Below, in pieces: positions 1 to 64,000 of a stretch of DNA of 64,000 nt. Numbering within the stretch: position 1 is the stretch's first letter; each line of letters begins with the position of its first letter. Made by a program: the position numbers and the translations under genes. The DNA lies in contig NZ_FOIU01000001.1 in the NCBI RefSeq assembly GCF_900111495.1, forward strand, positions 620,001-684,000, read 5' to 3'. This DNA is from Chryseobacterium wanjuense (GTDB lineage: Bacteria; Bacteroidota; Bacteroidia; Flavobacteriales; Weeksellaceae). The notes beneath the pieces were generated by a model that worked only from the letters and a program-made list of their open reading frames with translations, searched no databases and had not been told where the DNA came from.

Positions 1-4
1 AATC

Positions 5-44
5 AATCAATCGTTTGATTTATAAAAAAATCATTGTAATTTTG
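5..44 (+). promoter_or_regulatory. Promoter and probable TetR operator of the efflux operon
   Basis: A Bacteroidota-type -7 box TAATTTTG lies at 37-44 with a TTG at 15-17 (19 bp spacer). A perfect inverted repeat AATCAA-N4-TTGATT at 5-20 covers the -33 element. This is where an autoregulating TetR protein would bind. The operator role is inferred. Confidence 0.55.
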
Positions 45-67
45 TCCCTTGAAAAAATGAGAGTACA

Positions 68-694
68 ATGATTTCAAAAGAAGAAAATATATTATTCGCC
101 GCCGAGATACTTTTTGCTGAAAAAGGTTTTGAGGGAACTTCCACACGGGAGATCGCCAAAGCAGCGAATGTGAATATTTCTATGATCTCTTACTATTTTG
201 GATCGAAAGAGAAGCTTTATGAAAAATTGGTTGAATATAGAATGAATGAAGGCCAGTTTTTCTCAAAAGATATTATTGAGAGAACGGATATTAATGACTG
301 GGAGAAAGTAGAAAAAATCGTAGACCAATTTGCCAATAAGGTGAGACATCATAAATGTTTCTACAGAATCATGCAGAGAGAGCAGCTTCATGCAGAAAAT
401 CCTCAGATCGTGGAGTTTTTGAAGGAAACAAAAATGGGATTTCTTACCATGTATTCAAAAATATTGGAAAGTGGTTTAAAAAAAGGAATTTTCACCAAAA
501 ATCCTCCGATTTACTTGCTTCATTCAACCGTAAGCGGAACTTTATTTTATGCATTCAATGCAAAGGAGATGTATAAAGAATTCTTGAATGATACCAATGA
601 TGAAGAAGTTTTTGACGAAAAATATTACACAGAACTTAACACTCATATTAAATATTTACTAAAAGACCTTTTAGGTTATGAAGAGAATAAATAA
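68..694 (+). CDS. TetR/AcrR family transcriptional regulator
   Basis: A 208-residue one-component repressor that probably controls the efflux genes behind it. Residues about 7-53 form the TetR helix-turn-helix (AAEILFAEKGFEGTSTREIA followed by ANVNISMISYYFGSKEKLYE); the rest is the helical ligand-binding and dimerisation domain, of the TetR_C type often seen beside efflux pumps. The start follows the promoter at 37-44 closely. The 3' end overlaps the next gene by 17 bp, so the two are co-transcribed and translationally coupled. The inducing ligand cannot be read from sequence. Confidence 0.9.
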   Translation: MISKEENILFAAEILFAEKGFEGTSTREIAKAANVNISMISYYFGSKEKLYEKLVEYRMNEGQFFSKDIIERTDINDWEKVEKIVDQFANKVRHHKCFYRIMQREQLHAENPQIVEFLKETKMGFLTMYSKILESGLKKGIFTKNPPIYLLHSTVSGTLFYAFNAKEMYKEFLNDTNDEEVFDEKYYTELNTHIKYLLKDLLGYEENK

Positions 695-1991
695 CTCAGT
701 TATTGCACTTGCCCTGTTTATAGGGGTAGCAAACGCAAATGCTCAGGAGAAAAAAACACTCACTCTTGATGAAGCCGTGCAGTTGGGTATCCAAAACAGC
801 AAAAATCTGAAGATCGATGTTGCAAAGATCGAAGAAGCGACGGCAGACCTTCTGGAAGCGAAAAACAGACAGCTTCCGGAATTGAAAGTTTCAGGAAGCT
901 ATATGTATCTTCCGTTGAAACCGAATGTTAATATAAAACTTCCCGGTGTTTCGGGAGACGGAGGGCCTGAAGTACATCAGGTAGCCTACGGATCGGCGAA
1001 TCTTAGTGTTCCGATCTACAGCGGAGGAAGAATAAAATATGGGATCGAATCTGCAAAATATTTGGTGGAAGCATCAAAATTAAGCACTGAGAACAACAAA
1101 ATCGCAGTGGCTTACAATGTTGCTCAGGCTTATAATAATTTGTTTAAAGCCAATCAGTCGATCAAAGTTTTAGAAGAAAACCTTACGGCTTCTCAGAAAA
1201 GGGACGAAACTTTCCTTAAAATGGAAAACAACGGATTGATTGCAAGAAACGACAGGTTAAAAGCCAATCTTCAGACTTCAAATATCGAGCTGCAATTATT
1301 GGAAGCCAAAAACAATTACAATATTGCCAACATCAATATGGACTTATTACTGGGTCTTCCGGAAACCACGGAAATTGAAGTAGATCAGAATTATATCGAG
1401 GAAGGCGACGAGGTAAAACCAGTTGATTTTTATGTAAATGAAGCGAAAGAAAACCGTAAAGATCTTCAGGCTCTCGACAAGCAAAGACAGGCTGCAGCAC
1501 TGGGAACGAAAGCTGCAAAAGCAGAAAATCTTCCTTCAGTGGCTCTTACGGGAGGGTATGTAGCGGCAGATATTCCGAAATTTTTAACGATTTATAATGC
1601 AGTGAATGTCGGAGTTGGGATTTCTTACAATCTATCAAATATCTGGAAGAAAAACTCGGCGTTAAAACAATCTCAGGCAAGAGAAATGGAATTATCTGCG
1701 ACGAATGAACTGCTGAACGACAATATCAAGCTTGATGTAAACAGAGAATATCAAAACACAGACTACTCGAAAAAGAGAATCGCCGTTTTCGAAAAATCTG
1801 CAGAGCAGGCTAATGAAAACTACAGAATCACAAAAAATAAATACGATAACGGTCTTGCAACCATGACGGAATTACTGGATGCAGATGCAGCTCAGATTTC
1901 GGCAAACGTAGGAGTTATCAATGCAAAAGCAGATGCAGCGCTGGCTTACAGAAAACTATTACAAACTACAGGAACTTTAACAATTAAATAA
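678..1991 (+). CDS. TolC-family outer membrane efflux channel
   Basis: A 437-residue outer membrane factor, the exit duct of a tripartite pump. It has an N-terminal signal peptide ending near NANAQ and two OEP repeats: LTLDEAVQLGIQNSKNL opens the first, and the second begins near VNEAKENRKDLQALDKQR. Long Gln/Ala/Asn-rich helices typical of the periplasmic coiled coil run between them. It overlaps the TetR gene by 17 bp and is followed after 22 bp by the HlyD-type adaptor, so the operon is tetR-tolC-hlyD-mfs. Substrate unknown; drugs or organic toxins are the usual cargo. Confidence 0.92.
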   Translation: MKRINNSVIALALFIGVANANAQEKKTLTLDEAVQLGIQNSKNLKIDVAKIEEATADLLEAKNRQLPELKVSGSYMYLPLKPNVNIKLPGVSGDGGPEVHQVAYGSANLSVPIYSGGRIKYGIESAKYLVEASKLSTENNKIAVAYNVAQAYNNLFKANQSIKVLEENLTASQKRDETFLKMENNGLIARNDRLKANLQTSNIELQLLEAKNNYNIANINMDLLLGLPETTEIEVDQNYIEEGDEVKPVDFYVNEAKENRKDLQALDKQRQAAALGTKAAKAENLPSVALTGGYVAADIPKFLTIYNAVNVGVGISYNLSNIWKKNSALKQSQAREMELSATNELLNDNIKLDVNREYQNTDYSKKRIAVFEKSAEQANENYRITKNKYDNGLATMTELLDADAAQISANVGVINAKADAALAYRKLLQTTGTLTIK

Positions 1992-2013
1992 AAAATAAAG
2001 AACGATACCAACA

Positions 2014-3117
2014 ATGGAAAACAATAATACACAAGCGACTGAACCTAAAAAGAAAAAAAGTTTAGTTTTTCCTATAATTTTAGCTGTTGTTTTAATCGGA
2101 GGAGGAATCTATGGCTACAGAGCCTATACTTACGGGCAATACCACGAGGAAACCGACGATGCGCAAATTGCGTCCAACATGGCTCCGGTTATTTCTAAAA
2201 TTTCAGGATACGTAACTGAAGTGAAAGTGAAGGATAACCAATTTGTAAAAAAAGGAGATACATTGGTTATTTTAGACAGCAGAGATCAGAAAATGGCTTT
2301 GGAACAAGCTGAGGCAGCTTTATCTACGGCGAAAAGCAATATTTCCAATGCCGAAGCTACAACGACTGCGACTTCAAAAAATATCGGTTCGTCTGAAGCG
2401 GCGGTAACTACTGCCAATGCACAGATCGAAGCCGCTAAAGTAAACGTCTGGAAAACTTCCCAGGATTTAAAAAGATACGCCAATCTTGTAAAAGATCACT
2501 CGATTACAGAGCAGCAATATGAGCAGGCTTTGGCAGCAAAACAAACGGCTGACAAACAATTACAGGTTTTAATCGATCAGAGAAATCAAATCGCTCAGCA
2601 AACGAATATCGCATCTTCTCAAACGGCTGCAAGTTCTCAGCAAATCAGTGTTGCCGGATCGGTAGCAAAACAGAGAGAAGTGGATGTTGAAAATGCAAAA
2701 TTAAACTTGTCATACACGGTAATCGTGGCTCCTGAAGATGGATATGTTGCGAAAGTTCCTATCCAAGCGGGACAATATCTTCAGGCAGGGTCACAGCTAT
2801 TTGCTTTGGTGAAAAACGACCAGAAATGGGTAGTGGCCAATTTCAAAGAAACTCAGGTAGATAAAATGGTGGAAGGCCAGAAAGTGAAAATCGAGATCGA
2901 TGCTTTCCCTGACCAGGAATTTGAAGGAGTAGTAAGCTCATTCTCTCCGGCAACAGGTGCTACATTCTCCATTCTTCCTCCGGATAACGCAAGTGGTAAC
3001 TTCGTAAAAGTGGTTCAGAGACTTCCTATCAAAATCGATTTTGTAAACCTTGACAAAAACATCGCGAAAAAGTTGAGAACAGGAATGAATGTGAAAGCAG
3101 AAGTTTCTTTGAAATAA
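2014..3117 (+). CDS. HlyD/EmrA-family periplasmic adaptor subunit
   Basis: A 367-residue membrane fusion protein linking the inner membrane transporter to the TolC-type channel. A single TM anchor lies at residues about 17-36 (SLVFPIILAVVLIGGGIYGY). The biotinyl-lipoyl half-motif follows (MAPVISKISGYVTEVKVKDN), then a long Ala/Gln/Thr-rich coiled-coil hairpin at about 90-215, the second lipoyl half (VIVAPEDGYVAKVPIQAGQ) and a beta-barrel domain. Architecture and length match EmrA. The partner MFS gene lies downstream after a 470 bp repeat-bearing spacer, an unusual gap inside such an operon. Confidence 0.92.
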   Translation: MENNNTQATEPKKKKSLVFPIILAVVLIGGGIYGYRAYTYGQYHEETDDAQIASNMAPVISKISGYVTEVKVKDNQFVKKGDTLVILDSRDQKMALEQAEAALSTAKSNISNAEATTTATSKNIGSSEAAVTTANAQIEAAKVNVWKTSQDLKRYANLVKDHSITEQQYEQALAAKQTADKQLQVLIDQRNQIAQQTNIASSQTAASSQQISVAGSVAKQREVDVENAKLNLSYTVIVAPEDGYVAKVPIQAGQYLQAGSQLFALVKNDQKWVVANFKETQVDKMVEGQKVKIEIDAFPDQEFEGVVSSFSPATGATFSILPPDNASGNFVKVVQRLPIKIDFVNLDKNIAKKLRTGMNVKAEVSLK

Positions 3118-3128
3118 TAAATAAAAAT

Positions 3129-3365
3129 AAGTGAATTGTCAATTTTTTGCTGGAGAAAGTCGATGCTGAAATGTGGAAATGAAGGAGGAAATTTGACCAT
3201 GAAGCTGATGTCGGTTGGTAGATGAAAATCAGTCACAATGTGGAAATGAAGAAGAAGACTGACCATGACGATGACGCCGTTCTGAAGATGGAAATCAATA
3301 ATGAAATGTTGAAAATGAAGTAGTAAAAATGACAACAACGTTGATTGACCATTGACAGTTCACTT
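3129..3365. repeat. Repeat block with 14-bp terminal inverted repeats inside the efflux operon
   Basis: The spacer 3118-3587 has no convincing gene. It is bounded by AAGTGAATTGTCAA (3129-3142) and the near-complement TTGACAGTTCACTT (3352-3365; 13 of 14 pair). Inside are two imperfect direct copies, about 3170-3212 and 3237-3279, sharing AATGTGGAAATGAAG and TGACCATGA, plus a weaker third copy near 3304-3322. From 3366 to 3587 the DNA is AT-rich leader for the MFS gene. Confidence 0.6.
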
Positions 3366-3587
3366 TTTAAATTAAGATATTTAGAGATTCGGAAACGATC
3401 TGTGTTGATAATCGATTTTTTTAATTTAATATAAATAATAAAAAATCGACGGGTGAATAAGTTTTTGAACCTGAATCTTAGCCTAAACACAGATTATTCA
3501 AGAATACAGTTAGTTCGTAAAAAACAAATTCTTATTTCTAAATCTTTGAATTTCTTAATTTTTTTTAAAAAAATAGTAAAAATAAAC

Positions 3588-5165
3588 ATGCAAGATTCAT
3601 TAGTAGAATACGGAGCCCGAAGAGTAATCATCACGATTACGGCGATCCTTTGTGCCCTGCTTGAAATTGTGGACTCCACGATTGTAAACGTTGCCCTGAA
3701 CGAGATGAAAGGTAACCTGGGAGCCACACTTTCTGAAGTTGGGTGGGTAATTACGGCTTATGCCATCGGGAATGTGATCATTGTTCCGATGACCAGCTGG
3801 CTGTCACAGCAGTTTGGACGTAGAAATTACTTCGCGGCTTCGATCATCATATTTACCGTATTTTCATTTCTATGCGGAAATGCAACAAACATCTGGGAAC
3901 TCGTATTCTTCAGATTGATGCAGGGAATCGGAGGGGGAGCCTTACTGGTAACTTCACAGACGATCATTACGGAATCTTATCCGATTGAAAAAAGAAGTAT
4001 GGCGCAGGCGATTTATGGTCTTGGGGTAATTATCGGTCCTACTTTGGGGCCACCTCTGGGAGGATATATCGTAGATAATTTCAGCTGGCCGTATATCTTC
4101 TATATTAATATTCCTATCGGGATTGCGGCGACTTTAATGACACTGCAGTTCGTAAGAAGTCCGAAATATGCCGAAAAACGAAAAGTTTCGGATGTCGACT
4201 GGATCGGGATTGCCTTATTGGCCATAACGGTAGGTTCTTTACAGTTTATTCTGGAAAGAGGGCATGAAGAAGACTGGTTTGCAAGCGGAATGATTGTAGC
4301 ATTTACAGTGTCAGCAGTTTTAGGATTTATTTTATTCCTCTGGCGAGAGCTCACCTTCAAATATCCGATTGTAGAACTGCGGGTATTGAAAAACGGTAAT
4401 TTGAGAATCGGTACTGCGATGTCTTTTGTGTTGGGATTCGGACTGTATGGTTCAACGTTTATCGTTCCTTTATATACACAAAGTATTTTAGGATGGACGG
4501 CGTTGCAGTCGGGAGCTTTGATGATTCCGGCAGCATTAACGACCGCTTTCATGATGCCGATTATCGGACGACTGCTTTCAAAAGGAGCAAAACAACAGAT
4601 TCTGGTAGCTTTAGGACTCTTCGTTTTCTTTGTTTACAGTTTCTGGGGGTATAAAATTTTAACACCCGATACCAGTAAAGAAGCCTTTTTCTGGATGTTG
4701 ATGGTAAGAGGAGCCGGTTTAGGACTTCTGTTTATTCCGATCACATCGTTGTCATTAAGTACTTTGAAAGGTCAGGAAATTGGTCAGGGCGCGGCTTTCA
4801 CGGGGATGATGAGGCAGCTTGGCGGTTCTTTTGGGATTGCGGCGATCACTACATTTATTGCCAATGAAGGTCAGAAATACAGGCTTAATTTAATTTCTCA
4901 CCTTGATGAAAATGATTTTGCGGTTCAGCAAAGATTGCAGGCTCTGAAAGGAAGCTTTATAGCAAAAGGAATGACTCCCGATGCAGCAATGAATGCCGCA
5001 TACAAAATGCTCGATTTATCGGTAACGAAGCAGGCAACGGTACTTTCTTATATGGATGTTTTCCTTTATTTAGGTGTGATATTCTTAATATGTATTCCGT
5101 TTATCCTTTTTATTAAAGAAAGAAAAAGCAAAGAAAAAATAGATTTGAGTGAAGCAATGCACTAA
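3588..5165 (+). CDS. DHA2-family MFS multidrug transporter (EmrB-like)
   Basis: A 525-residue inner membrane drug:H+ antiporter with about 14 predicted TM segments, the DHA2 number. Motif A-like GRRNYF follows TM2, and motif C appears as LGVIIGPTLGPPLGGYIVD. I chose the ATG at 3588 (MQDSLVEYGARR), which gives the usual short cytoplasmic head; the frame stays open to 3453, but those extra residues are Lys/Asn-rich and unlike the family. With the upstream adaptor and TolC channel it completes an EmrAB-TolC-type pump. The terminator at 5188 ends the operon. Confidence 0.92.
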   Translation: MQDSLVEYGARRVIITITAILCALLEIVDSTIVNVALNEMKGNLGATLSEVGWVITAYAIGNVIIVPMTSWLSQQFGRRNYFAASIIIFTVFSFLCGNATNIWELVFFRLMQGIGGGALLVTSQTIITESYPIEKRSMAQAIYGLGVIIGPTLGPPLGGYIVDNFSWPYIFYINIPIGIAATLMTLQFVRSPKYAEKRKVSDVDWIGIALLAITVGSLQFILERGHEEDWFASGMIVAFTVSAVLGFILFLWRELTFKYPIVELRVLKNGNLRIGTAMSFVLGFGLYGSTFIVPLYTQSILGWTALQSGALMIPAALTTAFMMPIIGRLLSKGAKQQILVALGLFVFFVYSFWGYKILTPDTSKEAFFWMLMVRGAGLGLLFIPITSLSLSTLKGQEIGQGAAFTGMMRQLGGSFGIAAITTFIANEGQKYRLNLISHLDENDFAVQQRLQALKGSFIAKGMTPDAAMNAAYKMLDLSVTKQATVLSYMDVFLYLGVIFLICIPFILFIKERKSKEKIDLSEAMH

Positions 5166-5187
5166 ATATATTTTAAATAATATAAAG

Positions 5188-5214
5188 ACCTTCGATCATT
5201 TCGGAGGTTTTTTT
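5188..5214 (+). terminator. Intrinsic terminator of the efflux operon
   Basis: 8-bp stem ACCTTCGA/TCGGAGGT (one wobble) with a 5-nt loop and a run of seven T, 23 bp after the MFS stop codon. Confidence 0.8.
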
Positions 5215-5273
5215 GTTTTTACAGGTTGCAGGATTTTGGTTAACTTAATTTAGTTAATCTAAAAAAGTGTAGC

Positions 5274-5306
5274 AACCCTTTCAGAGTTTTAAACTCTGAA
5301 AGGGTT
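5274..5306. repeat. Perfect 16-bp inverted repeat with 1-nt spacer
   Basis: AACCCTTTCAGAGTTT, one T, then the exact complement AAACTCTGAAAGGGTT. No T-run follows on either side, so it is not a standard terminator. It resembles the short dispersed hairpins common between flavobacterial genes. The rest of 5215-5381 holds nothing I can name. Confidence 0.75.
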
Positions 5307-5381
5307 ATCGTCTACAAACACATTCTTTGTTTCTGGCCTGAACGATGAGATTTTCATTAATTTAAAACTAATTCATTTAAC

Positions 5382-5411
5382 AAAAAAAGCCCGTTCAAAA
5401 AGAACAGGCTT
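5382..5411 (-). terminator. Terminator of the 5534-7120 gene pair
   Basis: On the minus strand, stem AGCCTGTTC/GAACGGGCT with a short A/T loop is followed by seven T. The stretch from here to about 5530 is closely matched by 7321-7455, behind the next gene pair, so the 3' region was duplicated with the genes. Confidence 0.8.
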
Positions 5412-5533
5412 GCAATAACTTACTAAAATTAAGGAAATTAAAAACAAAGGGGAATAACCTTTATATATTGACATTTGCATTTTTAAGAGTAATGAAAAAT
5501 GAGGGGAAATTTCATTACAATGTATGATGACTT

Positions 5534-6319
5534 TTAATTGTTGATGTACGATGCATTAAAGGACATTGAGATCGCTCTGCAAGTCATATTTGCACCGGAA
5601 GTTACTCCATTGTTGAAAGATCTGATCATTCTTACGTCAACCGTATGCGCACCTGCAGTTAAGGTTTTTACTGTACTCATCGAATATTGTGTCTGAGATC
5701 CTCCCTGTACTCTTTCCTGAGTGATAAGATATACGTTGGTAGGAACATTATCTACAAATAATCTTGCCTCATAATAAGCTGCCCCACCTCCCGCAAGAAA
5801 AGTGAAGTAGTCTATTCCCAACATAAAATTGATAAACACGGCTTTTCCTCCCGCCGGAATATTCAGGGTTTGTTGGGAAGTTGGGATCATTGTATAAGCC
5901 AGATCATTTACAACATAACTGAACCCTGTAGAGTTAGAAACCTCTTCAGTGATTACATTGGGAGTGGTAGGTGTAGGAACAGTAATAACATTACCTGATG
6001 CATCTACTCCGAGGTTTTGTCCGGTAGCAGCGACAGGTGTTGCCGATGTTAGGTTTCTAAACTTTAAACCACTGATATTTGCCGTTCCTGAAGTGATTTC
6101 CATCTTCGAAGTAGGCGCTGAAGTTCCTATTCCCAGACTTCCTGAAGAAGTTGATGTAAAATCATTAAGCTGTTGAGCAGCAGAAGGAGTTCCTGATGTA
6201 TTGTTATCTTTTGCTCCGTCTACATGAAAAGCCGTCTGAGGGTTTTGGGTGTTTATTCCCACTTGTGCAGACAAAGTATTTATGACTAAGAATCCTGCCA
6301 ATAATAGATACTTTTTCAT
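5534..6319 (-). CDS. Secreted QVGINT-family protein
   Basis: A 261-residue exported protein with a Sec signal peptide (MKKYLLLAGFLVINTLSA) and the family opening QVGINTQNPQTAFHVDGAKD. A fibre-like motif follows (LGIGTSAPTSKMEI), then NLTSATPVAATGQNLGVDAS and a C-terminal beta-rich domain of about 120 residues (INFMLGIDYF ... CRAISMSFNASYINN). There is no T9SS sorting domain or lipobox. It lies 6 bp behind its closest paralogue (6326-7120), clearly in one transcript. The short repeats resemble those of phage-type fibres and flavobacterial surface proteins. Function unknown; a surface or extracellular structural role is inferred. Confidence 0.8.
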   Translation of the reverse strand: MKKYLLLAGFLVINTLSAQVGINTQNPQTAFHVDGAKDNNTSGTPSAAQQLNDFTSTSSGSLGIGTSAPTSKMEITSGTANISGLKFRNLTSATPVAATGQNLGVDASGNVITVPTPTTPNVITEEVSNSTGFSYVVNDLAYTMIPTSQQTLNIPAGGKAVFINFMLGIDYFTFLAGGGAAYYEARLFVDNVPTNVYLITQERVQGGSQTQYSMSTVKTLTAGAHTVDVRMIRSFNNGVTSGANMTCRAISMSFNASYINN

Positions 6320-6325
6320 AAATCA

Positions 6326-7120
6326 TTAGTTTAGGTAAGACGCATTGAATGACATTGAAATAGGACGGCATCCTGTAACAGTACCTGCTGCAGTACCATT
6401 GTTGGCAGTTCTTCTCATCCTTATATCAAGAGTGTGATTACCTGCGGTAAGGAATTTTACTGTATTTAAAGTATAAGAAAGCTGTTGTCCTCCTGAAGCT
6501 GATGCAGAACCCACCGGTTCCTGTATAATCAGATAAGTATTGGTAGCAACTCCATCTATAAATAACATGGCTCTGAAATATCCTGCGCCGGTTCCTGTTA
6601 CAGTTGTAAAATCGATACCCAGCATGAAATTGATAAACAAAGCCTTTCCTCCTGTCGGAATATTGATTGTTTGTGTAGTTCCTGAAACCAGAGTATCCGA
6701 GCTGTCATCTACGTTAAAATCTGCACCGGTTGTAGAAGCTACTTCATAAGGAGTAACACCTACAGCAGTAGGGTTGGGTAGAGTTACCACATTTCCTGAA
6801 GCATCTACTCCGATGGTTTGTCCGGCTGAAATGGGTGATGCCGAAGTTAAATTAGTAAGCTTAAGCCCACTTGTATTAGCTGTACCCGAATTGATCTCCA
6901 CTTTAGAGGAAGGAGCTGTAGTTCCTACTCCGACATTTCCGGCACTGGTAACGATTAAATCGTTAAGCTGTTGAGCGGCAGTGGGAGCACCTGTACTGTT
7001 GTTGTCCTTAGCACCATCAATGTGGAATGCTCCTTGTGGATTGGATGTATTGATTCCCACTTGTGCAAACGAAACTCCGAAAGCAATTAATGAGCAAAGC
7101 AAAGTAACTTTTTTTTTCAT
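6326..7120 (-). CDS. Secreted QVGINT-family protein, first gene of a pair
   Basis: A 264-residue paralogue of the protein at 5534-6319, sharing every block: signal peptide, QVGINTSNPQGAFHIDGAKD, VGVGTTAPSSKVEI, NLTSASPISAGQTIGVDAS and the C-terminal INFMLGIDF domain ending SMSFNASYLN. The promoter at 7154-7161 and the palindromic motif at 7198-7212 lie just upstream, so this gene leads the unit. The pair probably arose by tandem duplication. Function unknown. Confidence 0.8.
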   Translation of the reverse strand: MKKKVTLLCSLIAFGVSFAQVGINTSNPQGAFHIDGAKDNNSTGAPTAAQQLNDLIVTSAGNVGVGTTAPSSKVEINSGTANTSGLKLTNLTSASPISAGQTIGVDASGNVVTLPNPTAVGVTPYEVASTTGADFNVDDSSDTLVSGTTQTINIPTGGKALFINFMLGIDFTTVTGTGAGYFRAMLFIDGVATNTYLIIQEPVGSASASGGQQLSYTLNTVKFLTAGNHTLDIRMRRTANNGTAAGTVTGCRPISMSFNASYLN

Positions 7121-7153
7121 TGTTTATAGTATTATGCGTGACATTATTTAGCT

Positions 7154-7212
7154 CAAAACTATTCAGAAATCTTGTGGTAAAAAAGAAATAGCCTTTTCGT
7201 TTTCCGAAAATG
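7154..7212 (-). promoter_or_regulatory. QVGINT promoter with upstream palindromic box
   Basis: Minus-strand -7 box TAGTTTTG at 7154-7161. Exactly 36 bp further upstream is CATTTTCGGAAAACG (7198-7212 read on minus), followed by AAAAGG. There is no TTG at -33, which suggests dependence on an activator. The same box and spacing occur at 14.1, 31.6 and 58.4 kb. Confidence 0.65.
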
Positions 7213-7315
7213 AATAAATTTTAATTTTTAAGTAATTTAAAATCAGGATGTTAAAAATTTAAATAAAAAACTAATAATTCAGTACTTAGTGAAAATAAAA
7301 AGCGGAAATCGCAAT

Positions 7316-7345
7316 GAAAAAGCCTGTTCAAAAAAAGAACAGACT
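7316..7345 (-). terminator. Terminator of the 7471-8928 gene pair
   Basis: Minus-strand stem AGTCTGTTC/GAACAGGCT with a 7-nt loop and a T-run. A duplicate of the terminator at 5382-5411. Between 7213 and 7470 nothing else is visible beyond the copied 3' region. Confidence 0.8.
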
Positions 7346-7470
7346 CACAATAACCTACTAAAATTAAGGGAAATTAAAAACAAAAGGGAATAATCTTTAT
7401 ATTGATATTTGTATTTTTAAGTGTAATGAAAAGTGAGGAGAAATTCCATTACCATTTATAATAAGGGTTT

Positions 7471-8193
7471 TTATAGCTGTACGATCGTAAATAAAGCTCC
7501 TGCTCCAATGGTAAAGTTTACCGTATTTCCAAGACATCCGATATAACAGTGTACCGACCCGAATTTTACAATCTGATCTTTCTTCAGCTCAAAAGTCAAA
7601 GTACCTCCTCTGAAAGCTGCCCCGCCAACACTGTAATCAATCCCTCTAAAAACAAAATTTCTGACTTCATTAGTACCCGTACTGTCATAAACAAAAATGG
7701 TGAACTCAGATAAATTGTTGACCTGACTGGGTCTCAGCGGTGCTCCCATAGACATCTGATAAAGACCATCCTGAGGAACGGTATAGCTGTTGGTTGTGGA
7801 ATTCCAGTTGCCGTCATTCAGAATCACATTCTGGAAAAGCCATGGGTGGGTATCTCCGGTATTGGTGCTGATTATTTCATCTACCGTTTTTCTTCCCGCT
7901 GCAACCACTTTGGGAAGAGATGTAGTACCTGATGTAAGGAATTGCTGCCAAACTACGCCATCACTGTAATAAATTCCGTTATTATTAACACTGTTGTCAT
8001 ATTTCATTGCCCCGGCTCCTGCAGCAGGTGCAGTCTGATTGGTGTTTCCAAAAGCTATGGCAGAATTTCCCGTTGTCGCTCTTGCATCCAAATGTACTCT
8101 GGGCGTTGCTGTATTGATTCCCACTTGTCCTGTTTGTCCGAAAAAAGCTCCGGAAACAAGAACAGAGAGAAATAAAATAAATCTGTTTTTCAT
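7471..8193 (-). CDS. Secreted QVGINT-family protein with C1q-like C-terminus
   Basis: A 240-residue exported protein: signal peptide ending SGAFFGQ, QVGINTATPRVHLDARATTG, then NSAIAFGNTNQTAP, shared almost word for word with the gene upstream. The C-terminal ~130 residues (NDGNWNSTTNSYTVPQDGLY ... GGTLTFELKKDQIVKFGS) recall the order of strands in C1q/TNF-like jelly rolls (inference from pattern only). Such domains form trimers. Second gene of a two-gene unit, 33 bp behind 8227-8928. Function unknown. Confidence 0.78.
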   Translation of the reverse strand: MKNRFILFLSVLVSGAFFGQTGQVGINTATPRVHLDARATTGNSAIAFGNTNQTAPAAGAGAMKYDNSVNNNGIYYSDGVVWQQFLTSGTTSLPKVVAAGRKTVDEIISTNTGDTHPWLFQNVILNDGNWNSTTNSYTVPQDGLYQMSMGAPLRPSQVNNLSEFTIFVYDSTGTNEVRNFVFRGIDYSVGGAAFRGGTLTFELKKDQIVKFGSVHCYIGCLGNTVNFTIGAGALFTIVQL

Positions 8194-8226
8194 TGTCTTC
8201 CAATTTGATATTAAAACTTATTTATT

Positions 8227-8928
8227 TTATGAATTGCTCAGCTGGGTAATCGTGAATCCTGCGTCCGGCGTAACAGTATAAGTTTTTGGGGTGCTACATC
8301 CGTTACAGTATGATGATCCTAATTTTACGACCTGTCCTGCTGTAAGATATAAGGCAAGAGTTCCTCCAGTTGCGGTATAACCTCCAGCTGTGAGTATCGA
8401 TTGAGTGGCGACAATATATCTCGTTTCTGTAGCTCCGTTAAATACATAGATCGTCCAGTTTGCAGAATTGTTGGTAGCGTTTGCATATATTCTTCCAAAT
8501 AAAGATACCTGATAAAACCCTGAAGTAGGAACAACATAGCCGGATGTAGTGTCATTCCAGTTTCCGTCATCTATTACGGTTTCGTGAAAAGTCCATACAT
8601 AAGATTCGTTGGTGTTTGTAGGCCCCATTATCTGTGTATCGTCTTTTTTTCTGGAAGCTACTACTCTGGGAATGAAAACCCCCGCCTGTTTTTCCAAAAT
8701 AGGAATCCAGGTGGTTCCGTTGCTGTAATACAATTGCCCGGTGTCGTACTTCATGGCACCACCTCCGGCAACGGGAGCTGTTTGATTGGTGTTTCCAAAA
8801 GCGATGGCAGAATTTCCTGTTGTTGCTCTTGCATCAAGGTTTACTGTCGGATTGTTGTTTCCTACTCCCACTTGTGCAGAAAAAGCACCGAAAGCAAGAA
8901 GAAATAGCATTAAAAAATTTTTTTTCAT
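8227..8928 (-). CDS. Secreted QVGINT-family protein, C1q-like, first of pair
   Basis: A 233-residue paralogue of 7471-8193. I start at the ATG at 8928 (MKKNFLMLFLLAFGAFSA), a standard signal peptide; the frame is open to 8949, but that part matches the conserved upstream leader TTATGCRTGAYATT seen before other family genes. The opening is QVGVGNNNPTVNLDARATTG; the tail GGTLALYLTAGQVVKLGSSY again recalls C1q-like folds. Its promoter region lacks a clear palindromic box. Function unknown. Confidence 0.77.
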   Translation of the reverse strand: MKKNFLMLFLLAFGAFSAQVGVGNNNPTVNLDARATTGNSAIAFGNTNQTAPVAGGGAMKYDTGQLYYSNGTTWIPILEKQAGVFIPRVVASRKKDDTQIMGPTNTNESYVWTFHETVIDDGNWNDTTSGYVVPTSGFYQVSLFGRIYANATNNSANWTIYVFNGATETRYIVATQSILTAGGYTATGGTLALYLTAGQVVKLGSSYCNGCSTPKTYTVTPDAGFTITQLSNS

Positions 8929-9032
8929 TGTTTCTCTGTTATTATGCATGATATTTTGTTTTCATTTTAATTATTAAAGTCTTGTGTTTTTTCTAATAAA
9001 TAATTAAAATTAATTTTTAAAGTCTTGAAAAA

Positions 9033-9058
9033 GAGTACCCTCAAAAAAAGGGGTACTC
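9033..9058 (-). terminator. Terminator behind the 9206-10927 gene pair
   Basis: GAGTACCC and GGGTACTC pair across a 10-nt loop; on the minus strand the stem is followed by a T-rich stretch (CTTTTTC). It lies 150 bp past the last gene. Confidence 0.65.
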
Positions 9059-9205
9059 AAACTAAATTATACAGATACAATGTATACTGTAAAACATGAC
9101 TGTGAACTTCTAAGCATTTCAATTAAATATTTTCTATCCGTACTGTGGGGAACAATGGACAATAGAAAACTTGTAATGGCTTTAGCAGCATTTGTGTATT
9201 TAGAA

Positions 9206-10060
9206 TCAGTCACCTATTCTTGTTATTAAAAATTGTGTTCCGTCGGCAAAGAGTGTCATTCCCGTTCCGCCACAATTTCCAGATTGTCCTCTTCCTAAGT
9301 TGGTCAGGATCATTTTTCCGTCAGGGAGTGATGCAGATGCATAGGTGATCGTTCCTGTGTGTCTGGATCCTACACCTGCGCCCGTAAGGTGGTCAGACGT
9401 ACTGTGTACTCTGGTAAAAGAAGAAGGTAAAGGAAAATCATAAAAGTATGAACTCAATGTACATCCTCCGTGGCTGGCTGAATATACTACCGTAAAACGA
9501 TACGTTCCTGCAGGGAGTGTAACAAAATGTGTGGTCGCATTATAAGATAATCCCGGTATTCCGTTCTTTATGACAGTCATCGGCATATCCTGTGCACCTC
9601 CGGCGCTTACACCGTTTAGAAAATTAGTAACGTCGGCAGACAGACCAAGCACTGTAGTTCTTGGAAGATCCAGTTCGTTAAGAGATTGTTCTCTTTTTAA
9701 ATAAGAAAAACCTGCCCCCGGACGAACGACACCTAATAAGTCGATATCCTCAGGATTGGGTGCGGGGAGAAGATTGTCTATTCTTACATTATCACCACCG
9801 GTAGTAGCGAAAAATAAAAAGAATTTACTTCTTGGCATACCGGCAGCAAAATAAGGTCCTATATTCATACTTCCGTCTGTATCGATCAGAAAATCGTCAT
9901 AAACCAGAGGGAGTGAAGGCAATCCTCCTGTAGCAGGATTATTCGCTCTGGTATCAAGATGGAAGGGCGCCTGAGGATTTGAAGTTCTGAAACCCACTCT
10001 TTGACTAAACAATGCAGTGCTCATACAGGTAATGGAAAATATTAGTAATAATTTTTTCAT
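9206..10060 (-). CDS. Secreted QVGINT-related protein, divergent
   Basis: A 284-residue exported protein with signal peptide MKKLLLIFSITCMSTALFS. The family opening is altered to QRVGFRTSNPQAPFHLDTRA. The C-terminal half matches the gene upstream: FLNGVSAGG, IKNGIPGLSYNATTHFVTLP, GTYRFTVVY, CTLSSYFYDFP, LGRGQSGNCGGTGMTL. A Cys pair (CTLSS and GNCGG) is conserved in both and may form a disulphide. Second gene of a unit, 45 bp behind 10106-10927. Function unknown. Confidence 0.75.
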   Translation of the reverse strand: MKKLLLIFSITCMSTALFSQRVGFRTSNPQAPFHLDTRANNPATGGLPSLPLVYDDFLIDTDGSMNIGPYFAAGMPRSKFFLFFATTGGDNVRIDNLLPAPNPEDIDLLGVVRPGAGFSYLKREQSLNELDLPRTTVLGLSADVTNFLNGVSAGGAQDMPMTVIKNGIPGLSYNATTHFVTLPAGTYRFTVVYSASHGGCTLSSYFYDFPLPSSFTRVHSTSDHLTGAGVGSRHTGTITYASASLPDGKMILTNLGRGQSGNCGGTGMTLFADGTQFLITRIGD

Positions 10061-10105
10061 TGTAATAAAGATTATCAGTTAAAATTCAGCTTACAGAAAA
10101 ATCCG

Positions 10106-10927
10106 TTAAGCTCCCATTCTGTATATCAATAAGTGTGTAGAATCTTTTACCAGAGTCATACCTGTTCCGGTGCAATTTCCAGCCTGTCCTCTTCCTAATC
10201 TGATAAAAAAGCTGTTGGTAGGGTTTACCAGTTTTACAGAATAACTTATCGTTCCGCCATGATTGGAAACACCTCCTTCTAAATGCGAAGCATTACTCTG
10301 AACTCTTACTGCCGTTCCGTCATTCGGGAAATCAACGAAATATGAGCTTAGAGTACAGCCGGTATTATTATGATCAGCTTCGTATACAAAAGTGAATTGG
10401 TATGTTCCCGGTGGAAGTACAATTTCTCTTGTCGCCGCCGTGAAAGTAAGCCCGGGGATTGCGTTTTTTATCATTGCCATATTCACCACCTGATTGTTTC
10501 CGGGAGCAACTCCATTAAGGAAATTGGTAACGCTAGTGCCTAAAACGAAAAGTGCCGGTCTGGGAATAGAAAGACTTTCTACAGATCCTATTGATCGTAT
10601 TAAACCTGTAGACGTAATACCCAGTAGGTTATCTAGTTGTGGATCACCGGCGACAAGTCCGCCAATCTGTGCAGGATCATTCACCCCGTCGCCGACAATA
10701 TGTAATTTTCTTGCCGGTGTTGTGGTACCGATTCCGACATAGCCATTGGGCGAGGTGATCACAAAATCATTGGCTTGCTGTGCAACGGTAGGTGCCCCTG
10801 TCGCAGGATTGTCTTTTCCGGCGTCGACATGAAACATGCCTTGCGGATTATTTGTATGAATTCCTACTTGAGCCTGCATATATAAAGCAGAAATCAAAAA
10901 AATCGAAAGTAATAGCTTTTTTTTCAT
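10106..10927 (-). CDS. Secreted QVGINT-family protein, first of pair
   Basis: A 273-residue protein with signal peptide ending ALYMQA, then QVGIHTNNPQGMFHVDAGKD and VGIGTTTPARKLHIVGDG. The C-terminal domain is shared with 9206-10060 (IKNAIPGLTFTAATREIVLP ... CTLSSYFVDFP ... LGRGQAGNCTGTGMTL). Upstream at 11011-11026 is a weaker version of the family palindrome (ATTTTCGAAAAA), without the fixed 36-bp spacing. Function unknown. Confidence 0.77.
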   Translation of the reverse strand: MKKKLLLSIFLISALYMQAQVGIHTNNPQGMFHVDAGKDNPATGAPTVAQQANDFVITSPNGYVGIGTTTPARKLHIVGDGVNDPAQIGGLVAGDPQLDNLLGITSTGLIRSIGSVESLSIPRPALFVLGTSVTNFLNGVAPGNNQVVNMAMIKNAIPGLTFTAATREIVLPPGTYQFTFVYEADHNNTGCTLSSYFVDFPNDGTAVRVQSNASHLEGGVSNHGGTISYSVKLVNPTNSFFIRLGRGQAGNCTGTGMTLVKDSTHLLIYRMGA

Positions 10928-11487
10928 AGTTATAATGCGGTTTTATTGTTGATTTTATTTAATTAAGCTCTGTTTATATTGTTTAATACAAAAATATATT
11001 GATTTTATTGTTATTTTCGAAAAAAGCCGTAGAATTAAGCCTACAAATTGTAGAACTAATTCTACAAAGAATGCAGTGAAGTTTTATCGTTAGTTAAAAT
11101 GAAATTCTTATATTAAATAAACTCCCAACAAGAAGCTCGTTGGTCAAAAGTTCTTACAACGGTTACCGAAAAGGAACTCTGGAGCGTTGTGGAGCAGGTT
11201 TAGAACGGCTGGCTTAAAAAAAACCTTATAGATTTTCAAAATCAATAAGGTTTTAATGTATTAACAGACATTTATTTTTTTTCATTTCAAAACAAATTAA
11301 AATTAAAGAATGCGGGTTATATTCCCGCATTCCACCAGCTAAGCGATCACTATTTAAGTTTACAAATTCACAAGATGATATTTAAAACATGTATAAATCC
11401 TGTCACGGCATTTTATCTTATGGATGATATGATATTTAAAACTTACTCTGAAAATTGCTTTCGTAGCCGGGTTATTTAATATTAATC
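10928..11487. other. Intergenic region with two terminator hairpins
   Basis: The weak palindrome lies at 11011-11026. GAATGCGGG/CCCGCATTC (11308-11332, minus strand, T-rich after) probably ends the 11488 transcript. A longer imperfect stem at 11221-11254, with eight T on its minus side, is a second stop. A palindromic stretch around 11040-11065 repeats TAGAATTA/TAGAACTAATTCTA. No gene seen. Confidence 0.55.
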
Positions 11488-12735
11488 TTATAATGGTTTT
11501 ACGCATCTTACAGGATAACCGTCGAGCGTTCCTCTTGGATCGAAGACAGTGCCTGTAGCTAAATTAAATCCTGAAACACGTCGGTCTGCATGTTCTGTAC
11601 TGCCGCCGCCGCCATAAACAATATTACCTCCTTCAATAACAAACTCAGAGCTGTAGAATGTATCCATTGGGAAAAGAGCCAGCCTGCTTGTTCTCATTAA
11701 TCTTCTGGGATAAGCTACTAAAGCTCCATTAGCTGCATTTCTAAACATTTCCGGAGCTACAAGTTTTAAAGGATTGTTGAGCCACGGTGTGGAACCTGCA
11801 TTATAATTAGCTGGACCATAGTTAGCATCCTGAGCAACTGCAAAACCACTTGGACAAGGATCTCCGGGACCTACTGTATATTTTTTCAAAGCGAGATTTA
11901 ATACCTTAAGACCATAATAATTTCCTGTTTCCGGATCGGGATTTCCTGTACCGTCCAAATTACGGGTACCATCGGTAGAGGTATAAAATAATCCTGAATT
12001 TACGGGTGTTACAGTAGGGTTGGGAGCAGGCGTGGCAGTAGTAGACAATCCTGTTGCTGTAGTTGCTGATGTCCAGTTAACAAGCTCATGCCCATCAGAG
12101 TTTCTTCCTAACTGAAATAAACTTCCGAATGCCAGATAATCGTCAACATTGGTTGCTCCCATTTCAGGATTGAAAGAAGGATGTCCCACTTCGTTATAAT
12201 GCGATCCTAAATTGGTCTGCAGCCATTCATCACTTCCGGGGCCTAATATTACCTTATACAAGAAGCGGTGATTGCCGTCATTTCTTATTGTTCCGGTATA
12301 GTTCTGATCCGGGACATATACTTTTCTGGTGAAATTACAGCTTCCAGCATTTGTTCCGGTTGTATTGGTTACAGTATAGGAAAATGTTCCATTGCCAACG
12401 GTATAATCAACCGGTATTCCTGTACCTGTTAAGGTAACATTCTGTACGCCGGTTGTCGTAAAAGTTCCGGATGCACTGAAAGTCACTCCGTTTACTGCGC
12501 CGGTTGTAAAGGCATACGGACCGGGAATGATGACATTCACTGCTATTTCCTGTTTGGCTGCAATGTCAGCACTAGCTGCTGGTAAGCCTGTTCCTAGCCA
12601 TCCTATTGTAGAAACGTTACATGCTGTAATCGTAAAAACCGGATCCGGAGCATCCAAAGCTTCCATAATCACATTTTGCTGGGCTTTTACCTGTGAAAAT
12701 AATAGCAGTATAATTGATATATATAAACTTTTCAT
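11488..12735 (-). CDS. Secreted protein with FISUMP-like C-terminal domain
   Basis: A 415-residue exported protein with signal peptide MKSLYISIILLLFSQVKA. The N-terminal ~150 residues are Thr/Gly/Val-rich and Ig-like (VTLTGTGIPVDYTVGNGTF). The C-terminal part carries signs of the Fibrobacter succinogenes major paralogous domain: DPCPSGFAV, a conserved NNPLKLVAPEMFRNAANG stretch, and the terminal GYPVRCVKPL. It lies 11 bp behind the QVGINT gene 12747-13841 and shares its transcript. FISUMP proteins are secreted and of unknown function; an adhesive or surface role is a guess. Confidence 0.72.
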   Translation of the reverse strand: MKSLYISIILLLFSQVKAQQNVIMEALDAPDPVFTITACNVSTIGWLGTGLPAASADIAAKQEIAVNVIIPGPYAFTTGAVNGVTFSASGTFTTTGVQNVTLTGTGIPVDYTVGNGTFSYTVTNTTGTNAGSCNFTRKVYVPDQNYTGTIRNDGNHRFLYKVILGPGSDEWLQTNLGSHYNEVGHPSFNPEMGATNVDDYLAFGSLFQLGRNSDGHELVNWTSATTATGLSTTATPAPNPTVTPVNSGLFYTSTDGTRNLDGTGNPDPETGNYYGLKVLNLALKKYTVGPGDPCPSGFAVAQDANYGPANYNAGSTPWLNNPLKLVAPEMFRNAANGALVAYPRRLMRTSRLALFPMDTFYSSEFVIEGGNIVYGGGGSTEHADRRVSGFNLATGTVFDPRGTLDGYPVRCVKPL

Positions 12736-12746
12736 AAATATCTTTT

Positions 12747-13841
12747 TTAATTAACTGCGTCTCCTGTTACCGTTGCATAAACAGGGCTTTTTCGAATGAT
12801 TCCGATAGCGGAATTCTGGGTTCTGGTTTTCAATCCGCGTGCTGAAGCCAATCCCGGTCCTGCAACCGTAACCTGTCCTGTACCCTGCTGAATAATTACA
12901 CAATGAAATGCATTAGGAAGAGTATCCGGTACAGTGATCGTTACCGGTGTCGAAGACATTACATAGATAAAACCGCCTTCATCAGTAGCCACCAATGCAT
13001 CGGTAGCGGTTGTAATGTTTCTGAAAGGTGTATTAATTTTAGCATAATTTACGCTGTTATCTGCAATTTTAGCAGTAGTAATATCTCCGTCAGCAATGCC
13101 TAATGTGTACGGACTTGCAGCGGTACCTGCTCCGGATCTCGTCAAAGCACCTCCCGCTGTTGCGTTTAATACTTCGTTTCCGATAATTCCGTCTGTTGCT
13201 TCCCAAGAGGGTGCTGTTCCGGCTCCGTTGGATACAAGGACTTGCCCTGCTGTACCTGCACTTCCCGCAACGGTTGCTGTACCACCTACATTGAGTTCGT
13301 TTGTAAGCTGCATGGTTCCGTTGATATGCACTTTTCTTTGAGGGGTGATGGTTCCCATTCCGACTCTGTTATTTTCTCCATCTACGGAAAAAGTATTTCC
13401 ATTAACAGAAAATCCGTGAGCTATCGTAGGAGTAAAACGTAGAAAGTTTGTTCCTTGTGTTACAATTCTGTTTCCTTCGAGTGTGCCGTCGGAATTATAA
13501 ATATTTACAGAACTTGTGGGTGCTGATGTAGGAATCAGTTTTGTCCATGCTGTTCCGTTAAAATAGTAATATCCTACAGCATCGATGTTCACGGCATTTC
13601 CGGCCAAGGTTCCGTTTGCAGTACTGTTTACATAGATTAATGTAGAAGTGGGAATAGCAATCATCGACTGGGCTTTTAATCTGTCTACTCTTGGGATCAA
13701 AAGTCCTTCTACAGATGTTCCTGTCAGATTTTTAGCCGTAATATCTAATGATGCCTGTGGTGTTGAGGTATGCACACCAACCTGTGCAAATGTTATTACA
13801 CCGAATGTAAGTGTAAAAATTGATAATAGTTGTTTTTTCAT
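12747..13841 (-). CDS. Secreted QVGINT-family protein, LDITAKN type
   Basis: A 364-residue mosaic family member. In order: signal peptide (MKKQLLSIFTLTFGVITFA), QVGVHTSTPQASLDITAKNL, the VEGLLIPRVDRLKAQSM block, the GYYYFNGTAWTKL block, the NIYNSDGTLEGNR block, VGMGTITPQRKVHINGTMQL, then NELNVGGTATVAGSAGTAG and VSNGAGTAPSWEATDG. The same blocks recur in other orders at 21966, 22990, 27854 and 57523. The tail (DTLPNAFHCVIIQQGTGQVT) resembles tail-fibre head modules. It leads the unit with the FISUMP gene. Function unknown. Confidence 0.8.
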   Translation of the reverse strand: MKKQLLSIFTLTFGVITFAQVGVHTSTPQASLDITAKNLTGTSVEGLLIPRVDRLKAQSMIAIPTSTLIYVNSTANGTLAGNAVNIDAVGYYYFNGTAWTKLIPTSAPTSSVNIYNSDGTLEGNRIVTQGTNFLRFTPTIAHGFSVNGNTFSVDGENNRVGMGTITPQRKVHINGTMQLTNELNVGGTATVAGSAGTAGQVLVSNGAGTAPSWEATDGIIGNEVLNATAGGALTRSGAGTAASPYTLGIADGDITTAKIADNSVNYAKINTPFRNITTATDALVATDEGGFIYVMSSTPVTITVPDTLPNAFHCVIIQQGTGQVTVAGPGLASARGLKTRTQNSAIGIIRKSPVYATVTGDAVN

Positions 13842-13953
13842 GTTTGTAATTTTTAGAATCTTGTTACTCTAGTTTTTTACCAGTACAATTTCTGGTATAA
13901 TAAATTTTGCGATCGTTGGGAACTTTAATCGCAATGATAAAATTGTTTGGAAT

Positions 13954-14016
13954 CTAGTTCGTGTATTTTTTTAGAAATCGGGAACTTTTTGATAGAAGAA
14001 TAATAGTGTTTTTCAT
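13954..14016 (-). pseudogene. Relic start of a lost QVGINT gene
   Basis: A 20-codon ORF (MKNTIILLSKSSRFLKKYTN) begins about 40 bp downstream of the promoter at 14058-14065, where the intact gene starts behind the homologous promoter at 7154. The stretch 14035-14160 aligns by eye with 7127-7240, including TTATGCNTGACATT, GAAATASCC and TTTTAATT. I infer that a family gene was lost here, leaving its promoter to drive 13841 through a ~210-nt leader. The rest of 13842-14057 shows nothing else. Confidence 0.35.
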
Positions 14017-14057
14017 GTTGTGAATTGTTTAAATATTGTTATGCCTGACATTGTTTG

Positions 14058-14116
14058 CAAATTTATCAGCAAACATATTGTGAGGAAAGAAATACCCTTT
14101 CCATTTTCGAAAAACG
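14058..14116 (-). promoter_or_regulatory. QVGINT promoter with upstream palindromic box
   Basis: Minus-strand -7 box TAAATTTG at 14058-14065 and box CGTTTTTCGAAAATG (14102-14116 on plus), with 36 bp between them. The box is followed on minus by GAAAGG, as at 7.2 and 58.4 kb. Confidence 0.65.
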
Positions 14117-14250
14117 AGAATGATTTTAATTGTAAAATATTGATAATTAGAGTTTTAATTTTAGTTATAAATGAAATCGCAAGTATGTTTTTTATTAAAA
14201 ATCTTGTTGTTTTTTGAATTTGAAAAGTAAAAAAGTGTCATAAAAATCAT

Positions 14251-14280
14251 AAAAAAAGCCTGTACCTCGATGAGATACAG
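14251..14280 (-). terminator. Terminator of the TPR-AraC gene
   Basis: Minus-strand stem CTGTATCTC/GAGGTACAG (one mismatch), 3-nt loop, then GG-C and eight T; 33 bp past the stop codon. Confidence 0.75.
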
Positions 14281-14312
14281 ACCGCTGTAAAAAATTAATA
14301 ATTTTATCGAAA

Positions 14313-15914
14313 TTAATTTTTATTCTTCTTTGTTTCTTCTTGTTCTATAAATGAAATAAAAGTAGAAGGTGAAATTCCTGTAATGGATTTAAAAATAGTG
14401 GTGAATTTACTGTGCGATGAAAAACCGCACTCTTCAGCCAAAGCTCCCACTTTGTATTTTCTGTATTTTTCGGATGTATTTAGCTTATGGATGATGTAGT
14501 TGATTCTTAATTTATTGATATAACTCTTAAAGTCTGTTCCTTTATGTTTTTTCACGACATAAGAAATATATCGGATATTGGTATTAAATTCTGTGGCCAG
14601 ATAGGAAAGGGATATAAAACTGTTGTTATATTTTTCATCTTTTTCAAACTGCTCGAGCTCCGAAAGGATTTTAGCCTCTGTTTCTTTATTGATGGCTATG
14701 TCATTCTGTTTGTTTTCTGCTTCTATTTCTTCGTAGATATTTTCCTCTTCATTTTCATTTTCCTCCATTTCTGAGGTTACTACTTTAGATTCCAACACGT
14801 ATTCTTCCTTTTCTTTATAATGATCGATAATACTTTTGAATTTCTGATATTCGGCTTTGTGTTTCTTTCTATTAATGATGAAAAGAATAGCGAGACTCAA
14901 AATCAGCAGGGAAGCGACACCGATTATAATATTCTTTGTACTGTTCCAGCCTATATATTGCTCTTTTTCTTTTTCTATTTTATCGTAATCATTATCAACA
15001 GTTTTCTTGTACTTATCTTCTGTTTTCTTGAATACTTCTACGAATTTTTTTCTGTATATGCTGGCTTTTTCATATTGCTTTGTCTGCTCATAATATTTTG
15101 CCAGGCCATCGTACACTGTTCTTTTAGCAGCCGGATGATCGGCAGTTTCGGCATATTGCAATCCTTTTAGAAGATACTTTTCAGCCTCTTTATATTGCTT
15201 TTGATTGGTTTTTGATATTCCCAACCCAATATAGCTCAATGCTGTACCGACAAATGTTTCAGGTAAAATTTCTATAGCTTTTAGATTATAGCTATCAGAA
15301 TTTTTATAATCATGCAGCTCAAGATAATTTTGTCCTAAAAGTTGATATGTTCTTCCCAGATTAATTTTATCAGCAGGTATTTTTGAAAGGCATTCAAGTG
15401 ACTGATTCAGATAATGTATTGCGTTTTTGTGGTTTTTCTGTTCCATTTCATAATATCCTAATTCCTGGTAAAAAAGGGATTTTACTTGCGCTTTTTTCTG
15501 TTCATTATTAATTTTATCAGCCAGCTTTAATCCTTCGTCCGCATATGTTTTAGATTTATTATTAAGTCCAATAATTCGATATTCAGAAGCTAGAAGACCA
15601 CGGATTTTTGATTTTAATTCATCATTTTCAGATTTGTCGAGAATATCTTTTGCTTTTTCCGCAAACTTTATACTTTCTTCATTTTTATTTTGTTGCAGGT
15701 AGATGTTAGCGCTTAACATGAAAGCTCTTCCCTTATGTTCAGGAGTAGTAGCCGCTGCATACATCGAATCGGCAATCTTTAATGCACGAGGGGTATCTTT
15801 TGCCGCAACTTCTGTTAAAGTTTTCATATACAACTGTTCAAAAGGATCATTGCTTTTTTGGGCCCATCCCATCGTAGAATACAGGAAAATAAGAAAAAGT
15901 AAATTTTTAGTCAT
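14313..15914 (-). CDS. TPR - transmembrane - AraC-type DNA-binding regulator
   Basis: A 533-residue membrane-anchored regulator. Signal peptide at 1-18 (ending GWAQ). About residues 30-300 are TPR helices (ALSYIGLGISKTNQKQYKEA and similar repeats) that should lie in the periplasm. One TM segment at about 327-346 (NIIIGVASLLILSLAILFII) is followed by an acidic linker and an AraC/HTH_18 domain at about 425-525 (INYIIHKLNTSEKYRKYKVG, EECGFSSHSKFTTIFKSITG). This suggests that an extracellular or periplasmic signal is passed straight to DNA. Its 3' end faces the QVGINT promoter at 14.1 kb, and a shorter relative (30667) sits beside another such promoter. Confidence 0.85.
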   Translation of the reverse strand: MTKNLLFLIFLYSTMGWAQKSNDPFEQLYMKTLTEVAAKDTPRALKIADSMYAAATTPEHKGRAFMLSANIYLQQNKNEESIKFAEKAKDILDKSENDELKSKIRGLLASEYRIIGLNNKSKTYADEGLKLADKINNEQKKAQVKSLFYQELGYYEMEQKNHKNAIHYLNQSLECLSKIPADKINLGRTYQLLGQNYLELHDYKNSDSYNLKAIEILPETFVGTALSYIGLGISKTNQKQYKEAEKYLLKGLQYAETADHPAAKRTVYDGLAKYYEQTKQYEKASIYRKKFVEVFKKTEDKYKKTVDNDYDKIEKEKEQYIGWNSTKNIIIGVASLLILSLAILFIINRKKHKAEYQKFKSIIDHYKEKEEYVLESKVVTSEMEENENEEENIYEEIEAENKQNDIAINKETEAKILSELEQFEKDEKYNNSFISLSYLATEFNTNIRYISYVVKKHKGTDFKSYINKLRINYIIHKLNTSEKYRKYKVGALAEECGFSSHSKFTTIFKSITGISPSTFISFIEQEETKKNKN

Positions 15915-16181
15915 AATTCAAATTAATGGTGAAAATTTTCTATCAAAATATGTTTTTAACGAATTTAACGAAAATAAATTAAAAAAAAGTTGTTATGTTT
16001 AAATTTTCCGTTAAATATGGTATGTGTTGAAAATGAGATTTTTAATTGTCTGAATGATTCTTTTCTGGATGATTTATCTAATGAATTTGTGATGATTTTA
16101 TCTAAAATTAAAGAAAACTCTCCTGACAAACAGTTGTCATCATTTCATTTTATCTTTATCCCGACAAAAATTGTTTTTTTT

Positions 16182-16502
16182 ATGGATCAGAATAGTTTAG
16201 ATAAAATCATACAGCGTTCCCTTGAAATCAGAGAAAAATATCATCAACTGGAAATTCGGCAGAATGGTAAAGAATGGACACTGGAACAGGACGTATTAGC
16301 TTTTTTAACCGATGCCGGATTGGTGGGAAGAGACGTTATGTCGCATGAAAAAACATGGACAAAACCCAATTCCGCAGAAGAACTGGAACATAAATTAGCC
16401 GAAAATATCTGGTGGTTGATTATCTTAGCAGACCGAACAGGAATTGATATTAAAGAAGCGTTAGAAAAATTTTTAATCAAAACCGAAAATATACTGAAAT
16501 GA
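16182..16502 (+). CDS. MazG-like nucleotide pyrophosphohydrolase-related protein
   Basis: A 106-residue all-helical protein. WTLEQDVLAFLTDAGLVGRD, then LEHKLAENIWWLIILADRTG and IDIKEALEKFLIKTE, resemble the MazG fold, in which E-x-A-D-x-hydrophobic helices end in a GIDLeeA segment. I start at ATG 16182 (MDQNSLDKII); the frame is open to 15990, but the extra part is unlike the family. Its stop overlaps the start of tag by 4 bp (ATGA), so the two genes are coupled. A house-cleaning NTP hydrolase paired with a DNA repair enzyme makes sense, but the substrate is unknown. Confidence 0.65.
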   Translation: MDQNSLDKIIQRSLEIREKYHQLEIRQNGKEWTLEQDVLAFLTDAGLVGRDVMSHEKTWTKPNSAEELEHKLAENIWWLIILADRTGIDIKEALEKFLIKTENILK

Positions 16503-17050
16503 GTTATTGTTTAGCCATAGAAAGAATGCAGCCTGAAAGCAGGAGGGAACTTCACAAAAAATACCATGACAATCATTATGGTTTTCCGATTCATGATGAT
16601 AACGAATTGTTCGGAAGATTAATAATGGAGATCAATCAGGCGGGTCTGAGCTGGGAAACGATTCTGAAAAAGGAAGAAAGTTTCAGACTGGCTTACGATA
16701 ATTTTGATATTCAAAAAGTGGCGGTTTACACGGAACAGGATCGTGAAAGATTATTAAGTGATCCGGGAATTATTCGGAATAAATTAAAGGTAAACGCAGC
16801 CATCGAAAATGCCAAAACCATTATCGATTTGCAAAAAGAATTCGGATCCTTCGAAAAATGGCTGGAACATCATCACCCGAAAACATTACCGGAATGGATG
16901 AAATTATTCAAAAAAACTTTCAAGTTTACAGGTGGAGAAATTGTGAATGAATTTTTAATGAGCATCGGTTATCTGAAAGGTTCTCACGATGAAAGTTGTT
17001 CGGTCTATCACGAAGTGTTGAAGCATGAACCGATGTGGAAGAAAGGATAA
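16499..17050 (+). CDS. tag: DNA-3-methyladenine glycosylase I
   Basis: A 183-residue base-excision repair glycosylase removing N3-methyladenine from alkylated DNA. Family marks: YHDNHYGFPIHDDNELFGRL near the N-terminus and EINQAGLSWETILKKEESFR. The four zinc ligands of E. coli Tag have matches here: Cys4, His23, His163 and Cys167 (GSHDESC). Length fits. It overlaps the MazG-like gene by 4 bp. Confidence 0.92.
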   Translation: MSYCLAIERMQPESRRELHKKYHDNHYGFPIHDDNELFGRLIMEINQAGLSWETILKKEESFRLAYDNFDIQKVAVYTEQDRERLLSDPGIIRNKLKVNAAIENAKTIIDLQKEFGSFEKWLEHHHPKTLPEWMKLFKKTFKFTGGEIVNEFLMSIGYLKGSHDESCSVYHEVLKHEPMWKKG

Positions 17051-17161
17051 TTTTTTTGATTCTCAAAAATATCACATTATTAATAGTAAAAGCTTATTTT
17101 ACAGTTGTTTGTAGCGGTGTTATACTGAGGTTCTCGAAGCATATTAAAATCAATCTCAAAC

Positions 17162-17268
17162 AGATGCTTCGACTGCTTCGCGCTCAGCATGACACTGGCA
17201 AATTATTCTGTGAAAGTAGCAGTTAGTATTAGCGATGTCATGCTGAGCGCGAAGCAGTCGAAGCATCT
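17162..17268. repeat. Perfect 33-bp inverted repeat (dispersed element)
   Basis: The arm at 17162-17194 and its exact complement at 17236-17268 flank 41 bp; each contains GTCATGCTGAGCGCGAAGCA or its complement. A degenerate arm fragment lies at 17126-17141. The core GTCATGCTGAGC..GAAG is familiar from many flavobacterial intergenic repeats. It lies downstream of both tag and the convergent DUF2199 gene. Confidence 0.85.
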
Positions 17269-17295
17269 AAAATATGTTAGTTTACTTAATCGCTT

Positions 17296-17799
17296 TTAAG
17301 AACCATTTAAAACAACACCAATCCTTTTTTCAGCCTCTTCTTTTGAAATTCCGCTATAAAAATCCTTTACAAAAGGATGTTCGCAACTCTCATGAGGATA
17401 AATGAAAGGTCTTCCTATTTTATTATCAATAAATACATCTGTTGGAATGGCTTCGTCAAATTCATAATCCGGAATGTAATTTGACAACCAACCGAAACAT
17501 CCACCTTCAAAATTTTTATCATCGTAGTTCTCGATGTAATTATTAAAGCTTTTTTCACTTAATGAAACCCAAACGCCATATTCAAGATCCTGACAACTAT
17601 CATCAACTTCCTGTACAAGAACCACTCTGATAAAATAGTTTGTGTGATCGGGATAATTAATAATACATGTATCAGATGTTAGTTCTGAATGCTCTAATTC
17701 TTCTTCAGTTAAATGAAAATAAGGAGATGGTGCTGAAAAAGCTATTGCGGGCCAGTCTTCTTTTTCTTCGCCGCAGCATTGGCAGATATATTTCATCAT
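17296..17799 (-). CDS. DUF2199 domain protein
   Basis: A 167-residue cytoplasmic protein. A CxxC near the N-terminus (YICQCCGEEKEDWPAIAFSA), a PYFHLTEEELEHSELTSD segment and a DYEFDEAIPTDVF-like C-terminal half match DUF2199. The Cys pair suggests a small zinc knuckle. Function unknown. It follows the patatin gene by 35 bp on the same strand and may be co-transcribed. Confidence 0.8.
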   Translation of the reverse strand: MMKYICQCCGEEKEDWPAIAFSAPSPYFHLTEEELEHSELTSDTCIINYPDHTNYFIRVVLVQEVDDSCQDLEYGVWVSLSEKSFNNYIENYDDKNFEGGCFGWLSNYIPDYEFDEAIPTDVFIDNKIGRPFIYPHESCEHPFVKDFYSGISKEEAEKRIGVVLNGS

Positions 17800-17834
17800 G
17801 TAAGATATTTAAACCCAAAAATACTCAAATTTCC

Positions 17835-19421
17835 TTACCCCACAGTCTTCGTATCCTCCTCCTTCAAAATCTTTTTCTCCTTCATGGACAGCATCATTCT
17901 TTCGCATTTGTATTTTTCCCATTCAAAACGGTTGAGAAAATCCAGGGCGGCTTGGAAACCTTTGTTGAAAAGCTCTTCTTTTTCTTCCTTTTTCATAAAG
18001 AAATTCAGCCAGTTGCTCGTTCCGCAATTCACGGTTTGTATGCTGTATAAATGGTAAAAAGTATGCTTGGTAAGGAATGTTTTATCATTAAAACCTTTCA
18101 AAGTACTGATGATATTTCCGGCGAAAGACAGGGGAGATTTCAAAATTTCTTCACTGGTTTTTCCTTTTTCGGAAAGAATGTCGGAATCGCTGGTCAGCTG
18201 TACTCCAAACAATGGAAGTCTGGGATAAAAAATATCGGCAGAGTGGAAAAGATCGATCGGGAAATTGGATATACTTCCGCCGTCAATAAAAACTCCGACA
18301 GGGTTGATATCTTCCTGTTTGGTATTCATCCAGAATTTCCAGGCGTACTTCACAGAGTCATCATTTTTGTCAATTCTTTTCTGCATCGGCTCGAAAAAAA
18401 ACGGAACCGACATCGATGCCCTTACAAATTCGGCGGGGCTGATGTGTTTCATTTCCTCTTCAGACCAATAGAGATTGGCCATTGTCGGAAGTTCGACCTT
18501 TATTTTAGCGTTAATATCTGTTGTAATGACAATGTATTCAGATTTTAATAAATAGAACGGATCTTTTTTATAATATTCGTTGTTTACGGCACTTTCGTAG
18601 AAAATTCTGTAACGTATTTCGTCGATGTGTTCTTTGTTGTTTACCTTGATCTCTTCAATGCTGTTTAAGGCGATGGCGTAATATTCCATGCCGTTTCCGT
18701 AGCGGTAGTCAAGGTTGAGATTTTCTCCGGATTGTACGAATTTTTTATTCAGGGCAGCAACTGTTGTGATGCCGAAACCGTCCAACACCTGTTTCATCTG
18801 GTTTAAAAATGTATTTCCGGGATTGAGGCCTGAATTTCTCTTTTTTAAATCAGAGTAAAGTTTCGACAGACATAAAATTCCAAAAATAACAAGGAATAGA
18901 GGAATGGCAAAAAGAATTTTCGTTTCCCAGGTCGATTTGGTGGGCAATACAAAAGCCAGTATCCCAAAAAATGCGAGAATCGCCACTGCAATATAAAGAT
19001 TGATTTTCAGGAAATTTTTATTGTTGAGCATAGCATGGATGGTCGTTTTCACATACGTTTTTCCATCCATAAAATCGGCGAAGTTCCAGTTGAACAAAAT
19101 ATCTTTTATGATTTCGCTTTTGGGTTCTTCTTTGGTTTTGCAGGCTGCGATAAGCATCGTGTTTATGGCTCCTGCACTTGTTCCTGCTACTTTTAGAAAA
19201 CGAATTCCGAAAATTTCGAGGCCATACAGGTAACCTACCAGTGCGCTTCCCCAGACACCGCCGCCTTCCTGTACAAATTCTACATACTGATTGCCTTCCG
19301 CATCCAGCAGATCCGAAAATTCTTTGGACGAAATATTTTCATGCAAAGCAGCAAGCTTTTCTTTGGATTGAGGGGAGAGAACATCTTCCTCTAGGATTTG
19401 GTTTAGGGCTTCAGTTTTCAT
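17835..19421 (-). CDS. Patatin-like phospholipase family protein with two TM segments
   Basis: A 528-residue lipid acyl hydrolase candidate. The oxyanion hole is QEGGGVWGSAL (residues about 51-61), the nucleophile elbow G-T-S-A-G has Ser82, and the catalytic Asp lies in VFIDGGSISNFP. Two hydrophobic helices at about 140-190 (AVAILAFFGILAFVL and FAIPLFLVIFGILCL) interrupt the patatin fold and would tether it to the inner membrane. This layout is seen in other Bacteroidota patatins. Substrate unknown. Confidence 0.85.
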   Translation of the reverse strand: MKTEALNQILEEDVLSPQSKEKLAALHENISSKEFSDLLDAEGNQYVEFVQEGGGVWGSALVGYLYGLEIFGIRFLKVAGTSAGAINTMLIAACKTKEEPKSEIIKDILFNWNFADFMDGKTYVKTTIHAMLNNKNFLKINLYIAVAILAFFGILAFVLPTKSTWETKILFAIPLFLVIFGILCLSKLYSDLKKRNSGLNPGNTFLNQMKQVLDGFGITTVAALNKKFVQSGENLNLDYRYGNGMEYYAIALNSIEEIKVNNKEHIDEIRYRIFYESAVNNEYYKKDPFYLLKSEYIVITTDINAKIKVELPTMANLYWSEEEMKHISPAEFVRASMSVPFFFEPMQKRIDKNDDSVKYAWKFWMNTKQEDINPVGVFIDGGSISNFPIDLFHSADIFYPRLPLFGVQLTSDSDILSEKGKTSEEILKSPLSFAGNIISTLKGFNDKTFLTKHTFYHLYSIQTVNCGTSNWLNFFMKKEEKEELFNKGFQAALDFLNRFEWEKYKCERMMLSMKEKKILKEEDTKTVG

Positions 19422-19442
19422 TTTAATTTGGTGTTTAGTTTT

Positions 19443-19513
19443 TTGTCATTGCCAAGAATGATGTAGAATCTCTGAATATTTGAGTGAGATTGCTTCACAG
19501 TTTGCAATGACAA
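19443..19513. repeat. Degenerate inverted repeat of the GTCATTGC..GAGATTGCTTC type
   Basis: TTGTCATTGC (19443-19452) and GCAATGACAA (19504-19513) are exact complements. Further in, GAATCTC and GAGATTGCTTC partly pair. The same sequence type is widely dispersed between genes in Bacteroidota. It fills the gap between the patatin gene and corA. Confidence 0.6.
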
Positions 19514-19631
19514 GCTGTTGTGATTTAACATAATAAATTTACAACGTTCTGTTCATTCGTTTTTACGATTTAAAATTAATTATATTTAAAATCTTAAAGC
19601 ATGGGGTTTTTACTAAATCTCACAGGTAAAA

Positions 19632-20531
19632 TCACCATTGTTTTCTTCTGGCATAGATAAAAGTGCAGATCACGACCAAAGCCATTAATCCCAATGTGAA
19701 AAAATACCCGTATTTATGATGCAGTTCCGGCATATTGTCGAAGTTCATCCCGTAAACTCCTGCAATAAAGGTGATCGGTAAGAAGTACACCGAATAGATC
19801 GCCAATACTTTCATCACCTGATTTGCTTTTTGGTCGGATAATGCCAGAAACATCGAAATAAGGTTGGTAATCTGGAGATTCAGATGGTCGAAATCGGCCA
19901 CAACATCTTTATGTTTGTCTTTCAAATCGACTACTTCGGAATCCTGTAGTCCCAAAAGCCTGAATTTATCAACCGCATCGGTAGAAATGGTCAATACCCT
20001 TGAATTTAATCCGGATTTCCTTTTAAGTTTATATAATCTTTTAATCTGATTGGTATGGTTGGTATTTTTCAGGAAAATCTCATTTTCGATGTTATCCATG
20101 GTTTCCAGAAGGCTTACGGATTCGTCATCGAAACTTTTCATTATTAATAAAGCAATTTTCAGGGCAATGGTTTCGGGAGTGGTTTCTTCCTGTAAAATTG
20201 AGATCTGTTTTTTGGTTTCATAGATGCTTTTGGTTTTCATCCTGTGAATGGTGATAATGGTTTTATCGATAAGGAAAATCCCGATTTTTGTGCTGATATC
20301 ACTTATGGTGTTGAGGTTTTTGCGTTCCAGTTCGGTGCTTTCGCGAAGAAGGAAAAACTTTACGTCTCCGTCTTCTTCATATTTTGGTAAGTGGTTCGGG
20401 TCCAGGGTATCTTCCAGGAGAAGGTTGTTGATTTCGTATCTTTCATGAAGAAATTTCAGGTCTTCCGCAGTTGGAGCCTCTACATCTACCCAGTCACATT
20501 GGGCGTTTCTGAAAATTGTGTCAATTGGCAT
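19632..20531 (-). CDS. corA: CorA-family divalent metal ion transporter
   Basis: A 299-residue Mg2+/Co2+ channel subunit. The two C-terminal TM helices are AIYSVYFLPITFIAGV and FFTLGLMALVVICTFIYA, and TM1 ends in the signature Tyr-Gly-Met-Asn (YGMNFDNMPE). The long N-terminal domain carries the helical funnel. Transcribed divergently from fabH with 72 bp between the starts. Confidence 0.9.
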   Translation of the reverse strand: MPIDTIFRNAQCDWVDVEAPTAEDLKFLHERYEINNLLLEDTLDPNHLPKYEEDGDVKFFLLRESTELERKNLNTISDISTKIGIFLIDKTIITIHRMKTKSIYETKKQISILQEETTPETIALKIALLIMKSFDDESVSLLETMDNIENEIFLKNTNHTNQIKRLYKLKRKSGLNSRVLTISTDAVDKFRLLGLQDSEVVDLKDKHKDVVADFDHLNLQITNLISMFLALSDQKANQVMKVLAIYSVYFLPITFIAGVYGMNFDNMPELHHKYGYFFTLGLMALVVICTFIYARRKQW

Positions 20532-20577
20532 AAGTAAAAATACTAATATTTTGAAAAACGATGTATTAAATAAGTTT

Positions 20578-20585
20578 TATCTTTG
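20578..20585 (+). promoter_or_regulatory. -7 promoter box of fabH
   Basis: TATCTTTG matches TAnnTTTG 18 bp before the start codon; a TTG lies at 20551-20553 (24-bp spacer, slightly long). Confidence 0.5.
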
Positions 20586-20603
20586 TCAAAATTATAAAAC
20601 TAT

Positions 20604-21626
20604 ATGATTAAAAGTACAATAAAAGGGATTGGTTTTCATGTCCCGGATAACGTTGTTACCAATGATAATCTAGCAGAATTAATGACCACCAATGATGAAT
20701 GGATTACGGAAAGAACGGGCATCAAAGAAAGAAGACACAGAAAAGACCGATATGATTCTCAGGAAACCACTGCTTACTTAGGTTTCAAGGCTTCGGAAAA
20801 AGCGATTGCCAAGGCAGGTCTTACTTCAAAAGATATCGACTATATTATTTTCGCGACCCTTTCTCCGGATTATTATTTTCCGGGATGTGGTGTTTTGCTG
20901 CAGGAGATGTTGGGCTGTGATACGATCGGAGCTTTGGATGTGAGAAATCAGTGTTCGGGGTTTGTGTATGCGATGAGTGTGGCTAATGCTTTTATTAAAT
21001 CAGGTACTTACAAAAATATTTTGGTGGTAGGAGCTGAGATCCATTCTTTCGGGCTGGATTTTTCTGATGAGGGAAGAGGTGTTTCCGTGATTTTCGGAGA
21101 TGGGGCAGGAGCGATCGTGCTTTCTGCAACGGAAGATGAAAATGCAGGAGATGTGCTGGCGTTTAATATGCATTCTGAAGGAAAATATGCAGATGAACTT
21201 TGCACCCAATTCCCGGGTTCTAAATTCGGATGGAGCGACAGAATGAGAAAAGATCCTGAAAATGTGACGAATAAAGAAATTTATCCGATCATGAACGGAA
21301 ATTTTGTTTTCAAACATGCGGTGACGAGATTCCCTGAAACGATGATGGAGGCTTTGGATAAAGCCGGAAAAACCATCGATGATGTAGATATGTTTATCCC
21401 GCATCAGGCGAATCTGAGAATTGCCCAGTTTGTACAGCAAAAATTCGGATTGCCGGACGAGAAAGTCTTCAACAACATCCAGAAGTACGGAAATACGACG
21501 GCGGCATCTATTCCTATTGCTTTAAGTGAAGCGATCGAGCAGGGGAAAATCAAGAGAGGAGATCTGGTACTTTTATCAGCTTTCGGAAGTGGATTTACCT
21601 GGGGAAGTGTTTTGTTTGAATATTAA
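20604..21626 (+). CDS. fabH: 3-oxoacyl-ACP synthase III family protein
   Basis: A 340-residue thiolase-fold condensing enzyme that starts fatty acid synthesis from acyl-CoA and malonyl-ACP. The triad is visible: Cys117 (LDVRNQCSGF), His (FIPHQANLR) and Asn (YGNTTAASIP). ERTGIKERR and GDGAGAIVLS are also typical. Bacteroidota carry several FabH-like copies, some for branched or secondary lipids, so the exact starter is uncertain. A terminator follows at 21646. Confidence 0.85.
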   Translation: MIKSTIKGIGFHVPDNVVTNDNLAELMTTNDEWITERTGIKERRHRKDRYDSQETTAYLGFKASEKAIAKAGLTSKDIDYIIFATLSPDYYFPGCGVLLQEMLGCDTIGALDVRNQCSGFVYAMSVANAFIKSGTYKNILVVGAEIHSFGLDFSDEGRGVSVIFGDGAGAIVLSATEDENAGDVLAFNMHSEGKYADELCTQFPGSKFGWSDRMRKDPENVTNKEIYPIMNGNFVFKHAVTRFPETMMEALDKAGKTIDDVDMFIPHQANLRIAQFVQQKFGLPDEKVFNNIQKYGNTTAASIPIALSEAIEQGKIKRGDLVLLSAFGSGFTWGSVLFEY

Positions 21627-21645
21627 AATTAAACATCAATATATT

Positions 21646-21677
21646 AAAAAGACGGAAATATTTTTTCCGTCTTTTTT
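21646..21677 (+). terminator. Terminator of fabH
   Basis: 13-bp stem AAAAAGACGGAAA/TTTCCGTCTTTTT with a 5-nt loop and T-run. Confidence 0.85.
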
Positions 21678-21965
21678 GTATTTAGAAATTATATTTCCGG
21701 ATAAGATTGATTAATTATTGCTTTTTTGGTTATTATTTTTACTGTTTAAGGATGAATATTTTAATTTTATTCTGAAATGAATGTTTGTTTTTTAGTTAAT
21801 ATTTTAATTTTAATTAAAATTCTACTATTTGTGACTTAATTTTAATTATTTGGTTTTCAATTAGTTATTTTAAAGTGGTATATGCATGGTATACCATTTT
21901 TTTTGTGTTCTGACTGAATTGTTATCTCTTTGTTCAAAATTTTCAAATTTTAAAAATACTAAGCG
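21678..21965 (+). promoter_or_regulatory. Leader of the 21966 gene with a hairpin followed by T-run
   Basis: TGGTATA-N7-TATACCA (21876-21896) is followed by nine T, so it could end transcripts from upstream or attenuate. A weak -7 (TATCTCTTTG, 21923-21932) lies after it. The rest is AT-rich with nothing recognisable. Confidence 0.4.
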
Positions 21966-22670
21966 ATGAGAGTAAAATTTTTAACAATTCTATTATTGAT
22001 TATAAGTGCATCATTTTTGAAAGCACAAGTGGGTGTGAATACAACGACCCCACAAAAAACTTTACATGTGAATGGTTCTTTACAGGTAGTAAATGAATTA
22101 AACGTAGGAGGTGATGCCTCGAAAGCGGGAGATGCGGGTACGGCCGGACAAATTCTGACATCTAACGGAGCCGGAACTGCACCAAGCTGGCAAACACTGA
22201 ACATACATAGCGGAACAATTTCTAATGCATATTATGTACAGGGAACTACCGGCTTAACTATCCCGGCGGGAACAACGGCTGATGTACCGGGAGTTACCAT
22301 TACATTAACAGTTCCTGCAGGCCGCACACAGACTTTTTTGTTTAATATTTTAGGATATGCGGTTAACCCTTCTCCTGGTACCGGCAAATCTTCACAAGGG
22401 GTCTTCAGTCTATTACAAAATGGAACTAAAATATCTTCTGCATATACTTCTAATGTTGGAAATGCAGGTGGGGGATTTGTAGATTTTCCTATACCTGTTA
22501 CTTTTTTGAAAGCTGTATCGCTTCCTTCGGGTACTTATACTTTTAAAGTTCAGTACAAAGCCTGGGCTGGTGATCAAAGGGTTAATCATAATCCTACTGC
22601 TTATGCCGGATATGACGGAGATGCAGAAGCCATGCTTACCAAAATGCAGGTGCTGGTATACAATAACTAA
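21966..22670 (+). CDS. Secreted QVGINT-family protein, short mosaic
   Basis: A 234-residue exported protein: signal peptide ending ASFLKA, then QVGVNTTTPQKTLHVNGSLQ fused directly to the VVNELNVGGDASKAGDAGTA and SNGAGTAPSWQTL blocks. The LDITAKN, PRVDR and YYYFNG blocks found in the neighbour are absent. The C-terminal beta domain (VPGVTITLTVPAGRTQTFLF ... LTKMQVLVYNN) is shared with 22990-24078, so the two are block-shuffled relatives. Its own terminator follows. Function unknown. Confidence 0.78.
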   Translation: MRVKFLTILLLIISASFLKAQVGVNTTTPQKTLHVNGSLQVVNELNVGGDASKAGDAGTAGQILTSNGAGTAPSWQTLNIHSGTISNAYYVQGTTGLTIPAGTTADVPGVTITLTVPAGRTQTFLFNILGYAVNPSPGTGKSSQGVFSLLQNGTKISSAYTSNVGNAGGGFVDFPIPVTFLKAVSLPSGTYTFKVQYKAWAGDQRVNHNPTAYAGYDGDAEAMLTKMQVLVYNN

Positions 22671-22714
22671 ATTTTTTTTGTAGGAATACTAAAAACACTT
22701 TATGATGTAAAATG

Positions 22715-22743
22715 AGTCGGAAGAATTTTCTTCCGGCTTTTTG
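22715..22743 (+). terminator. Terminator of the 21966 gene
   Basis: AGTCGGAAGAA/TTCTTCCGGCT stem with short TT spacer and T-run. The following 22744-22989 is AT-rich leader with a weak -7 (ATGACTTTTG near 22949). Confidence 0.8.
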
Positions 22744-22989
22744 GGTTGATTTCCTGTCATTAAACATACTACTGCTAAACTCATTTTTATATTTCCTGAA
22801 TTTGGCTGATTTATATACGTGAAATAAAATATTTTCTATTAAAAAAAATAATTTAAAACTAATTATTTTATTATTATTTTAATTAATTGTGATATTTATT
22901 GGTAATATGTCATTTATGTTATATTATTTTTATAAATTTATGTAAAATAATGACTTTTGTTAATAAATTACAAATTAAAAACAGAAAAT

Positions 22990-24078
22990 ATGAAAAAGAA
23001 AATCTTATTCGGGACTTTACTATTTCCTTTATTCTTTTGTGCTCAGGTAGGAATAAACAATAATGTTCCTGCTTCGACGCTAGACATTACTGCCAAAAAT
23101 GCGACTGGAACTTCTACTAATGTGGAAGGTCTTTTGGTTCCAAGAGTAGACAGGCAAAAAGCTCAGTCTATGGCTTCTGTTCCTGTATCTACTTTAATTT
23201 ATGTAAACAGTATTGCTACCGGAACTCAAACAGGAACTGCAGTAAATGTAGATGCTGCTGGATACTATTATTTTAATGGTACGGTTTGGATAAAACTAAA
23301 CCCGAGTGTAAATATTTATAATTCCGATGGTACACTTACCGGAAACCGAACCGTTACTCAGAATGCAAATACGCTGGCTTTTACCGGCACGGCAACCAAT
23401 GCATTTTCTGTAGATGGTACCACTTTATCGGTAGATGCAGCAAATGACAGGGTAGGTGTCGGCACGACAACCCCGCAAAAAACACATCATGTGAATGGTT
23501 CTTTACAAGTCGTAAATGAATTGAATGTAGGAGGTACTGCCTCTACAGCAGGAAGTGCGGGAACTACAGGGCAGCTTCTCACATCCGGAGGATCAGGAGC
23601 TGCTCCCAGCTGGCAAGCTCTGAATACGATGAGCGGAGCTCTGTTCAATACCTATTATGTACAAGGGACAACAGAATTGAATGTAGCGCAGGGAACTACT
23701 GCTGATGTACCGGGAGTGACTCTTACAGTAACTGTTCCTGCAGGCCACACCCAGACTTTCATGTTTACTATTATGGGATATGCGGCTCAGACTGCAACAG
23801 GAGCCTCACAAGGGGTTTTTATTTTACTTCAGAACGGTACCAAAATTAGCTCAGCTTACGCATCATCCAGTGATGGAAGTGGTTTGTCGAGACTTCCGCA
23901 TCCGGTTACTTTTTTAAAATCGGTTACACTTACGGCAGGAACTTATACTTTTAAAGTGCAATATGATGCATGGGTAGGGACTCAGGCTGTTAATTTTGTT
24001 CCAAGCTTTTATGGAGGATATAATGGCGACGTAGAGGCTATGCTTACCAAAATGCAGGTATTGGTATACAATAACTAA
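22990..24078 (+). CDS. Secreted QVGINT-family protein, long mosaic
   Basis: A 362-residue exported protein. I start at ATG 22990 (MKKKILFGTLLFPLFFCA), the signal peptide; the frame is open to 22957. Order: QVGINNNVPASTLDITAKNA, VEGLLVPRVDRQKAQSM, STLIYVNSIATGTQTG, GYYYFNGTVWIKLN, NIYNSDGTLTGNR, VGVGTTTPQKTHHVNGSLQV, NELNVGGTASTAGSAGTTGQ, then the beta domain shared with 21966 (ending LTKMQVLVYNN). Function unknown. Confidence 0.8.
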   Translation: MKKKILFGTLLFPLFFCAQVGINNNVPASTLDITAKNATGTSTNVEGLLVPRVDRQKAQSMASVPVSTLIYVNSIATGTQTGTAVNVDAAGYYYFNGTVWIKLNPSVNIYNSDGTLTGNRTVTQNANTLAFTGTATNAFSVDGTTLSVDAANDRVGVGTTTPQKTHHVNGSLQVVNELNVGGTASTAGSAGTTGQLLTSGGSGAAPSWQALNTMSGALFNTYYVQGTTELNVAQGTTADVPGVTLTVTVPAGHTQTFMFTIMGYAAQTATGASQGVFILLQNGTKISSAYASSSDGSGLSRLPHPVTFLKSVTLTAGTYTFKVQYDAWVGTQAVNFVPSFYGGYNGDVEAMLTKMQVLVYNN

Positions 24079-24096
24079 ATTTTTCAGAAAAAAAAT

Positions 24097-24128
24097 AAAA
24101 ATCGCCGGAGAAATTCGGCGATTTTTTT
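24097..24128 (+). terminator. Terminator of the 22990 gene
   Basis: AAAAATCGCCG/CGGCGATTTTT stem, 8-nt loop, T-run. Confidence 0.85.
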
Positions 24129-24432
24129 GATATATAGGGTTTTATAATCTTAATATTTTTTATAAAAGCAGTTTATATTTTATGGCTAAATAAAAGGTGG
24201 ACTTATTTTTATTTCCCAATAGTTTATAAATAAGTAAACGTCACCTGAAAATCATGATGTTACCTGTTTTTTCGAATGACTTAATGCCTATATTTGAAAA
24301 CGATCCAGTCGGATTATAGTGGAAAATATTTTAGACCCCACATATAATTTTATATCTCATAGTTTATGTTTTTAGAATCAGCGCGTCTTGAAAAAGGCGT
24401 GCTTTTTCGTACCTAAACCAGAGACATGAAAT
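24129..24432. other. Intergenic region with a second hairpin
   Basis: GCGCGTC/GGCGTGC (24381-24402) with five T after it reads as a plus-strand terminator although no plus-strand gene precedes it closely. Otherwise nothing recognisable. Confidence 0.4.
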
Positions 24433-24834
24433 CTAGTTTTTCAGAAGTTTTTCGATCAGCTTATTCTGCATTTCCATAAGCTGACTGATTTGTTCTTGTT
24501 GTTTTGTAATTTGTTCTTGATTTTGCACAAAACTTTTAAACAAATCTCCATCAATGTTGTTGTTTATTGTATAGTTTCTAAAATATCCAACAGCTGAATT
24601 ATTACTTGTTTCAATGTCATTAATAACAGTATCGCCTTCCAGAAAATATTGAGGTTCTACCTTAAAAAACTCTGCTACTCGCTGCATAAAAAGAAAGTCT
24701 ATTTTTTCAATAGAGCCGTTTTCTATTTTGCTGAGATAGCTTTGTGAAATATCCAGTTGGAAAGCCAGGTCTTCCTGCGAAATTTCCTTTTGTTCTCTTA
24801 ATTTTTTTATTTTAAAACCAATGCTGTTATTCAT
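24433..24834 (-). CDS. XRE-family helix-turn-helix regulator, copy 1
   Basis: A 133-residue DNA-binding protein. Residues 7-62 form the Cro/C1 HTH (KKLREQKEISQEDLAFQLDI, SQSYLSKIENGSIEKI). The C-terminal part (ISQLMEMQNKLIEKLLKN) is a Gln-rich coiled coil likely to drive dimer or tetramer formation. Nearly identical to the next gene upstream; copy 1 has an extra QEQITKQ insert in the coil and a different middle linker. Targets unknown. Confidence 0.85.
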   Translation of the reverse strand: MNNSIGFKIKKLREQKEISQEDLAFQLDISQSYLSKIENGSIEKIDFLFMQRVAEFFKVEPQYFLEGDTVINDIETSNNSAVGYFRNYTINNNIDGDLFKSFVQNQEQITKQQEQISQLMEMQNKLIEKLLKN

Positions 24835-24863
24835 ACGATATCGAATTGAAATGTAAAGATAAT

Positions 24864-25241
24864 CTAGTTTTTCAGAAGTTTTTCGATCAGCTTATTCTGC
24901 ATTTCCATGAGCTGGCTGATTTGTTGCTGATTTTGCATGACGCTTTTAAACAAATCATTATCAATATTATTATTTATTGTAGACATATGAATATTACCCA
25001 CAGCAGAATTATTACTTGTTTCAACATTAAAAATTGTATCACCTTCCAGAAAATATTGAGGTTCTACCTTAAAAAACTCTGCTACTCGCTGCATAAAAAG
25101 AAAGTCTATTTTTTCAATAGAGCCGTTTTCTATTTTGCTGAGGTAGCTTTGTGAAATATCCAATTGGAAAGCCAGGTCTTCCTGCGAAATTTCCTTTTGT
25201 TCCCTTAATTTTTTTATTTTAAAACCAATGCTGTTATTCAT
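24864..25241 (-). CDS. XRE-family helix-turn-helix regulator, copy 2
   Basis: A 125-residue near-copy of 24433-24834: the first ~70 residues are identical, and the divergence is confined to a ~25-residue linker after FLEGDT. The duplicated unit is about 410 bp and includes the short upstream stretch GAAATGTAAAGATAAT. Selection seems to have kept the DNA-binding half and changed the linker, which could alter oligomerisation or ligand response. It faces away from the small secreted protein at 25424. Confidence 0.85.
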   Translation of the reverse strand: MNNSIGFKIKKLREQKEISQEDLAFQLDISQSYLSKIENGSIEKIDFLFMQRVAEFFKVEPQYFLEGDTIFNVETSNNSAVGNIHMSTINNNIDNDLFKSVMQNQQQISQLMEMQNKLIEKLLKN

Positions 25242-25423
25242 ACGATTTGGAAATTGAAATGTAAAGATAATCTTTTTACCAGAATATTTTTATTCCGATC
25301 GGAATAGTATTTTATTCTATTTGGAATTGTCAGGTAGGGAATTGTTTCACATTTTTGGGAAAAGTTTCGCGAAATACTTTTGGTGTAAAAAATTATTATT
25401 AATTTCAAAATTCTAAAAAACAA

Positions 25424-25675
25424 ATGAAGAGAATTTTTTTATTGGCAGCAATGGCAGTTGCCGGAACAATAAGTGCCCATACTTCCGTGGCTGAAATGAA
25501 AGCAGAATCCAAAGTGATTTATAATCCTATAAAAATTACTTCCTCTTGCGGGTATACCCAATATGTCACAGTAGGAGCAAACGATGATCCTTTGTGCTAT
25601 CTTGTAGATGCAGACCAAATGGAAATAGATTGCGACAGTCCGTTTGAAAATCCGCAATATGGTTACAACCCTTAG
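25424..25675 (+). CDS. Small secreted protein of unknown function
   Basis: An 83-residue protein with a signal peptide (MKRIFLLAAMAVAGTISA) and a ~60-residue mature part with three Cys (SSCGYTQY, PLCYLVD, EIDCDS). I do not recognise it. It lies 16 bp before the GLPGLI lipoprotein gene on the same strand, and this pairing suggests a shared transcript. Confidence 0.65.
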   Translation: MKRIFLLAAMAVAGTISAHTSVAEMKAESKVIYNPIKITSSCGYTQYVTVGANDDPLCYLVDADQMEIDCDSPFENPQYGYNP

Positions 25676-25691
25676 AAAACCAAACTTTTAG

Positions 25692-26474
25692 ATGCGTTAT
25701 TACTTTTCAATTTTATTGCTCTTTTCTTTCTTTTTTGCATGTTCCCAGCAGAAAGAAGAAAAATCCTTTTCCGATCTTGAGGTTCTTTATGAATATTCTT
25801 TTACCAGAGATACGACAGATGTAGATCCCAGTCACCGGTCAAAAGAGCTCATGGTTTTAGATTGTAATCCCCGGTCATCAATATATTATAGTAGGCAATA
25901 TGTAGCGGCAAGAAAGGTTTTTGAGCAAGCCGGTATTGCTGCCCAGACTTCGGCGAATGTGGAAATCCGCACTGCTGATCTTCCCAAATACAAAATAAGT
26001 TACTCGATATATAGGAATGGCTCGCAAATCTATTACACAGGAAACATCTTTCGGGACGTCTTTACATTCGAAAGTACCTATCTGAAATGGAATACGAATT
26101 ATGATGAGGTAAAAACGATTCTCGGATATCGATGCAACAAAGCGACAACCAATTTTAATAACAGGATATTTACGGCTTGGTATACGAAAGATATTCCGAT
26201 TTCGGAAGGACCTTACAGGTTTAAAGGATTGACAGGTTTGATTCTGGAAATCAATGATGAAAAAAATTACCACTCATTCAAAGCAATAGGTATAGAAAAA
26301 AAGCAGACGGAAATAAAACCCCTGCAAAAAGGCATTCCTGTAACAAGGGAGCAGTATATTAAAAAGAGAGAAGAATTTAAAAGTAATCCGTATCCGGAAA
26401 GAAAGAATCTTCCCAAAGAGAGAAGAGATCAGATGATTGAATCTTTTAAAAAGGAAGTTCCGTTGGAACGATAA
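25692..26474 (+). CDS. GLPGLI-family lipoprotein
   Basis: A 260-residue exported protein with a lipobox (FFAC) at the end of the signal sequence, so it is probably a lipoprotein. The family marks are YRCNKATTNFNNRIFTAWYT, IPISEGPYRFKGL and GLTGLILEI (usually GLPGLI). The family is Bacteroidota-specific and of unknown function, often found near outer membrane transport genes. Translated with the small secreted protein upstream; terminator at 26481. Confidence 0.85.
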   Translation: MRYYFSILLLFSFFFACSQQKEEKSFSDLEVLYEYSFTRDTTDVDPSHRSKELMVLDCNPRSSIYYSRQYVAARKVFEQAGIAAQTSANVEIRTADLPKYKISYSIYRNGSQIYYTGNIFRDVFTFESTYLKWNTNYDEVKTILGYRCNKATTNFNNRIFTAWYTKDIPISEGPYRFKGLTGLILEINDEKNYHSFKAIGIEKKQTEIKPLQKGIPVTREQYIKKREEFKSNPYPERKNLPKERRDQMIESFKKEVPLER

Positions 26475-26480
26475 ATCAGG

Positions 26481-26505
26481 CACCTGCATCAGCGGGTGTT
26501 TTTTT
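26481..26505 (+). terminator. Terminator of the GLPGLI gene
   Basis: CACCTGC/GCGGGTG stem, ATCA loop and seven T. Confidence 0.85.
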
Positions 26506-27549
26506 GATAAAAAACGGTTTGAGTTTATTAACTAAATATTAATTAAAATAAATTGATATTCGTAAGATTGGTGGTTTTTTGTTAATATTTTCTTAAAATT
26601 TTAATATTTCTTTAAATTTTTTTAATCTTGATTTTAAAATGATATTTGATAAATATTAAATTTAATTTACATAATAACTTATTTTCTTATAATTAATTTA
26701 AATCTATATGATTTTTTTTATCTATATTTACATATGGGTAACGGTAGTAGTTTCAACAATTTTTTTGTTAAAGATTACCTGAAAATATGAACTAAAATGA
26801 ATAGCTAGGAATAGATATTATTTAAATATAAGAACATAAATCACCACAAATAAATAAACTATAGGAGACACAATCAGGCACAAAAAACAAGCTGTTAAAT
26901 AATAGGTTGGAAAATCTAAAAACACAACACGAAAAATTTATATGTTCCTTTAATATTGTAAATTAAACTTGTTTGAACGCAATCCTGAAAATCCGCAGAA
27001 TCTTCTGCGGATTTTTATTTTGGTAAAAATCCAAGCATACCTTCCACATTCTGGTAAAAAAAATCTTGTTTTATACATTTCATCAAAATACCTTTTAGAA
27101 TAATTGAATGTAAATTTTTTTCGGGGGAGAAACGGGTAACGATGTATAAATCACTTGTTATTGATGTTTTTGATTTATTCTGTTATTAATTTTATATGTA
27201 AATATGTATTTTTTAATATTATTCATAATAGGCTGTTTGAAGAAATAATTTGAAGTGAAAATGTTAGAGTTAATTCAATATATTGTGTTTTTAAAGAATA
27301 ATTGTTATATATACTATTGATAATGATAATTATTTGCGAAAAATTAATTTTTTTTATTTATATTTTGTTAATATTTCATGATAAATATCATATGGTTGTG
27401 ATATAAAATACAGGAAAATGCTTTAATAAGCGCGTTTTTGCTAAATATTTTTTTTTCAAATTAATAAGTAATTATTAAAAATTATACGAAAAATTAAAAA
27501 TGGTTTGTGAGTTTTATTTGTTTTTTATATTTTTGGGACTTAAACAACA
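26506..27549 (+). other. Long AT-rich gap with an orphan terminator and a promoter
   Basis: No gene over 40 codons. A -7-like TATATTTA (about 26723-26730) is followed by an 18-codon ORF at 26734 (MGNGSSFNNFFVKDYLKI). A very strong terminator (see 26988) sits with no gene before it, so a short non-coding RNA or a decayed gene is possible. GGGTAACG occurs at both 26736 and 27134. At 27528-27535 TATTTTTG is a good -7 for the relic gene at 27550. Confidence 0.4.
26988..27016 (+). terminator. Strong orphan terminator
   Basis: 13-bp perfect stem AAAATCCGCAGAA/TTCTGCGGATTTT with a 2-nt spacer and T-run. The nearest upstream gene already ends at its own terminator 480 bp earlier. Confidence 0.8.
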
Positions 27550-27780
27550 ATGATGAAAAAAACTTTATCTGCAGCTATTTTGCTGACAGTTACCTCTCTT
27601 TGCTATGCTCTGCTAAATACTCCCGGTTCTACGTTGGGTATTATTGCTAAAACTTCTTTACATACTTCAAGAAATGGTCATGATCTGTTCTCTTCAAGAG
27701 GGGGTATTGAAAAATCACAACCAATAATTTTAATTCCCCATTTGAGTATTTATTCAGGCGGTAACGTATTGATAAATTAA
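27550..27780 (+). pseudogene. Decayed QVGINT-family gene
   Basis: Open for 76 codons, but only the start makes sense. The signal peptide LSAAILLT and the words NTPGSTLGIIAKTS are close to NTPTPSSTLDITAKNSTGTS in the intact gene 74 bp downstream. At DNA level the likeness continues through a degraded version of the segment encoding VDGLLVPR, then is lost, with frame changes. The QVGI motif itself is gone (CYALL). A tandem duplicate in decay; it holds the best promoter, so the intact gene may depend on reading through it. Confidence 0.7.
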
Positions 27781-27853
27781 ATACAAAGAAGTACGGAACT
27801 TCAATAACAATGGTTGACTTTAAAAAAACAACAATAAATTAAAAATATAAATT

Positions 27854-29128
27854 ATGAAAAAAGCTTTATCTGCAGCTATATTACTAACAGCCGCCTCATT
27901 TTTTAATGCACAGGTTGGTATTAATACACCTACTCCAAGTTCTACATTGGATATTACTGCAAAAAATTCTACGGGTACTTCAAAAAATGTTGATGGTCTT
28001 CTCGTTCCGAGAGTAGACAGAGAAAGAGCGCAATCTATGAGTTCTATCCCTGTCTCTACTTTGATTTTTGTTGATAGTGTGGTAAGAGGAACTCAAACAG
28101 GAAATGCCGTAAATGTCGATACGGTAGGGTATTACTATTTTGACGGCAATGTCTGGGTAAAGCTGAATGCAGGAAGCTCCGGCTCTTCGGTGAATATCTA
28201 TAACTCGGATGGTACTGTTTTGACTAACAGAACCGTAACACAGAATGATAAAACCCTTACTTTTACAGGTACGGCCACCAACGCATTTTCAGTAGACGGA
28301 AAAACTTTTTCGGTAGATGCAGCCAATGATAGAGTAGGAATAGGTACAATGGCTCCGGTTGCGAAACTTCATGTGGAAGGTATTGAGTCTCAATTTACAA
28401 ACGCAACTTCAAAATGGGCGCTGTCTCCGGAAGGAACATCGCCAAATTCACAACTAAGCCTTGTTGACAGAAATAATAATATTCGCCGTATCATAATGCA
28501 GGAAAACGGAAATGTATTTTTGGGCGGAAATATGGGGAGTGTTGGAGCTAATGCGACCATAAGTGCTGTAGGAGGAAATGTTGGAATTGCCAATACAGCT
28601 CCTACCAATACCTTGGATGTAAATGGTACGGCAAGAGTAAGAACTGTGAATTCTGTTGCAGACAATGTAATTTCGACTCCGGTACACGCAGATGCTAATG
28701 GTGTTTTTGTAAAAATGAACCCTGGTACCTATGGGAGTGTTATTGCATCTTCTTCTCCTGCTATTACGCCCGGAGCTACAGCTACTGTAATATCAGGATT
28801 AGCATTAGGAGCTATTTATAAAGCTGTTGTTTCTGTCTCGAATTGGTGTACGGATGTCGCTATTGCCGAATATTATATTTATAATGGAAGTTATCCCACC
28901 CTTACCGGGGACGACGGAGTTGTAGGAACTACAGGATCTAAACCTACATTTACCCAAGCCAGCACAGTGACTACCCATACAACATGGAATCCGATAGGTT
29001 GTCAGGATGGAAGTAATACCACCGGTTTTAACTATACTATTTCGCTAGTGGGAGGTGGTACTGTCAATATTACCAACAACGGAAATATTGTTAAAAATTA
29101 TAGAATTGTTCTTACAAGAATGAACTAA
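27854..29128 (+). CDS. Secreted QVGINT-family protein, largest member here
   Basis: A 424-residue exported protein: signal peptide MKKALSAAILLTAASFFNA, QVGINTPTPSSTLDITAKNS, VDGLLVPRVDRERAQSM, STLIFVDSVVRGTQTG, GYYYFDGNVWVKLN, NIYNSDGTVLTNR, VGIGTMAPVAKLHVEGIESQ, then a second fibre-like repeat VGIANTAPTNTLDVNGTARV. The C-terminal domain (ASTVTTHTTWNPIGCQDGSN ... KNYRIVLTRMN) is specific to this copy. Function unknown. Confidence 0.8.
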   Translation: MKKALSAAILLTAASFFNAQVGINTPTPSSTLDITAKNSTGTSKNVDGLLVPRVDRERAQSMSSIPVSTLIFVDSVVRGTQTGNAVNVDTVGYYYFDGNVWVKLNAGSSGSSVNIYNSDGTVLTNRTVTQNDKTLTFTGTATNAFSVDGKTFSVDAANDRVGIGTMAPVAKLHVEGIESQFTNATSKWALSPEGTSPNSQLSLVDRNNNIRRIIMQENGNVFLGGNMGSVGANATISAVGGNVGIANTAPTNTLDVNGTARVRTVNSVADNVISTPVHADANGVFVKMNPGTYGSVIASSSPAITPGATATVISGLALGAIYKAVVSVSNWCTDVAIAEYYIYNGSYPTLTGDDGVVGTTGSKPTFTQASTVTTHTTWNPIGCQDGSNTTGFNYTISLVGGGTVNITNNGNIVKNYRIVLTRMN

Positions 29129-29173
29129 AATTCAAAAATGGAAAGATATTTTATTATTTAAACTATTATTAAA

Positions 29174-29208
29174 AAACAGCTCCGGCATCGAAGATGCCGG
29201 AGCTGTTT
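29174..29208. terminator. Bidirectional terminator
   Basis: 16-bp perfect stem AAACAGCTCCGGCATC/GATGCCGGAGCTGTTT around GAA, between the converging 27854 and 29226 genes. Confidence 0.9.
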
Positions 29209-29225
29209 ATTTCTATGTATTTTAA

Positions 29226-30386
29226 TTAAAGGGTTTTCAACAGCTTTTCTGTGTCTGCAGAATCCTGTCCTTCTTTTTTAGCCAGTTCAATAGATTTTTC
29301 TGCCCAAAGCTTAGCATTTTTCTTGTCTCCGATCTTGTTGTAAAGATTGGCCAATGTATCTGTATTGGCATAATTTTCATTTTTCTTTACAGATTCCTGA
29401 GCCCAGGTTACTGCTTTTTCCAGAGAAGATTTAGTATTCACATTTTCAAAGAAGTTCCATGCTATTGAGTTCAGCTCTTCTGAATTCGCAGCTGAAGTAT
29501 CTTTATATAATTCCAAACTTAATTTTTCGTAAGTTGGGATGTCTTTATCTTTCAAAGCTCTGCCTGCTTTTGCTCTTTTCAGAATCTTTTCAGCTTCATC
29601 TTTTGTTAAGAATTTTTGCGCTTCCGTCATGAAATAGCTGTCGTTCCAAGTTTTTGTATCGGCATTGTAAGACTTCTTGAAAATACTGTTGATCTTGATA
29701 TTTTTGTCAATAGCATCATATTTTTCTGCAGGAAGAATTTTCGTGATTTCCACTTTTCTGGCTTGGAACATTTTGTACAAAGGGCTGTCTGTATTTTGTG
29801 CTCCGGTAAGCAGCATTTGTACATCTCCTCTGTCTAGTTCTGTTTTTCCGCTCAAATAACGCTCCATCACACGTCCTGCAAATTCAGAATCATTGTACAT
29901 CGTAAGCTCAGCAAGATTTTTCAAAAACTCAGGATCTTTTTCCCCGTTTTCGAATCTTTGCTTTAATGTTCCTATTCTTTTACTAGGATCTCCTGCATCT
30001 TTTGCAAATTGGATGAAGTCGTTTTCTTCAACATAACCCAGCGTTCTGTGTACCACCTCACCGTTTCCGTCTACGAAAAGATAAGTAGGAAAGGCTTTTA
30101 CGTTGTATTTTTTAGCAAGATCAATACCTTCACCTTTCTCCATATCGATTTTGGCGTTTACAAAGTGAGAATTGTAATAATCCCCGACTGCTTTCTGTGG
30201 GAAAACATTTTTCACCATCAGTTTGCATGGCCCGCACCATGATGCGTAGGCGTCGATGAATACAAGTTTATTTTCTTTTTTAGCTTTGGCTAAAATGGTT
30301 TTGAAATTGGTGTCTTCAAATTTAATTCCCTGTGCAAAGGCAATTGCTCCGATGAAAAGGGAAGAGAGTATTGCTAATTTTTTCAT
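29226..30386 (-). CDS. Secreted thioredoxin-fold protein with helical repeats
   Basis: A 386-residue exported protein with signal peptide ending AIAFAQG. Residues about 25-140 are a thioredoxin domain with active site W-C-G-P-C (DAYASWCGPCKLMVKN) and the cis-Pro segment AFPTYLFVDGNGE. The rest is helical, ending in TPR-like motifs (ALYNKIGDKKNAKLWAEKSI type). A periplasmic thiol oxidoreductase with a partner-binding tail is likely. A close relative lies at 33327-34502 with active site WCAPC. Confidence 0.85.
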   Translation of the reverse strand: MKKLAILSSLFIGAIAFAQGIKFEDTNFKTILAKAKKENKLVFIDAYASWCGPCKLMVKNVFPQKAVGDYYNSHFVNAKIDMEKGEGIDLAKKYNVKAFPTYLFVDGNGEVVHRTLGYVEENDFIQFAKDAGDPSKRIGTLKQRFENGEKDPEFLKNLAELTMYNDSEFAGRVMERYLSGKTELDRGDVQMLLTGAQNTDSPLYKMFQARKVEITKILPAEKYDAIDKNIKINSIFKKSYNADTKTWNDSYFMTEAQKFLTKDEAEKILKRAKAGRALKDKDIPTYEKLSLELYKDTSAANSEELNSIAWNFFENVNTKSSLEKAVTWAQESVKKNENYANTDTLANLYNKIGDKKNAKLWAEKSIELAKKEGQDSADTEKLLKTL

Positions 30387-30666
30387 AAATACTTTTTATT
30401 GATTGCAAATGTAATAATAATGCCTACAAATTAGTCATCATCTGATTAAAATAGTTACAACTAAGTTTTGATTATTTTTTTAATGGAAGGTTAAAAAAAG
30501 AGAAGGGTAAGTTATTAAAATAAACGATTGTTTAATTTTTAGTTTAAAATATTAATTAATATCGTAAAATTTTAATAAAATATAAATTATTCTTAAGTTT
30601 GCACCCAACAAAAAGACACCTCTGAGATGATGAATTATTATAATAACCATGATAATTTGTTGCTTT

Positions 30667-31542
30667 ATGTCTAAAAGTTTTTACAAGCTTTTGTTTTTTA
30701 TTGTTGCTGCTTTACTCACATTTCCCACTCATTTTCTTCACCACACGAAAAATTTCAAAAAATTATTTCCTTTAGCAGAAATCAATATCTATAAAATTCC
30801 TTTGCCTGAGAAAGATTATGCAAAAACAGTTGCAGCAATAACGGTTTCTCCTGAAAATTCAACAATAAAATCTGAAAAAAGAAGCACAGAGATAAGTATT
30901 GCTAAAAATATCGCGATTATTATTCTGGCAGCCGCTTTGGTTGGATTGTTTGTCTATTGTAAATCCAAACAGAAAAAACAGTTTTCGAAATTCAGAAATA
31001 TTATCAGAAACCACTATGTTCAAATTAATAAAGAAAACAATTCCGAACCAGTAAAGGAAGTTGCAGAACCGGATTTTTCAAATATTTCCGTAGAAGAGGT
31101 TTTTAAGAAAAAAGATGATCATAAAAAAAGGAATGAATCCCTCATGACATCCGAGACAGAAACAAAATTGCTTGAACTTTTGAATGATTTTGAGAAAGGA
31201 AGTCTTTACAATAATAAGAATATGTCCCTGCCTTTTCTGGCCGGAGAACTCAATACCAATACAAAATATCTTTCATACATTATCAATCAACATAAAAGCG
31301 CAGATTTTAAAACGTATATTAATCGTTTGAGGATAAATTACATCATCGATAAGCTTATTAATGAAGAAAAATACCGGCAATATAAGATCAGTATCCTTGC
31401 TGATGAGTGCGGTTTTTCTTCCCACAGTAAGTTTGCCGCCGTTTTTAAAGCGGAAACCGATTTTTCTCCATCTTCCTATATAAAGCTTTTAGATTCTGAA
31501 AACCAATCAGATAAACATGTTCATTTTCAGGAAAACAATTAG
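30667..31542 (+). CDS. Membrane-anchored AraC-type regulator lacking the TPR sensor
   Basis: A 291-residue protein from ATG 30667 (an in-frame ATG at 30649 is possible). The N-terminal hydrophobic segment SFYKLLFFIVAALLTF is followed by a short periplasmic part and a TM helix (NIAIIILAAALVGLFVY). The AraC HTH is almost the same as in 14313-15914 (INYIIDKLINEEKYRQYKIS, DECGFSSHSKFAAVFKAETD). The TPR sensor of the longer relative is missing, replaced by ~60 residues. It lies directly upstream of the QVGINT promoter at 31.6 kb, a natural target. Confidence 0.8.
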   Translation: MSKSFYKLLFFIVAALLTFPTHFLHHTKNFKKLFPLAEINIYKIPLPEKDYAKTVAAITVSPENSTIKSEKRSTEISIAKNIAIIILAAALVGLFVYCKSKQKKQFSKFRNIIRNHYVQINKENNSEPVKEVAEPDFSNISVEEVFKKKDDHKKRNESLMTSETETKLLELLNDFEKGSLYNNKNMSLPFLAGELNTNTKYLSYIINQHKSADFKTYINRLRINYIIDKLINEEKYRQYKISILADECGFSSHSKFAAVFKAETDFSPSSYIKLLDSENQSDKHVHFQENN

Positions 31543-31573
31543 AATGATTCGCGATTTAAACAATTATTCTTAT

Positions 31574-31633
31574 CATTTTCCCGAAAACGGATAAGTAATT
31601 GTTTTATGCCAATCGATCACTTCAATATCTTTG
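31574..31633 (+). promoter_or_regulatory. QVGINT promoter with upstream palindromic box
   Basis: CATTTTCCCGAAAACG (31574-31589) followed by GATAAG; 36 bp further is TATCTTTG (31626-31633), a perfect -7. Same box and spacing as at 7.2, 14.1 and 58.4 kb. A TTG at 31599-31601 is present. The leader before 31825 is about 185 nt, in which I see nothing further. Confidence 0.7.
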
Positions 31634-31824
31634 CAGCAGTTTTACGGGACATAACCCATACTGCAGTCTGTCACACTTTTTCTCAAGGAAAATTTCCTTT
31701 TTTAAAAGAAAAAATCTCGTATTTCACACCTAAACACTAAAACTAAAAACTACTAGCGGTACCGGATATCTAACCAATATTTTGTGCCAGACCATGAACA
31801 TTAAACTAGTATTAAATTAAACGG

Positions 31825-32889
31825 ATGAGAACAACTTTAACGGTCGTTATGGCATCTGTATTGTCCAATCTTGCCTATTCGCAAGTAGGAATCAATACGG
31901 CTGACCCGATAACGAGTCTGGATGTCGTTGCCAAAACAAACGACGGATCTTCTGCGGAAGGAATTTTACCACCGAGACTTACGGGAGATCAGATCAAAGC
32001 GGGAGATAACCAGTATTTTCCACAACATGCGGGAGTCATTGTATATGCAACAGCTCCTGTAGGTGTACCCAGTACCAAAACCATCAACATTACTTCTGTA
32101 GGATTGTATTATTTTGATGGTGCGGTTTGGGTAAAAATGATGCAGGGAGACGGGAGAAACTTCAGCACACAGGCGGCAGGTGATATTAAGCATTCTATAC
32201 AGCCTATTGATCACAATGGGTGGTATTTACTGGATGGAAGAGACGTTTCCACTCTTCCCGCAGGAGCAATGAATGCCGCGGTAAGCTTAGGCTTCCCGTC
32301 CAAATTGCCAAATGCTGCAGATAGGGTTCTAAAAACAAAAAACAATGTTGAAATTTTAGGTAGCGTTGGCGGAAGTAATACGTTACAGATTGAAAAAGAA
32401 AATCTTCCGAGTGTAAATTTTACGGGTACTATCAGCGGAAATACCAACGCCGCAGGAGTTCATACCCACACCATGAGCGGAACCGCGATAAGTGCGGGAG
32501 CGCATACCCATTCCGTATCGGGAACTGCAGCCAGTGCAGGAGCGCACGCTCACGGCCCGACTTCTGGAGGAGGTTTTCTATTGGGAGGAACAAATGCCGG
32601 AAACAACGGAACAGGTAATTATCAGGGGAACGGTTCGCCGGGAGCCTGGGGAAATGTCGGTATTGGAGGAACTACGGCCAATGCAGGAGCTCATACACAT
32701 TCTGTGACAGGAACCGGAGCCAATGCAGGAGCCCATACCCATAATCTTGATGTAGATGCTGCCAATGCGGGAAATCATACCCATACGGTGACAGGAACGG
32801 CAACGGTAAGCTCAGGAGGAACGGGTGAAGCTTTGGATAACAAATCTGCGTATCTGGTAGTGAATACCTTTATCTATCTGGGAGAATAA
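31825..32889 (+). CDS. Secreted QVGINT fibre-like protein with HxH repeats and tail-collar-like domain
   Basis: A 354-residue exported protein. Signal peptide, QVGINTADPITSLDVVAKTN, a PRLTGDQIKAGDNQYFPQHA block and YYFDGAVWVKMMQGDGRNFS. A phage tail-collar-like segment follows (NGWYLLDGRDVSTLPAGA ... NAADRVLKTKNNVEI), then at residues about 205-335 repeats of AGxHTH: VHTHTMSGT, AHTHSVSGT, AHAHGPTSG, AHTHSVTGT, AHTHNLDVD, NHTHTVTGT. The end (KSAYLVVNTFIYLGE) is typical of short tail fibre tips. In phage T4 gp37 such His-x-His pairs bind iron along a trimeric needle; I infer the same here. Confidence 0.85.
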   Translation: MRTTLTVVMASVLSNLAYSQVGINTADPITSLDVVAKTNDGSSAEGILPPRLTGDQIKAGDNQYFPQHAGVIVYATAPVGVPSTKTINITSVGLYYFDGAVWVKMMQGDGRNFSTQAAGDIKHSIQPIDHNGWYLLDGRDVSTLPAGAMNAAVSLGFPSKLPNAADRVLKTKNNVEILGSVGGSNTLQIEKENLPSVNFTGTISGNTNAAGVHTHTMSGTAISAGAHTHSVSGTAASAGAHAHGPTSGGGFLLGGTNAGNNGTGNYQGNGSPGAWGNVGIGGTTANAGAHTHSVTGTGANAGAHTHNLDVDAANAGNHTHTVTGTATVSSGGTGEALDNKSAYLVVNTFIYLGE

Positions 32890-32911
32890 TTTTAAGATTT
32901 TTCTATACAAT

Positions 32912-32937
32912 AATCGGGGTGATTGCCCGGTTTTTTT
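32912..32937 (+). terminator. Terminator of the HxH fibre gene
   Basis: ATCGGG/CCCGGT stem, 7-nt loop, run of seven T. Confidence 0.7.
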
Positions 32938-32957
32938 CAGTCAAGTTTTTTTAAAAG

Positions 32958-32984
32958 ATAAAACCGCAGTTTCTGCGGTTTTAT
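32958..32984. terminator. Bidirectional terminator
   Basis: 12-bp perfect stem ATAAAACCGCAG/CTGCGGTTTTAT around TTT, directly before the stop codon of the minus-strand lipoprotein gene. Confidence 0.85.
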
Positions 32985-32986
32985 TA

Positions 32987-33190
32987 TTATTTTGTTTTTA
33001 CAGTATCGTTTACTTTTGTGGAGTCTATTTCTGGCCCGATCTCTGAATTGGCAACTGCAGAATCTCCCATCGAGTTTCGCATGGCGCTTTTGTCATGATC
33101 ATCTTTAAATTCTTCCCTTTTCTCTTTATTCTGAGCGCAGCTTGCTAAAAAAAGAGAACCTACAACAGCTCCTAACAATAATTTTTTCAT
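32987..33190 (-). CDS. Small lipoprotein
   Basis: 67 residues with a clear lipobox (LASC after MKKLLLGAVVGSLF) and a highly charged, disordered mature part (NKEKREEFKDDHDKSAMRNS ... STKVNDTVKTK). Its style, with Asp/Thr/Lys-rich tail ending in TVK repeats, matches the lipoprotein at 34609-34830. Function unknown. Confidence 0.75.
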   Translation of the reverse strand: MKKLLLGAVVGSLFLASCAQNKEKREEFKDDHDKSAMRNSMGDSAVANSEIGPEIDSTKVNDTVKTK

Positions 33191-33326
33191 AGTTAATTTC
33201 TTTAAATGTTTAGTATAATCAAATATAATGATATTGGATAAAAGATAAAAGAAATTTATTGGAAACCTTAGTCGTTTATCATACGGGTATTATAATAAAA
33301 ATTTACAAATAAGTATCTGTAGATTT

Positions 33327-34502
33327 TTATTTTAAACTGTCTAATAATTTCTGAATATCAGCATTAAGATCCTCACTTTGGTATTTAGCTTTCTTTGCTT
33401 CTTCAAGAGCTTTTTCAGCATATATTTTAGCATTAGTTTTATCTCCAAGCTTATTATAGAGACCCGCTAAAGTAAAAAAAGTCATTGAATGTGGATTTCT
33501 TTTTGCTGCATCAGAAGACCATAGCAATGCTTTTTCTAAAGACGATCTTGTTTTGATATGATTTAGAAAGTTTTGTGCGACATAGGCCAGCTCAAGAGGC
33601 TCTTCATTAGAATAATTATCTTTATATTTATCCAAAACCATTTTTTCGTAAGCTGCATAGTTTTTATTTTCAAGTGATTCACTTATTTTTTCATTAAATA
33701 AAATTTTTTCAGCCTCTTCTTTTCCGAAAAATTTTTGTGCTTCTGCTAAAAAGACTTTTTCATCAAGTTTTTTTGATTTTTCATATGCTTTTTTTCGAAT
33801 GCCTTTTAGTATTACAAATTTATTATACTCATCAAAATTTTCTTGAGATATTAATTGTATGATCTTAGATTTATTTTCTTGTAGTAGTTGATAGCGGCTA
33901 TCATCTGTACCATTGATAGAAGTAAATAGCATCATTGCATCTTCTTTATCAATTTCAGGTTTTACGGTAAAGTAGCGTTTAAAGACCTTAGGATTATATG
34001 CATCATCATCATTTGTCAGCTGGATAAGGCTTTTTAGAAGTTCCGGATCCTTTTCTCCAGCATCAAATCTTCTTTTGAGAGTGGTAATTTGTTTAGAAGG
34101 ATCCAGAGCATCTTTCCCAAGCTGAATGAATTCTTGTTCATCCATAGAAGACATTGTCCGATGTATTTCCTTACCATCCCCGTCCAGAAATAAATAAGTA
34201 GGGTATACTTTTACATTATATTTTTTTGCAATTGCAATACCTTCTCCCTTCTCCATATTGAATTTTGCATTAATAAAATTGGAATTGTAATAATCACCTA
34301 CAGATTGAAGCGGAAAGATTTTTTTTGCCATTATTTTACACGGAGCGCACCAAGAAGTATAAGAATCTATAAAAACAAGTTTGTTTTCTTTTTTAGCTTT
34401 AGCAAGAATTTCAGAAAGTTTGTTTTCTTCAAATTTGATTCCCTGTGCATAAGTAAGAAGTCCTATTGCCGTAAAGGCAACAAATAAGATTTTTTTTATC
34501 AC
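33327..34502 (-). CDS. Secreted thioredoxin-fold protein with helical repeats, second copy
   Basis: A 391-residue paralogue of 29226-30386. I start at GTG 34502, giving the signal peptide IKKILFVAFTAIGLLTYA; the frame runs back to 34589, but the added residues are not signal-like. The thioredoxin active site is W-C-A-P-C (DSYTSWCAPCKIMAKK) and the cis-Pro site YPTYLFLDGDGKE. TPR-like C-terminus (LAGLYNKLGDKTNAKIYAEK). The Gly-to-Ala change in the active site would shift redox potential relative to the sister copy (inference). Confidence 0.83.
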   Translation of the reverse strand: MIKKILFVAFTAIGLLTYAQGIKFEENKLSEILAKAKKENKLVFIDSYTSWCAPCKIMAKKIFPLQSVGDYYNSNFINAKFNMEKGEGIAIAKKYNVKVYPTYLFLDGDGKEIHRTMSSMDEQEFIQLGKDALDPSKQITTLKRRFDAGEKDPELLKSLIQLTNDDDAYNPKVFKRYFTVKPEIDKEDAMMLFTSINGTDDSRYQLLQENKSKIIQLISQENFDEYNKFVILKGIRKKAYEKSKKLDEKVFLAEAQKFFGKEEAEKILFNEKISESLENKNYAAYEKMVLDKYKDNYSNEEPLELAYVAQNFLNHIKTRSSLEKALLWSSDAAKRNPHSMTFFTLAGLYNKLGDKTNAKIYAEKALEEAKKAKYQSEDLNADIQKLLDSLK

Positions 34503-34608
34503 TGTGTTGTTTTTAGGATACAAATATAATTTATTTTCAAATAAGTAAATAAAAAAAATCCACAGAGCTTTCATCTGTGGATTTTCCATTTTAAGTTAAA
34601 CTTTATAT

Positions 34609-34830
34609 TTACTTAACAGGTGTTGTGGCCGCTGAATCCGTTTTAATCTTGATACTGTCAGGATTTGTTGTCTTAGTAGTCATTGTATCAGTCGTAGCAG
34701 GCGATACACTTTGTGTTGTATTGTCTACTGCTGTCGAATCTTTACTACTTGTTGACATTGAGGATTCCTTTGTTCCGCAACTCACTGCGAATATTCCTAA
34801 ACCTACGGCTATTAACAAAAACTTTTTCAT
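34609..34830 (-). CDS. Small Ser/Thr-rich lipoprotein
   Basis: 73 residues from ATG 34830 (MKKFLLIAVGLGIFAVSC, lipobox AVSC). The frame is open to 34866, but this start gives a proper signal. The mature part is Ser/Thr/Asp low-complexity (STSSKDSTAVDNTTQSVSPA), probably a disordered, surface-tethered tail. Function unknown. The 34831-35150 gap behind its start holds AT-rich DNA, the heptamer repeat at 34951 and the pruA terminator. Confidence 0.72.
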   Translation of the reverse strand: MKKFLLIAVGLGIFAVSCGTKESSMSTSSKDSTAVDNTTQSVSPATTDTMTTKTTNPDSIKIKTDSAATTPVK

Positions 34831-34950
34831 AATACTTTGTTTTGGTGTGTGATTTTTAAAATTCAATAATTATTCCGAAAAGGTTTAATTTTTATTAAAA
34901 TATCAATAAATTAATGTAAAAATTGTTAAAAAAAGTAGAATTTGATTAAA

Positions 34951-35013
34951 TGTTAAATGTTCAATGTTCAATGTTCAATGTTCAATGTTTAATGTTTAAA
35001 GTTTAAAGTTCAG
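34951..35013. repeat. Nine tandem 7-bp units (TGTTCAA type)
   Basis: Four exact TGTTCAA in a row, flanked by TGTTAAA, two TGTTTAA and two AGTTYAR variants. The unit count may vary between strains. Confidence 0.85.
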
Positions 35014-35070
35014 GGTAAAGCAATAACTAATAACAATAAACAATTAACTGTCAACAAGCAATCATCAATA

Positions 35071-35102
35071 AAAAAGCCCCGAAACCGAAATTCAGAGGCT
35101 AT
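35071..35102 (-). terminator. Probable terminator of pruA
   Basis: Imperfect minus-strand stem AGCCTCTGAA../..TTCGGGGCT followed by six T, 50 bp past the stop codon. Confidence 0.45.
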
Positions 35103-35151
35103 ATGTATTGATGAAGCAAATTACTTATTGCCCATTATTTATTACTTATGA

Positions 35152-36777
35152 TTACCCAAGATAAGGATATCTGTAATCTTTAGGAGAAACAAAAGTTTCT
35201 TTGATACTTCTTACGGAAGTCCATCTCAATAAGTTCATTTTCGAACCTGCTTTGTCGTTTGTTCCGGAAGCTCTACCACCACCGAAAGGCTGCTGACCAA
35301 CAACTGCACCTGTAGGTTTGTCATTGATATAGAAATTTCCTGAAGCATTTTCCAACGCTTTGAAAGCTTCATTGATCGCATAACGATCCTGTGCAAAAAC
35401 AGAACCCGTTAATGAATAAGGAGAAGAAGAATCTACCAGTTGTAAAGTTTCTTTCCAGTCTTTATCTTCATAAACGAAAACAGATAAGATCGGCCCGAAA
35501 ATTTCTTCCACCATACTTTCGTACTGAGGATTTGTCGTTTCGATTACAGTCGGGTGTACAAACCATCCTTTAGAATCATCAGTTTTTCCGCCGATCGCTA
35601 CGTTGGCTTCACTGGATGCATTGGCTCTGTCGATATATCCTTTGCATTTTTCGAAAGAATTTTTATCGATTACCGCGTTCACGAAGTTTGAAGGATCTTC
35701 AGGAGAACCGATTTTAATAGAATTGATCTGCGTTTCCATTACTTTTTTCACATCAGCCCAAAGAGACTGAGGAATATAAGCTCTTGAAGCGGCAGAACAT
35801 TTTTGCCCTTGATACTCGAAAGCACCTCTTACCAAAGCCGTTGCTACAGCTTCTACATTGGCAGAAGGGTGGGCGATAACGAAGTCTTTCCCTCCAGTTT
35901 CTCCTACGATTCTCGGATATGTTCTGTAATTGTGAATATTGTCACCGATCATTTTCCACATTCCCTGAAAAACTTTTGTAGAACCTGTAAAGTGAAGTCC
36001 TGCAAAATCTCTATGAGCTAAAACTTTCTCAGCAGTATCTTTTCCGTCTGTAAAGATCATGTTGATTACCCCTGCAGGAAGACCCGCTTCAGTAAGAACA
36101 TCCATGATTACTTTTGCAGAATAAACCTGCTTGTCAGATGGTTTCCAAACCACTACGTTTCCAAGCATGGCCATACAAGTCGGCAAATTTCCTGAAATCG
36201 CTGTAAAGTTGAACGGCGTTACTGCAAAACAGAATCCTTCCAATGGTCTGTATTCTACACGGTTCCAGATTCCGCTGTCGGAAACCGGCTGCTCAGAATA
36301 CATTTCCGTCATGAATTCTACGTTGAATCTTAAGAAATCGATAAGCTCACAAGCAGAATCTATTTCAGCCTGATGAACATTTTTAGACTGTCCGATCATG
36401 GTAGCGGCGTTGATTACATCTCTGTAAGGTCCGGCTAAAAGATCAGCTGCTTTTAAGAAAATTGCTGCGCGCTGTTCCCAGCCCAGTTCGTTCCATTCTT
36501 GCTTGGCTGCCAATGCCGCGTTGATAGCATCATCCACATGCTGCATGGTACCTTTATAGTAAAACCCGAAATCATGAGCATGATCCTGAGGAGACTGAAG
36601 CTGAACTTTTTCGTTAGTTTTTACTTCTTTTCCGTTGATGATCATTGGGATTTCTATCTTTTCTGCCCACATTTTTTTGTATTGAGCGATAAGGCTTTTT
36701 ACTTCCGGAGTTCCCGGTGCATAAGAATTTACCGGTTCGTTTACTGCAAATGGTACTTGCGAAATTGCTTTTGACAT
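35152..36777 (-). CDS. pruA: L-glutamate gamma-semialdehyde dehydrogenase
   Basis: A 541-residue NAD-dependent aldehyde dehydrogenase, the second step of proline breakdown (P5C to glutamate). Stand-alone Bacteroidota-type PruA without a proline dehydrogenase domain. Visible marks: FTGSTKVFQGMW, catalytic Glu in VGETGGKDFVIAHP, catalytic Cys in YQGQKCSAASRAY, and QPFGGGRASGTNDKAGS near the end. No putA-type partner lies nearby. Confidence 0.93.
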   Translation of the reverse strand: MSKAISQVPFAVNEPVNSYAPGTPEVKSLIAQYKKMWAEKIEIPMIINGKEVKTNEKVQLQSPQDHAHDFGFYYKGTMQHVDDAINAALAAKQEWNELGWEQRAAIFLKAADLLAGPYRDVINAATMIGQSKNVHQAEIDSACELIDFLRFNVEFMTEMYSEQPVSDSGIWNRVEYRPLEGFCFAVTPFNFTAISGNLPTCMAMLGNVVVWKPSDKQVYSAKVIMDVLTEAGLPAGVINMIFTDGKDTAEKVLAHRDFAGLHFTGSTKVFQGMWKMIGDNIHNYRTYPRIVGETGGKDFVIAHPSANVEAVATALVRGAFEYQGQKCSAASRAYIPQSLWADVKKVMETQINSIKIGSPEDPSNFVNAVIDKNSFEKCKGYIDRANASSEANVAIGGKTDDSKGWFVHPTVIETTNPQYESMVEEIFGPILSVFVYEDKDWKETLQLVDSSSPYSLTGSVFAQDRYAINEAFKALENASGNFYINDKPTGAVVGQQPFGGGRASGTNDKAGSKMNLLRWTSVRSIKETFVSPKDYRYPYLG

Positions 36778-36853
36778 ATTACGTTGTATTATTTTTTAAT
36801 TTGCTAATGATACAAATTTACAACATTTAAAATTGATTTTGTTGATAGATGAA

Positions 36854-36952
36854 TATGTGAATTGTCAATTTTGCTTAGCAAGTGAATAGTGAATTTTAAA
36901 AATAATACTTAAAAAATTGCCAGGCAAAGCGAATTGACCATTAACTATTGAC
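36854..36952. repeat. Degenerate GTGAATTGTCAATT-type repeat
   Basis: TGTGAATTGTCAATTTTGCT and, inverted, AGCGAATTGACC plus CTATTGACG flank a short spacer. Related words occur at 3129-3142, 3343-3365 and 40956-40986. Behaves like a decayed dispersed hairpin. Confidence 0.45.
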
Positions 36953-36956
36953 GTTT

Positions 36957-38060
36957 CTACATTTTTTCGTTTTCCAAAATCTTCAACACCAGTTTTTCTT
37001 CCTGGGTTAAGCCTGCTTTTCCGTCATTTTGTTCTATTTCTTCAAGCTCGTCAAGATATTTTTTAATGGTATTGTTTTCGTAAAGGTTGATTACCAAAGG
37101 ATGTACGTAATATTTTCTGCAGACGGTGCTTGTATTTCCGAGGTGGGAAGCTACAATTTCCAAAGCTTCTTTTACTTTTTTCTTGTATTCCGCATGGGTT
37201 TCTGCGTAGCCGATTTCTTTAAAAGCAATTAATGCACTTACCGTTCCCGACCAGGTTCTGAAATCTTTTGCCGTAAAATCTTCCCCGCTGATTTCTTTAA
37301 TATACTCATTCACCATTCCCGAATCGATGGAGTGGCGGTTGCCTTCATCATCATAATATTGAAACAGCTCTTTTCCGGGAATATCTTTACATTTCTGAAC
37401 GAGTCTGGCCAATCTTCTGCTTTTCAGATCGACATTGTGCATGACTCCTTTTTTACCTTTAAATGAAAAAGTAATTTTCTGCCCGTTGATTTTTACGTGT
37501 TTAACTTTTAAAGTCGTTAAACCAAAAGAACCGTAGAGTTTTTCGTAGGCATTATTTCCGATCCGGATGTTGGTTCTCTGCATTAAACTTACGATTAATG
37601 CCAGGATTTTCCTCTTTTCAAAATTCCTCAAAGCCAGATCCTGCTCCACATGAAGCCTGATGTTCGGAAGAGCGTATCCGAACTGTAGCATTCTGTAAAA
37701 CTTTGTGTGATTTCGTAAGGCATTCCATAGAGGGTGATAACGATACTGTTTCCTCTTTTTTACATCAAATCCCGTTGCCTGAAGGTGTCCGTTGTCCAAA
37801 GCACAGATCCAGACATTCTCCCAAGCCGGGGGAATAACGAGTTTGTTGATTCTTGAGATCTCGTCCTTATCCTTGATTTTTTCGCCGTCTTTATAATAAG
37901 AATATTTCTTTCCGGTTTTTTTCCGAATGATACCGGCCGTTTCTGCATCGGAAGTATATACTAGATGTACCGCCTTTGCAGAAGCCTCCGGATCTCTCAT
38001 AATCTTGACAATCTTAGAAGGGTTCAGATGGGAAATGATTTCTAAGTCTGAATTTTCCAT
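36957..38060 (-). CDS. DNA topoisomerase IB (poxvirus/bacterial type)
   Basis: A 367-residue enzyme that relaxes supercoils through a 3'-phosphotyrosyl link. N-terminal domain SKIVKIMRDPEASAKAVHLV, then YTSDAETAGIIRKKTGKKYS and VIPPAWENVWICALDNGHLQ. Catalytic core residues: Arg in LMQRTNIRIGNNAYEK, Lys in VKHVKINGQK, Arg in DFRTWSGTVSAL, and nucleophile Tyr in CRKYYVHPLVI. Close to the usual length of bacterial TopIB. Confidence 0.92.
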   Translation of the reverse strand: MENSDLEIISHLNPSKIVKIMRDPEASAKAVHLVYTSDAETAGIIRKKTGKKYSYYKDGEKIKDKDEISRINKLVIPPAWENVWICALDNGHLQATGFDVKKRKQYRYHPLWNALRNHTKFYRMLQFGYALPNIRLHVEQDLALRNFEKRKILALIVSLMQRTNIRIGNNAYEKLYGSFGLTTLKVKHVKINGQKITFSFKGKKGVMHNVDLKSRRLARLVQKCKDIPGKELFQYYDDEGNRHSIDSGMVNEYIKEISGEDFTAKDFRTWSGTVSALIAFKEIGYAETHAEYKKKVKEALEIVASHLGNTSTVCRKYYVHPLVINLYENNTIKKYLDELEEIEQNDGKAGLTQEEKLVLKILENEKM

Positions 38061-38072
38061 AAGATTTTTTGG

Positions 38073-38240
38073 TTAAGAGTTCTTACCCCTTGAAAATAGC
38101 CATAATATAATAGCTAATACGCCAACTACTAATATAATTCCCCACCACATTCCTGCCTTAAAGATTGTCTCTATCGCTTCACAACTTGTTAGTGTTAATA
38201 AACATAAGATCATAATACTGTATAAGCTCCATTTTTTCAT
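38073..38240 (-). CDS. Small lipoprotein with a C-terminal TM helix
   Basis: A 55-residue gene. Lipobox LTSC at residues 17-20 ends a signal (MKKWSLYSIMILCLLTLTSC); the mature part EAIETIFKAGMWWG leads into a TM helix (IILVVGVLAIILWLF) and a positive end (SRGKNS). I recognise the pattern TSCExIxxIFKAGM plus TM from small flavobacterial membrane proteins of unknown role. ATG at 38240, stop at 38073, 12 bp past the topoisomerase start. Confidence 0.72.
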   Translation of the reverse strand: MKKWSLYSIMILCLLTLTSCEAIETIFKAGMWWGIILVVGVLAIILWLFSRGKNS

Positions 38241-38266
38241 AGCAATTTATTTTGGTGTTTATTATT

Positions 38267-38704
38267 CTAAATTCTGTGATGGTCTGCTCGCCAGTTTTTG
38301 ATGGATTTTTTGATTTCGTTCCCCGAAATATTTTCATGAAGTGCTTTGTACAACAGCTCTTTAAATTCATCATCATAAGCAAACCTCAATGCTGCAATCT
38401 GATCAAATCCCAACTTGCTTTCAACTTCATCAGACCTCTGGCCGAATAACTCAAAATACCTTTGTTTGAATTCCAGTCTTACCAAACGGTTTTGAAGTCC
38501 CAGCGCATAATGCTGTCTGATCATAATTGCCAGATAGAAAAGCAGAAAAATAACAATCGAAAATAAAATCCAGATCAGTTTATTAGGCTCATCATTAAAA
38601 ATTTTCCAGATCCCGAAAACTTCCAGCAGAATTAATAATGGAAGATAAATAAAATGATGTGGCGGATAAAATTTCCTGTGATTTTGATAACTCTGACTTT
38701 CCAT
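38267..38704 (-). CDS. DUF6526-like membrane protein
   Basis: A 145-residue protein with two TM helices (FIYLPLLILLEVFGIWKI and LIWILFSIVIFLLFYLAIMI) and a cytoplasmic helical tail. YQNHRKFYPPHHFIY at the start and RLVRLEFKQRYFELFGQRSD after TM2 are family marks. Function unknown. Transcribed in the same direction as the small lipoprotein and topIB. Confidence 0.75.
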   Translation of the reverse strand: MESQSYQNHRKFYPPHHFIYLPLLILLEVFGIWKIFNDEPNKLIWILFSIVIFLLFYLAIMIRQHYALGLQNRLVRLEFKQRYFELFGQRSDEVESKLGFDQIAALRFAYDDEFKELLYKALHENISGNEIKKSIKNWRADHHRI

Positions 38705-38902
38705 ATTGTGTAATATAGCAAGAATCTTTCCAAAATGTTAAATTTTTAATAATAATTGATATTTGTGGTATCTAAATATTGTTGATTGTACTGAAATGCC
38801 TAAAATTTTTCAATAATTAAACCGGAAGCTTGTCAGGAAATTTATTATTTAAACTTCCATAAACTCTTTTTTAGGAGCTTTATCCTGCTTTCCGCACTCG
38901 CT

Positions 38903-38959
38903 ATTTTCTGTTTTTTTTTCGGGCGAGCCAAAGGCTCGCCCGAAAAAAAAACAGAAAAT
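38903..38959. repeat. Perfect 27-bp inverted repeat in a larger dispersed element
   Basis: The arms 38903-38929 and 38933-38959 are exact complements around AAA; each carries GGGCGAGCC or its complement plus nine T or A. On both sides lies further pairing potential (AGCTTTATCCTGCTTTCCGC at 38877-38896 and AGGGCTAGGG after), a sequence type repeated in many flavobacterial genomes. 38705-39181 otherwise has no gene. Confidence 0.85.
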
Positions 38960-39181
38960 GAGCTCAAACAAATGCTTCAATCAGGGCTAGGGTTGCAGGT
39001 TTCATTTAGAAATATTCGATATTAAATTTAATCTCCGGTTGGTAATTCAAGTTATAAAGTCACATTTAAATAAATATATCAACAGAATTATTTATAAAAA
39101 AATTAGCATTATCTCTCCTGAAAAATATACCGGGAACACTCAAAAATTCGTAACTTCCGATCTTTAAAAATTCAATAAAAA

Positions 39182-40951
39182 ATGACTTCAAAGGAAAAAG
39201 TAGCTGCGCTTCGTGAAGAAATGCAGAAAAATAATGTTGATGCATTTATAGTATATTCTGCAGATCCGCATATGAGTGAATACTTGCCGGAAGAATGGCA
39301 GGAAAGAGCCTGGCTGTCAGGGTTTTTAGGTTCTGCTGGTTTTGTGGTGGTTACCAAAGATAAGGCCGGACTTTGGACAGACGGAAGATATTACACACAG
39401 GCTGCCATCGAATTAGAAGGCTCCGGAATCGATCTTTTCAAAGACGGGCTGGAAGGAACTCCCAACTATATCGACTGGATCATTTCCGAAATTCCGGCAA
39501 ACGGAAAAGTAGCGGTAAATGCATTGGCAACTTCTCACGCAAACTGGGAACTTCTTTCACAAAAATTCAATCCAAAACATATAACATTAGTTGATCTTCC
39601 TCTTTTAAAGGAAATCTGGAAAGACAGAGGAACACCTTCCAAAAATCCAATCTTTGTGCACCCTGTAGAAAGAGCAGGAAAATCTGTGACAGATAAGATC
39701 GCTGCAATCCGCCAGAAAATGGAAGAGCAGGAAGCTACGGTTCATATTATTTCAAGCCTTGATGATGTTGCATGGACATTGAATCTGAGAGGAAGTGATG
39801 TAGAAAGTAATCCTGTATTTCTGGGATACATCATTATCACTAAAAATGATGCGATTCTCTTCACTGGCCTTGAAAAATTAGAGGTTGAGGCAAGAAAATC
39901 AATGGACGATTCTTTCGTTAAAATGATGCCTTATGAAGAATTTTCAAATCATTTAAAAACTTTCAGAAATGAGAAAATTCTCGTTTCTCCAAACAGCAAT
40001 CAGTCAATTTTTGAAGCATTAAAATCTGAAAATCAATTCATCAAAGCGCCGGTTCCCGGAAATCTGATGAAAGCCCAGAAAAACGAAACTGAACTGGAAG
40101 GTTTCAGAAAAGTAATGGTAAGAGACGGTGTTGCTATGGTAAAATTCCTGTATTGGCTCACTCACAATGCCGGAAAAGAAGCAATGAACGAGTATTCCAT
40201 CGGTGAAAAGCTGAGAGGTTTCCGTGCGGAAGGTGAAAATTTTGTAGGGGAAAGCTTCGGAAGTATCGTCGGATATAAAGATAATGGCGCTATCATGCAT
40301 TATTCCGCAAAAAGCGAAGGAAGCAAAGACGTGACAAATGATGCGAGCATTCTGGTAGATTCCGGAGGTCAATACCTTGAAGGAACAACAGATATCACCA
40401 GAACATTGGCTTTGGGAGCAGTTTCGGATGAATTTAAAAGAAACTCAACATTGGTGTTACAAGGCATGATCCGTTTATCGATGGTGAAATTCCCGAAAGG
40501 TACAAGAGGTGTTCAGCTTGATGCCATTGCAAGACTTCCGTTGTGGATGTCCGGAAAAGACTACAATCACGGAACAGGTCACGGTGTGGGAAGTTTTATG
40601 AATGTGCATGAAGGTCCGCAAAATATCAGAAAAGATATGAATCCGCAGGAGCTTTTGGTAGGCATGGTTTGTTCCAACGAACCTGGATTTTATGTGGAAG
40701 GAGAATACGGAATCCGTCATGAAAACCTGATCGCCGTAAAAGAATCGGAAAAAACCGCTTTCGGTACTTTCTACGAATTTGAAACATTGACGTTCTGCCC
40801 ATTCTTTAAAGATACAATCGTAAAAGAAATCCTTTCCGAAGAAGAAATCGCATGGCTGAATAATTACCATAAAACCTGCGAAGAAAAAATCGCTCCATAC
40901 CTGGAAGGGGAAGTGAAAAACTGGTTCCTGGAATTGGTAAGCCCACTTTAA
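39182..40951 (+). CDS. Aminopeptidase P family protein (Xaa-Pro aminopeptidase)
   Basis: A 589-residue M24 metallopeptidase cutting the N-terminal residue before proline. Two creatinase-like N-terminal domains (MSEYLPEEWQERAWLSGF, GLWTDGRYYTQAAIELEG) precede the pita-bread catalytic domain. Metal ligands: Asp in LVDSGGQYLEGTTDITRT (two Asp), His in YNHGTGHGVGSFMNVHEGP, Glu in CSNEPGFYVEG and Glu in IRHENL. Three-domain length matches the eukaryote-like cytosolic type. Confidence 0.93.
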   Translation: MTSKEKVAALREEMQKNNVDAFIVYSADPHMSEYLPEEWQERAWLSGFLGSAGFVVVTKDKAGLWTDGRYYTQAAIELEGSGIDLFKDGLEGTPNYIDWIISEIPANGKVAVNALATSHANWELLSQKFNPKHITLVDLPLLKEIWKDRGTPSKNPIFVHPVERAGKSVTDKIAAIRQKMEEQEATVHIISSLDDVAWTLNLRGSDVESNPVFLGYIIITKNDAILFTGLEKLEVEARKSMDDSFVKMMPYEEFSNHLKTFRNEKILVSPNSNQSIFEALKSENQFIKAPVPGNLMKAQKNETELEGFRKVMVRDGVAMVKFLYWLTHNAGKEAMNEYSIGEKLRGFRAEGENFVGESFGSIVGYKDNGAIMHYSAKSEGSKDVTNDASILVDSGGQYLEGTTDITRTLALGAVSDEFKRNSTLVLQGMIRLSMVKFPKGTRGVQLDAIARLPLWMSGKDYNHGTGHGVGSFMNVHEGPQNIRKDMNPQELLVGMVCSNEPGFYVEGEYGIRHENLIAVKESEKTAFGTFYEFETLTFCPFFKDTIVKEILSEEEIAWLNNYHKTCEEKIAPYLEGEVKNWFLELVSPL

Positions 40952-41003
40952 AAAAGTGAAATAGTCAATTCTCAATTGTGAATTGATATTATTTAAATAA
41001 TTC

Positions 41004-41036
41004 AAAGCCTTGTAATGAAAGTTACGAGGCTTTTCC
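41004..41036 (+). terminator. Terminator of the aminopeptidase gene
   Basis: 12-bp stem AAAGCCTTGTAA/TTACGAGGCTTT (one wobble), 6-nt loop, T-run. A GTGAAATAGTCAATTCTCAA repeat precedes it (40957-40976). Confidence 0.85.
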
Positions 41037-41105
41037 GTTTATACAACCGTATTTTCACGGATAATTTTTAGGGTTTATCCTGATAGATTGGGAAATAAGG
41101 CAAGC

Positions 41106-41213
41106 TATCTTTGTATCAACAAAATGACACATCATTCATATCTTCATATACATTTAGTAAATTCAAAGCAGCGAATCATCTCAGTTCTTGGGATGATTTT
41201 TTTATTTTATTAA
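41106..41213 (+). promoter_or_regulatory. Promoter, His-rich leader ORF and terminator (attenuator-like)
   Basis: TATCTTTG (41106-41113) is a perfect -7. A 29-codon ORF starts at 41124 (MTHHSYLHIHLVN...; four His in the first ten codons). Near its end AATCATCTC/GGGATGATT (41174-41198) forms a 9-bp stem followed by a long T-run. This is the plan of a histidine attenuator, but no his gene follows: only a 20-codon ORF at 41225 (MEKSNLNILSGVSLEEYCHT) and then the gene at 41439. 41288-41438 is AT-rich. Confidence 0.45.
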
Positions 41214-41438
41214 TAATCATTTAAATGGAAAAGTCAAATTTGAATATTTTAAGCGGAGTAAGTCTGGAAGAGTACTGTCATACCTGATCATTAATTTTCA
41301 ATTATGAAAAAAAATGATTGATTATTTAATTTTTTTATTAAATAATCTTGAAATAAATATAGATATTATTAAAAAAGAATAATATCTATATTTTTTGAAT
41401 TAATTTTATTAACTTTACATTACACTAAATAAATAAGA

Positions 41439-42278
41439 ATGAAAAAGAAAATTATTATTTTAATGTGCTTTTGTTCTTTATTACACACAACTTATGCACA
41501 AGTAGGGATCAATACATCTAATCCCCAAGCTACTTTTCATATTGACGGACAAAAAAATAACCCCTCAACAGGTGTTCCGAATATTGCCCAACAATCTGAT
41601 GATATTGTAGGAACCTCAACAGGAAACTTAGGGTTAGGAACTACTGCTCCTACTGCTAAACTAGAGATTCAGACAGGTGGAACAACTGCTGCACCGATTT
41701 CGGGGATCAAGGTAGTTGATGGTTCTCAAACGGATAAATACGTATTAACTACAGATGCCTCGGGAAGCGCGCTCTGGAAACCTATTACTTTGACTACCAT
41801 TATGGGAGTATTTCCTTCAAATGTAGGAGCCGGTAATTATACTTTCAAAACGACGGCATTATGGGATAAAACAAATGCATTTATTACCCTTCCTCCAGGA
41901 AGCTGGAGAGTAGATGTCACACAGCTTTTAAGAATAACTGGAGATGCACTTACAGGTGATCAGTATATGTGGCTTCGTTTTAGCTTCACTGATGATAATA
42001 CACCCCTTAATCCTACACTAACAAACGATTTTTCTAACAATGCAAGATATATAAGTGCTCAAATTTCCGGACCAACAGTAGTCATGACAAATGTTTATAA
42101 ATATGCCTTGGCACAAGGAAGCGTTTTGATAAATAATTCTTCCGGAGCTAATAAAACGTATTATTTAATTGTAGGCAGTACAACATCTTCATTTACAAGT
42201 ACAGCAACCTGGTTGGAAAGGGTAGGAGCAAATATTTGGGGTGAAAACATTATAACTGCAATTCCTATTTCTCAATAA
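41439..42278 (+). CDS. Secreted QVGINT-family protein
   Basis: A 279-residue exported protein: signal peptide ending TTYA, QVGINTSNPQATFHIDGQKN, NPSTGVPNIAQQSDDIVGTS, LGLGTTAPTAKLEIQTGG, then a unique C-terminal beta domain (NYTFKTTALWDKTNAFITLP ... MWLRFSFTDDNTPLNPTLTN). The N-terminal half matches the 5534/6326 subtype. It stands alone with its own -7 (TAACTTTA, 41410-41417) and terminator, and has no palindromic box. Function unknown. Confidence 0.78.
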   Translation: MKKKIIILMCFCSLLHTTYAQVGINTSNPQATFHIDGQKNNPSTGVPNIAQQSDDIVGTSTGNLGLGTTAPTAKLEIQTGGTTAAPISGIKVVDGSQTDKYVLTTDASGSALWKPITLTTIMGVFPSNVGAGNYTFKTTALWDKTNAFITLPPGSWRVDVTQLLRITGDALTGDQYMWLRFSFTDDNTPLNPTLTNDFSNNARYISAQISGPTVVMTNVYKYALAQGSVLINNSSGANKTYYLIVGSTTSSFTSTATWLERVGANIWGENIITAIPISQ

Positions 42279-42302
42279 AACATAAATTTTATATATTCTA
42301 TT

Positions 42303-42336
42303 ACCTTATAATGTTTTCATTATAAGGTTTTTCTTT
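42303..42336 (+). terminator. Terminator of the 41439 gene
   Basis: 11-bp stem ACCTTATAATG/CATTATAAGGT, TTTT loop, T-run. Confidence 0.85.
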
Positions 42337-42440
42337 TAGTAGCGAATTTTAATTTACAACTTCTGATTGTGGCGGTGCAATGTATAAGAACTGTATTTGA
42401 AGAATTAAAAATTACCATTAAAAAACCGTAAATTTGCGGC

Positions 42441-43826
42441 ATGAATAACGATACCATTTGTGCACTGGCTACGGCCAATGGAGTGGGAGCTTTGGGGATA
42501 ATCAGGGTTTCCGGAAATGAGGCTTTACCGATAGTTCAGAAGAGTTTTCCTGCCAAAAATCTGGAAAAACAAAAATCGCATACCATCCATTACGGATATT
42601 TTGTGGATGGCGAAGAAGCGATTGATGAGGTAATGCTTTCGATTTTTTTGGCTCCGAAAAGTTTTACGACAGAAAATTCTGTGGAAATTGCTTTTCACGG
42701 CTCGCCGCATATTGGAAAACGTATTCTTGAAACCCTTATTAAAAATGGAGCGAGAATGGCAAAAGCGGGAGAATTTACGCTTCGTGCTTTCATCAACGGA
42801 AGGATTGATCTTTCTCAGGCTGAAGCCATTGCAGATGTCATTGCCTCTGAAAATGAAGCTTCAAGAAAGGTAGCCATCAATCAGCTGAAAGGTGGAATTA
42901 CCAATGAAATTTCGTTGTTGAGAACCGACTTGCTGAATTTTGTTTCGTTAATCGAACTGGAACTGGATTTTGCAGAGGAGGATGTGGAATTTGCGGACAG
43001 AACGGCATTGGTTCAATTATTAAATAAAATTGAATTAAAATTAAACTCCTTGATTGAAAGTTTCCAATACGGAAATGCCATCAAAAACGGAACAGCGGTT
43101 GCCATCATCGGAAAACCGAACGCCGGGAAATCAACCTTATTGAATGCTTTGTTGAAAGAAGAAAGGGCGATTGTGAGCAATATAGCCGGAACGACAAGAG
43201 ATACGATCGAAGAAGTTTTACATATTAAAGGTCATGCTTTCCGTTTGATTGATACCGCAGGATTACGGGAAACGATGGACGAAATTGAAGCCATCGGAGT
43301 GAAAAAAGCCAAAGAAAAAGTGGAAAACGCCAATGTTCTTGTTTATTTGGCCGATGCGGGAACAGAAGATTTTTCCGAAGATATCGAAATGATAAAATCT
43401 TTGCTGAGAGATGATCTGAAACTGATTATCTGCGCCACAAAAATCGATGAAGTGATTCCGACTCAATATGAAAAAGTGGAGGAAATTTTCAGAAACGAGA
43501 TTTCTCAGGAGTTTGATTTTATTAAAATTTCCGCAGTTGAAAACCAAAATATTCAGGATCTGAAGAATGAATTGTCTTCTTACGTTGAACAATTAAAAAC
43601 TGAAGAAAATAATGTGGTGATCACCAATCAGCGCCATTTTGAAGCTCTACGAAAGTCTCTGGCTGCTGTTCATAAAGTGAAGGAAGCCATTACTTTCCAG
43701 ATTTCAACTGAATTGCTGGCGTATGAACTTAGAAATGCCCTGGAACATCTTGGCGAAATTTCAGGTGAGGTGACGAATGATGAGGTTTTGGGAAATATTT
43801 TTTCTAAGTTTTGTATCGGAAAGTAA
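42441..43826 (+). CDS. mnmE: tRNA-5-carboxymethylaminomethyl-2-thiouridine GTPase MnmE
   Basis: A 461-residue tRNA U34 modification GTPase, working with MnmG. N-terminal TrmE domain (NNDTICALATANGVGALGII), helical domain, and an inserted G domain with GKPNAGKSTL, switch TTRD and DTAGLRE. The C-terminal Cys motif FCIGK is intact. A -7-like TAAATTTG ends 4 bp before the start, so the message may be nearly leaderless. The 3' end is a known attachment site for genomic islands; an integrase follows here. Confidence 0.95.
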   Translation: MNNDTICALATANGVGALGIIRVSGNEALPIVQKSFPAKNLEKQKSHTIHYGYFVDGEEAIDEVMLSIFLAPKSFTTENSVEIAFHGSPHIGKRILETLIKNGARMAKAGEFTLRAFINGRIDLSQAEAIADVIASENEASRKVAINQLKGGITNEISLLRTDLLNFVSLIELELDFAEEDVEFADRTALVQLLNKIELKLNSLIESFQYGNAIKNGTAVAIIGKPNAGKSTLLNALLKEERAIVSNIAGTTRDTIEEVLHIKGHAFRLIDTAGLRETMDEIEAIGVKKAKEKVENANVLVYLADAGTEDFSEDIEMIKSLLRDDLKLIICATKIDEVIPTQYEKVEEIFRNEISQEFDFIKISAVENQNIQDLKNELSSYVEQLKTEENNVVITNQRHFEALRKSLAAVHKVKEAITFQISTELLAYELRNALEHLGEISGEVTNDEVLGNIFSKFCIGK

Positions 43827-43923
43827 ATATGTTTTCTTTTGAATTCTTATTGTTTCTTTTAGTTTATTTTCAGTTATTTACTGTTTTTTTTACTTTCTCA
43901 TGTGATCTTTTATTTTTATATTT

Positions 43924-43975
43924 GGTACACCTTATGTACACCTCAAATAAGAAAAGGTGTACAATTGTACACCTT
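43924..43975. other. Candidate attachment-site region with GTACACCT repeats
   Basis: Between mnmE and the integrase, GTACACCT occurs three times forward (from about 43925, 43937 and 43968) and once inverted (43955). The last two form a perfect 22-bp palindrome at 43954-43975 around ACAATTGT, 11 bp before the integrase start. Probably recombinase or excisionase binding sites, or an operator of int. Confidence 0.55.
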
Positions 43976-43986
43976 AATTTACAAAT

Positions 43987-45129
43987 ATGCTGATTACACT
44001 AAAACAGAAGAAACTTAAAGATGGAAGAATAAGTCTGTATATAGAATATTATAAAGGATCAAATACAGATAGTAATGGTAAACGAATTCATATAAGGGAT
44101 TTCGAATACCTGAAAATTTATTTGTATGAAAATCCCAAATCTGCTTCTGAAAAAAAAGCTAATAAAGAAAATGAAAAATTAGCAGAAGATATTTTGGCTA
44201 TAAGAAAAACAGAGTATGTTCAGGGAAAATTTGATATTAAAAATACATCAAAAGGGAAGAGAAGGTTTTTGGAATATTTCGAAGAAAAAACGGAAGAAAA
44301 ATCAAGCTCAGTAAACAATTATGGAAATTGGTATTCTACACTTCACCACTTAAAAAAAATCTTACCGAAAAATTTACTCTTTGAAGAAATTGATCCAACT
44401 GTTATCAAAAGGGTTAAAGATTATTTTGACAAAGACGCTAAGACCAAGAGTGATCTTCCGTTATCGTTGAATTCTAAATATTCTTACTTTAATAAATTCA
44501 AGGCTTGCCTAAGAAGTGCTTTTGATGAAGGGTATCTAACTATTAATTATGCTTCAAAAGTAAAGTCTTTTGAACAGGCGGAAAGCCAAAGAGAATACCT
44601 GACATTTAACGAACTACAATCACTGGCTAAAACTGAATGCAAATATCCGGTTTTAAAAAGGGCTTTTTTGTTTTCTTGCTTGTCGGGTCTAAGATGGTCG
44701 GATATCAACATGCTAATATGGTCGGAAGTTCGTGATGAGGGAGAAATGAGTAGAGTTAATTTTAGGCAGGAAAAAACTGACAGTGTGGAATATCTTTATA
44801 TTTCTGTTCAGGCTCGGGCTCTATTGGGTGAAAGACAGGATCAACAAGATAGGGTTTTTCGAGGGTTAAAATATGGAGTGACCTACAATACTGAGATTGT
44901 TCGCTGGTGTAATCGTGCCGGAATTCCTAAACATATTACCTTTCACAGTGCCAGGCATACGAATGCTGTTCTTTTGTTGGAAAACGGAGCCGACATATAC
45001 ACCGTCTCAAAAAGGCTGGGACACCGTGAAATAAGAACCACAGCAATTTATGCAAAAATAGTGGATCAAAAAATGAAAGAGGCTGCTGAGATAATCCCTG
45101 AATTGATCATAAAGATTGACAATTTTTAA
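43987..45129 (+). CDS. Tyrosine recombinase (integrase)
   Basis: A 380-residue site-specific recombinase of the Bacteroidota mobile-element type. N-terminal arm-binding domain (LITLKQKKLKDGRISLYIEY), SAM-like core-binding domain (about 100-200), then the catalytic domain: Arg in CLSGLRWSDINML, His-x-x-Arg in FHSARHTNAVLLL, His in RLGHREIRTT and nucleophile Tyr in AIYAKIVD. All catalytic residues are present, so it looks active. Location directly behind mnmE points to island insertion at that gene's 3' end. Confidence 0.93.
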   Translation: MLITLKQKKLKDGRISLYIEYYKGSNTDSNGKRIHIRDFEYLKIYLYENPKSASEKKANKENEKLAEDILAIRKTEYVQGKFDIKNTSKGKRRFLEYFEEKTEEKSSSVNNYGNWYSTLHHLKKILPKNLLFEEIDPTVIKRVKDYFDKDAKTKSDLPLSLNSKYSYFNKFKACLRSAFDEGYLTINYASKVKSFEQAESQREYLTFNELQSLAKTECKYPVLKRAFLFSCLSGLRWSDINMLIWSEVRDEGEMSRVNFRQEKTDSVEYLYISVQARALLGERQDQQDRVFRGLKYGVTYNTEIVRWCNRAGIPKHITFHSARHTNAVLLLENGADIYTVSKRLGHREIRTTAIYAKIVDQKMKEAAEIIPELIIKIDNF

Positions 45130-45273
45130 TAAGACGTAAGAGCTTGTGATGTTTATCTTAGTGATATTTATTCGTAAAAATAGGAAAAAGTAGGCCATTA
45201 TATTCCAATTAATGCTCATTTCAATAAGCTTAAATCGTATTGATCAAAATTTGCTTAATAAAAGAACTTTATT

Positions 45274-45564
45274 ATGGAAAATGATAGAATCTTAAGCAAG
45301 CTCAATAGAATCGAAAAGTATATTATTGGTTTAAAAGATATCCTGAATACCGATGAATTGTCAGACTATACGGGATTTAAAAAGTCTTATATCTATAAAT
45401 TGGTTCATCATAACCTTATTCCTTATTCCAAACCTAACGGTAAAAAATTATTCTTTGATCGTAAAAAGATAGATATTTGGTTATTAAGTAATTCCTTTAA
45501 ATCTAGCCAGGAGATTGAAAGAAATGCATTGGATTTTATAGTAAAGCATAACAAAATGAAGTAA
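45274..45564 (+). CDS. Excisionase-like helix-turn-helix protein
   Basis: A 96-residue protein of the HTH_17/MerR-like excisionase group: NTDELSDYTGFKKSYIYKLV, HHNLIPYSKPNGKKLFFDRK and KIDIWLLSN is the standard winged-HTH layout. An N-terminal coil (SKLNRIEKYIIGLKDIL) precedes it. Lying right after the integrase, it is a natural directionality factor. Confidence 0.82.
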   Translation: MENDRILSKLNRIEKYIIGLKDILNTDELSDYTGFKKSYIYKLVHHNLIPYSKPNGKKLFFDRKKIDIWLLSNSFKSSQEIERNALDFIVKHNKMK

Positions 45565-46014
45565 TCATTTTATAAGAAATTACAAAAAGCTTACTAAGAT
45601 TATCCATAATATTTTAAAGCAGTAATCTTTCTTAATTGTAAGAAAATACCACGAAAATGAATGAGTATTTATTCACCCTTCTTCCAATAATAATACATTT
45701 GCGGACTGGATTTGAAAAGCCAAGACGGAAGAAAAGAAGTACAGGAAGCCATCTCCTTTATTATTGGGCAACTATATATTTCAGTGTACCAAATCAAAAA
45801 TATAAAATAGTAAGTGCCAATGATCTGTCAGGTTTAAATTTGTATTTAATAGCAAAACTCATAATTTAAATAAAGATACTATTTTGTACAATTAGGTATA
45901 TAATTACCTAGATTATCTGTTTCGACTACAAAGAAGAGCAGAGACGGAAACCGGATGGAGCGATTACAGGAACTCAATGAAAAAAGAAAAGATCTTCTTG
46001 TTAAAAACCAGAGC
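45565..46014. other. Gap with weak small ORFs
   Basis: A 70-codon ORF at 45657-45869 and a 27-codon ORF at 45957 (MERLQELNEKRKDLL...) have no recognisable family. TAGGTA-N6-TACCTA (45893-45910) next to GTACAAT recalls the repeats in front of the integrase and could be the far element end, but the match is weak. Confidence 0.3.
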
Positions 46015-46047
46015 CAAAAAAGGCTGTCTCAAAAGTGAAACAACCTT
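46015..46047 (-). terminator. Terminator of the T9SS cargo gene
   Basis: Minus-strand AAGGTTGTTTCA/TGAGACAGCCTT stem (wobbles only), 4-nt loop, then seven T. Confidence 0.85.
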
Positions 46048-46074
46048 TATACCTTTACAATGTAAAATTTATAA

Positions 46075-48471
46075 TTAATGTCTTACCATGAGCTGCAGGG
46101 ATTTGTTCTCAAGGCCTGAGCTGATATTTACCATATAACTTCCTTGCGGTAGACCTGCCGTAGAGAATTGAATACTATTTTTACCTTTTTTCAGTTCACT
46201 GGAAATAAGGCTCTTTATCTCTTTTCCATGCCAGTCTGTTATTTTTGCGGTAATTTTCGCATCATTCTTTAAAGTAAAGCTGAGAAAGGCTATATCTGAA
46301 ACAGGATTTGGAGACAGCTTAAGATCATCCGAAAATAATGAGTAGGAATTACCGCTTTGTTTTTCCAGATATTCTTCATTTTGGTCTTCTCTGTTTATGT
46401 CTACCAGAAAATGGCATACACTGCCATACTGCTCTGATGGCTTATCAGATGCGACCTGAGAAACGGCAAAATCATATTCCTGAAGAGTATTGATATTCAT
46501 ATTAACCAGATTGAAATTGACTGTAACAGGTAACGATTCTTTTGCCTGTAGCCGTATGTTTTTTAATATGGCTTTCGATATATTTGTGACGAGGATTTCA
46601 TGCTGGTCATAATTCAGGATCTGTATCCCTTCTCCCTGCTTTCCGCCTTCTATCCATCTCTGCCATATTCTGGGATCGAGTTTTATGGTAACATTGCCAG
46701 CATTTTCAAATGGTATTCCCGAATCTTTTACACGCTCGAAACGGATGTCAAAATGATGTTCATCATTAAAATAATTACCTATGAAGAAGCCGCTTCCACT
46801 GAAAGGATATACACCGCTCAGGTTTACCAGTCTGGTGTTTCGGGTAACGATGTTGTTGTTATTCACTACATTGGGTTCAATAGGTCCAACTTGCTCATTA
46901 TGCATCGGGTCATTGGGATCATCTATTCTTCCCAGAAAACAGATCACATTATCTGCATTGGCTCCATAAATGCTTGGATTTACAGGATGCCACTTTGCAT
47001 CTATAATGTATTCCTCTCCGGGTGCCAAAGCCGGTATCTTAAAACCATAACCCGGAACATATATATTCGAAGGATTAAAGCCCGTATAAGGAATATTCAA
47101 TTCACCTCCTGCCGCAATACCTCCGATGTTTCCTACTCCCACACCTATCCAGGAATCAGGCCAGGTTTCACCCGTTGACCCCATTGTCCAGTAAAGTCTT
47201 GCATAACTAGGGGATGAGGTATGACAGCTCTGGTTGTGTACTCTGAATCTCATAACATTGGAGCCCGGACCCGAATATCCCGGATTTTCATGGATAAGGT
47301 TTAGCCCGGAATTAGTTACTCTATTCCATATATCGGGACTTTGGTAGATATTAATCCATGTGTTTGCGCTAGGGTTTGGTTCCAGACCTGTATCCACAGG
47401 GCTGTCATATGATGCCAGATCTTGCTTGTGGTTGACAGTAAAATAATTTTCATTATCCACCTGCTCGGGGAGAGCCCTTACATGGTAACGGCCGATAGCC
47501 GGAAGTGTTACAACCTCAGTAGCTGTTAAATTCACAATATCAACCGAAGCCAATTTATACGGAGGAAATTCTCCCGAAGTAGTATAGAACTTTCCATCGA
47601 TCGCTTTTTCAATATGTGAGTCAAGGTATTGTTGAGAGCCCGGAATATAGGATATGCTGCCAGAAGCCATGTTTATGACTGCAAGACCGCGTTTCAGCGC
47701 AACATTATTATTTTGTGAAACGAGCAGCCTATTACTGTCAATAAATTCAAGCCCCCTTACATTCTGTACCCCAAATGATGAGGGTACAGACCATGTGCTG
47801 ATGTATCCGCCCTGGTTGTTCAGATTATACACCTTAAAGCCTGCATAAGTAGCCAGAGCCAGCTTCATATTTCCGGAAACCGGATCTTCATAAAGATCTG
47901 CTTCATCAGAAATATCATTGATATTACTAATAATTGTTGCTTCATAGGTGATACCGGTATTTGAAATTCTAAATCTTCTGCTTTCGCCTGCCGTTGCAAA
48001 AAGAAAACGTGTATTATCGGCTTTTAACTTAGAAATGGCTATTGATCCCATTAATGTATTCATGGATCCCAGGTTAACCATATAATAGCCGGGAACATAG
48101 TTCACAGATCCGTTGGAAACCTCAATCATGCTGTAATATAATGATGTTGTTCCGCCAACCGGTGCGGGAGGAATTCCGATAAGGTAAAACCTGTTACAGC
48201 TTCCCGGCACTCTGATGATTCCCATTTCCTGTGCAAATGAGGTATTTTGATTGATTCCTCCTCCTGTCCTGTTGAAAAGAAGATTATTGTTCTCATCATA
48301 AAATCCGTTTACAGACCACAGGTCACCGGTGTTGATGCCTAATGAATTGATAATTGTGGGTGAGGTCCCAGAAAAATCTATTAAAGAATTACCTACCGTC
48401 CATTTGGGCATCTGTGCGCTGAATATACAGGCACAAAGAGCCAAAGATAATAGCAGAATTTTTGTTTTCAT
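46075..48471 (-). CDS. Secreted protein with type IX secretion C-terminal sorting domain
   Basis: A 798-residue cargo of the type IX system. Signal peptide ending CIFSAQ. The first ~330 residues contain repeated beta blades (GLEFIDSNRLLVSQNNN, DGKFYTTSGEFPPYKLASVD) suggesting a propeller. The middle ~300 residues are beta-rich and not recognised (VHNQSCHTSSPSYARLYWTM). The last ~75 residues are a type A sorting domain: LKLSPNPVSDIAFLSFTL, DWHGKEIKS, GLPQGSYMVNISSG, ending LMVRH. It is therefore exported across the outer membrane and attached or released. Function unknown. Confidence 0.85.
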   Translation of the reverse strand: MKTKILLLSLALCACIFSAQMPKWTVGNSLIDFSGTSPTIINSLGINTGDLWSVNGFYDENNNLLFNRTGGGINQNTSFAQEMGIIRVPGSCNRFYLIGIPPAPVGGTTSLYYSMIEVSNGSVNYVPGYYMVNLGSMNTLMGSIAISKLKADNTRFLFATAGESRRFRISNTGITYEATIISNINDISDEADLYEDPVSGNMKLALATYAGFKVYNLNNQGGYISTWSVPSSFGVQNVRGLEFIDSNRLLVSQNNNVALKRGLAVINMASGSISYIPGSQQYLDSHIEKAIDGKFYTTSGEFPPYKLASVDIVNLTATEVVTLPAIGRYHVRALPEQVDNENYFTVNHKQDLASYDSPVDTGLEPNPSANTWINIYQSPDIWNRVTNSGLNLIHENPGYSGPGSNVMRFRVHNQSCHTSSPSYARLYWTMGSTGETWPDSWIGVGVGNIGGIAAGGELNIPYTGFNPSNIYVPGYGFKIPALAPGEEYIIDAKWHPVNPSIYGANADNVICFLGRIDDPNDPMHNEQVGPIEPNVVNNNNIVTRNTRLVNLSGVYPFSGSGFFIGNYFNDEHHFDIRFERVKDSGIPFENAGNVTIKLDPRIWQRWIEGGKQGEGIQILNYDQHEILVTNISKAILKNIRLQAKESLPVTVNFNLVNMNINTLQEYDFAVSQVASDKPSEQYGSVCHFLVDINREDQNEEYLEKQSGNSYSLFSDDLKLSPNPVSDIAFLSFTLKNDAKITAKITDWHGKEIKSLISSELKKGKNSIQFSTAGLPQGSYMVNISSGLENKSLQLMVRH

Positions 48472-49879
48472 GGTAATATTGTTTTAGTGAATTAAGCTAT
48501 TAATATACTCAAGAAGCACAAGCCATGATACTAAAAATGATTATATGGGATGATATTGCCTGTAAGTGTAGACACTTGCTTTGTAAGTGTATTTATAAAT
48601 ATAAAATGATCAGATGATAAAATGAAAGTTGCAATTAAAACATTTTTAATTTTGGATTAACTGAAGGTTAAATATTATGTTTATTACAAAGGATAGGTAA
48701 AAAGAAATATCAAAAGAATTTAAACAAGACGCATGAGATTTTATTGTCTTCTATCACCGGTACCAGTGATTTTTTGGTTTTACCCACTAGTGGTGTTTTT
48801 TGATAGCCTGTAAAGGAATTAACTTTGAGAAAACTAATAACTAATTATTCCTAAGAGGCCGTTCTTGATAATGGTTATTTTGTAATTATTGTCAGATACG
48901 GAGTCCTTTTGGTAATAAATATTTAAAATAGTTTTTGCCAAAAAGAAATCCTTATTGATTACATAGCTAAATTACATTTAACCAGAGAATGGTATTCAAG
49001 ACTTTTCAGAATCCAACCCCAACCCATAGCATAAGGGATTGGGGTTTATTTAACTAAGTTTGTTTTATTTTAACAAGTAGTTTCCTGTTATAATAAATTT
49101 TTTTTTGTAGCAAACCCGTTGTTGGAAATAATAACTTTTCACAGCCCTAATGAAATCTTCGAAATTTTAGAAGGACAAAATATTTCCTAGAAATCCTATT
49201 TCATATCCAGTAGATCGAATAATTTAGTCTTATTCCTATTCCTATTGTTGGGGGCATAAGATCGATGTTAATCTGGAAATAGACGAGGTCAAAAAAATTC
49301 CATCATGTTTCTTACTTTCGATCTTACATTCATATACTTTGTATTTCAGGCATATAAAAAGTACTATTATTACTTTTCAGTGATTATTCTGCTTAACCTG
49401 ATTACAATTTGCTGTATCAAATATAAGGGGCTAATAGAGAAATAATCGGTCAAGTAAGTCAGAGTCAGGATTGTGGCTTAGAATATCTTCAGGTAAAAGT
49501 TCTGGTTTGTCTGTAAAACAGTATTTTATTTGAATAGATTATTAGGACTGAATTATAACTAGAAAAGATAAAGCTTCTCAGAAGAGAAGCTTATTGATAA
49601 GGTTGTAAACTAACTGATCGTTAACCTTTTATAAAGATAGTGAATTTTTTATATATAAAAATTGCCTCTCAGGGGCGAGAGGCAAAAAGATCTATTACCA
49701 CTAAGCGAAGCGGTAGGGTAAATTTATAAAAAACATTAATTGTATGCAAGTAATTTGTGAATAATTTTAGTTATACTCCTTTGTATAATGAAATATTCAC
49801 TAAATGCTGATGAATTTGCTTTAATTGATATCTTCAGCTTATAGTAAGATTGAAGTTATATTTATCTTATAAAGCAATT
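48472..49879. other. 1.4-kb gap with hairpins and no clear gene
   Basis: Two terminator-like plus-strand hairpins stand back to back: ATCAC-N8-GTGAT plus six T (48754-48777) and CCACTAGTGG plus a T-run (48784-48802). AAGCTTCTC/GAGAAGCTT (49571-49592) and TTGCCTCTC/GAGAGGCAA (49662-49685) follow; the latter has a minus-strand T-run and may end the dnaE2 transcript. A 46-codon ORF at 49306 (hydrophobic, MFLTFDLTFIYFVFQAYKK) is unsupported. The region looks like eroded sequence. Confidence 0.45.
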
Positions 49880-52800
49880 TTAACTTTTTGTTTGAGTGCC
49901 GAACATCTGACGGGGTAGTCCTATTTCATGCGCCTGAGGATAAGGTTCCCTGAAGGTCATACTCACATCCTCCTTGATGTGGCGGTGGATATCGTATTGT
50001 TTATCTTTATCATAAGCATACCGGGGATCGGGAATCATCGGCATTTTGGCCATTTTATGGATGGTAATGGAAGGGAAATGAAAGTCAACTTCCACGGTTC
50101 CCAATAGCAAATAACAGCCGCCGCCCTGAAAATCATATTTTTTCAGGCTGTCCGGAAAATGTGCCGTATCGAAGTAATGACCATTTACATCGATCCAGGT
50201 TCCGAAATACATGGTTCCTTTTTTTGTGGGAACGTGTTTCCTGGCAATAAGATAGGCCAACATTTTTACCTGTTTCTTATGATACTGTAAAAGGTCTTTT
50301 ACAAAAACAGAGCCTCGGTACTTGGTTTGCAGCAGATCAAAAGGAGTGCATGAAACAGGAAATCCGATGAGTTCGATTTCATCAAAAGCATCTTCAAAGT
50401 TTTCTCGTTTTAACCGGGGTAATCGATGCTGAGGAACAGCTTCCTCAAATAATAACATGCCCCTGTTTTCAGGTTTAAAATTCACCAGCAATATACGGGC
50501 TTCAACAAGCAGTTCGTTTTTAGGTTTCCCGGTAAAGCGGAATGCTCCGACGAATATCAAGGTTTGTACAGTCTCAATACCGATGGGAATACGCCTTATG
50601 AAATCTTCCAACGATGTATAATTGCCGTTTCTTTCACGTTCTTCAACAATAGTATTGGTTATTCTTGTTTCCAGGCCTTCCAAAAGCATAAGTCCTAAAT
50701 AGATACTTTTCCCTTTCAATATGGTTTGAAACTCACTTGTATTAACACAAGGAACCTGAATATTTCCACCTGACATTTTTGCCTCATGGATATAAACTTC
50801 AGTACGGTAAAAACCTCCTTGATTATTAATCACGGAAACCATGAATTCCAACGGATAATATACTTTCAGATAGAGGCTCTGATAGCTTTCCACAGCATAG
50901 GATGCCGAATGCGCCTTACAGAAAGAATATCCCGCAAAAGATTCAATCTGCCGGTATGCTTCGGCGGTCAACTCCTGCGAATGCCCTTTATCTCTACAGG
51001 AATTAAAAAAATTGGCTTTTACTTCCTGAAGCTTTTTAATGGAGCGGCCTTTGCCACTCATTGCCCTTCGTAGGATATCCCCATCCGCTAAAGAAAGTCC
51101 TCCAAAGTACTGGGCAATTTTAATCACATCTTCCTGATACACCATAATTCCGTAGGTTTCCTTCAAATGCTCTTGAAACACCGAATGAAAATATTCAAAT
51201 TGGTCAGGATGGTTGTGCCTGAAGATGTATTCCCGCATCATACCGCTTTGTGCCACACCGGGCCGGATAATGGAAGAAGCAGCTACAAGGGTGCGGTAAT
51301 CACTGCATTTTAATCTTCTTAAGAGTCCCCGCATGGCCGGAGATTCTATATAGAAACACCCGATGGTTTTCCCTACGGCCAGATATTCATTGGCTTTTTC
51401 CTCATCCTTGGATAGGGTTGTATCGCGAATATCAACGTTAATGCCTCTGGTTTTCTTGATAAGATTGACTGTATCGTTGATCGTTCCCAAACCTCTTTGG
51501 GAAAGAATATCAAATTTCTCAAGCCCGATATCTTCCGCTACGTTCATATCAAACTGAACGATAGGGAATCCTTTAGGCGGTATTTCCAAAGCGGAATAGT
51601 TCGTAATGGGGTCTTCTGAAATCAGAATTCCACAGGCATGCATGCTCCTTTGGTTAGGAAAGCTTTCCAATAACTTAACGTACTTATGAATGGTTTGGAT
51701 CACTGAATTGGACTCATGGGTTTCCATGGGTTTTTTCGTCAATTCGTCGAGTTCCTCTTTAGGTAGCCCAAAAGCTTTTCCTACTTCTCTGAACCTGGAT
51801 TTGTGCTTGAACTCTACATTAGTTCCACAAAAAGCCACATGGTCTTTCCCATATCTTTTAAAGATATATTCCAGAATGGTATCCCTGTTCTGCCAGCTCC
51901 AGTCGATATCGAAATCCGGCGGGGTCATCCGGTTAAGGTTTAAGAACCGTTCAAAATAAAGATCCAGTTCCAACGGGCAGATATCGGTAATGCCTAGGCA
52001 GTAGCTGACAATTGAATTGGCCCCGCTTCCACGCCCCACATGCATAAACCCCAGGCTGTTGCTATACCTTACAATATCCCATGTAATCAAGAAATAGGAA
52101 CAAAAGTTAAGCTCGTTGATGACTGCCAGTTCCTTCTCAATCCTTTTTCCTGCAATTTTATGATCCGTTCCGTAGCGTCTTTTTAAGCCTATATATGCCA
52201 ATCTTGTCAATAGCTTTAAGTCAGATTCTTTTGACTGGGTATAACATTGTTTATTCCTGACCTTTTTAAATTCAAAATCAAAGCTGCAGGCTTCTAAGAT
52301 TTTTTTTGTATTTTCTATAATCCTTGGATACTGCCGGAAAGCTTCCAGGATGGTGTTTTCAGATGTAAAATATTCTGATGGACGGGCTATATCCTGGTCG
52401 CTTAATTTTGATAACAATATATTTTTATCAATCGCCCTTAAAATCCGATGAAGGCTGTACTCTTTTTTTGTGCTGAAAGAAACGGGGTGGAGGATCACCA
52501 TTTTTGGAATCAGCAGGGCAAGCTCAGGACGAATTAAAAGGGTAAGCTCGTCTTCACGAATCCCTATCAATTCATTTGCTTTTAAGATGGAAGGAATTTG
52601 ATCCAAGGGATAGACTACAAATATATCCTTGAATTCTGGTGCAGTTTGAGAAAGTTCCCGGCCATGGCAATGGTAATCCGTCAGCATGACATTGACTTCG
52701 CCGATTCCCGAAAATTCTTTGGCAATAGCGATATAAAGAAGCCGATCCTCTTTTCGTATTTCGACTCCTGCGATAGGTTTGATATGGTAGTTTTCACATT

Positions 52801-52948
52801 CTTTCTTAAAATCATAGATTGCGGTAACGGTATTAATATCTGTCAGAACCAAAGTTTTAATATCCTGTTCATATGCCTGTTTTACCAGCTGTTCAACGGA
52901 TAAGGTCCCGTACCTGAGACTGTGAAAAGAATGACAATTGAGAAACAT
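49880..52948 (-). CDS. dnaE2: Error-prone DNA polymerase III alpha subunit (DnaE2-like)
   Basis: A 1022-residue C-family polymerase. I start at ATG 52948 (MFLNCHSFHSLRYGTLSVEQ), 16 bp behind dinB; the frame is open to 52981. PHP domain at the N-terminus (VLTDINTVTAIYDFKKECEN), palm with VGRGSGANSIVSYCLGITDI and the catalytic Asp-x-Asp in PPDFDIDWSWQ, fingers (SGKGRSIKKLQEVKANFFNS), HhH segment and OB domain. It is shorter than replicative DnaE1, as expected. With DinB and the LexA-like repressor it forms an inducible mutagenesis cassette analogous to ImuB-DnaE2. Confidence 0.9.
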   Translation of the reverse strand: MFLNCHSFHSLRYGTLSVEQLVKQAYEQDIKTLVLTDINTVTAIYDFKKECENYHIKPIAGVEIRKEDRLLYIAIAKEFSGIGEVNVMLTDYHCHGRELSQTAPEFKDIFVVYPLDQIPSILKANELIGIREDELTLLIRPELALLIPKMVILHPVSFSTKKEYSLHRILRAIDKNILLSKLSDQDIARPSEYFTSENTILEAFRQYPRIIENTKKILEACSFDFEFKKVRNKQCYTQSKESDLKLLTRLAYIGLKRRYGTDHKIAGKRIEKELAVINELNFCSYFLITWDIVRYSNSLGFMHVGRGSGANSIVSYCLGITDICPLELDLYFERFLNLNRMTPPDFDIDWSWQNRDTILEYIFKRYGKDHVAFCGTNVEFKHKSRFREVGKAFGLPKEELDELTKKPMETHESNSVIQTIHKYVKLLESFPNQRSMHACGILISEDPITNYSALEIPPKGFPIVQFDMNVAEDIGLEKFDILSQRGLGTINDTVNLIKKTRGINVDIRDTTLSKDEEKANEYLAVGKTIGCFYIESPAMRGLLRRLKCSDYRTLVAASSIIRPGVAQSGMMREYIFRHNHPDQFEYFHSVFQEHLKETYGIMVYQEDVIKIAQYFGGLSLADGDILRRAMSGKGRSIKKLQEVKANFFNSCRDKGHSQELTAEAYRQIESFAGYSFCKAHSASYAVESYQSLYLKVYYPLEFMVSVINNQGGFYRTEVYIHEAKMSGGNIQVPCVNTSEFQTILKGKSIYLGLMLLEGLETRITNTIVEERERNGNYTSLEDFIRRIPIGIETVQTLIFVGAFRFTGKPKNELLVEARILLVNFKPENRGMLLFEEAVPQHRLPRLKRENFEDAFDEIELIGFPVSCTPFDLLQTKYRGSVFVKDLLQYHKKQVKMLAYLIARKHVPTKKGTMYFGTWIDVNGHYFDTAHFPDSLKKYDFQGGGCYLLLGTVEVDFHFPSITIHKMAKMPMIPDPRYAYDKDKQYDIHRHIKEDVSMTFREPYPQAHEIGLPRQMFGTQTKS

Positions 52949-52964
52949 AGTAAAGATGTTAAAG

Positions 52965-54113
52965 TTATTTTCCGAAATCAAAACCAGATGCCTTGCCCAC
53001 AGCCCCCGTTCCGAATCGATTTTTAAGATAATCCATGGTCTGGTAGAGCCTCATCTGCTCTTCGGTATCTTCAAAAAGATTCATCTGATGGCTGCCGTGG
53101 ACCAAGCCTGTAAAGCGCAAGCCGACCAGCCGGAGCCTCATCCGTCTTGTATACACCTTGTTGAAAAGCTCCAGCGCCACTCTCGAAAGCGTATGATCAG
53201 CAGCAGTATAGGCTACTTTACATTGCTTGGTCTCCGTATCGAAATTGGCATAACGGATTTTAATGATAACTGTAGAGGTCAGCCATTTTTCCTGCCTCAA
53301 TTGATAGGCCAATTGTTCTGCCATCCCGGATATGAGTCTTTTGAGCTCAATAATATCCATCGTATTATTTGAAAAAGTCCTTTCGGTTGAGATGGATTTT
53401 CTTTCAGAATAGGGGATAACCGGATTTTCATCAATGCCGTTGGCTTTTTTCCAAAGCTCTTTCCCGTTAACCCCAATCATTTGCTGAAGTACCAGCACCG
53501 GCATCTCGGATAAGGTGTGGATGGTACGGATACCGATTCTTGAAAGAAGCTGGAAAGTCTTGTCTCCTACCATCGGAATTTTTTTAATGGACAAGGGATT
53601 TAAGAAGGGTTTTACCTCCATGTCCTTAATTTCAAGCCTTCCTACAGGCTTTGACTCTCCCGTCCCGATTTTTGAGACTGTTTTATTCGTCGATAAGGCA
53701 AAGCTGATAGGAAGTCCTGTCTCTTTGGTAACGGCTGATGCAATTTCCTGTGTCCACTGATAACATCCGAAGAACTTATCCATTCCGGAAAGATCAAGGT
53801 AAAATTCATCTACACTTGCCTTTTCCATGACCGGAACCTTTTCCCGGATAATTTCAGTAACGGTATGTGATAAATTGGAATACAGTTCATAATCCCCGCG
53901 AATTATCCTGGCATCAGGGCAAAGCCTCTGAGCCATGCGTATCGGCATTGCGGAACGGACTCCGAATTTCCTTGCCTCATACGAGCAAGAAGCTACCACT
54001 CCCCGGTCTCCGCCTCCTATAATCAGAGGGATACCTTGAAGCTGGGAGTTATTACGCCTCTCACAGGATACAAAAAATGTATCCAGGTCCATATGTACAA
54101 TCGCTCGGTTCAC
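52965..54113 (-). CDS. dinB: Y-family DNA polymerase (DinB/Pol IV-like)
   Basis: A 382-residue lesion-bypass polymerase. Catalytic acids: Asp in IVHMDLDTFFVSCERR and the SVDEFYLDLSG motif; YEARKFGVRSAMPIRMAQRL is the fingers signature. Little-finger domain in the last 130 residues. The start is GTG (54113), consistent with MDLDTFF position 8-14. First gene of the dinB-dnaE2 unit, divergent from the LexA-like gene with 61 bp between starts. A minus-strand -7-like TAATTTTA lies just upstream. Confidence 0.92.
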   Translation of the reverse strand: MNRAIVHMDLDTFFVSCERRNNSQLQGIPLIIGGGDRGVVASCSYEARKFGVRSAMPIRMAQRLCPDARIIRGDYELYSNLSHTVTEIIREKVPVMEKASVDEFYLDLSGMDKFFGCYQWTQEIASAVTKETGLPISFALSTNKTVSKIGTGESKPVGRLEIKDMEVKPFLNPLSIKKIPMVGDKTFQLLSRIGIRTIHTLSEMPVLVLQQMIGVNGKELWKKANGIDENPVIPYSERKSISTERTFSNNTMDIIELKRLISGMAEQLAYQLRQEKWLTSTVIIKIRYANFDTETKQCKVAYTAADHTLSRVALELFNKVYTRRMRLRLVGLRFTGLVHGSHQMNLFEDTEEQMRLYQTMDYLKNRFGTGAVGKASGFDFGK

Positions 54114-54148
54114 GGTGTAAAATTAGATACTATTTGGATCAAATTGTT

Positions 54149-54175
54149 TATATTTGTTGGTATAAATTATACCAA
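54149..54175 (+). promoter_or_regulatory. -7 box plus perfect operator palindrome of the LexA-like gene
   Basis: TATATTTG (54149-54156) is directly followed by TTGGTATAAATTATACCAA (54157-54175), a perfect 9+1+9 palindrome whose last base is the A of the start codon. It covers the predicted transcription start, so binding would block the repressor gene; the divergent dinB start is 44 bp away. Confidence 0.75.
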
Positions 54176-54960
54176 TGTCAGTTTTTGCAGAAAATATCAG
54201 GTTTTTGAGAGATCAGGAAAAAATATCGCAACAGAAGCTTGCCGATGCTCTTTTCATTACAAGAGAGCGGTATGCAAAATATGAAGATGGCAGATCGGAG
54301 CCACCTATTGAGATCCTGCTGAGGATATCAAGGTATCATAAAGTGAGCATCGACCTTTTGGTGAGTATCGATATCAGGAAATATCCTTTGGATAGCCTGG
54401 TAAATCTTCCAGACAATAAAATTTTACTGCCCGTAGTGATTGATCCTGAAGGAAACAAATATATTGAAATTGTCCCTCAGAAAGCTTCTATGGGGTATCT
54501 GAAAGGCTTTAGTGATCCGGAATATATTGAAAGCCTTCCGCGAATCCAGCTTCCGTTTTTGGGGCATGGAATATTCAGGGGATTTATGGCTGACGGGGAT
54601 TCAATGCCGCCTTTTGCTGACGGAACCTGTGTGATAGGGGAATATGTCGAAACCCTGGATGATTTAAAAAAGGGAAAAGAATATATGTTTATCACCCAAC
54701 AGGGCTATACCTTCAAAACATTTGTAAAAAAAAATACCCGAAGTATAACGGTAGTCGCAGATAATACATTCTATGATCCGTACGATATTCCTTTAAAGGA
54801 TATGATCCAGATATGGCGTTATGTACGAGGGATTTTACCCCAGGATTATAAACCTCATTATCTTCCGGATCATGTCAAGCTTAAAGATTTGGTGGATGAA
54901 GCAAAACGGAGTATCAGTAATTTGGAAACGAAACTTTTTCATTTGAATAACAATGAGTAA
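54175..54960 (+). CDS. LexA-like S24 repressor with XRE DNA-binding domain
   Basis: A 261-residue regulator. XRE HTH at residues 5-62 (ISQQKLADALFITRERYAKY), S24 autoprotease fold at about 125-245 with catalytic Ser143 (GDSMPPFADG) and Lys181 (YTFKTFVKK). The cleavage region reads KASMGY (103-108), where relatives usually have KAAAGY or an Ala-Gly bond; here the bond would be Met-Gly. Expected to repress itself and dinB-dnaE2 until DNA damage triggers RecA-assisted cleavage. A second domain after 230 is helical. Confidence 0.87.
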   Translation: MSVFAENIRFLRDQEKISQQKLADALFITRERYAKYEDGRSEPPIEILLRISRYHKVSIDLLVSIDIRKYPLDSLVNLPDNKILLPVVIDPEGNKYIEIVPQKASMGYLKGFSDPEYIESLPRIQLPFLGHGIFRGFMADGDSMPPFADGTCVIGEYVETLDDLKKGKEYMFITQQGYTFKTFVKKNTRSITVVADNTFYDPYDIPLKDMIQIWRYVRGILPQDYKPHYLPDHVKLKDLVDEAKRSISNLETKLFHLNNNE

Positions 54961-55059
54961 AAACTTCCCCGAAGGGAAGTTATAAAACACAAATGATGAA
55001 AAAAAAATCCCTTTTTTGAATGGGACAGCATAAAGTTAAGAATTTAAGATAGAATTACA

Positions 55060-55660
55060 ATGGATCAGCTGAGTTTATTTGATGCAAAAGAATTTTATGA
55101 ATTTCCCAAAGACCTTATAGAATATCAGGAAGATTTTTTAAGCAGAGCAGAAGCCGACATGCTCAAAGACCAACTGCTGCATACTGTTCCCTGGGAGCAG
55201 CGGACCCAAAAGATGTATGATAAAATGGTTTTAACACCACGCCTTACGGCTTGGTACGGTGAGCGTAATAAATCCTATAACCCGGAGGAAAATTCTTTAC
55301 CTACTGATTCATGGATACCTGAACTCTTGCTGCTTAAAGAGAGGATAGAAAAAGAATTCGGCTATCGGTTCAACGGAGTACTGCTCAATTTGTACCGTGA
55401 TAATAATGATTCGGTGGATAAGGAAAGCCGTTACGGCAAAAGGCCTGTGATTGCGTCAATCAGTTTGGGACAAACCAGAAATTTTGATTTTAGAAAAATG
55501 GATCATCATCAAAGCAAATACAGCCTGCCCCTTCCGCATGACTCTTTGCTGATTATGAAAGGGGATATGCAGGAGCACTGGGAGCCATGGTATTGCTAAA
55601 TCTTCAGTCCCGATGAAAGAGCGGATTAACCTAACGTTCCGATGGATTAAGGAACCCTAA
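55060..55660 (+). pseudogene. Broken AlkB-type 2OG-Fe(II) dioxygenase
   Basis: Resembles short AlkB demethylases (LNLYRDNNDSV, RPVIASISLGQTRNFDFRK, YSLPLPHDSLLIMKGDMQEH). Two lesions: near 55416 the segment that should read DSV-(G/A)WHS-D lacks four codons, removing the iron-binding His of HxD; and an extra C at 55585 shifts the frame, giving a premature stop at 55597-55599. Skipping that base restores HGIAKSSVPMKERINLTFRW to a stop at 55660, including the NLTFR 2OG-binding Arg motif. It lies behind the LexA-like gene, its natural SOS partner. Confidence 0.88.
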
Positions 55661-55717
55661 CCAAACAGAATAAAAAACTATTTTACGATTGCTTATCATT
55701 GGTAACTCTCAAATCAT

Positions 55718-55893
55718 TTAATAATAAATTTTGCCTTTTTCAATTCTCAAGACTTTCCCTTTTCCATTTTTTTGACGGTCCGGATAACCGTTTCAATGCA
55801 TAAGCCTGTTAAACTGGTCAGCTGTCTTCTGCTGAATGGAACCATATAAGGATAGGGAGATTGATTTGAATTATAGTCCTTATAATAATCCAT
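55718..55893 (-). pseudogene. C-terminal fragment of a Crp/Fnr regulator
   Basis: Minus-strand reading gives YPYMVPFSRRQLTSLTGLCI and ETVIRTVKKMEK, the recognition helix of Crp/Fnr proteins. A base is missing near 55755, after which another frame continues KVLRIEKGKIYY to a stop at 55718. The whole cyclic-nucleotide-binding half is absent: the fragment is cut at about 55893, where the protease gene begins on the other strand. Confidence 0.75.
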
Positions 55894-55894
55894 A

Positions 55895-56692
55895 ATGGTT
55901 ATATTAACCTCATGTAACACAAACGATGATGAAACTATTTTAGAAGGCAAACAGGCAGCAGCAGTAGATCGGCAGGGCTGGACTCAAACATCTGTACTTC
56001 TTGCTGGTCTGAACAATCCGGAAGATACGAGTTTCATGCGATCTGAATTGAATAAGTTAATTAATTTTTGGGGAATTCCTGTTCAAATGATGTTTGTAAA
56101 TGACCCAGTGGATCCAAACGGGAGTATGAATGCCATATCATACGATAATGGCTCCATGATTTATTATGGATATACTTTTTATAATGACGCAAAAAGTAAA
56201 GCAGGAAATATCGGTAATGTATTCATTCTAGGGCATGAGTATGGGCACCAGATTCAATACAAGTTCCAGTTGCCTCAAATAATAACAGAAAATACTTCAA
56301 GAGGTATAGAGCTTGAAGCAGACGGATTGTCTGGATATTATCTTGGACGCAACCAGGTCAGTTTTCAACAAGTTGCGATAGCCGCTAATTATGCTGCAGC
56401 TATAGGTGACTTTAATATAACGGATCCTAGTCATCACGGTATTCCATCGCAAAGAAGATCTGCTGTCCGTTTAGGTTATTTACTCAGTGCAAACGCTTTG
56501 ACTCCGCAACAATTTGACATGTACTTTAAATATTATTATTTTGGGGTATTAAATGGACAATATAAAATTAAAGATAACAGCTCTATCTCCATTGATCCTG
56601 AACTAGATCAAAATATTAGCAAGCATCTTGAAGAGATACAAAGAATTAAGAACGGTGAAATGTCTTATGAGGAATATCGTAATCTTAAATAA
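55895..56692 (+). CDS. Zinc metallopeptidase lipoprotein, 5'-truncated
   Basis: The 265-residue frame contains a metalloprotease motif H-E-Y-G-H (FILGHEYGHQIQYKFQLP) and a downstream Glu in GIELEADGLSGYYLG, the pattern of YpfJ-like neutral zinc metallopeptidases. The end has SHHGIPSQRRSAVRLGYLLS. It starts MVILTSCNTNDDETILEG: LTSC looks like a lipobox, but the hydrophobic signal that should precede it is missing. The DNA upstream is the Crp/Fnr fragment, so a recombination joint at about 55894 probably removed the 5' end. If made, it would be cytoplasmic. Confidence 0.7.
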   Translation: MVILTSCNTNDDETILEGKQAAAVDRQGWTQTSVLLAGLNNPEDTSFMRSELNKLINFWGIPVQMMFVNDPVDPNGSMNAISYDNGSMIYYGYTFYNDAKSKAGNIGNVFILGHEYGHQIQYKFQLPQIITENTSRGIELEADGLSGYYLGRNQVSFQQVAIAANYAAAIGDFNITDPSHHGIPSQRRSAVRLGYLLSANALTPQQFDMYFKYYYFGVLNGQYKIKDNSSISIDPELDQNISKHLEEIQRIKNGEMSYEEYRNLK

Positions 56693-57005
56693 ATTGCCTA
56701 TGTGATCTTGTAATTTCTAGCTAATTTACAAGCAAGCTTAATCATCTGAGACAACAAGAGCGAACTTTATTTTTACTCGATTGGGATGTAATCTGATCGT
56801 ATTTTAAGGCATTGACAAAAGTTTAAAAACTATTTAATCAAATTTCACTGTTGATACTAAAGTATATACATTCAGTGTTTTTGTGTGCGGGAGTAAGAAT
56901 ACTCCCGCTTTCTTGTTGTTAAAACACAAAATTTTTTTAGTTATAATGAATTGCTGATTTTGGAAAAACTAAGGATATATAGTAAGAACCTTTCTTACAA
57001 TTTCT
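56693..57005 (+). terminator. Gap with the protease terminator
   Basis: GCGGGAGT/ACTCCCGC (56887-56908) with a 6-nt loop and T-rich tail is a good plus-strand terminator. The rest of the stretch shows nothing. Confidence 0.6.
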
Positions 57006-57228
57006 CTATTCCTTATATTTTTCATGGTATGTACGATTTCTATAGAATTTAATGACTTTTCTAATTTTACTCATGTCTGTTATTTTATTTGCCATAACCT
57101 GTAATTTTTTTACGAATATATGACTGTAACAACATGAAAAAATCTGTAGTATTTTATTGCAAATTTCGAATACAAGGTTGTCAATTTGAACTGAAATTAG
57201 GGGGTCAGTTTGCTCCGAAATTAGTGGA
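57006..57228 (-). mobile_element. IS21-family remnant (left end and start of istA)
   Basis: Two near-identical 24-bp units lie in tandem at 57181-57204 and 57205-57228 (TCARTTTGNNCNGAAATTAG), like the multiple terminal repeats of IS21 elements. Reading minus from them, an ATG at 57095 opens MANKITDMSKIRKVIKFYR, the usual start of Bacteroidota IstA; it stops at 57006 after 29 codons. The rest of istA, istB and the other end are not found. Confidence 0.65.
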
Positions 57229-57522
57229 TACTACATGGTCAATATTACTGAGATTTACATCTTAGTGACGGATGTAATGCTTTCAAGTGATGATATTTTC
57301 ATTATCAACTTTCTCCAATTGATAGAGATAAATATATTTGCATATCAAATGTTGGGAGGGTACCGCATGTGTTAAGGGAGTGATCTTAATACCTATCTTC
57401 ATAAATAATAGATTTTCCATAAAATCCAAAGGGATCATAACAACTCCAAATGGTCCTTATAAAAGAACTTACTACAAAGTAAAGGATATTTTAATCTTCT
57501 TGTTGTTAATTTTCATATATTG
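57229..57522. other. Gap without a recognisable gene
   Basis: A 69-codon ORF (57338-57547) has no family likeness and overlaps the end of the next gene; not accepted. Nothing else seen. Confidence 0.4.
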
Positions 57523-58308
57523 CTATAGTTCCTGGATAAGAATATAGGTAGCAGGGGTCTTGCCTAAGGGATCATTCGGAAAAAGTCCATAGGTATATGA
57601 AGGTCCGAAAGTAGTTAACTTAACAGTCACAGGCGTATTACCCGTTTGGATAACGGAAGTGGCGAGACTTATTCCTGCGTCCTTCACAGATTCTGTACTA
57701 GCCTCCTGGTACCCTGTAATATTAACAACACCTACTCGGTTTCCTGTGGTGGCGTCCAAAAAATGAAATCTCATCCATGCTTCACCATCTGGTACCGTGG
57801 AGCTGTAAAGCCAGCTTACATTGCCATGCAATAAAAATGTTTTGTTGGGAGGTAAAGTTATGTTGCTGCCTGATACACTAATTAAGTCGGCATTGACTCC
57901 TGTTTTAGTTTGCCATACAATATCACCCTGCTGCATTAATTGAGCCTGGTTTTTACCAATATATGCAAATATTTTCTGTGTTGTTGCTGTTGTAATAAAC
58001 TTTTGCCATACATTGCCGTCAAAATAATAAAATCCTACAGTATCAATATTTACAGCGTTACCGGCCTGAGAGCCGGTAGCAGCGTTATTTACATAAATCA
58101 TGGTAGAAACAACAATACCTACCATACTTTGTGCTCTCTGCCTGTCTACACGGGGAATCACCAAGCCGTCTACATTTGTGGAAGTGCCGGTAGGATTTTT
58201 AGCATTAATGTATAATGTAGAAACGGGGAAAGGTGTGTTAATTCCTATTTGTGCATTAATGGTTATCCCTAAGATTAAAGCAAAAATTATTAAGAGTTGT
58301 TTTTTCAT
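57523..58308 (-). CDS. Secreted QVGINT-family protein, LDITAKN type
   Basis: A 261-residue exported protein: signal peptide MKKQLLIIFALILGITINA, QIGINTPFPVSTLYINAKNP, VDGLVIPRVDRQRAQSM, STMIYVNNAATGSQAG, GFYYFDGNVWQKF, then a unique C-terminal beta domain (FAYIGKNQAQLMQQGDIVWQ ... EAWMRFHFLDATTGNRVG). It stands among mobile-element debris, 14 kb from the nearest relative, with its own promoter and the shared palindromic box at 58435. Function unknown. Confidence 0.8.
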   Translation of the reverse strand: MKKQLLIIFALILGITINAQIGINTPFPVSTLYINAKNPTGTSTNVDGLVIPRVDRQRAQSMVGIVVSTMIYVNNAATGSQAGNAVNIDTVGFYYFDGNVWQKFITTATTQKIFAYIGKNQAQLMQQGDIVWQTKTGVNADLISVSGSNITLPPNKTFLLHGNVSWLYSSTVPDGEAWMRFHFLDATTGNRVGVVNITGYQEASTESVKDAGISLATSVIQTGNTPVTVKLTTFGPSYTYGLFPNDPLGKTPATYILIQEL

Positions 58309-58390
58309 TTTCGTTGTTTTTAGAATCTACTTGAATAAATTGTATAGATTTTGTTAGTATAAATTGTCAGACTACACTGTAGTTTTTTTG

Positions 58391-58449
58391 TAAAAATATA
58401 AAGAAGAAAATTTTTACAAAATAAAAAGCTTTTCCATTTTTCGAAAATG
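58391..58449 (-). promoter_or_regulatory. QVGINT promoter with upstream palindromic box
   Basis: Minus-strand -7-like TATTTTTA (58391-58398) and box CATTTTCGAAAAATG (58435-58449), with 36 bp between. GGAAAAG follows the box as in the other three copies. Confidence 0.6.
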
Positions 58450-58996
58450 AAAAAAGAAAAATAATTAATTAATTGATTTATAGTCGGTTATATTTTGTTA
58501 AGTTATCTTATTGAACTTACTCTGTTTTGAAAAAAAAAATCTTTAGTCATATAATTGTTTGTTCCACAGTGTATTTATATACAAAGTGACCATCCCATAC
58601 CTTGAAACGACTAAAATAAATCTCAAAAACGATTCATTTTAATTTTTTAAAAAACGTTTTTAAGATCACATTTCAATTTAAAACATCACTAAAAAATAAG
58701 TTTTGATTGACGAGTTGCTGAATGTGGCTAAAGGTAGTTTGAGCTGAGGAATGGAGGTAATTTTATGTTTTTACCCTAAAAATAAAAGATTTGTCAATCC
58801 ATCGAAAACTTAGAATGAAAATTTTTTGGTAAACACTTAACAATCATATCATCAAAATAAATTTTATATTAGCAGCATACATGGCTTTACGAAAGTTATA
58901 TAAATCAGATTGACGCAATGCGTAAATTTGAAAGTTAGCAGACATTTTGAAAACAGAACTTAAATATCTAAAATTTAGCAATTAAATACAGAAAAA
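58450..58996. other. Gap ahead of the DUF6624 gene, with a dispersed repeat
   Basis: AT-rich and without genes. At 58891-58949 lies GTTATATAAATCAGATTGAC followed by GCAATGCGTAAATTTGAAAG and TTAGCAGACATTTT, matched by 63846-63900. Its core CAGATTG-ACGCA-A-TGCGT-AAATTTG can form a hairpin. Confidence 0.6.
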
Positions 58997-59776
58997 ATGA
59001 GAAACAATATGTATACTTTGTTATTATTATTTTTATTCACAAGCATTAATGCTCAAGAATATTCAAAATTAATAAGTGAAGCTGATAAATTATATGAAAC
59101 AAAAGATTATAAAATGTCTACTGATTTATATAATAAAGCTTTTAAAATTGAAAGTAAAAATCCCAATCACTTATATAATGGCGCATGCGCATCTTCTTTA
59201 GCAGGAAATACAAAAAAAGCATTTAAATGATTGAACTTATCAATAGAGCAAGGTTGGACAAATCTAAAGCACTTAAATTCTGATACTGATTTAGAAAATT
59301 TACATTCAAAAAAAGAATGGGGGAAAACAATTAAAAAGTTAGAAAAAAAATTAGAGTTAATGGAAGCAAATTATGACAAACCATTGCAGGCTGAATTATT
59401 GACAATTCTTGACGAAGACCAAAAATATAGAATTCAAATCAATGAAACTCAAAAAAAATTCGCTCAAGATTCTAAAGAAATGCAAGACCTTTGGAAACTA
59501 ACAATTCAGAAAGACTCAATTAATGTATTAAAAGTAAAAAAAATATTAGATGAAAAAGGTTGGGTTGGTAAAGACAAAGTAGGCGCACAAGCCAATAGTG
59601 CATTATTTCTTGTCATTCAACATTCAGATTTGGAAACGCAAAAAAAATATTTACCAATGATGAAAGAAGCTGTAACAAAAGGAAATGCAAATCCAGGCTC
59701 TTTAGCTTTGTTAATTGACAGGATAGAAATTCGGGAAGGCAGGAAACAAATATACGGAAGTCAGATAGGAACATAA
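58997..59776 (+). pseudogene. TPR-DUF6624 gene with internal TGA and lost 3' end
   Basis: One frame of 259 codons is split by TGA at 59228-59230, where KKAFK-(stop)-LNLSIEQGWT would read through as Trp (TGG changed to TGA). Before the stop: signal peptide ending SINA and TPR helices (ISEADKLYETKDYKMSTDLY). After it: DUF6624 marks (KKILDEKGWVGKDKVG, YLPMMKEAVTKGNANPGSLA, LLIDRIEIREGRKQIYGSQI). The family normally continues past YGSQI for some 20-40 residues; here a stop follows at once, and a resolvase fragment begins 16 bp later. Confidence 0.82.
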
Positions 59777-59791
59777 CAATCTTAAAAAACA

Positions 59792-59902
59792 ATGGCTTCT
59801 TTGGCTGAATATGAAAGAGAGTTGATAAGAGAAAGAATTAATGCCGGTTTACAATCTGCAAGAATAAAAGGAAGAGCCGGCGGAAGACCAATCGAGTGGT
59901 AA
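59792..59902 (+). pseudogene. Serine resolvase/invertase fragment
   Basis: 36 codons read MASLAEYERELIRERINAGL and QSARIKGRAGGRPIEW, the junction between catalytic domain and hinge of serine recombinases (FASLAEFERELI.ERT.AGL..AR.RG..GGRP). Catalytic Ser region and HTH are both absent. A leftover of an IS or Tn3-like element that cut the DUF6624 gene. Confidence 0.8.
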
Positions 59903-59992
59903 TTTTGTATATTTAGTGATAAGATATAGCCTTATCGGTGGGTGCCTATTATATACCAACCAATATCAATAAACTAATAAATTAAGAATTCT

Positions 59993-60316
59993 ATGCGGCC
60001 TAATTACAAAAAAATTTATTATGACCTATTAAAAGAGAAGCAGCCTGAGAAATTGGATGATCCGAAAATTTTGCATCTTCTGAATAATTTAAACACAATG
60101 GAAGATGTTCTTAAGATTAATGCACTGGTCTCTGATTCGTCGAAAAAGAACTTGAAAAAAAACCAACAGCTTAAAAATTACGATAAAAAAACTGTGTTAA
60201 GATTATTGCATTATCAAAAAAAACACAATCTTTCGGATAATTTTATGTCAAAGAAACTTAAAATGAGCAGAACTACCATTGCAAAATGGCGGAAAATATT
60301 TGGTCATGAGGTTTGA
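59993..60316 (+). CDS. Small helix-turn-helix protein
   Basis: A 107-residue protein. The C-terminal part (DKKTVLRLLHYQKKHNLSDN, FMSKKLKMSRTTIAKWRKIF) is a transposase-like HTH. The N-terminus (MRPNYKKIYYDLLKEKQPEK) recalls a group of small HTH proteins common in Chryseobacterium, sometimes labelled transposase. It lacks any catalytic domain. It may be a regulator or an element-borne DNA-binding protein. Confidence 0.65.
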   Translation: MRPNYKKIYYDLLKEKQPEKLDDPKILHLLNNLNTMEDVLKINALVSDSSKKNLKKNQQLKNYDKKTVLRLLHYQKKHNLSDNFMSKKLKMSRTTIAKWRKIFGHEV

Positions 60317-60744
60317 TAATTCACATTCATCTATTGTCGCGATTATTCCCTATAATATTGATTGATATAGGCCAGTTGGCACTTTCATATTAAATAATCT
60401 CAAAATGATACGAAAGGGGGTATTTTTATACAGGATCGGGAGAATTATGGTTGGAGTAATTCTGTTTGTGAAAGAATTGAATAAAAAAGAAATACATTGT
60501 AAATCTAGGAAAAGGAGGTTGTTACTATTTATCGTCAGGCGGAAATAAGGAATATTTGACAAAAGCTATTGTAAAGGTTATTATTAATATGAATATATTG
60601 CAATACTTTTTGTTGATTAATGTATATATTAATTTTTTGAAGAGAATTTAAAAATGTAAATATGTACAAATGTAAAAGCAGGTGTAAATGAAAATTTATA
60701 TAATGGATTATAAACATTTTTATTTATAACTTCATTGCATTATT
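60317..60744. other. Gap with one weak ORF
   Basis: A 47-codon ORF at 60405-60548 (MIRKGVFLYRIGRIMVGVIL...) is hydrophobic then basic, and unsupported. AT-rich DNA follows up to the poly-C ORF. Confidence 0.3.
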
Positions 60745-61005
60745 GTGAAAAATATAGATATGCTCAGTATTGGTATTACAGCTCCAGAAGATAAAATTAG
60801 AATCACTACAATTCTCCGATGCACTATTGAAATTCCCAAAGAGAATGACTGGCCCCCCCCCCCCCCCCAACTAGTTACAGTAAATACTCAATCTTATTTT
60901 AATAGTGATCGAGGTTGGAATAATGATAAAAAACTTTTATGCATATCATATTATGGCAATAAAAAATCCTTACCGAGGATTTTATTGATGACTGACTATT
61001 GGTGA
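60745..61005 (+). CDS. Hypothetical protein with an internal poly-C tract
   Basis: An 86-codon frame from GTG 60745 (ATG at 60760 is the likelier start). Reads MLSIGITAPEDKIRITTILR, CTIEIPKENDW, five Pro from the C-tract, then QLVTVNTQSYFNSDRGWNND, KKLLCISYYGNKKSLPRILL. I do not recognise it, but the two halves share a balanced composition that looks coding. With one C fewer, TAG follows the tract at once; with one more, a stop comes about a dozen codons later. It is therefore ON only at 16 C (modulo 3). Confidence 0.5.
   Translation: MKNIDMLSIGITAPEDKIRITTILRCTIEIPKENDWPPPPPQLVTVNTQSYFNSDRGWNNDKKLLCISYYGNKKSLPRILLMTDYW
60853..60868. repeat. 16-base poly-C tract
   Basis: Sixteen uninterrupted C, far longer than any other G or C run in this AT-rich window. 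Such tracts slip in replication and switch genes on and off. Confidence 0.9.
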
Positions 61006-61131
61006 AATTCTTGGAGTTTAGAGTCTCATTAAAATCATATCAAAATATTTTGTGGAGTGATTGAACATACAGCAATAAATAAACCAATGAAGAGAGGAGA
61101 ATTAAAATCGATACCACATATTCAAGTCCAT

Positions 61132-62298
61132 TTAATGTGGGATAACTGATTTTCTTTCAATAAGTTTTTTGAGCACCGAAATCCATATCGTAAAGAGTAG
61201 CAGTGATAAGCATGTGATGCCAAGTCCGTCTTTATATAAGCTGTATTCGATAATCCCTGTTTTATAGGCTATAGACAATGCCAGAATACCGAATTCTCCT
61301 GTCTGCGAGAGCAGGGCTCCTCCATACCAGCTGTCTTTCCAGTTATATCTCAGTAAGCGGAAAATAATAGCTGACATGATACTATTGCTGATCAGAACAA
61401 AAAATGCTCCTAACAGGATGAAGCGGAAGTTAAAATAAAGATAAGAAATGTCAATACGCAGCCCTATGGAAACAAAAAAAAGGGTAACAAAGAAAATCTT
61501 GAAAGGAATGAGTGAATGCTCAAGCCAGTGGAATGTTTTTATCCTTCCTACCAGAACACCGGCAATAAAACTCCCTAAGGCGCTGCTTAATCCGGCTGTT
61601 TCAGCCAGCAGTCCGAATCCCAGACAAATAAGAAGTCCCGAAAAAACCTGTAGATCATGGTCGTTTTCTATGGTCTTGAAAAATTCCGGTAATTTGATCT
61701 CCTGGGCAGTCCTTATTTTTTTCAGAACAAAAAAAATAGCAATACATACCAAAATGGGAAGCATACTATTCACAAAACTGGAATCATCCTTATTCCAGAC
61801 TTTGAGCATCATTAGGACAGGAGCTAACAGCAAATCCTGAAAAATCAGCATATTGAGAATCATTATTCCAAAGGTTGTTTTTAAAGTATGGTGTTTTTTC
61901 AAAAATTCGCTGACTACTGCAGTACTGTTAAATACAAAAAGTACGGCGATAAGAATGATACTGTTCAAAGAAAGCCCTATAATATAGCCTACTGAAAAGG
62001 CACAGATGATACTCAAAAGTATTTTTATGCTTTGTGCTATGACAGGTTTTACAAGCAAACTTCGGTTATCGGGAACATCAATTTCCATTCCCAGAAAGAA
62101 CATCAGGAGCATAATTCCTATTTCGCCGACAAGTTCTATCTCGTCCGGCTCAGTGAAAACCCCCGATACGTGAGGTCCGAGCACAATACCGGCCATAATA
62201 TAGGCAATCAGGTAAGGCTGCTTAAGTTTCTTGAGCAAAAACATTATTCCTAATGTGGTAAGACAGAGTAGGCATATTGACCAGAGTAATCCATTCAT
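61132..62298 (-). CDS. Cation:proton antiporter, CPA2 (KefB-like) family
   Basis: A 388-residue inner membrane protein with about 12 TM helices. IAYIMAGIVLGPHVSGVF, LMFFLGMEIDVPDNRSLLVK, LFVFNSTAVVSEFLKK and LGSFIAGVLVGRIKTF are CPA2 signatures. The C-terminal TrkA-N domain of KefB/KefC is absent, so it is a membrane-only version. I start at ATG 62298; the frame is open through TTG 62310. K+ or Na+ for H+ exchange is likely. Confidence 0.88.
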   Translation of the reverse strand: MNGLLWSICLLCLTTLGIMFLLKKLKQPYLIAYIMAGIVLGPHVSGVFTEPDEIELVGEIGIMLLMFFLGMEIDVPDNRSLLVKPVIAQSIKILLSIICAFSVGYIIGLSLNSIILIAVLFVFNSTAVVSEFLKKHHTLKTTFGIMILNMLIFQDLLLAPVLMMLKVWNKDDSSFVNSMLPILVCIAIFFVLKKIRTAQEIKLPEFFKTIENDHDLQVFSGLLICLGFGLLAETAGLSSALGSFIAGVLVGRIKTFHWLEHSLIPFKIFFVTLFFVSIGLRIDISYLYFNFRFILLGAFFVLISNSIMSAIIFRLLRYNWKDSWYGGALLSQTGEFGILALSIAYKTGIIEYSLYKDGLGITCLSLLLFTIWISVLKKLIERKSVIPH

Positions 62299-62407
62299 AA
62301 CCTTAATCAATGTTACAAATTAAAAATAGACTGATGGTTGGCAGATCTGATAGAAAATTGGTTTTCCTGAATTCAGGAAAACCAATATAGATGTAAAAAA
62401 GTGATAG

Positions 62408-62860
62408 TTATTGGATCTCGATTAGGCGGGGAGCTTTCTTTTTGGCATCTTCCGTCTTCGGGATTATGAGTTTTAAAACACCATTTTCGTATTTAGCTTC
62501 AATACGATCCTCATCCACTACATTCTTGGCCAGCTCAAAGCTGCGTTGGAAAGACTGATAGCTAAATTCTCTGCGGGTGTAATTGTCATTATTTTCTTCC
62601 TGTTGGTTTTTCTTGGCAGAAGAAATGGTAAGAAAATTACCATCCAGGGTAATTTGGAAATCTTGTTTTTCCATACCCGGTGCGGCAACTTCCACTTCAA
62701 AGTTCTCAGGATTTTCCTTGATATTGACCGAAGGAAGTGTGCTGAGGGTGGAAGAAAAATTGTTGTTGCCCCAGTTAAAAAGTTCGCGGCTGAAAAAGTC
62801 ATCGAACAGTGTACGATTGGCAGGGAGCAAGCTGCCATTGTTTCTTTTTACGATTGACAT
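62408..62860 (-). CDS. Hsp20/alpha-crystallin small heat-shock protein
   Basis: A 150-residue ATP-independent holdase. From ATG 62860 (MSIVKRNNGSLLPANRTLFD); the frame is open to 62911. The alpha-crystallin domain spans about residues 45-140 (VNIKENPENFEVEVAAPGME, YENGVLKLIIPKTEDAKKKA), with the C-terminal I-x-I motif in LIEIQ. The N-terminal FFSREL/NWG region is typical. Followed on the same strand by the antiporter, 109 bp on. Confidence 0.92.
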   Translation of the reverse strand: MSIVKRNNGSLLPANRTLFDDFFSRELFNWGNNNFSSTLSTLPSVNIKENPENFEVEVAAPGMEKQDFQITLDGNFLTISSAKKNQQEENNDNYTRREFSYQSFQRSFELAKNVVDEDRIEAKYENGVLKLIIPKTEDAKKKAPRLIEIQ

Positions 62861-63018
62861 AATAAACGAGTTTTTAAAGGTTAAACAATATATTTTAATG
62901 ATCTCAATCAAAAATTTGCAAACGATATACCAAGGCCAATATTTGGAAAAAATGTCACATTGTGAATGAAAAAATGTCAGAATGAGAAGGTGTATCTATT
63001 AAATCGGTCTAATAAAAC

Positions 63019-63627
63019 ATGGTAAATAAAATTCTAATAGCTGATGATCATCACGTTGTACGTGTAGGAACATCAATCATTGTAAAGGAAACATTTCCGG
63101 AAGTATCCATTGATTTTGCTACGACTTATGATGAAGTCAAAGAGAAGCTGGAAGCTGAGAATTATGATCTTATCATTCTTGATATCGATATGCCTGGCAC
63201 CATCTATAAATCAATGGTGAAAGAAATTAAAATGTTAAGAGAAGAAATCCTAATCTTAATATTTTCGTTTTATGAAGAAGATATCGCTTTGCAATATTAT
63301 AAAGAAGGAGTACACGGTTTTCTGAGCAAACTTTGTGACCCGAATGACATTGTCTCAGCCATTAGCTCAATTTGTGAGAAAGGGCATTATTATTCCTCAT
63401 ATATTATTAACCAAATGATTGAGAATAAGAATTCACCCGTAGAGACATTATCACAAAGGGAGCTTGAAATATTCAAACTTTTGGCCCAGGGAAACGGAAA
63501 TCTTGAAATTGCGAACCTTTTAAATATTGAAGAATCGACTATTGCCACACATAAAAGAAAATTATATAAGAAACTCAAAATTTCCAATCTGGTAGAGCTG
63601 ATAAGAATTTATAATACACTTCATTAG
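63019..63627 (+). CDS. NarL/FixJ-type response regulator
   Basis: A 202-residue two-component regulator. Receiver domain with the acidic pair Asp9-Asp10 (ILIADDHHVVRVG), phosphoacceptor Asp55 (LIILDIDMPG) and Lys in GVHGFLSKLCDPND. LuxR-type HTH at the C-terminus (LSQRELEIFKLLAQGNGNLE, IANLLNIEESTIATHKRKLY). No histidine kinase is in the window, so the partner must be elsewhere. Divergent from the Hsp20 gene. Confidence 0.92.
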   Translation: MVNKILIADDHHVVRVGTSIIVKETFPEVSIDFATTYDEVKEKLEAENYDLIILDIDMPGTIYKSMVKEIKMLREEILILIFSFYEEDIALQYYKEGVHGFLSKLCDPNDIVSAISSICEKGHYYSSYIINQMIENKNSPVETLSQRELEIFKLLAQGNGNLEIANLLNIEESTIATHKRKLYKKLKISNLVELIRIYNTLH

Positions 63628-63910
63628 AATTATTTGAAAGCCATAACATAAACAGCAATAAAAAAGACAAACTGGGCAGTATAGAAACCTTGACAAAACT
63701 TCAGATAATACATGCTTTTCAGCACAACATTTGAATTTTCAAGAGGATGAAACATTGAAGAAAGACTCTGGCACTTTATGGAGTTTTTTCTTTTATGTAT
63801 TGTGTACTTTAATTATAACATCCTATTTACTTTTACAAAGCTGTAGTTATATAAATCAGATTGATACAATGTGTAAATTTGAAAGTTATAGGCTATTTTA
63901 AAAAGACACA
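63628..63910. other. Intergenic stretch with second copy of the dispersed repeat
   Basis: No gene. 63846-63900 repeats 58891-58949 with core CAGATTG-ATACA-A-TGTGT-AAATTTG: one base pair of the stem is changed on both sides (G-C to A-T), another keeps pairing through a wobble. Confidence 0.6.
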
Positions 63911-64000
63911 GTGAACAAGAAACGCATATTACGAATTCTGACAATTTTACTAGCATTGGTTGTACGACTTTTCGGATTCTACAGATTTTATAACCTACGA
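63911..64000 (+). CDS. Start of a membrane or exported protein, cut by the window edge
   Basis: A frame opening at GTG 63911 (NKKRILRILTILLALVVRLF) stays open to the last base. The basic then hydrophobic start looks like a signal or anchor. The start codon and identity are uncertain. The repeat at 63846 lies 11 bp before it. Confidence 0.4.
   Translation, partial: MNKKRILRILTILLALVVRLFGFYRFYNLR

What the first reader, a model, noticed from the sequence alone, without database searches (positions are those of the whole stretch)
7154..58449. Shared palindromic box at a fixed 36 bp from the -7 of four QVGINT promoters
At 7198-7212, 14102-14116, 31574-31589 and 58435-58449 the consensus CRTTTTC..GAAAAYG, followed by RWAARG, lies with exactly 36 bp between it and a TAnnTTTG-type -7 (TAGTTTTG, TAAATTTG, TATCTTTG, TATTTTTA). 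The loci are up to 51 kb apart, lie on both strands, and sit in unrelated surroundings. No good -33 TTG is present in three of them, as expected for an activator site. This points to a dedicated regulon for the secreted fibre-like proteins. Spacing counted by eye.
Basis: partly seen in the sequence, partly recalled or inferred. Interest (0 to 1): 0.75.

Follow-up and report, generated by a model that had tools for sequence, protein, structure and literature searches.

The report
Palindromic switch for bacterial surface-fibre genes
A paired DNA signal set exactly 36 bases ahead of the promoter core recurs across Chryseobacterium beside genes for AraC-type regulators, most of them apparently membrane-bound, and before genes for secreted fibre-like proteins, so it is very probably the docking site by which those regulators switch the fibre genes.

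Summary
All four window sites have box-N36-(-7). I count 12 boxes at exactly 36 bp in the genome, 10 before QVGINT-type genes; with spacing free, 7 of 12 hits fall at 36. Among 84,980 species 36 of 51 matching stretches are Chryseobacterium. Of 37 orthologues of regulator 30649-31542, 36 carry the box at 36 bp, 12-52 bp after their stop, and one at 35. The box follows part of the HTH_18 (AraC-type) regulator tree and its arms change together. Best reading: an operator bound by dimers of mostly TPR-transmembrane-AraC regulators encoded nearby, just upstream of -33. Outer half-sites differ by regulator, so the window probably holds two sister regulons, not one. Most QVGINT genes have no box. One target is predicted to end in a TNF/C1q-like jelly roll, with stalk repeats like Bdellovibrio MAT fibres. 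Unexpected: in 27 of 37 orthologous loci the fibre gene is broken or gone, yet operator and -7 persist. Binding, direction of control and signal are untested.

The parts
7198..7212 (-). operator core CATTTTCGGAAAACG, outer half AAAAGGCTATTTC (type I)
7154..7161 (-). -7 element TAGTTTTG, 36 bp from the box
6326..7120 (-). target: secreted QVGINT protein with predicted TNF/C1q-like C-terminal jelly roll
5534..6319 (-). second QVGINT gene, 6 bp after the first, probably same operon
   Evidence: spacing; inference
14102..14116 (-). operator core CGTTTTTCGAAAATG, outer half GAAAGGGTATTTC (type I)
14058..14065 (-). -7 element TAAATTTG, kept in three orthologous loci
14313..15914 (-). probable regulator: apparent signal peptide (by eye), TPR repeats, one TM peak (about 329-347), C-terminal HTH_18
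12747..13841 (-). target: QVGVHT-type secreted protein
31574..31589 (+). operator core CATTTTCCCGAAAACG inside a longer, slightly offset dyad, outer half GATAAGTAATTG (type II)
31626..31633 (+). -7 element TATCTTTG
30649..31542 (+). probable regulator: HTH_18 protein with hydrophobic N-terminus and TM peak (84-102), no TPR domain found
31825..32889 (+). target: QVGINT protein with tail-fibre-like C-terminal part
32911..32952 (+). strongly conserved 3' element (terminator-like hairpin, T-run, CAGTCAAG, T-run)
58435..58449 (-). operator core CATTTTCGAAAAATG, outer half GAAAAGCTTTTTA (type I-like)
58391..58398 (-). -7 element TATTTTTA; this site also has a TTG 18 bp upstream
57523..58308 (-). target: QIGINT secreted protein

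Best explanation
The box is the inner core of a dyad operator (about 36-40 bp, two inverted half-sites of about 18 bp) bound by a dimer of AraC-type HTH_18 regulators. Most members of this branch look like membrane-anchored one-component sensors (apparent signal peptide, TPR repeats presumably in the periplasm, one TM helix, cytoplasmic HTH_18); a few are short HTH-only forms. With the -7 at -12 to -5, the core lies at about -64 to -49 and the downstream half-site ends next to the -33 region, which is poor in three of the four window sites. The bound regulator therefore probably recruits RNA polymerase (class II-like activation), and the fixed 36 bp keeps it in contact. The inner core is shared by the branch; the outer half-sites are specific to each regulator, so the window probably holds two sister regulons: 14313-15914 with 12747 and, in trans, 6326/5534 and 57523; and 30649-31542 with 31825. 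Targets are secreted, probably trimeric surface fibres. Shown: spacing, genome-wide and genus-wide recurrence, regulator-box linkage, coupled arm changes, outer-site similarity to orthologous sites. Inferred: binding, dimerisation, activation, TPR sensing, the trans pairs.
For: Spacing: 7 of 12 at 36 in the own genome, 20 of 30 in 59 genomes, 48 at 36 against at most 3 at any other spacing in a strict scan of 101 loci, most of the 48 being orthologues. Linkage: 36 of 37 orthologues of 30649-31542 have the box at 36 bp, 12-52 bp after the stop; the 37th at 35. Specificity to a branch: 23 box rows of 73 need 8 changes on the HTH tree against 19.7 shuffled, 0 of 500 as low; they lie in two groups of 34 rows together, the other 39 rows have none. 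Box before TPR-AraC genes themselves at four loci: L034, L043, L048 (the same locus as L166), L168. Coupled arm changes: 9 cells changed on both sides against 3.1 shuffled (0/500), sliding controls at most 4. Outer half-sites score best with sites of orthologous or like regulators in other species (small reference sets of 3-5). A right-half-only type I pattern, made from the four known sites and allowed one mismatch, finds them plus one new site before a QVGINT gene and one false hit. -7 position from PMC9723704 (passages).
Against: No binding or expression data. Orthologues are related, so 36 of 37 is not 36 independent events. Within the two box-bearing groups 11 of 34 tree rows were labelled as having no box; L163 shows none at the place where its sister L162 has one, and L150 has only a degenerate copy. 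The outer flanks are only partly symmetric: 103 of 216 positions match against 90.7 expected, 82 of 5000 re-deals as high. 58435 is assigned to type I only moderately (8.1 against 6.1 bits) and 858825 to no type clearly. In the loose scan some other spacings also rise (up to 26 against 71 at 36). Regulator 30649-31542 has no TPR domain, so sensing by TPR cannot hold for it. In most group A loci there is no fibre gene left behind the promoter. The genes at C3:35-36 kb have boxes but none of the 12 HTH paralogues beside them.
Confidence: 0.84

Rival explanations
1. Another transcription factor binds the box, for example the small HTH_28/HTH_Tnp-like proteins found beside several QVGINT clusters, and the AraC-type genes are only neighbours.
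For: Such genes lie near QVGINT clusters (window 59993-60316; L013 4507-5351), one within 1.6 kb of the 58435 box, and one lies about 390 nt downstream of the C3:87742 box.
Against: The box tracks part of the HTH_18 tree over 37 orthologous loci and beyond, sits right behind or before their genes, and outer half-sites agree between orthologous regulators. The small HTH proteins were not tested the same way.
Confidence: 0.08
2. Same operator and regulator, but the regulator represses the fibre genes (no class II activation).
For: Nothing computed here separates activation from repression; one site (58435) has an acceptable -33.
Against: Upstream position (about -64 to -49), weak -33 in three of four sites and a strictly fixed distance are typical of activators (general knowledge).
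Confidence: 0.12
3. The similarity is inherited: promoters were copied together with QVGINT and regulator genes, and no binding protein keeps the box or the spacing.
For: Group A sites are orthologues; several own-genome sites lie in clusters of similar genes.
Against: Between 21 geneless orthologues box 0.876, first 16 bp of spacer 0.855 and -7 0.968 mean identity stand against 0.525 for spacer 17-36 and 0.495 for four-fold sites: selection, with the length of the freely drifting part kept. Arms change together.
Confidence: 0.04
4. The box is an RNA hairpin or terminator of the upstream regulator gene rather than a DNA site.
For: It is an inverted repeat 12-52 bp after the stop codon in group A.
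Against: AT-rich stem, no direct T-run as in a usual terminator, fixed distance to a -7, and the same box at sites with no gene ending within 250 bp upstream (7198) or no same-strand gene ending nearby upstream (58435, C3:96218). A terminator-like element lies further down.
Confidence: 0.03

Closest known systems
AraC/XylS-family activators with class II operators (AraC I2, MelR, RhaS; operators recalled)
   Same: C-terminal two-HTH domain (HTH_18/HTH_AraC); NCBIfam hits far below cut-off to RhaS, MelR, FeaR; site ends beside the -35/-33 region.
   Different: Membrane anchor and TPR part instead of a cytoplasmic ligand domain; inverted-repeat operator shared by a branch of paralogues; Bacteroidota -7 at a fixed 36 bp.
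FimS-FimR of Porphyromonas gingivalis
   Same: Periplasmic TPR sensor in the inner membrane controlling surface fimbriae (PMC11053733, passages read).
   Different: FimS is a histidine kinase with a separate response regulator; here sensor and DNA-binding part would be one protein, and the HTH is AraC-type. NCBIfam FimS model hit only at E 1.1e-3.
Bacteroides hybrid two-component systems and ToxR/CadC one-component regulators (recalled)
   Same: Transmembrane sensors with a DNA-binding end; HTCS also end in HTH_18.
   Different: No kinase or receiver domain was found in 14313-15914 or 30649-31542 at E 1e-3; ToxR/CadC use winged helices.
Bdellovibrio mosaic adhesive trimer (MAT) fibres
   Same: The profile of 6326-7120 and relatives matches Bd2133 (8ond) at E 4.7e-8 for the whole chain (best single stretch 3.4e-5) over GNVGIGT-P-KLEV stalk repeats; QVGINT protein 27854-29128, which has no box, matches Bd3182 (8ojn) at E 1.2e-5 (PMC10769870, passages).
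   Different: The Chryseobacterium proteins are much shorter, and trimer formation is untested; the head of 6326-7120 is predicted to be TNF/C1q-like.

Membership tests
AraC/XylS family (for 14313-15914 and 30649-31542) | C-terminal HTH_18/AraC domain above curated cut-off | tested here: met
   HTH_18 52.6 and 44.2 bits against cut-off 33.6; HTH_AraC 29.3 and 28.4 against 26.6
AraC/XylS family (for 14313-15914 and 30649-31542) | binds DNA and regulates adjacent genes | not testable with these tools
   only linkage and conservation
Transmembrane one-component regulator | sensor and HTH in one chain with a TM helix, no kinase or receiver | tested here: met
   for 14313-15914: hydropathy peak 3.1 at 329-347, Pfam TPR and HTH plus a sub-threshold DUF2207_C hit only; 30649-31542 has a TM peak but no TPR, so its sensor part is unidentified; topology not tested
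Bacteroidota housekeeping promoter | TAnnTTTG -7 element | tested here: met
   TAnnTTTG exactly at three window sites, TATTTTTA at 58391-58398
Bacteroidota housekeeping promoter | -33 TTG 17-23 bp before the -7 (range recalled) | tested here: not met
   absent at three of four window sites, present at 58435 (read)
MAT fibre superfamily (targets) | stalk repeats of the Bd2133/Bd3182 kind | tested here: inconclusive
   met for the box-bearing target 6326-7120 as a profile and for the box-less 27854-29128; targets 31825-32889 and 12747-13841 gave no PDB hit by phmmer; others not tested
MAT fibre superfamily (targets) | trimeric surface fibre with adhesive tip | not testable with these tools

The most novel reading that the evidence does not exclude
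In the type II lineage the promoter has outlived its gene: in 27 of 37 orthologous loci no ORF above 58 aa remains, yet operator, 36-bp spacing, -7 and a strongly conserved downstream terminator-like element are kept under selection. The regulator would now drive a short non-coding transcript (about 150-250 nt), a small RNA born from the leader and 3' end of a lost fibre mRNA.
Probability: 0.35. Interest if true: 0.78.

Novelty: new variant of a known kind. Interest (0 to 1): 0.62.

Why it matters
It gives a testable regulatory code for a large, almost unannotated class of secreted fibre-like proteins in Chryseobacterium: a regulator, an operator with a shared core and regulator-specific outer half-sites, and a strict promoter distance. 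That allows target prediction from sequence and suggests a role for a branch of TPR-transmembrane-AraC proteins. Duplicated sensor-plus-fibre cassettes with diverging operator halves are a natural series for studying how paralogous regulators become insulated from each other. The promoter kept after gene loss is a possible case of a regulatory RNA arising from a dead gene.

Tried and rejected
Considered and rejected: chance; a box common to all QVGINT genes (8 of 43 motif sites have one close upstream, by coordinates); a box common to all TPR-AraC paralogues (39 of 73 tree rows lie outside the two box-bearing groups and have none). Generic palindromes near 36 bp beside the more distant paralogues: only scattered ones. 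A conserved RNA fold in the geneless transcripts: only the terminator-like hairpin and a short second stem, 8 pairs, 1 of them with a double change. Rfam: nothing at these sites in the window (gathering threshold) or in four loci (E up to 0.5). Literature: of eight searches, five asked about this regulator, operator or target family; from their listings (0 to 12 titles each; one search listed 10 of 878) I saw nothing on it. That covers only an open-access library. NCBIfam gave no family for 4 of 4 QVGINT proteins; PHROGs none for 2 of 6, only families of unknown function for 3, tail fibre for 1.

Biases: genome-contig hits are exact-pattern hits, so conservation was re-tested on loci drawn by the regulator protein. 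The 23 boxes were picked by hand from sites and variants found earlier, some by a palindrome scan, which favours pairing. In one search the two C3 regulators were labelled box-bearing because boxes lie in the same cluster, L094 by its variant box, L101 (a 2-mismatch site) was labelled none, and only 9 of 37 group A rows were kept. The identities use 21 of 22 geneless loci (L141 dropped because the element regex missed it; it is). Of 128 rows, 30 came with loci, 70 more were listed for fetching and 60 of these fetched.
Full report
OBSERVATION. Only two fit the literal consensus; CRTTTT-N3/4-AAAAYG fits all four. In the whole genome this form with spacing free from 22 to 52 gives 12 hits, 7 at exactly 36 (the four window sites and C3:88128, C3:95345, C3:96218); the reversed control gives 1. 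A core-only search at 36 gives 8 hits, adding C1:858825, C1:861293, C3:35725, C3:36118 and C3:87742 (about 0.05 expected from composition; controls 0 and 1). Together that is 12 boxes. Ten stand before QVGINT-type genes (C3:35725 by coordinates), one before a DUF6759 gene, and one about 390 nt before a small HTH gene. The genome has 43 strict QVGINT motif sites, of which 8 have a box close upstream on the same strand: a sub-regulon, not the whole family.

RECURRENCE. In 84,980 species genomes the N2 form at 36 gives 51 stretches: 36 in Chryseobacterium, 1 in Epilithonimonas, 14 elsewhere (7 in other Bacteroidota, 7 outside). In 29 of the 36 the box begins 12-32 bp after the stop of an HTH_18 gene like window 30649-31542, in the same arrangement. 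In 3 it precedes a TPR-AraC gene, in 3 a QVGINT gene (one of them also behind a TPR-AraC gene), in 1 another apparently secreted protein. None of the 14, nor the Epilithonimonas locus, has such an HTH gene in the stretch held. In 59 genomes (own included) with spacing free, 20 of 30 hits are at 36; reversed control 2.

TEST FREE OF THE PATTERN. Loci were drawn by the HTH protein in 60 genomes of the genus (own included). Of 37 close orthologues, 36 have the box (at most 2 mismatches of 12) at 36 bp, 12-52 bp after the stop; L145 has it at 35. In a strict scan of all 101 loci, 48 hits are at 36, most of them these orthologues, and at most 3 at any other spacing; the reversed control has at most 1 at any spacing. 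The looser scan has 71 at 36, 3-26 at others, and 3 at 36 in the reversed control. More distant paralogues lack the box. On a tree of 73 HTH domains the label needs 8 changes against 19.7 for shuffled labels (0 of 500 as low); all 23 box rows fall in two groups of 21 and 13 rows (deep forks and root are poorly supported). Of the own genome's 12 paralogues the five closest have boxes: three directly beside, the two short C3 ones within about 4 kb in the same cluster; none of the other seven has a convincing one.

OPERATOR ANATOMY. The arms change together: CATATTcgcgAATATG in L152 stands against CAGATTcgcgAATCTG in its orthologue L153; other variants are TTTTTTCagGAAAAAG and GATTTTcagAAAATC. 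Over 23 hand-picked boxes 9 cells are changed on both sides against 3.1 in shuffles (0/500), and 4 pairs against 2.0 (19/500). Some sites extend to long dyads (L154, C3:96218, 858825); over 12 own sites the outer flanks match more than re-dealt ones, but modestly (103 of 216 against 90.7; 82 of 5000). The 16 bp after the core vary by regulator. Scored with small sets of sites of orthologous or like regulators in other species, 7198 and 14102 are clearly type I (15.5 and 18.2 bits), 58435 moderately (8.1 against 6.1), 31574 type II (12.4), the four C3-cluster sites type III (6.9-11.8), 861293 type I (14.3) and 858825 none clearly. A type I right-half pattern made from four sites finds those four (three in the window, and 861293), one new site before a QVGINT gene (C3:36118), and one false hit without left arm.

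MECHANISM. In Flavobacterium psychrophilum TAnnTTTG lies at -12 to -5 (PMC9723704, passages), which puts the core at about -64 to -49 and the downstream half-site next to -33. Regulator 14313-15914 has TPR repeats, one strong TM peak and HTH_18. TPR sensing in the periplasm has a parallel in FimS of P. gingivalis (PMC11053733, passages). Activation is my inference from position, weak -33 and rigid spacing.

PROMOTER WITHOUT GENE. In 27 of 37 group A loci no ORF above 58 aa remains before the 3' element; the other 10 have one of 296 aa or more. In several genome contigs relatives the aligned gene is visibly degraded. Yet mean pairwise identity among 21 geneless loci is 0.876 (box), 0.855 (next 16 bp), 0.968 (-7) and 0.978 (3' element), against 0.525 for spacer 17-36 and 0.495 for four-fold sites of the regulator. 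The 3' element, searched as an exact pattern, occurs once in each of 20 of 59 genomes, all of this genus. The body between is far less conserved and no conserved fold joins the two ends, so a small RNA is possible but unproven.

Noticed in passing
window 32911-32952 and equivalents in group A loci: Strongly conserved element (hairpin CGGGGTTGATTGCCCGG in most relatives, T-run, CAGTCAAG, T-run); the loop TTGATTG could pair with CAGTCAA. More conserved than a terminator seems to need.
   Followed up: partly
window 30649-31542: Regulator is 297 aa without a TPR domain, where most orthologues have open frames of about 530-578 aa; 6 of 37 orthologues (this one included) have frames of 211-319 aa.
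   Followed up: partly
L109 3125-9760 (own contig C2): Distant TPR-AraC gene with a weak box-like site, then a short ORF with a GG-leader-like start and export genes (HlyD-like, peptidase-ABC-like): looks like a peptide export cluster (reading by eye).
   Followed up: no
window 59993-60316; L013 4507-4839 and 4905-5351; L108 7333-8149; L111 3592-3939 and 8533-8958: Small HTH_28/HTH_Tnp-like genes, sometimes in pairs, recur beside QVGINT clusters (three tested, the rest by eye).
   Followed up: no
own contig C3:35725-36175: Two divergent boxes before two divergent QVGINT genes, with none of the 12 HTH paralogues nearby.
   Followed up: partly
group A loci with the gene, just before the QVGINT start: Possible leader hairpin GTATAAAATA..TATTTTATAC with varying but matching arms (by eye).
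   Followed up: no
L036 6960-7260 (-), L032 4856-4901 (-): Rfam hits 5_ureB_sRNA and Acido-Lenti-1 above gathering score.
   Followed up: no
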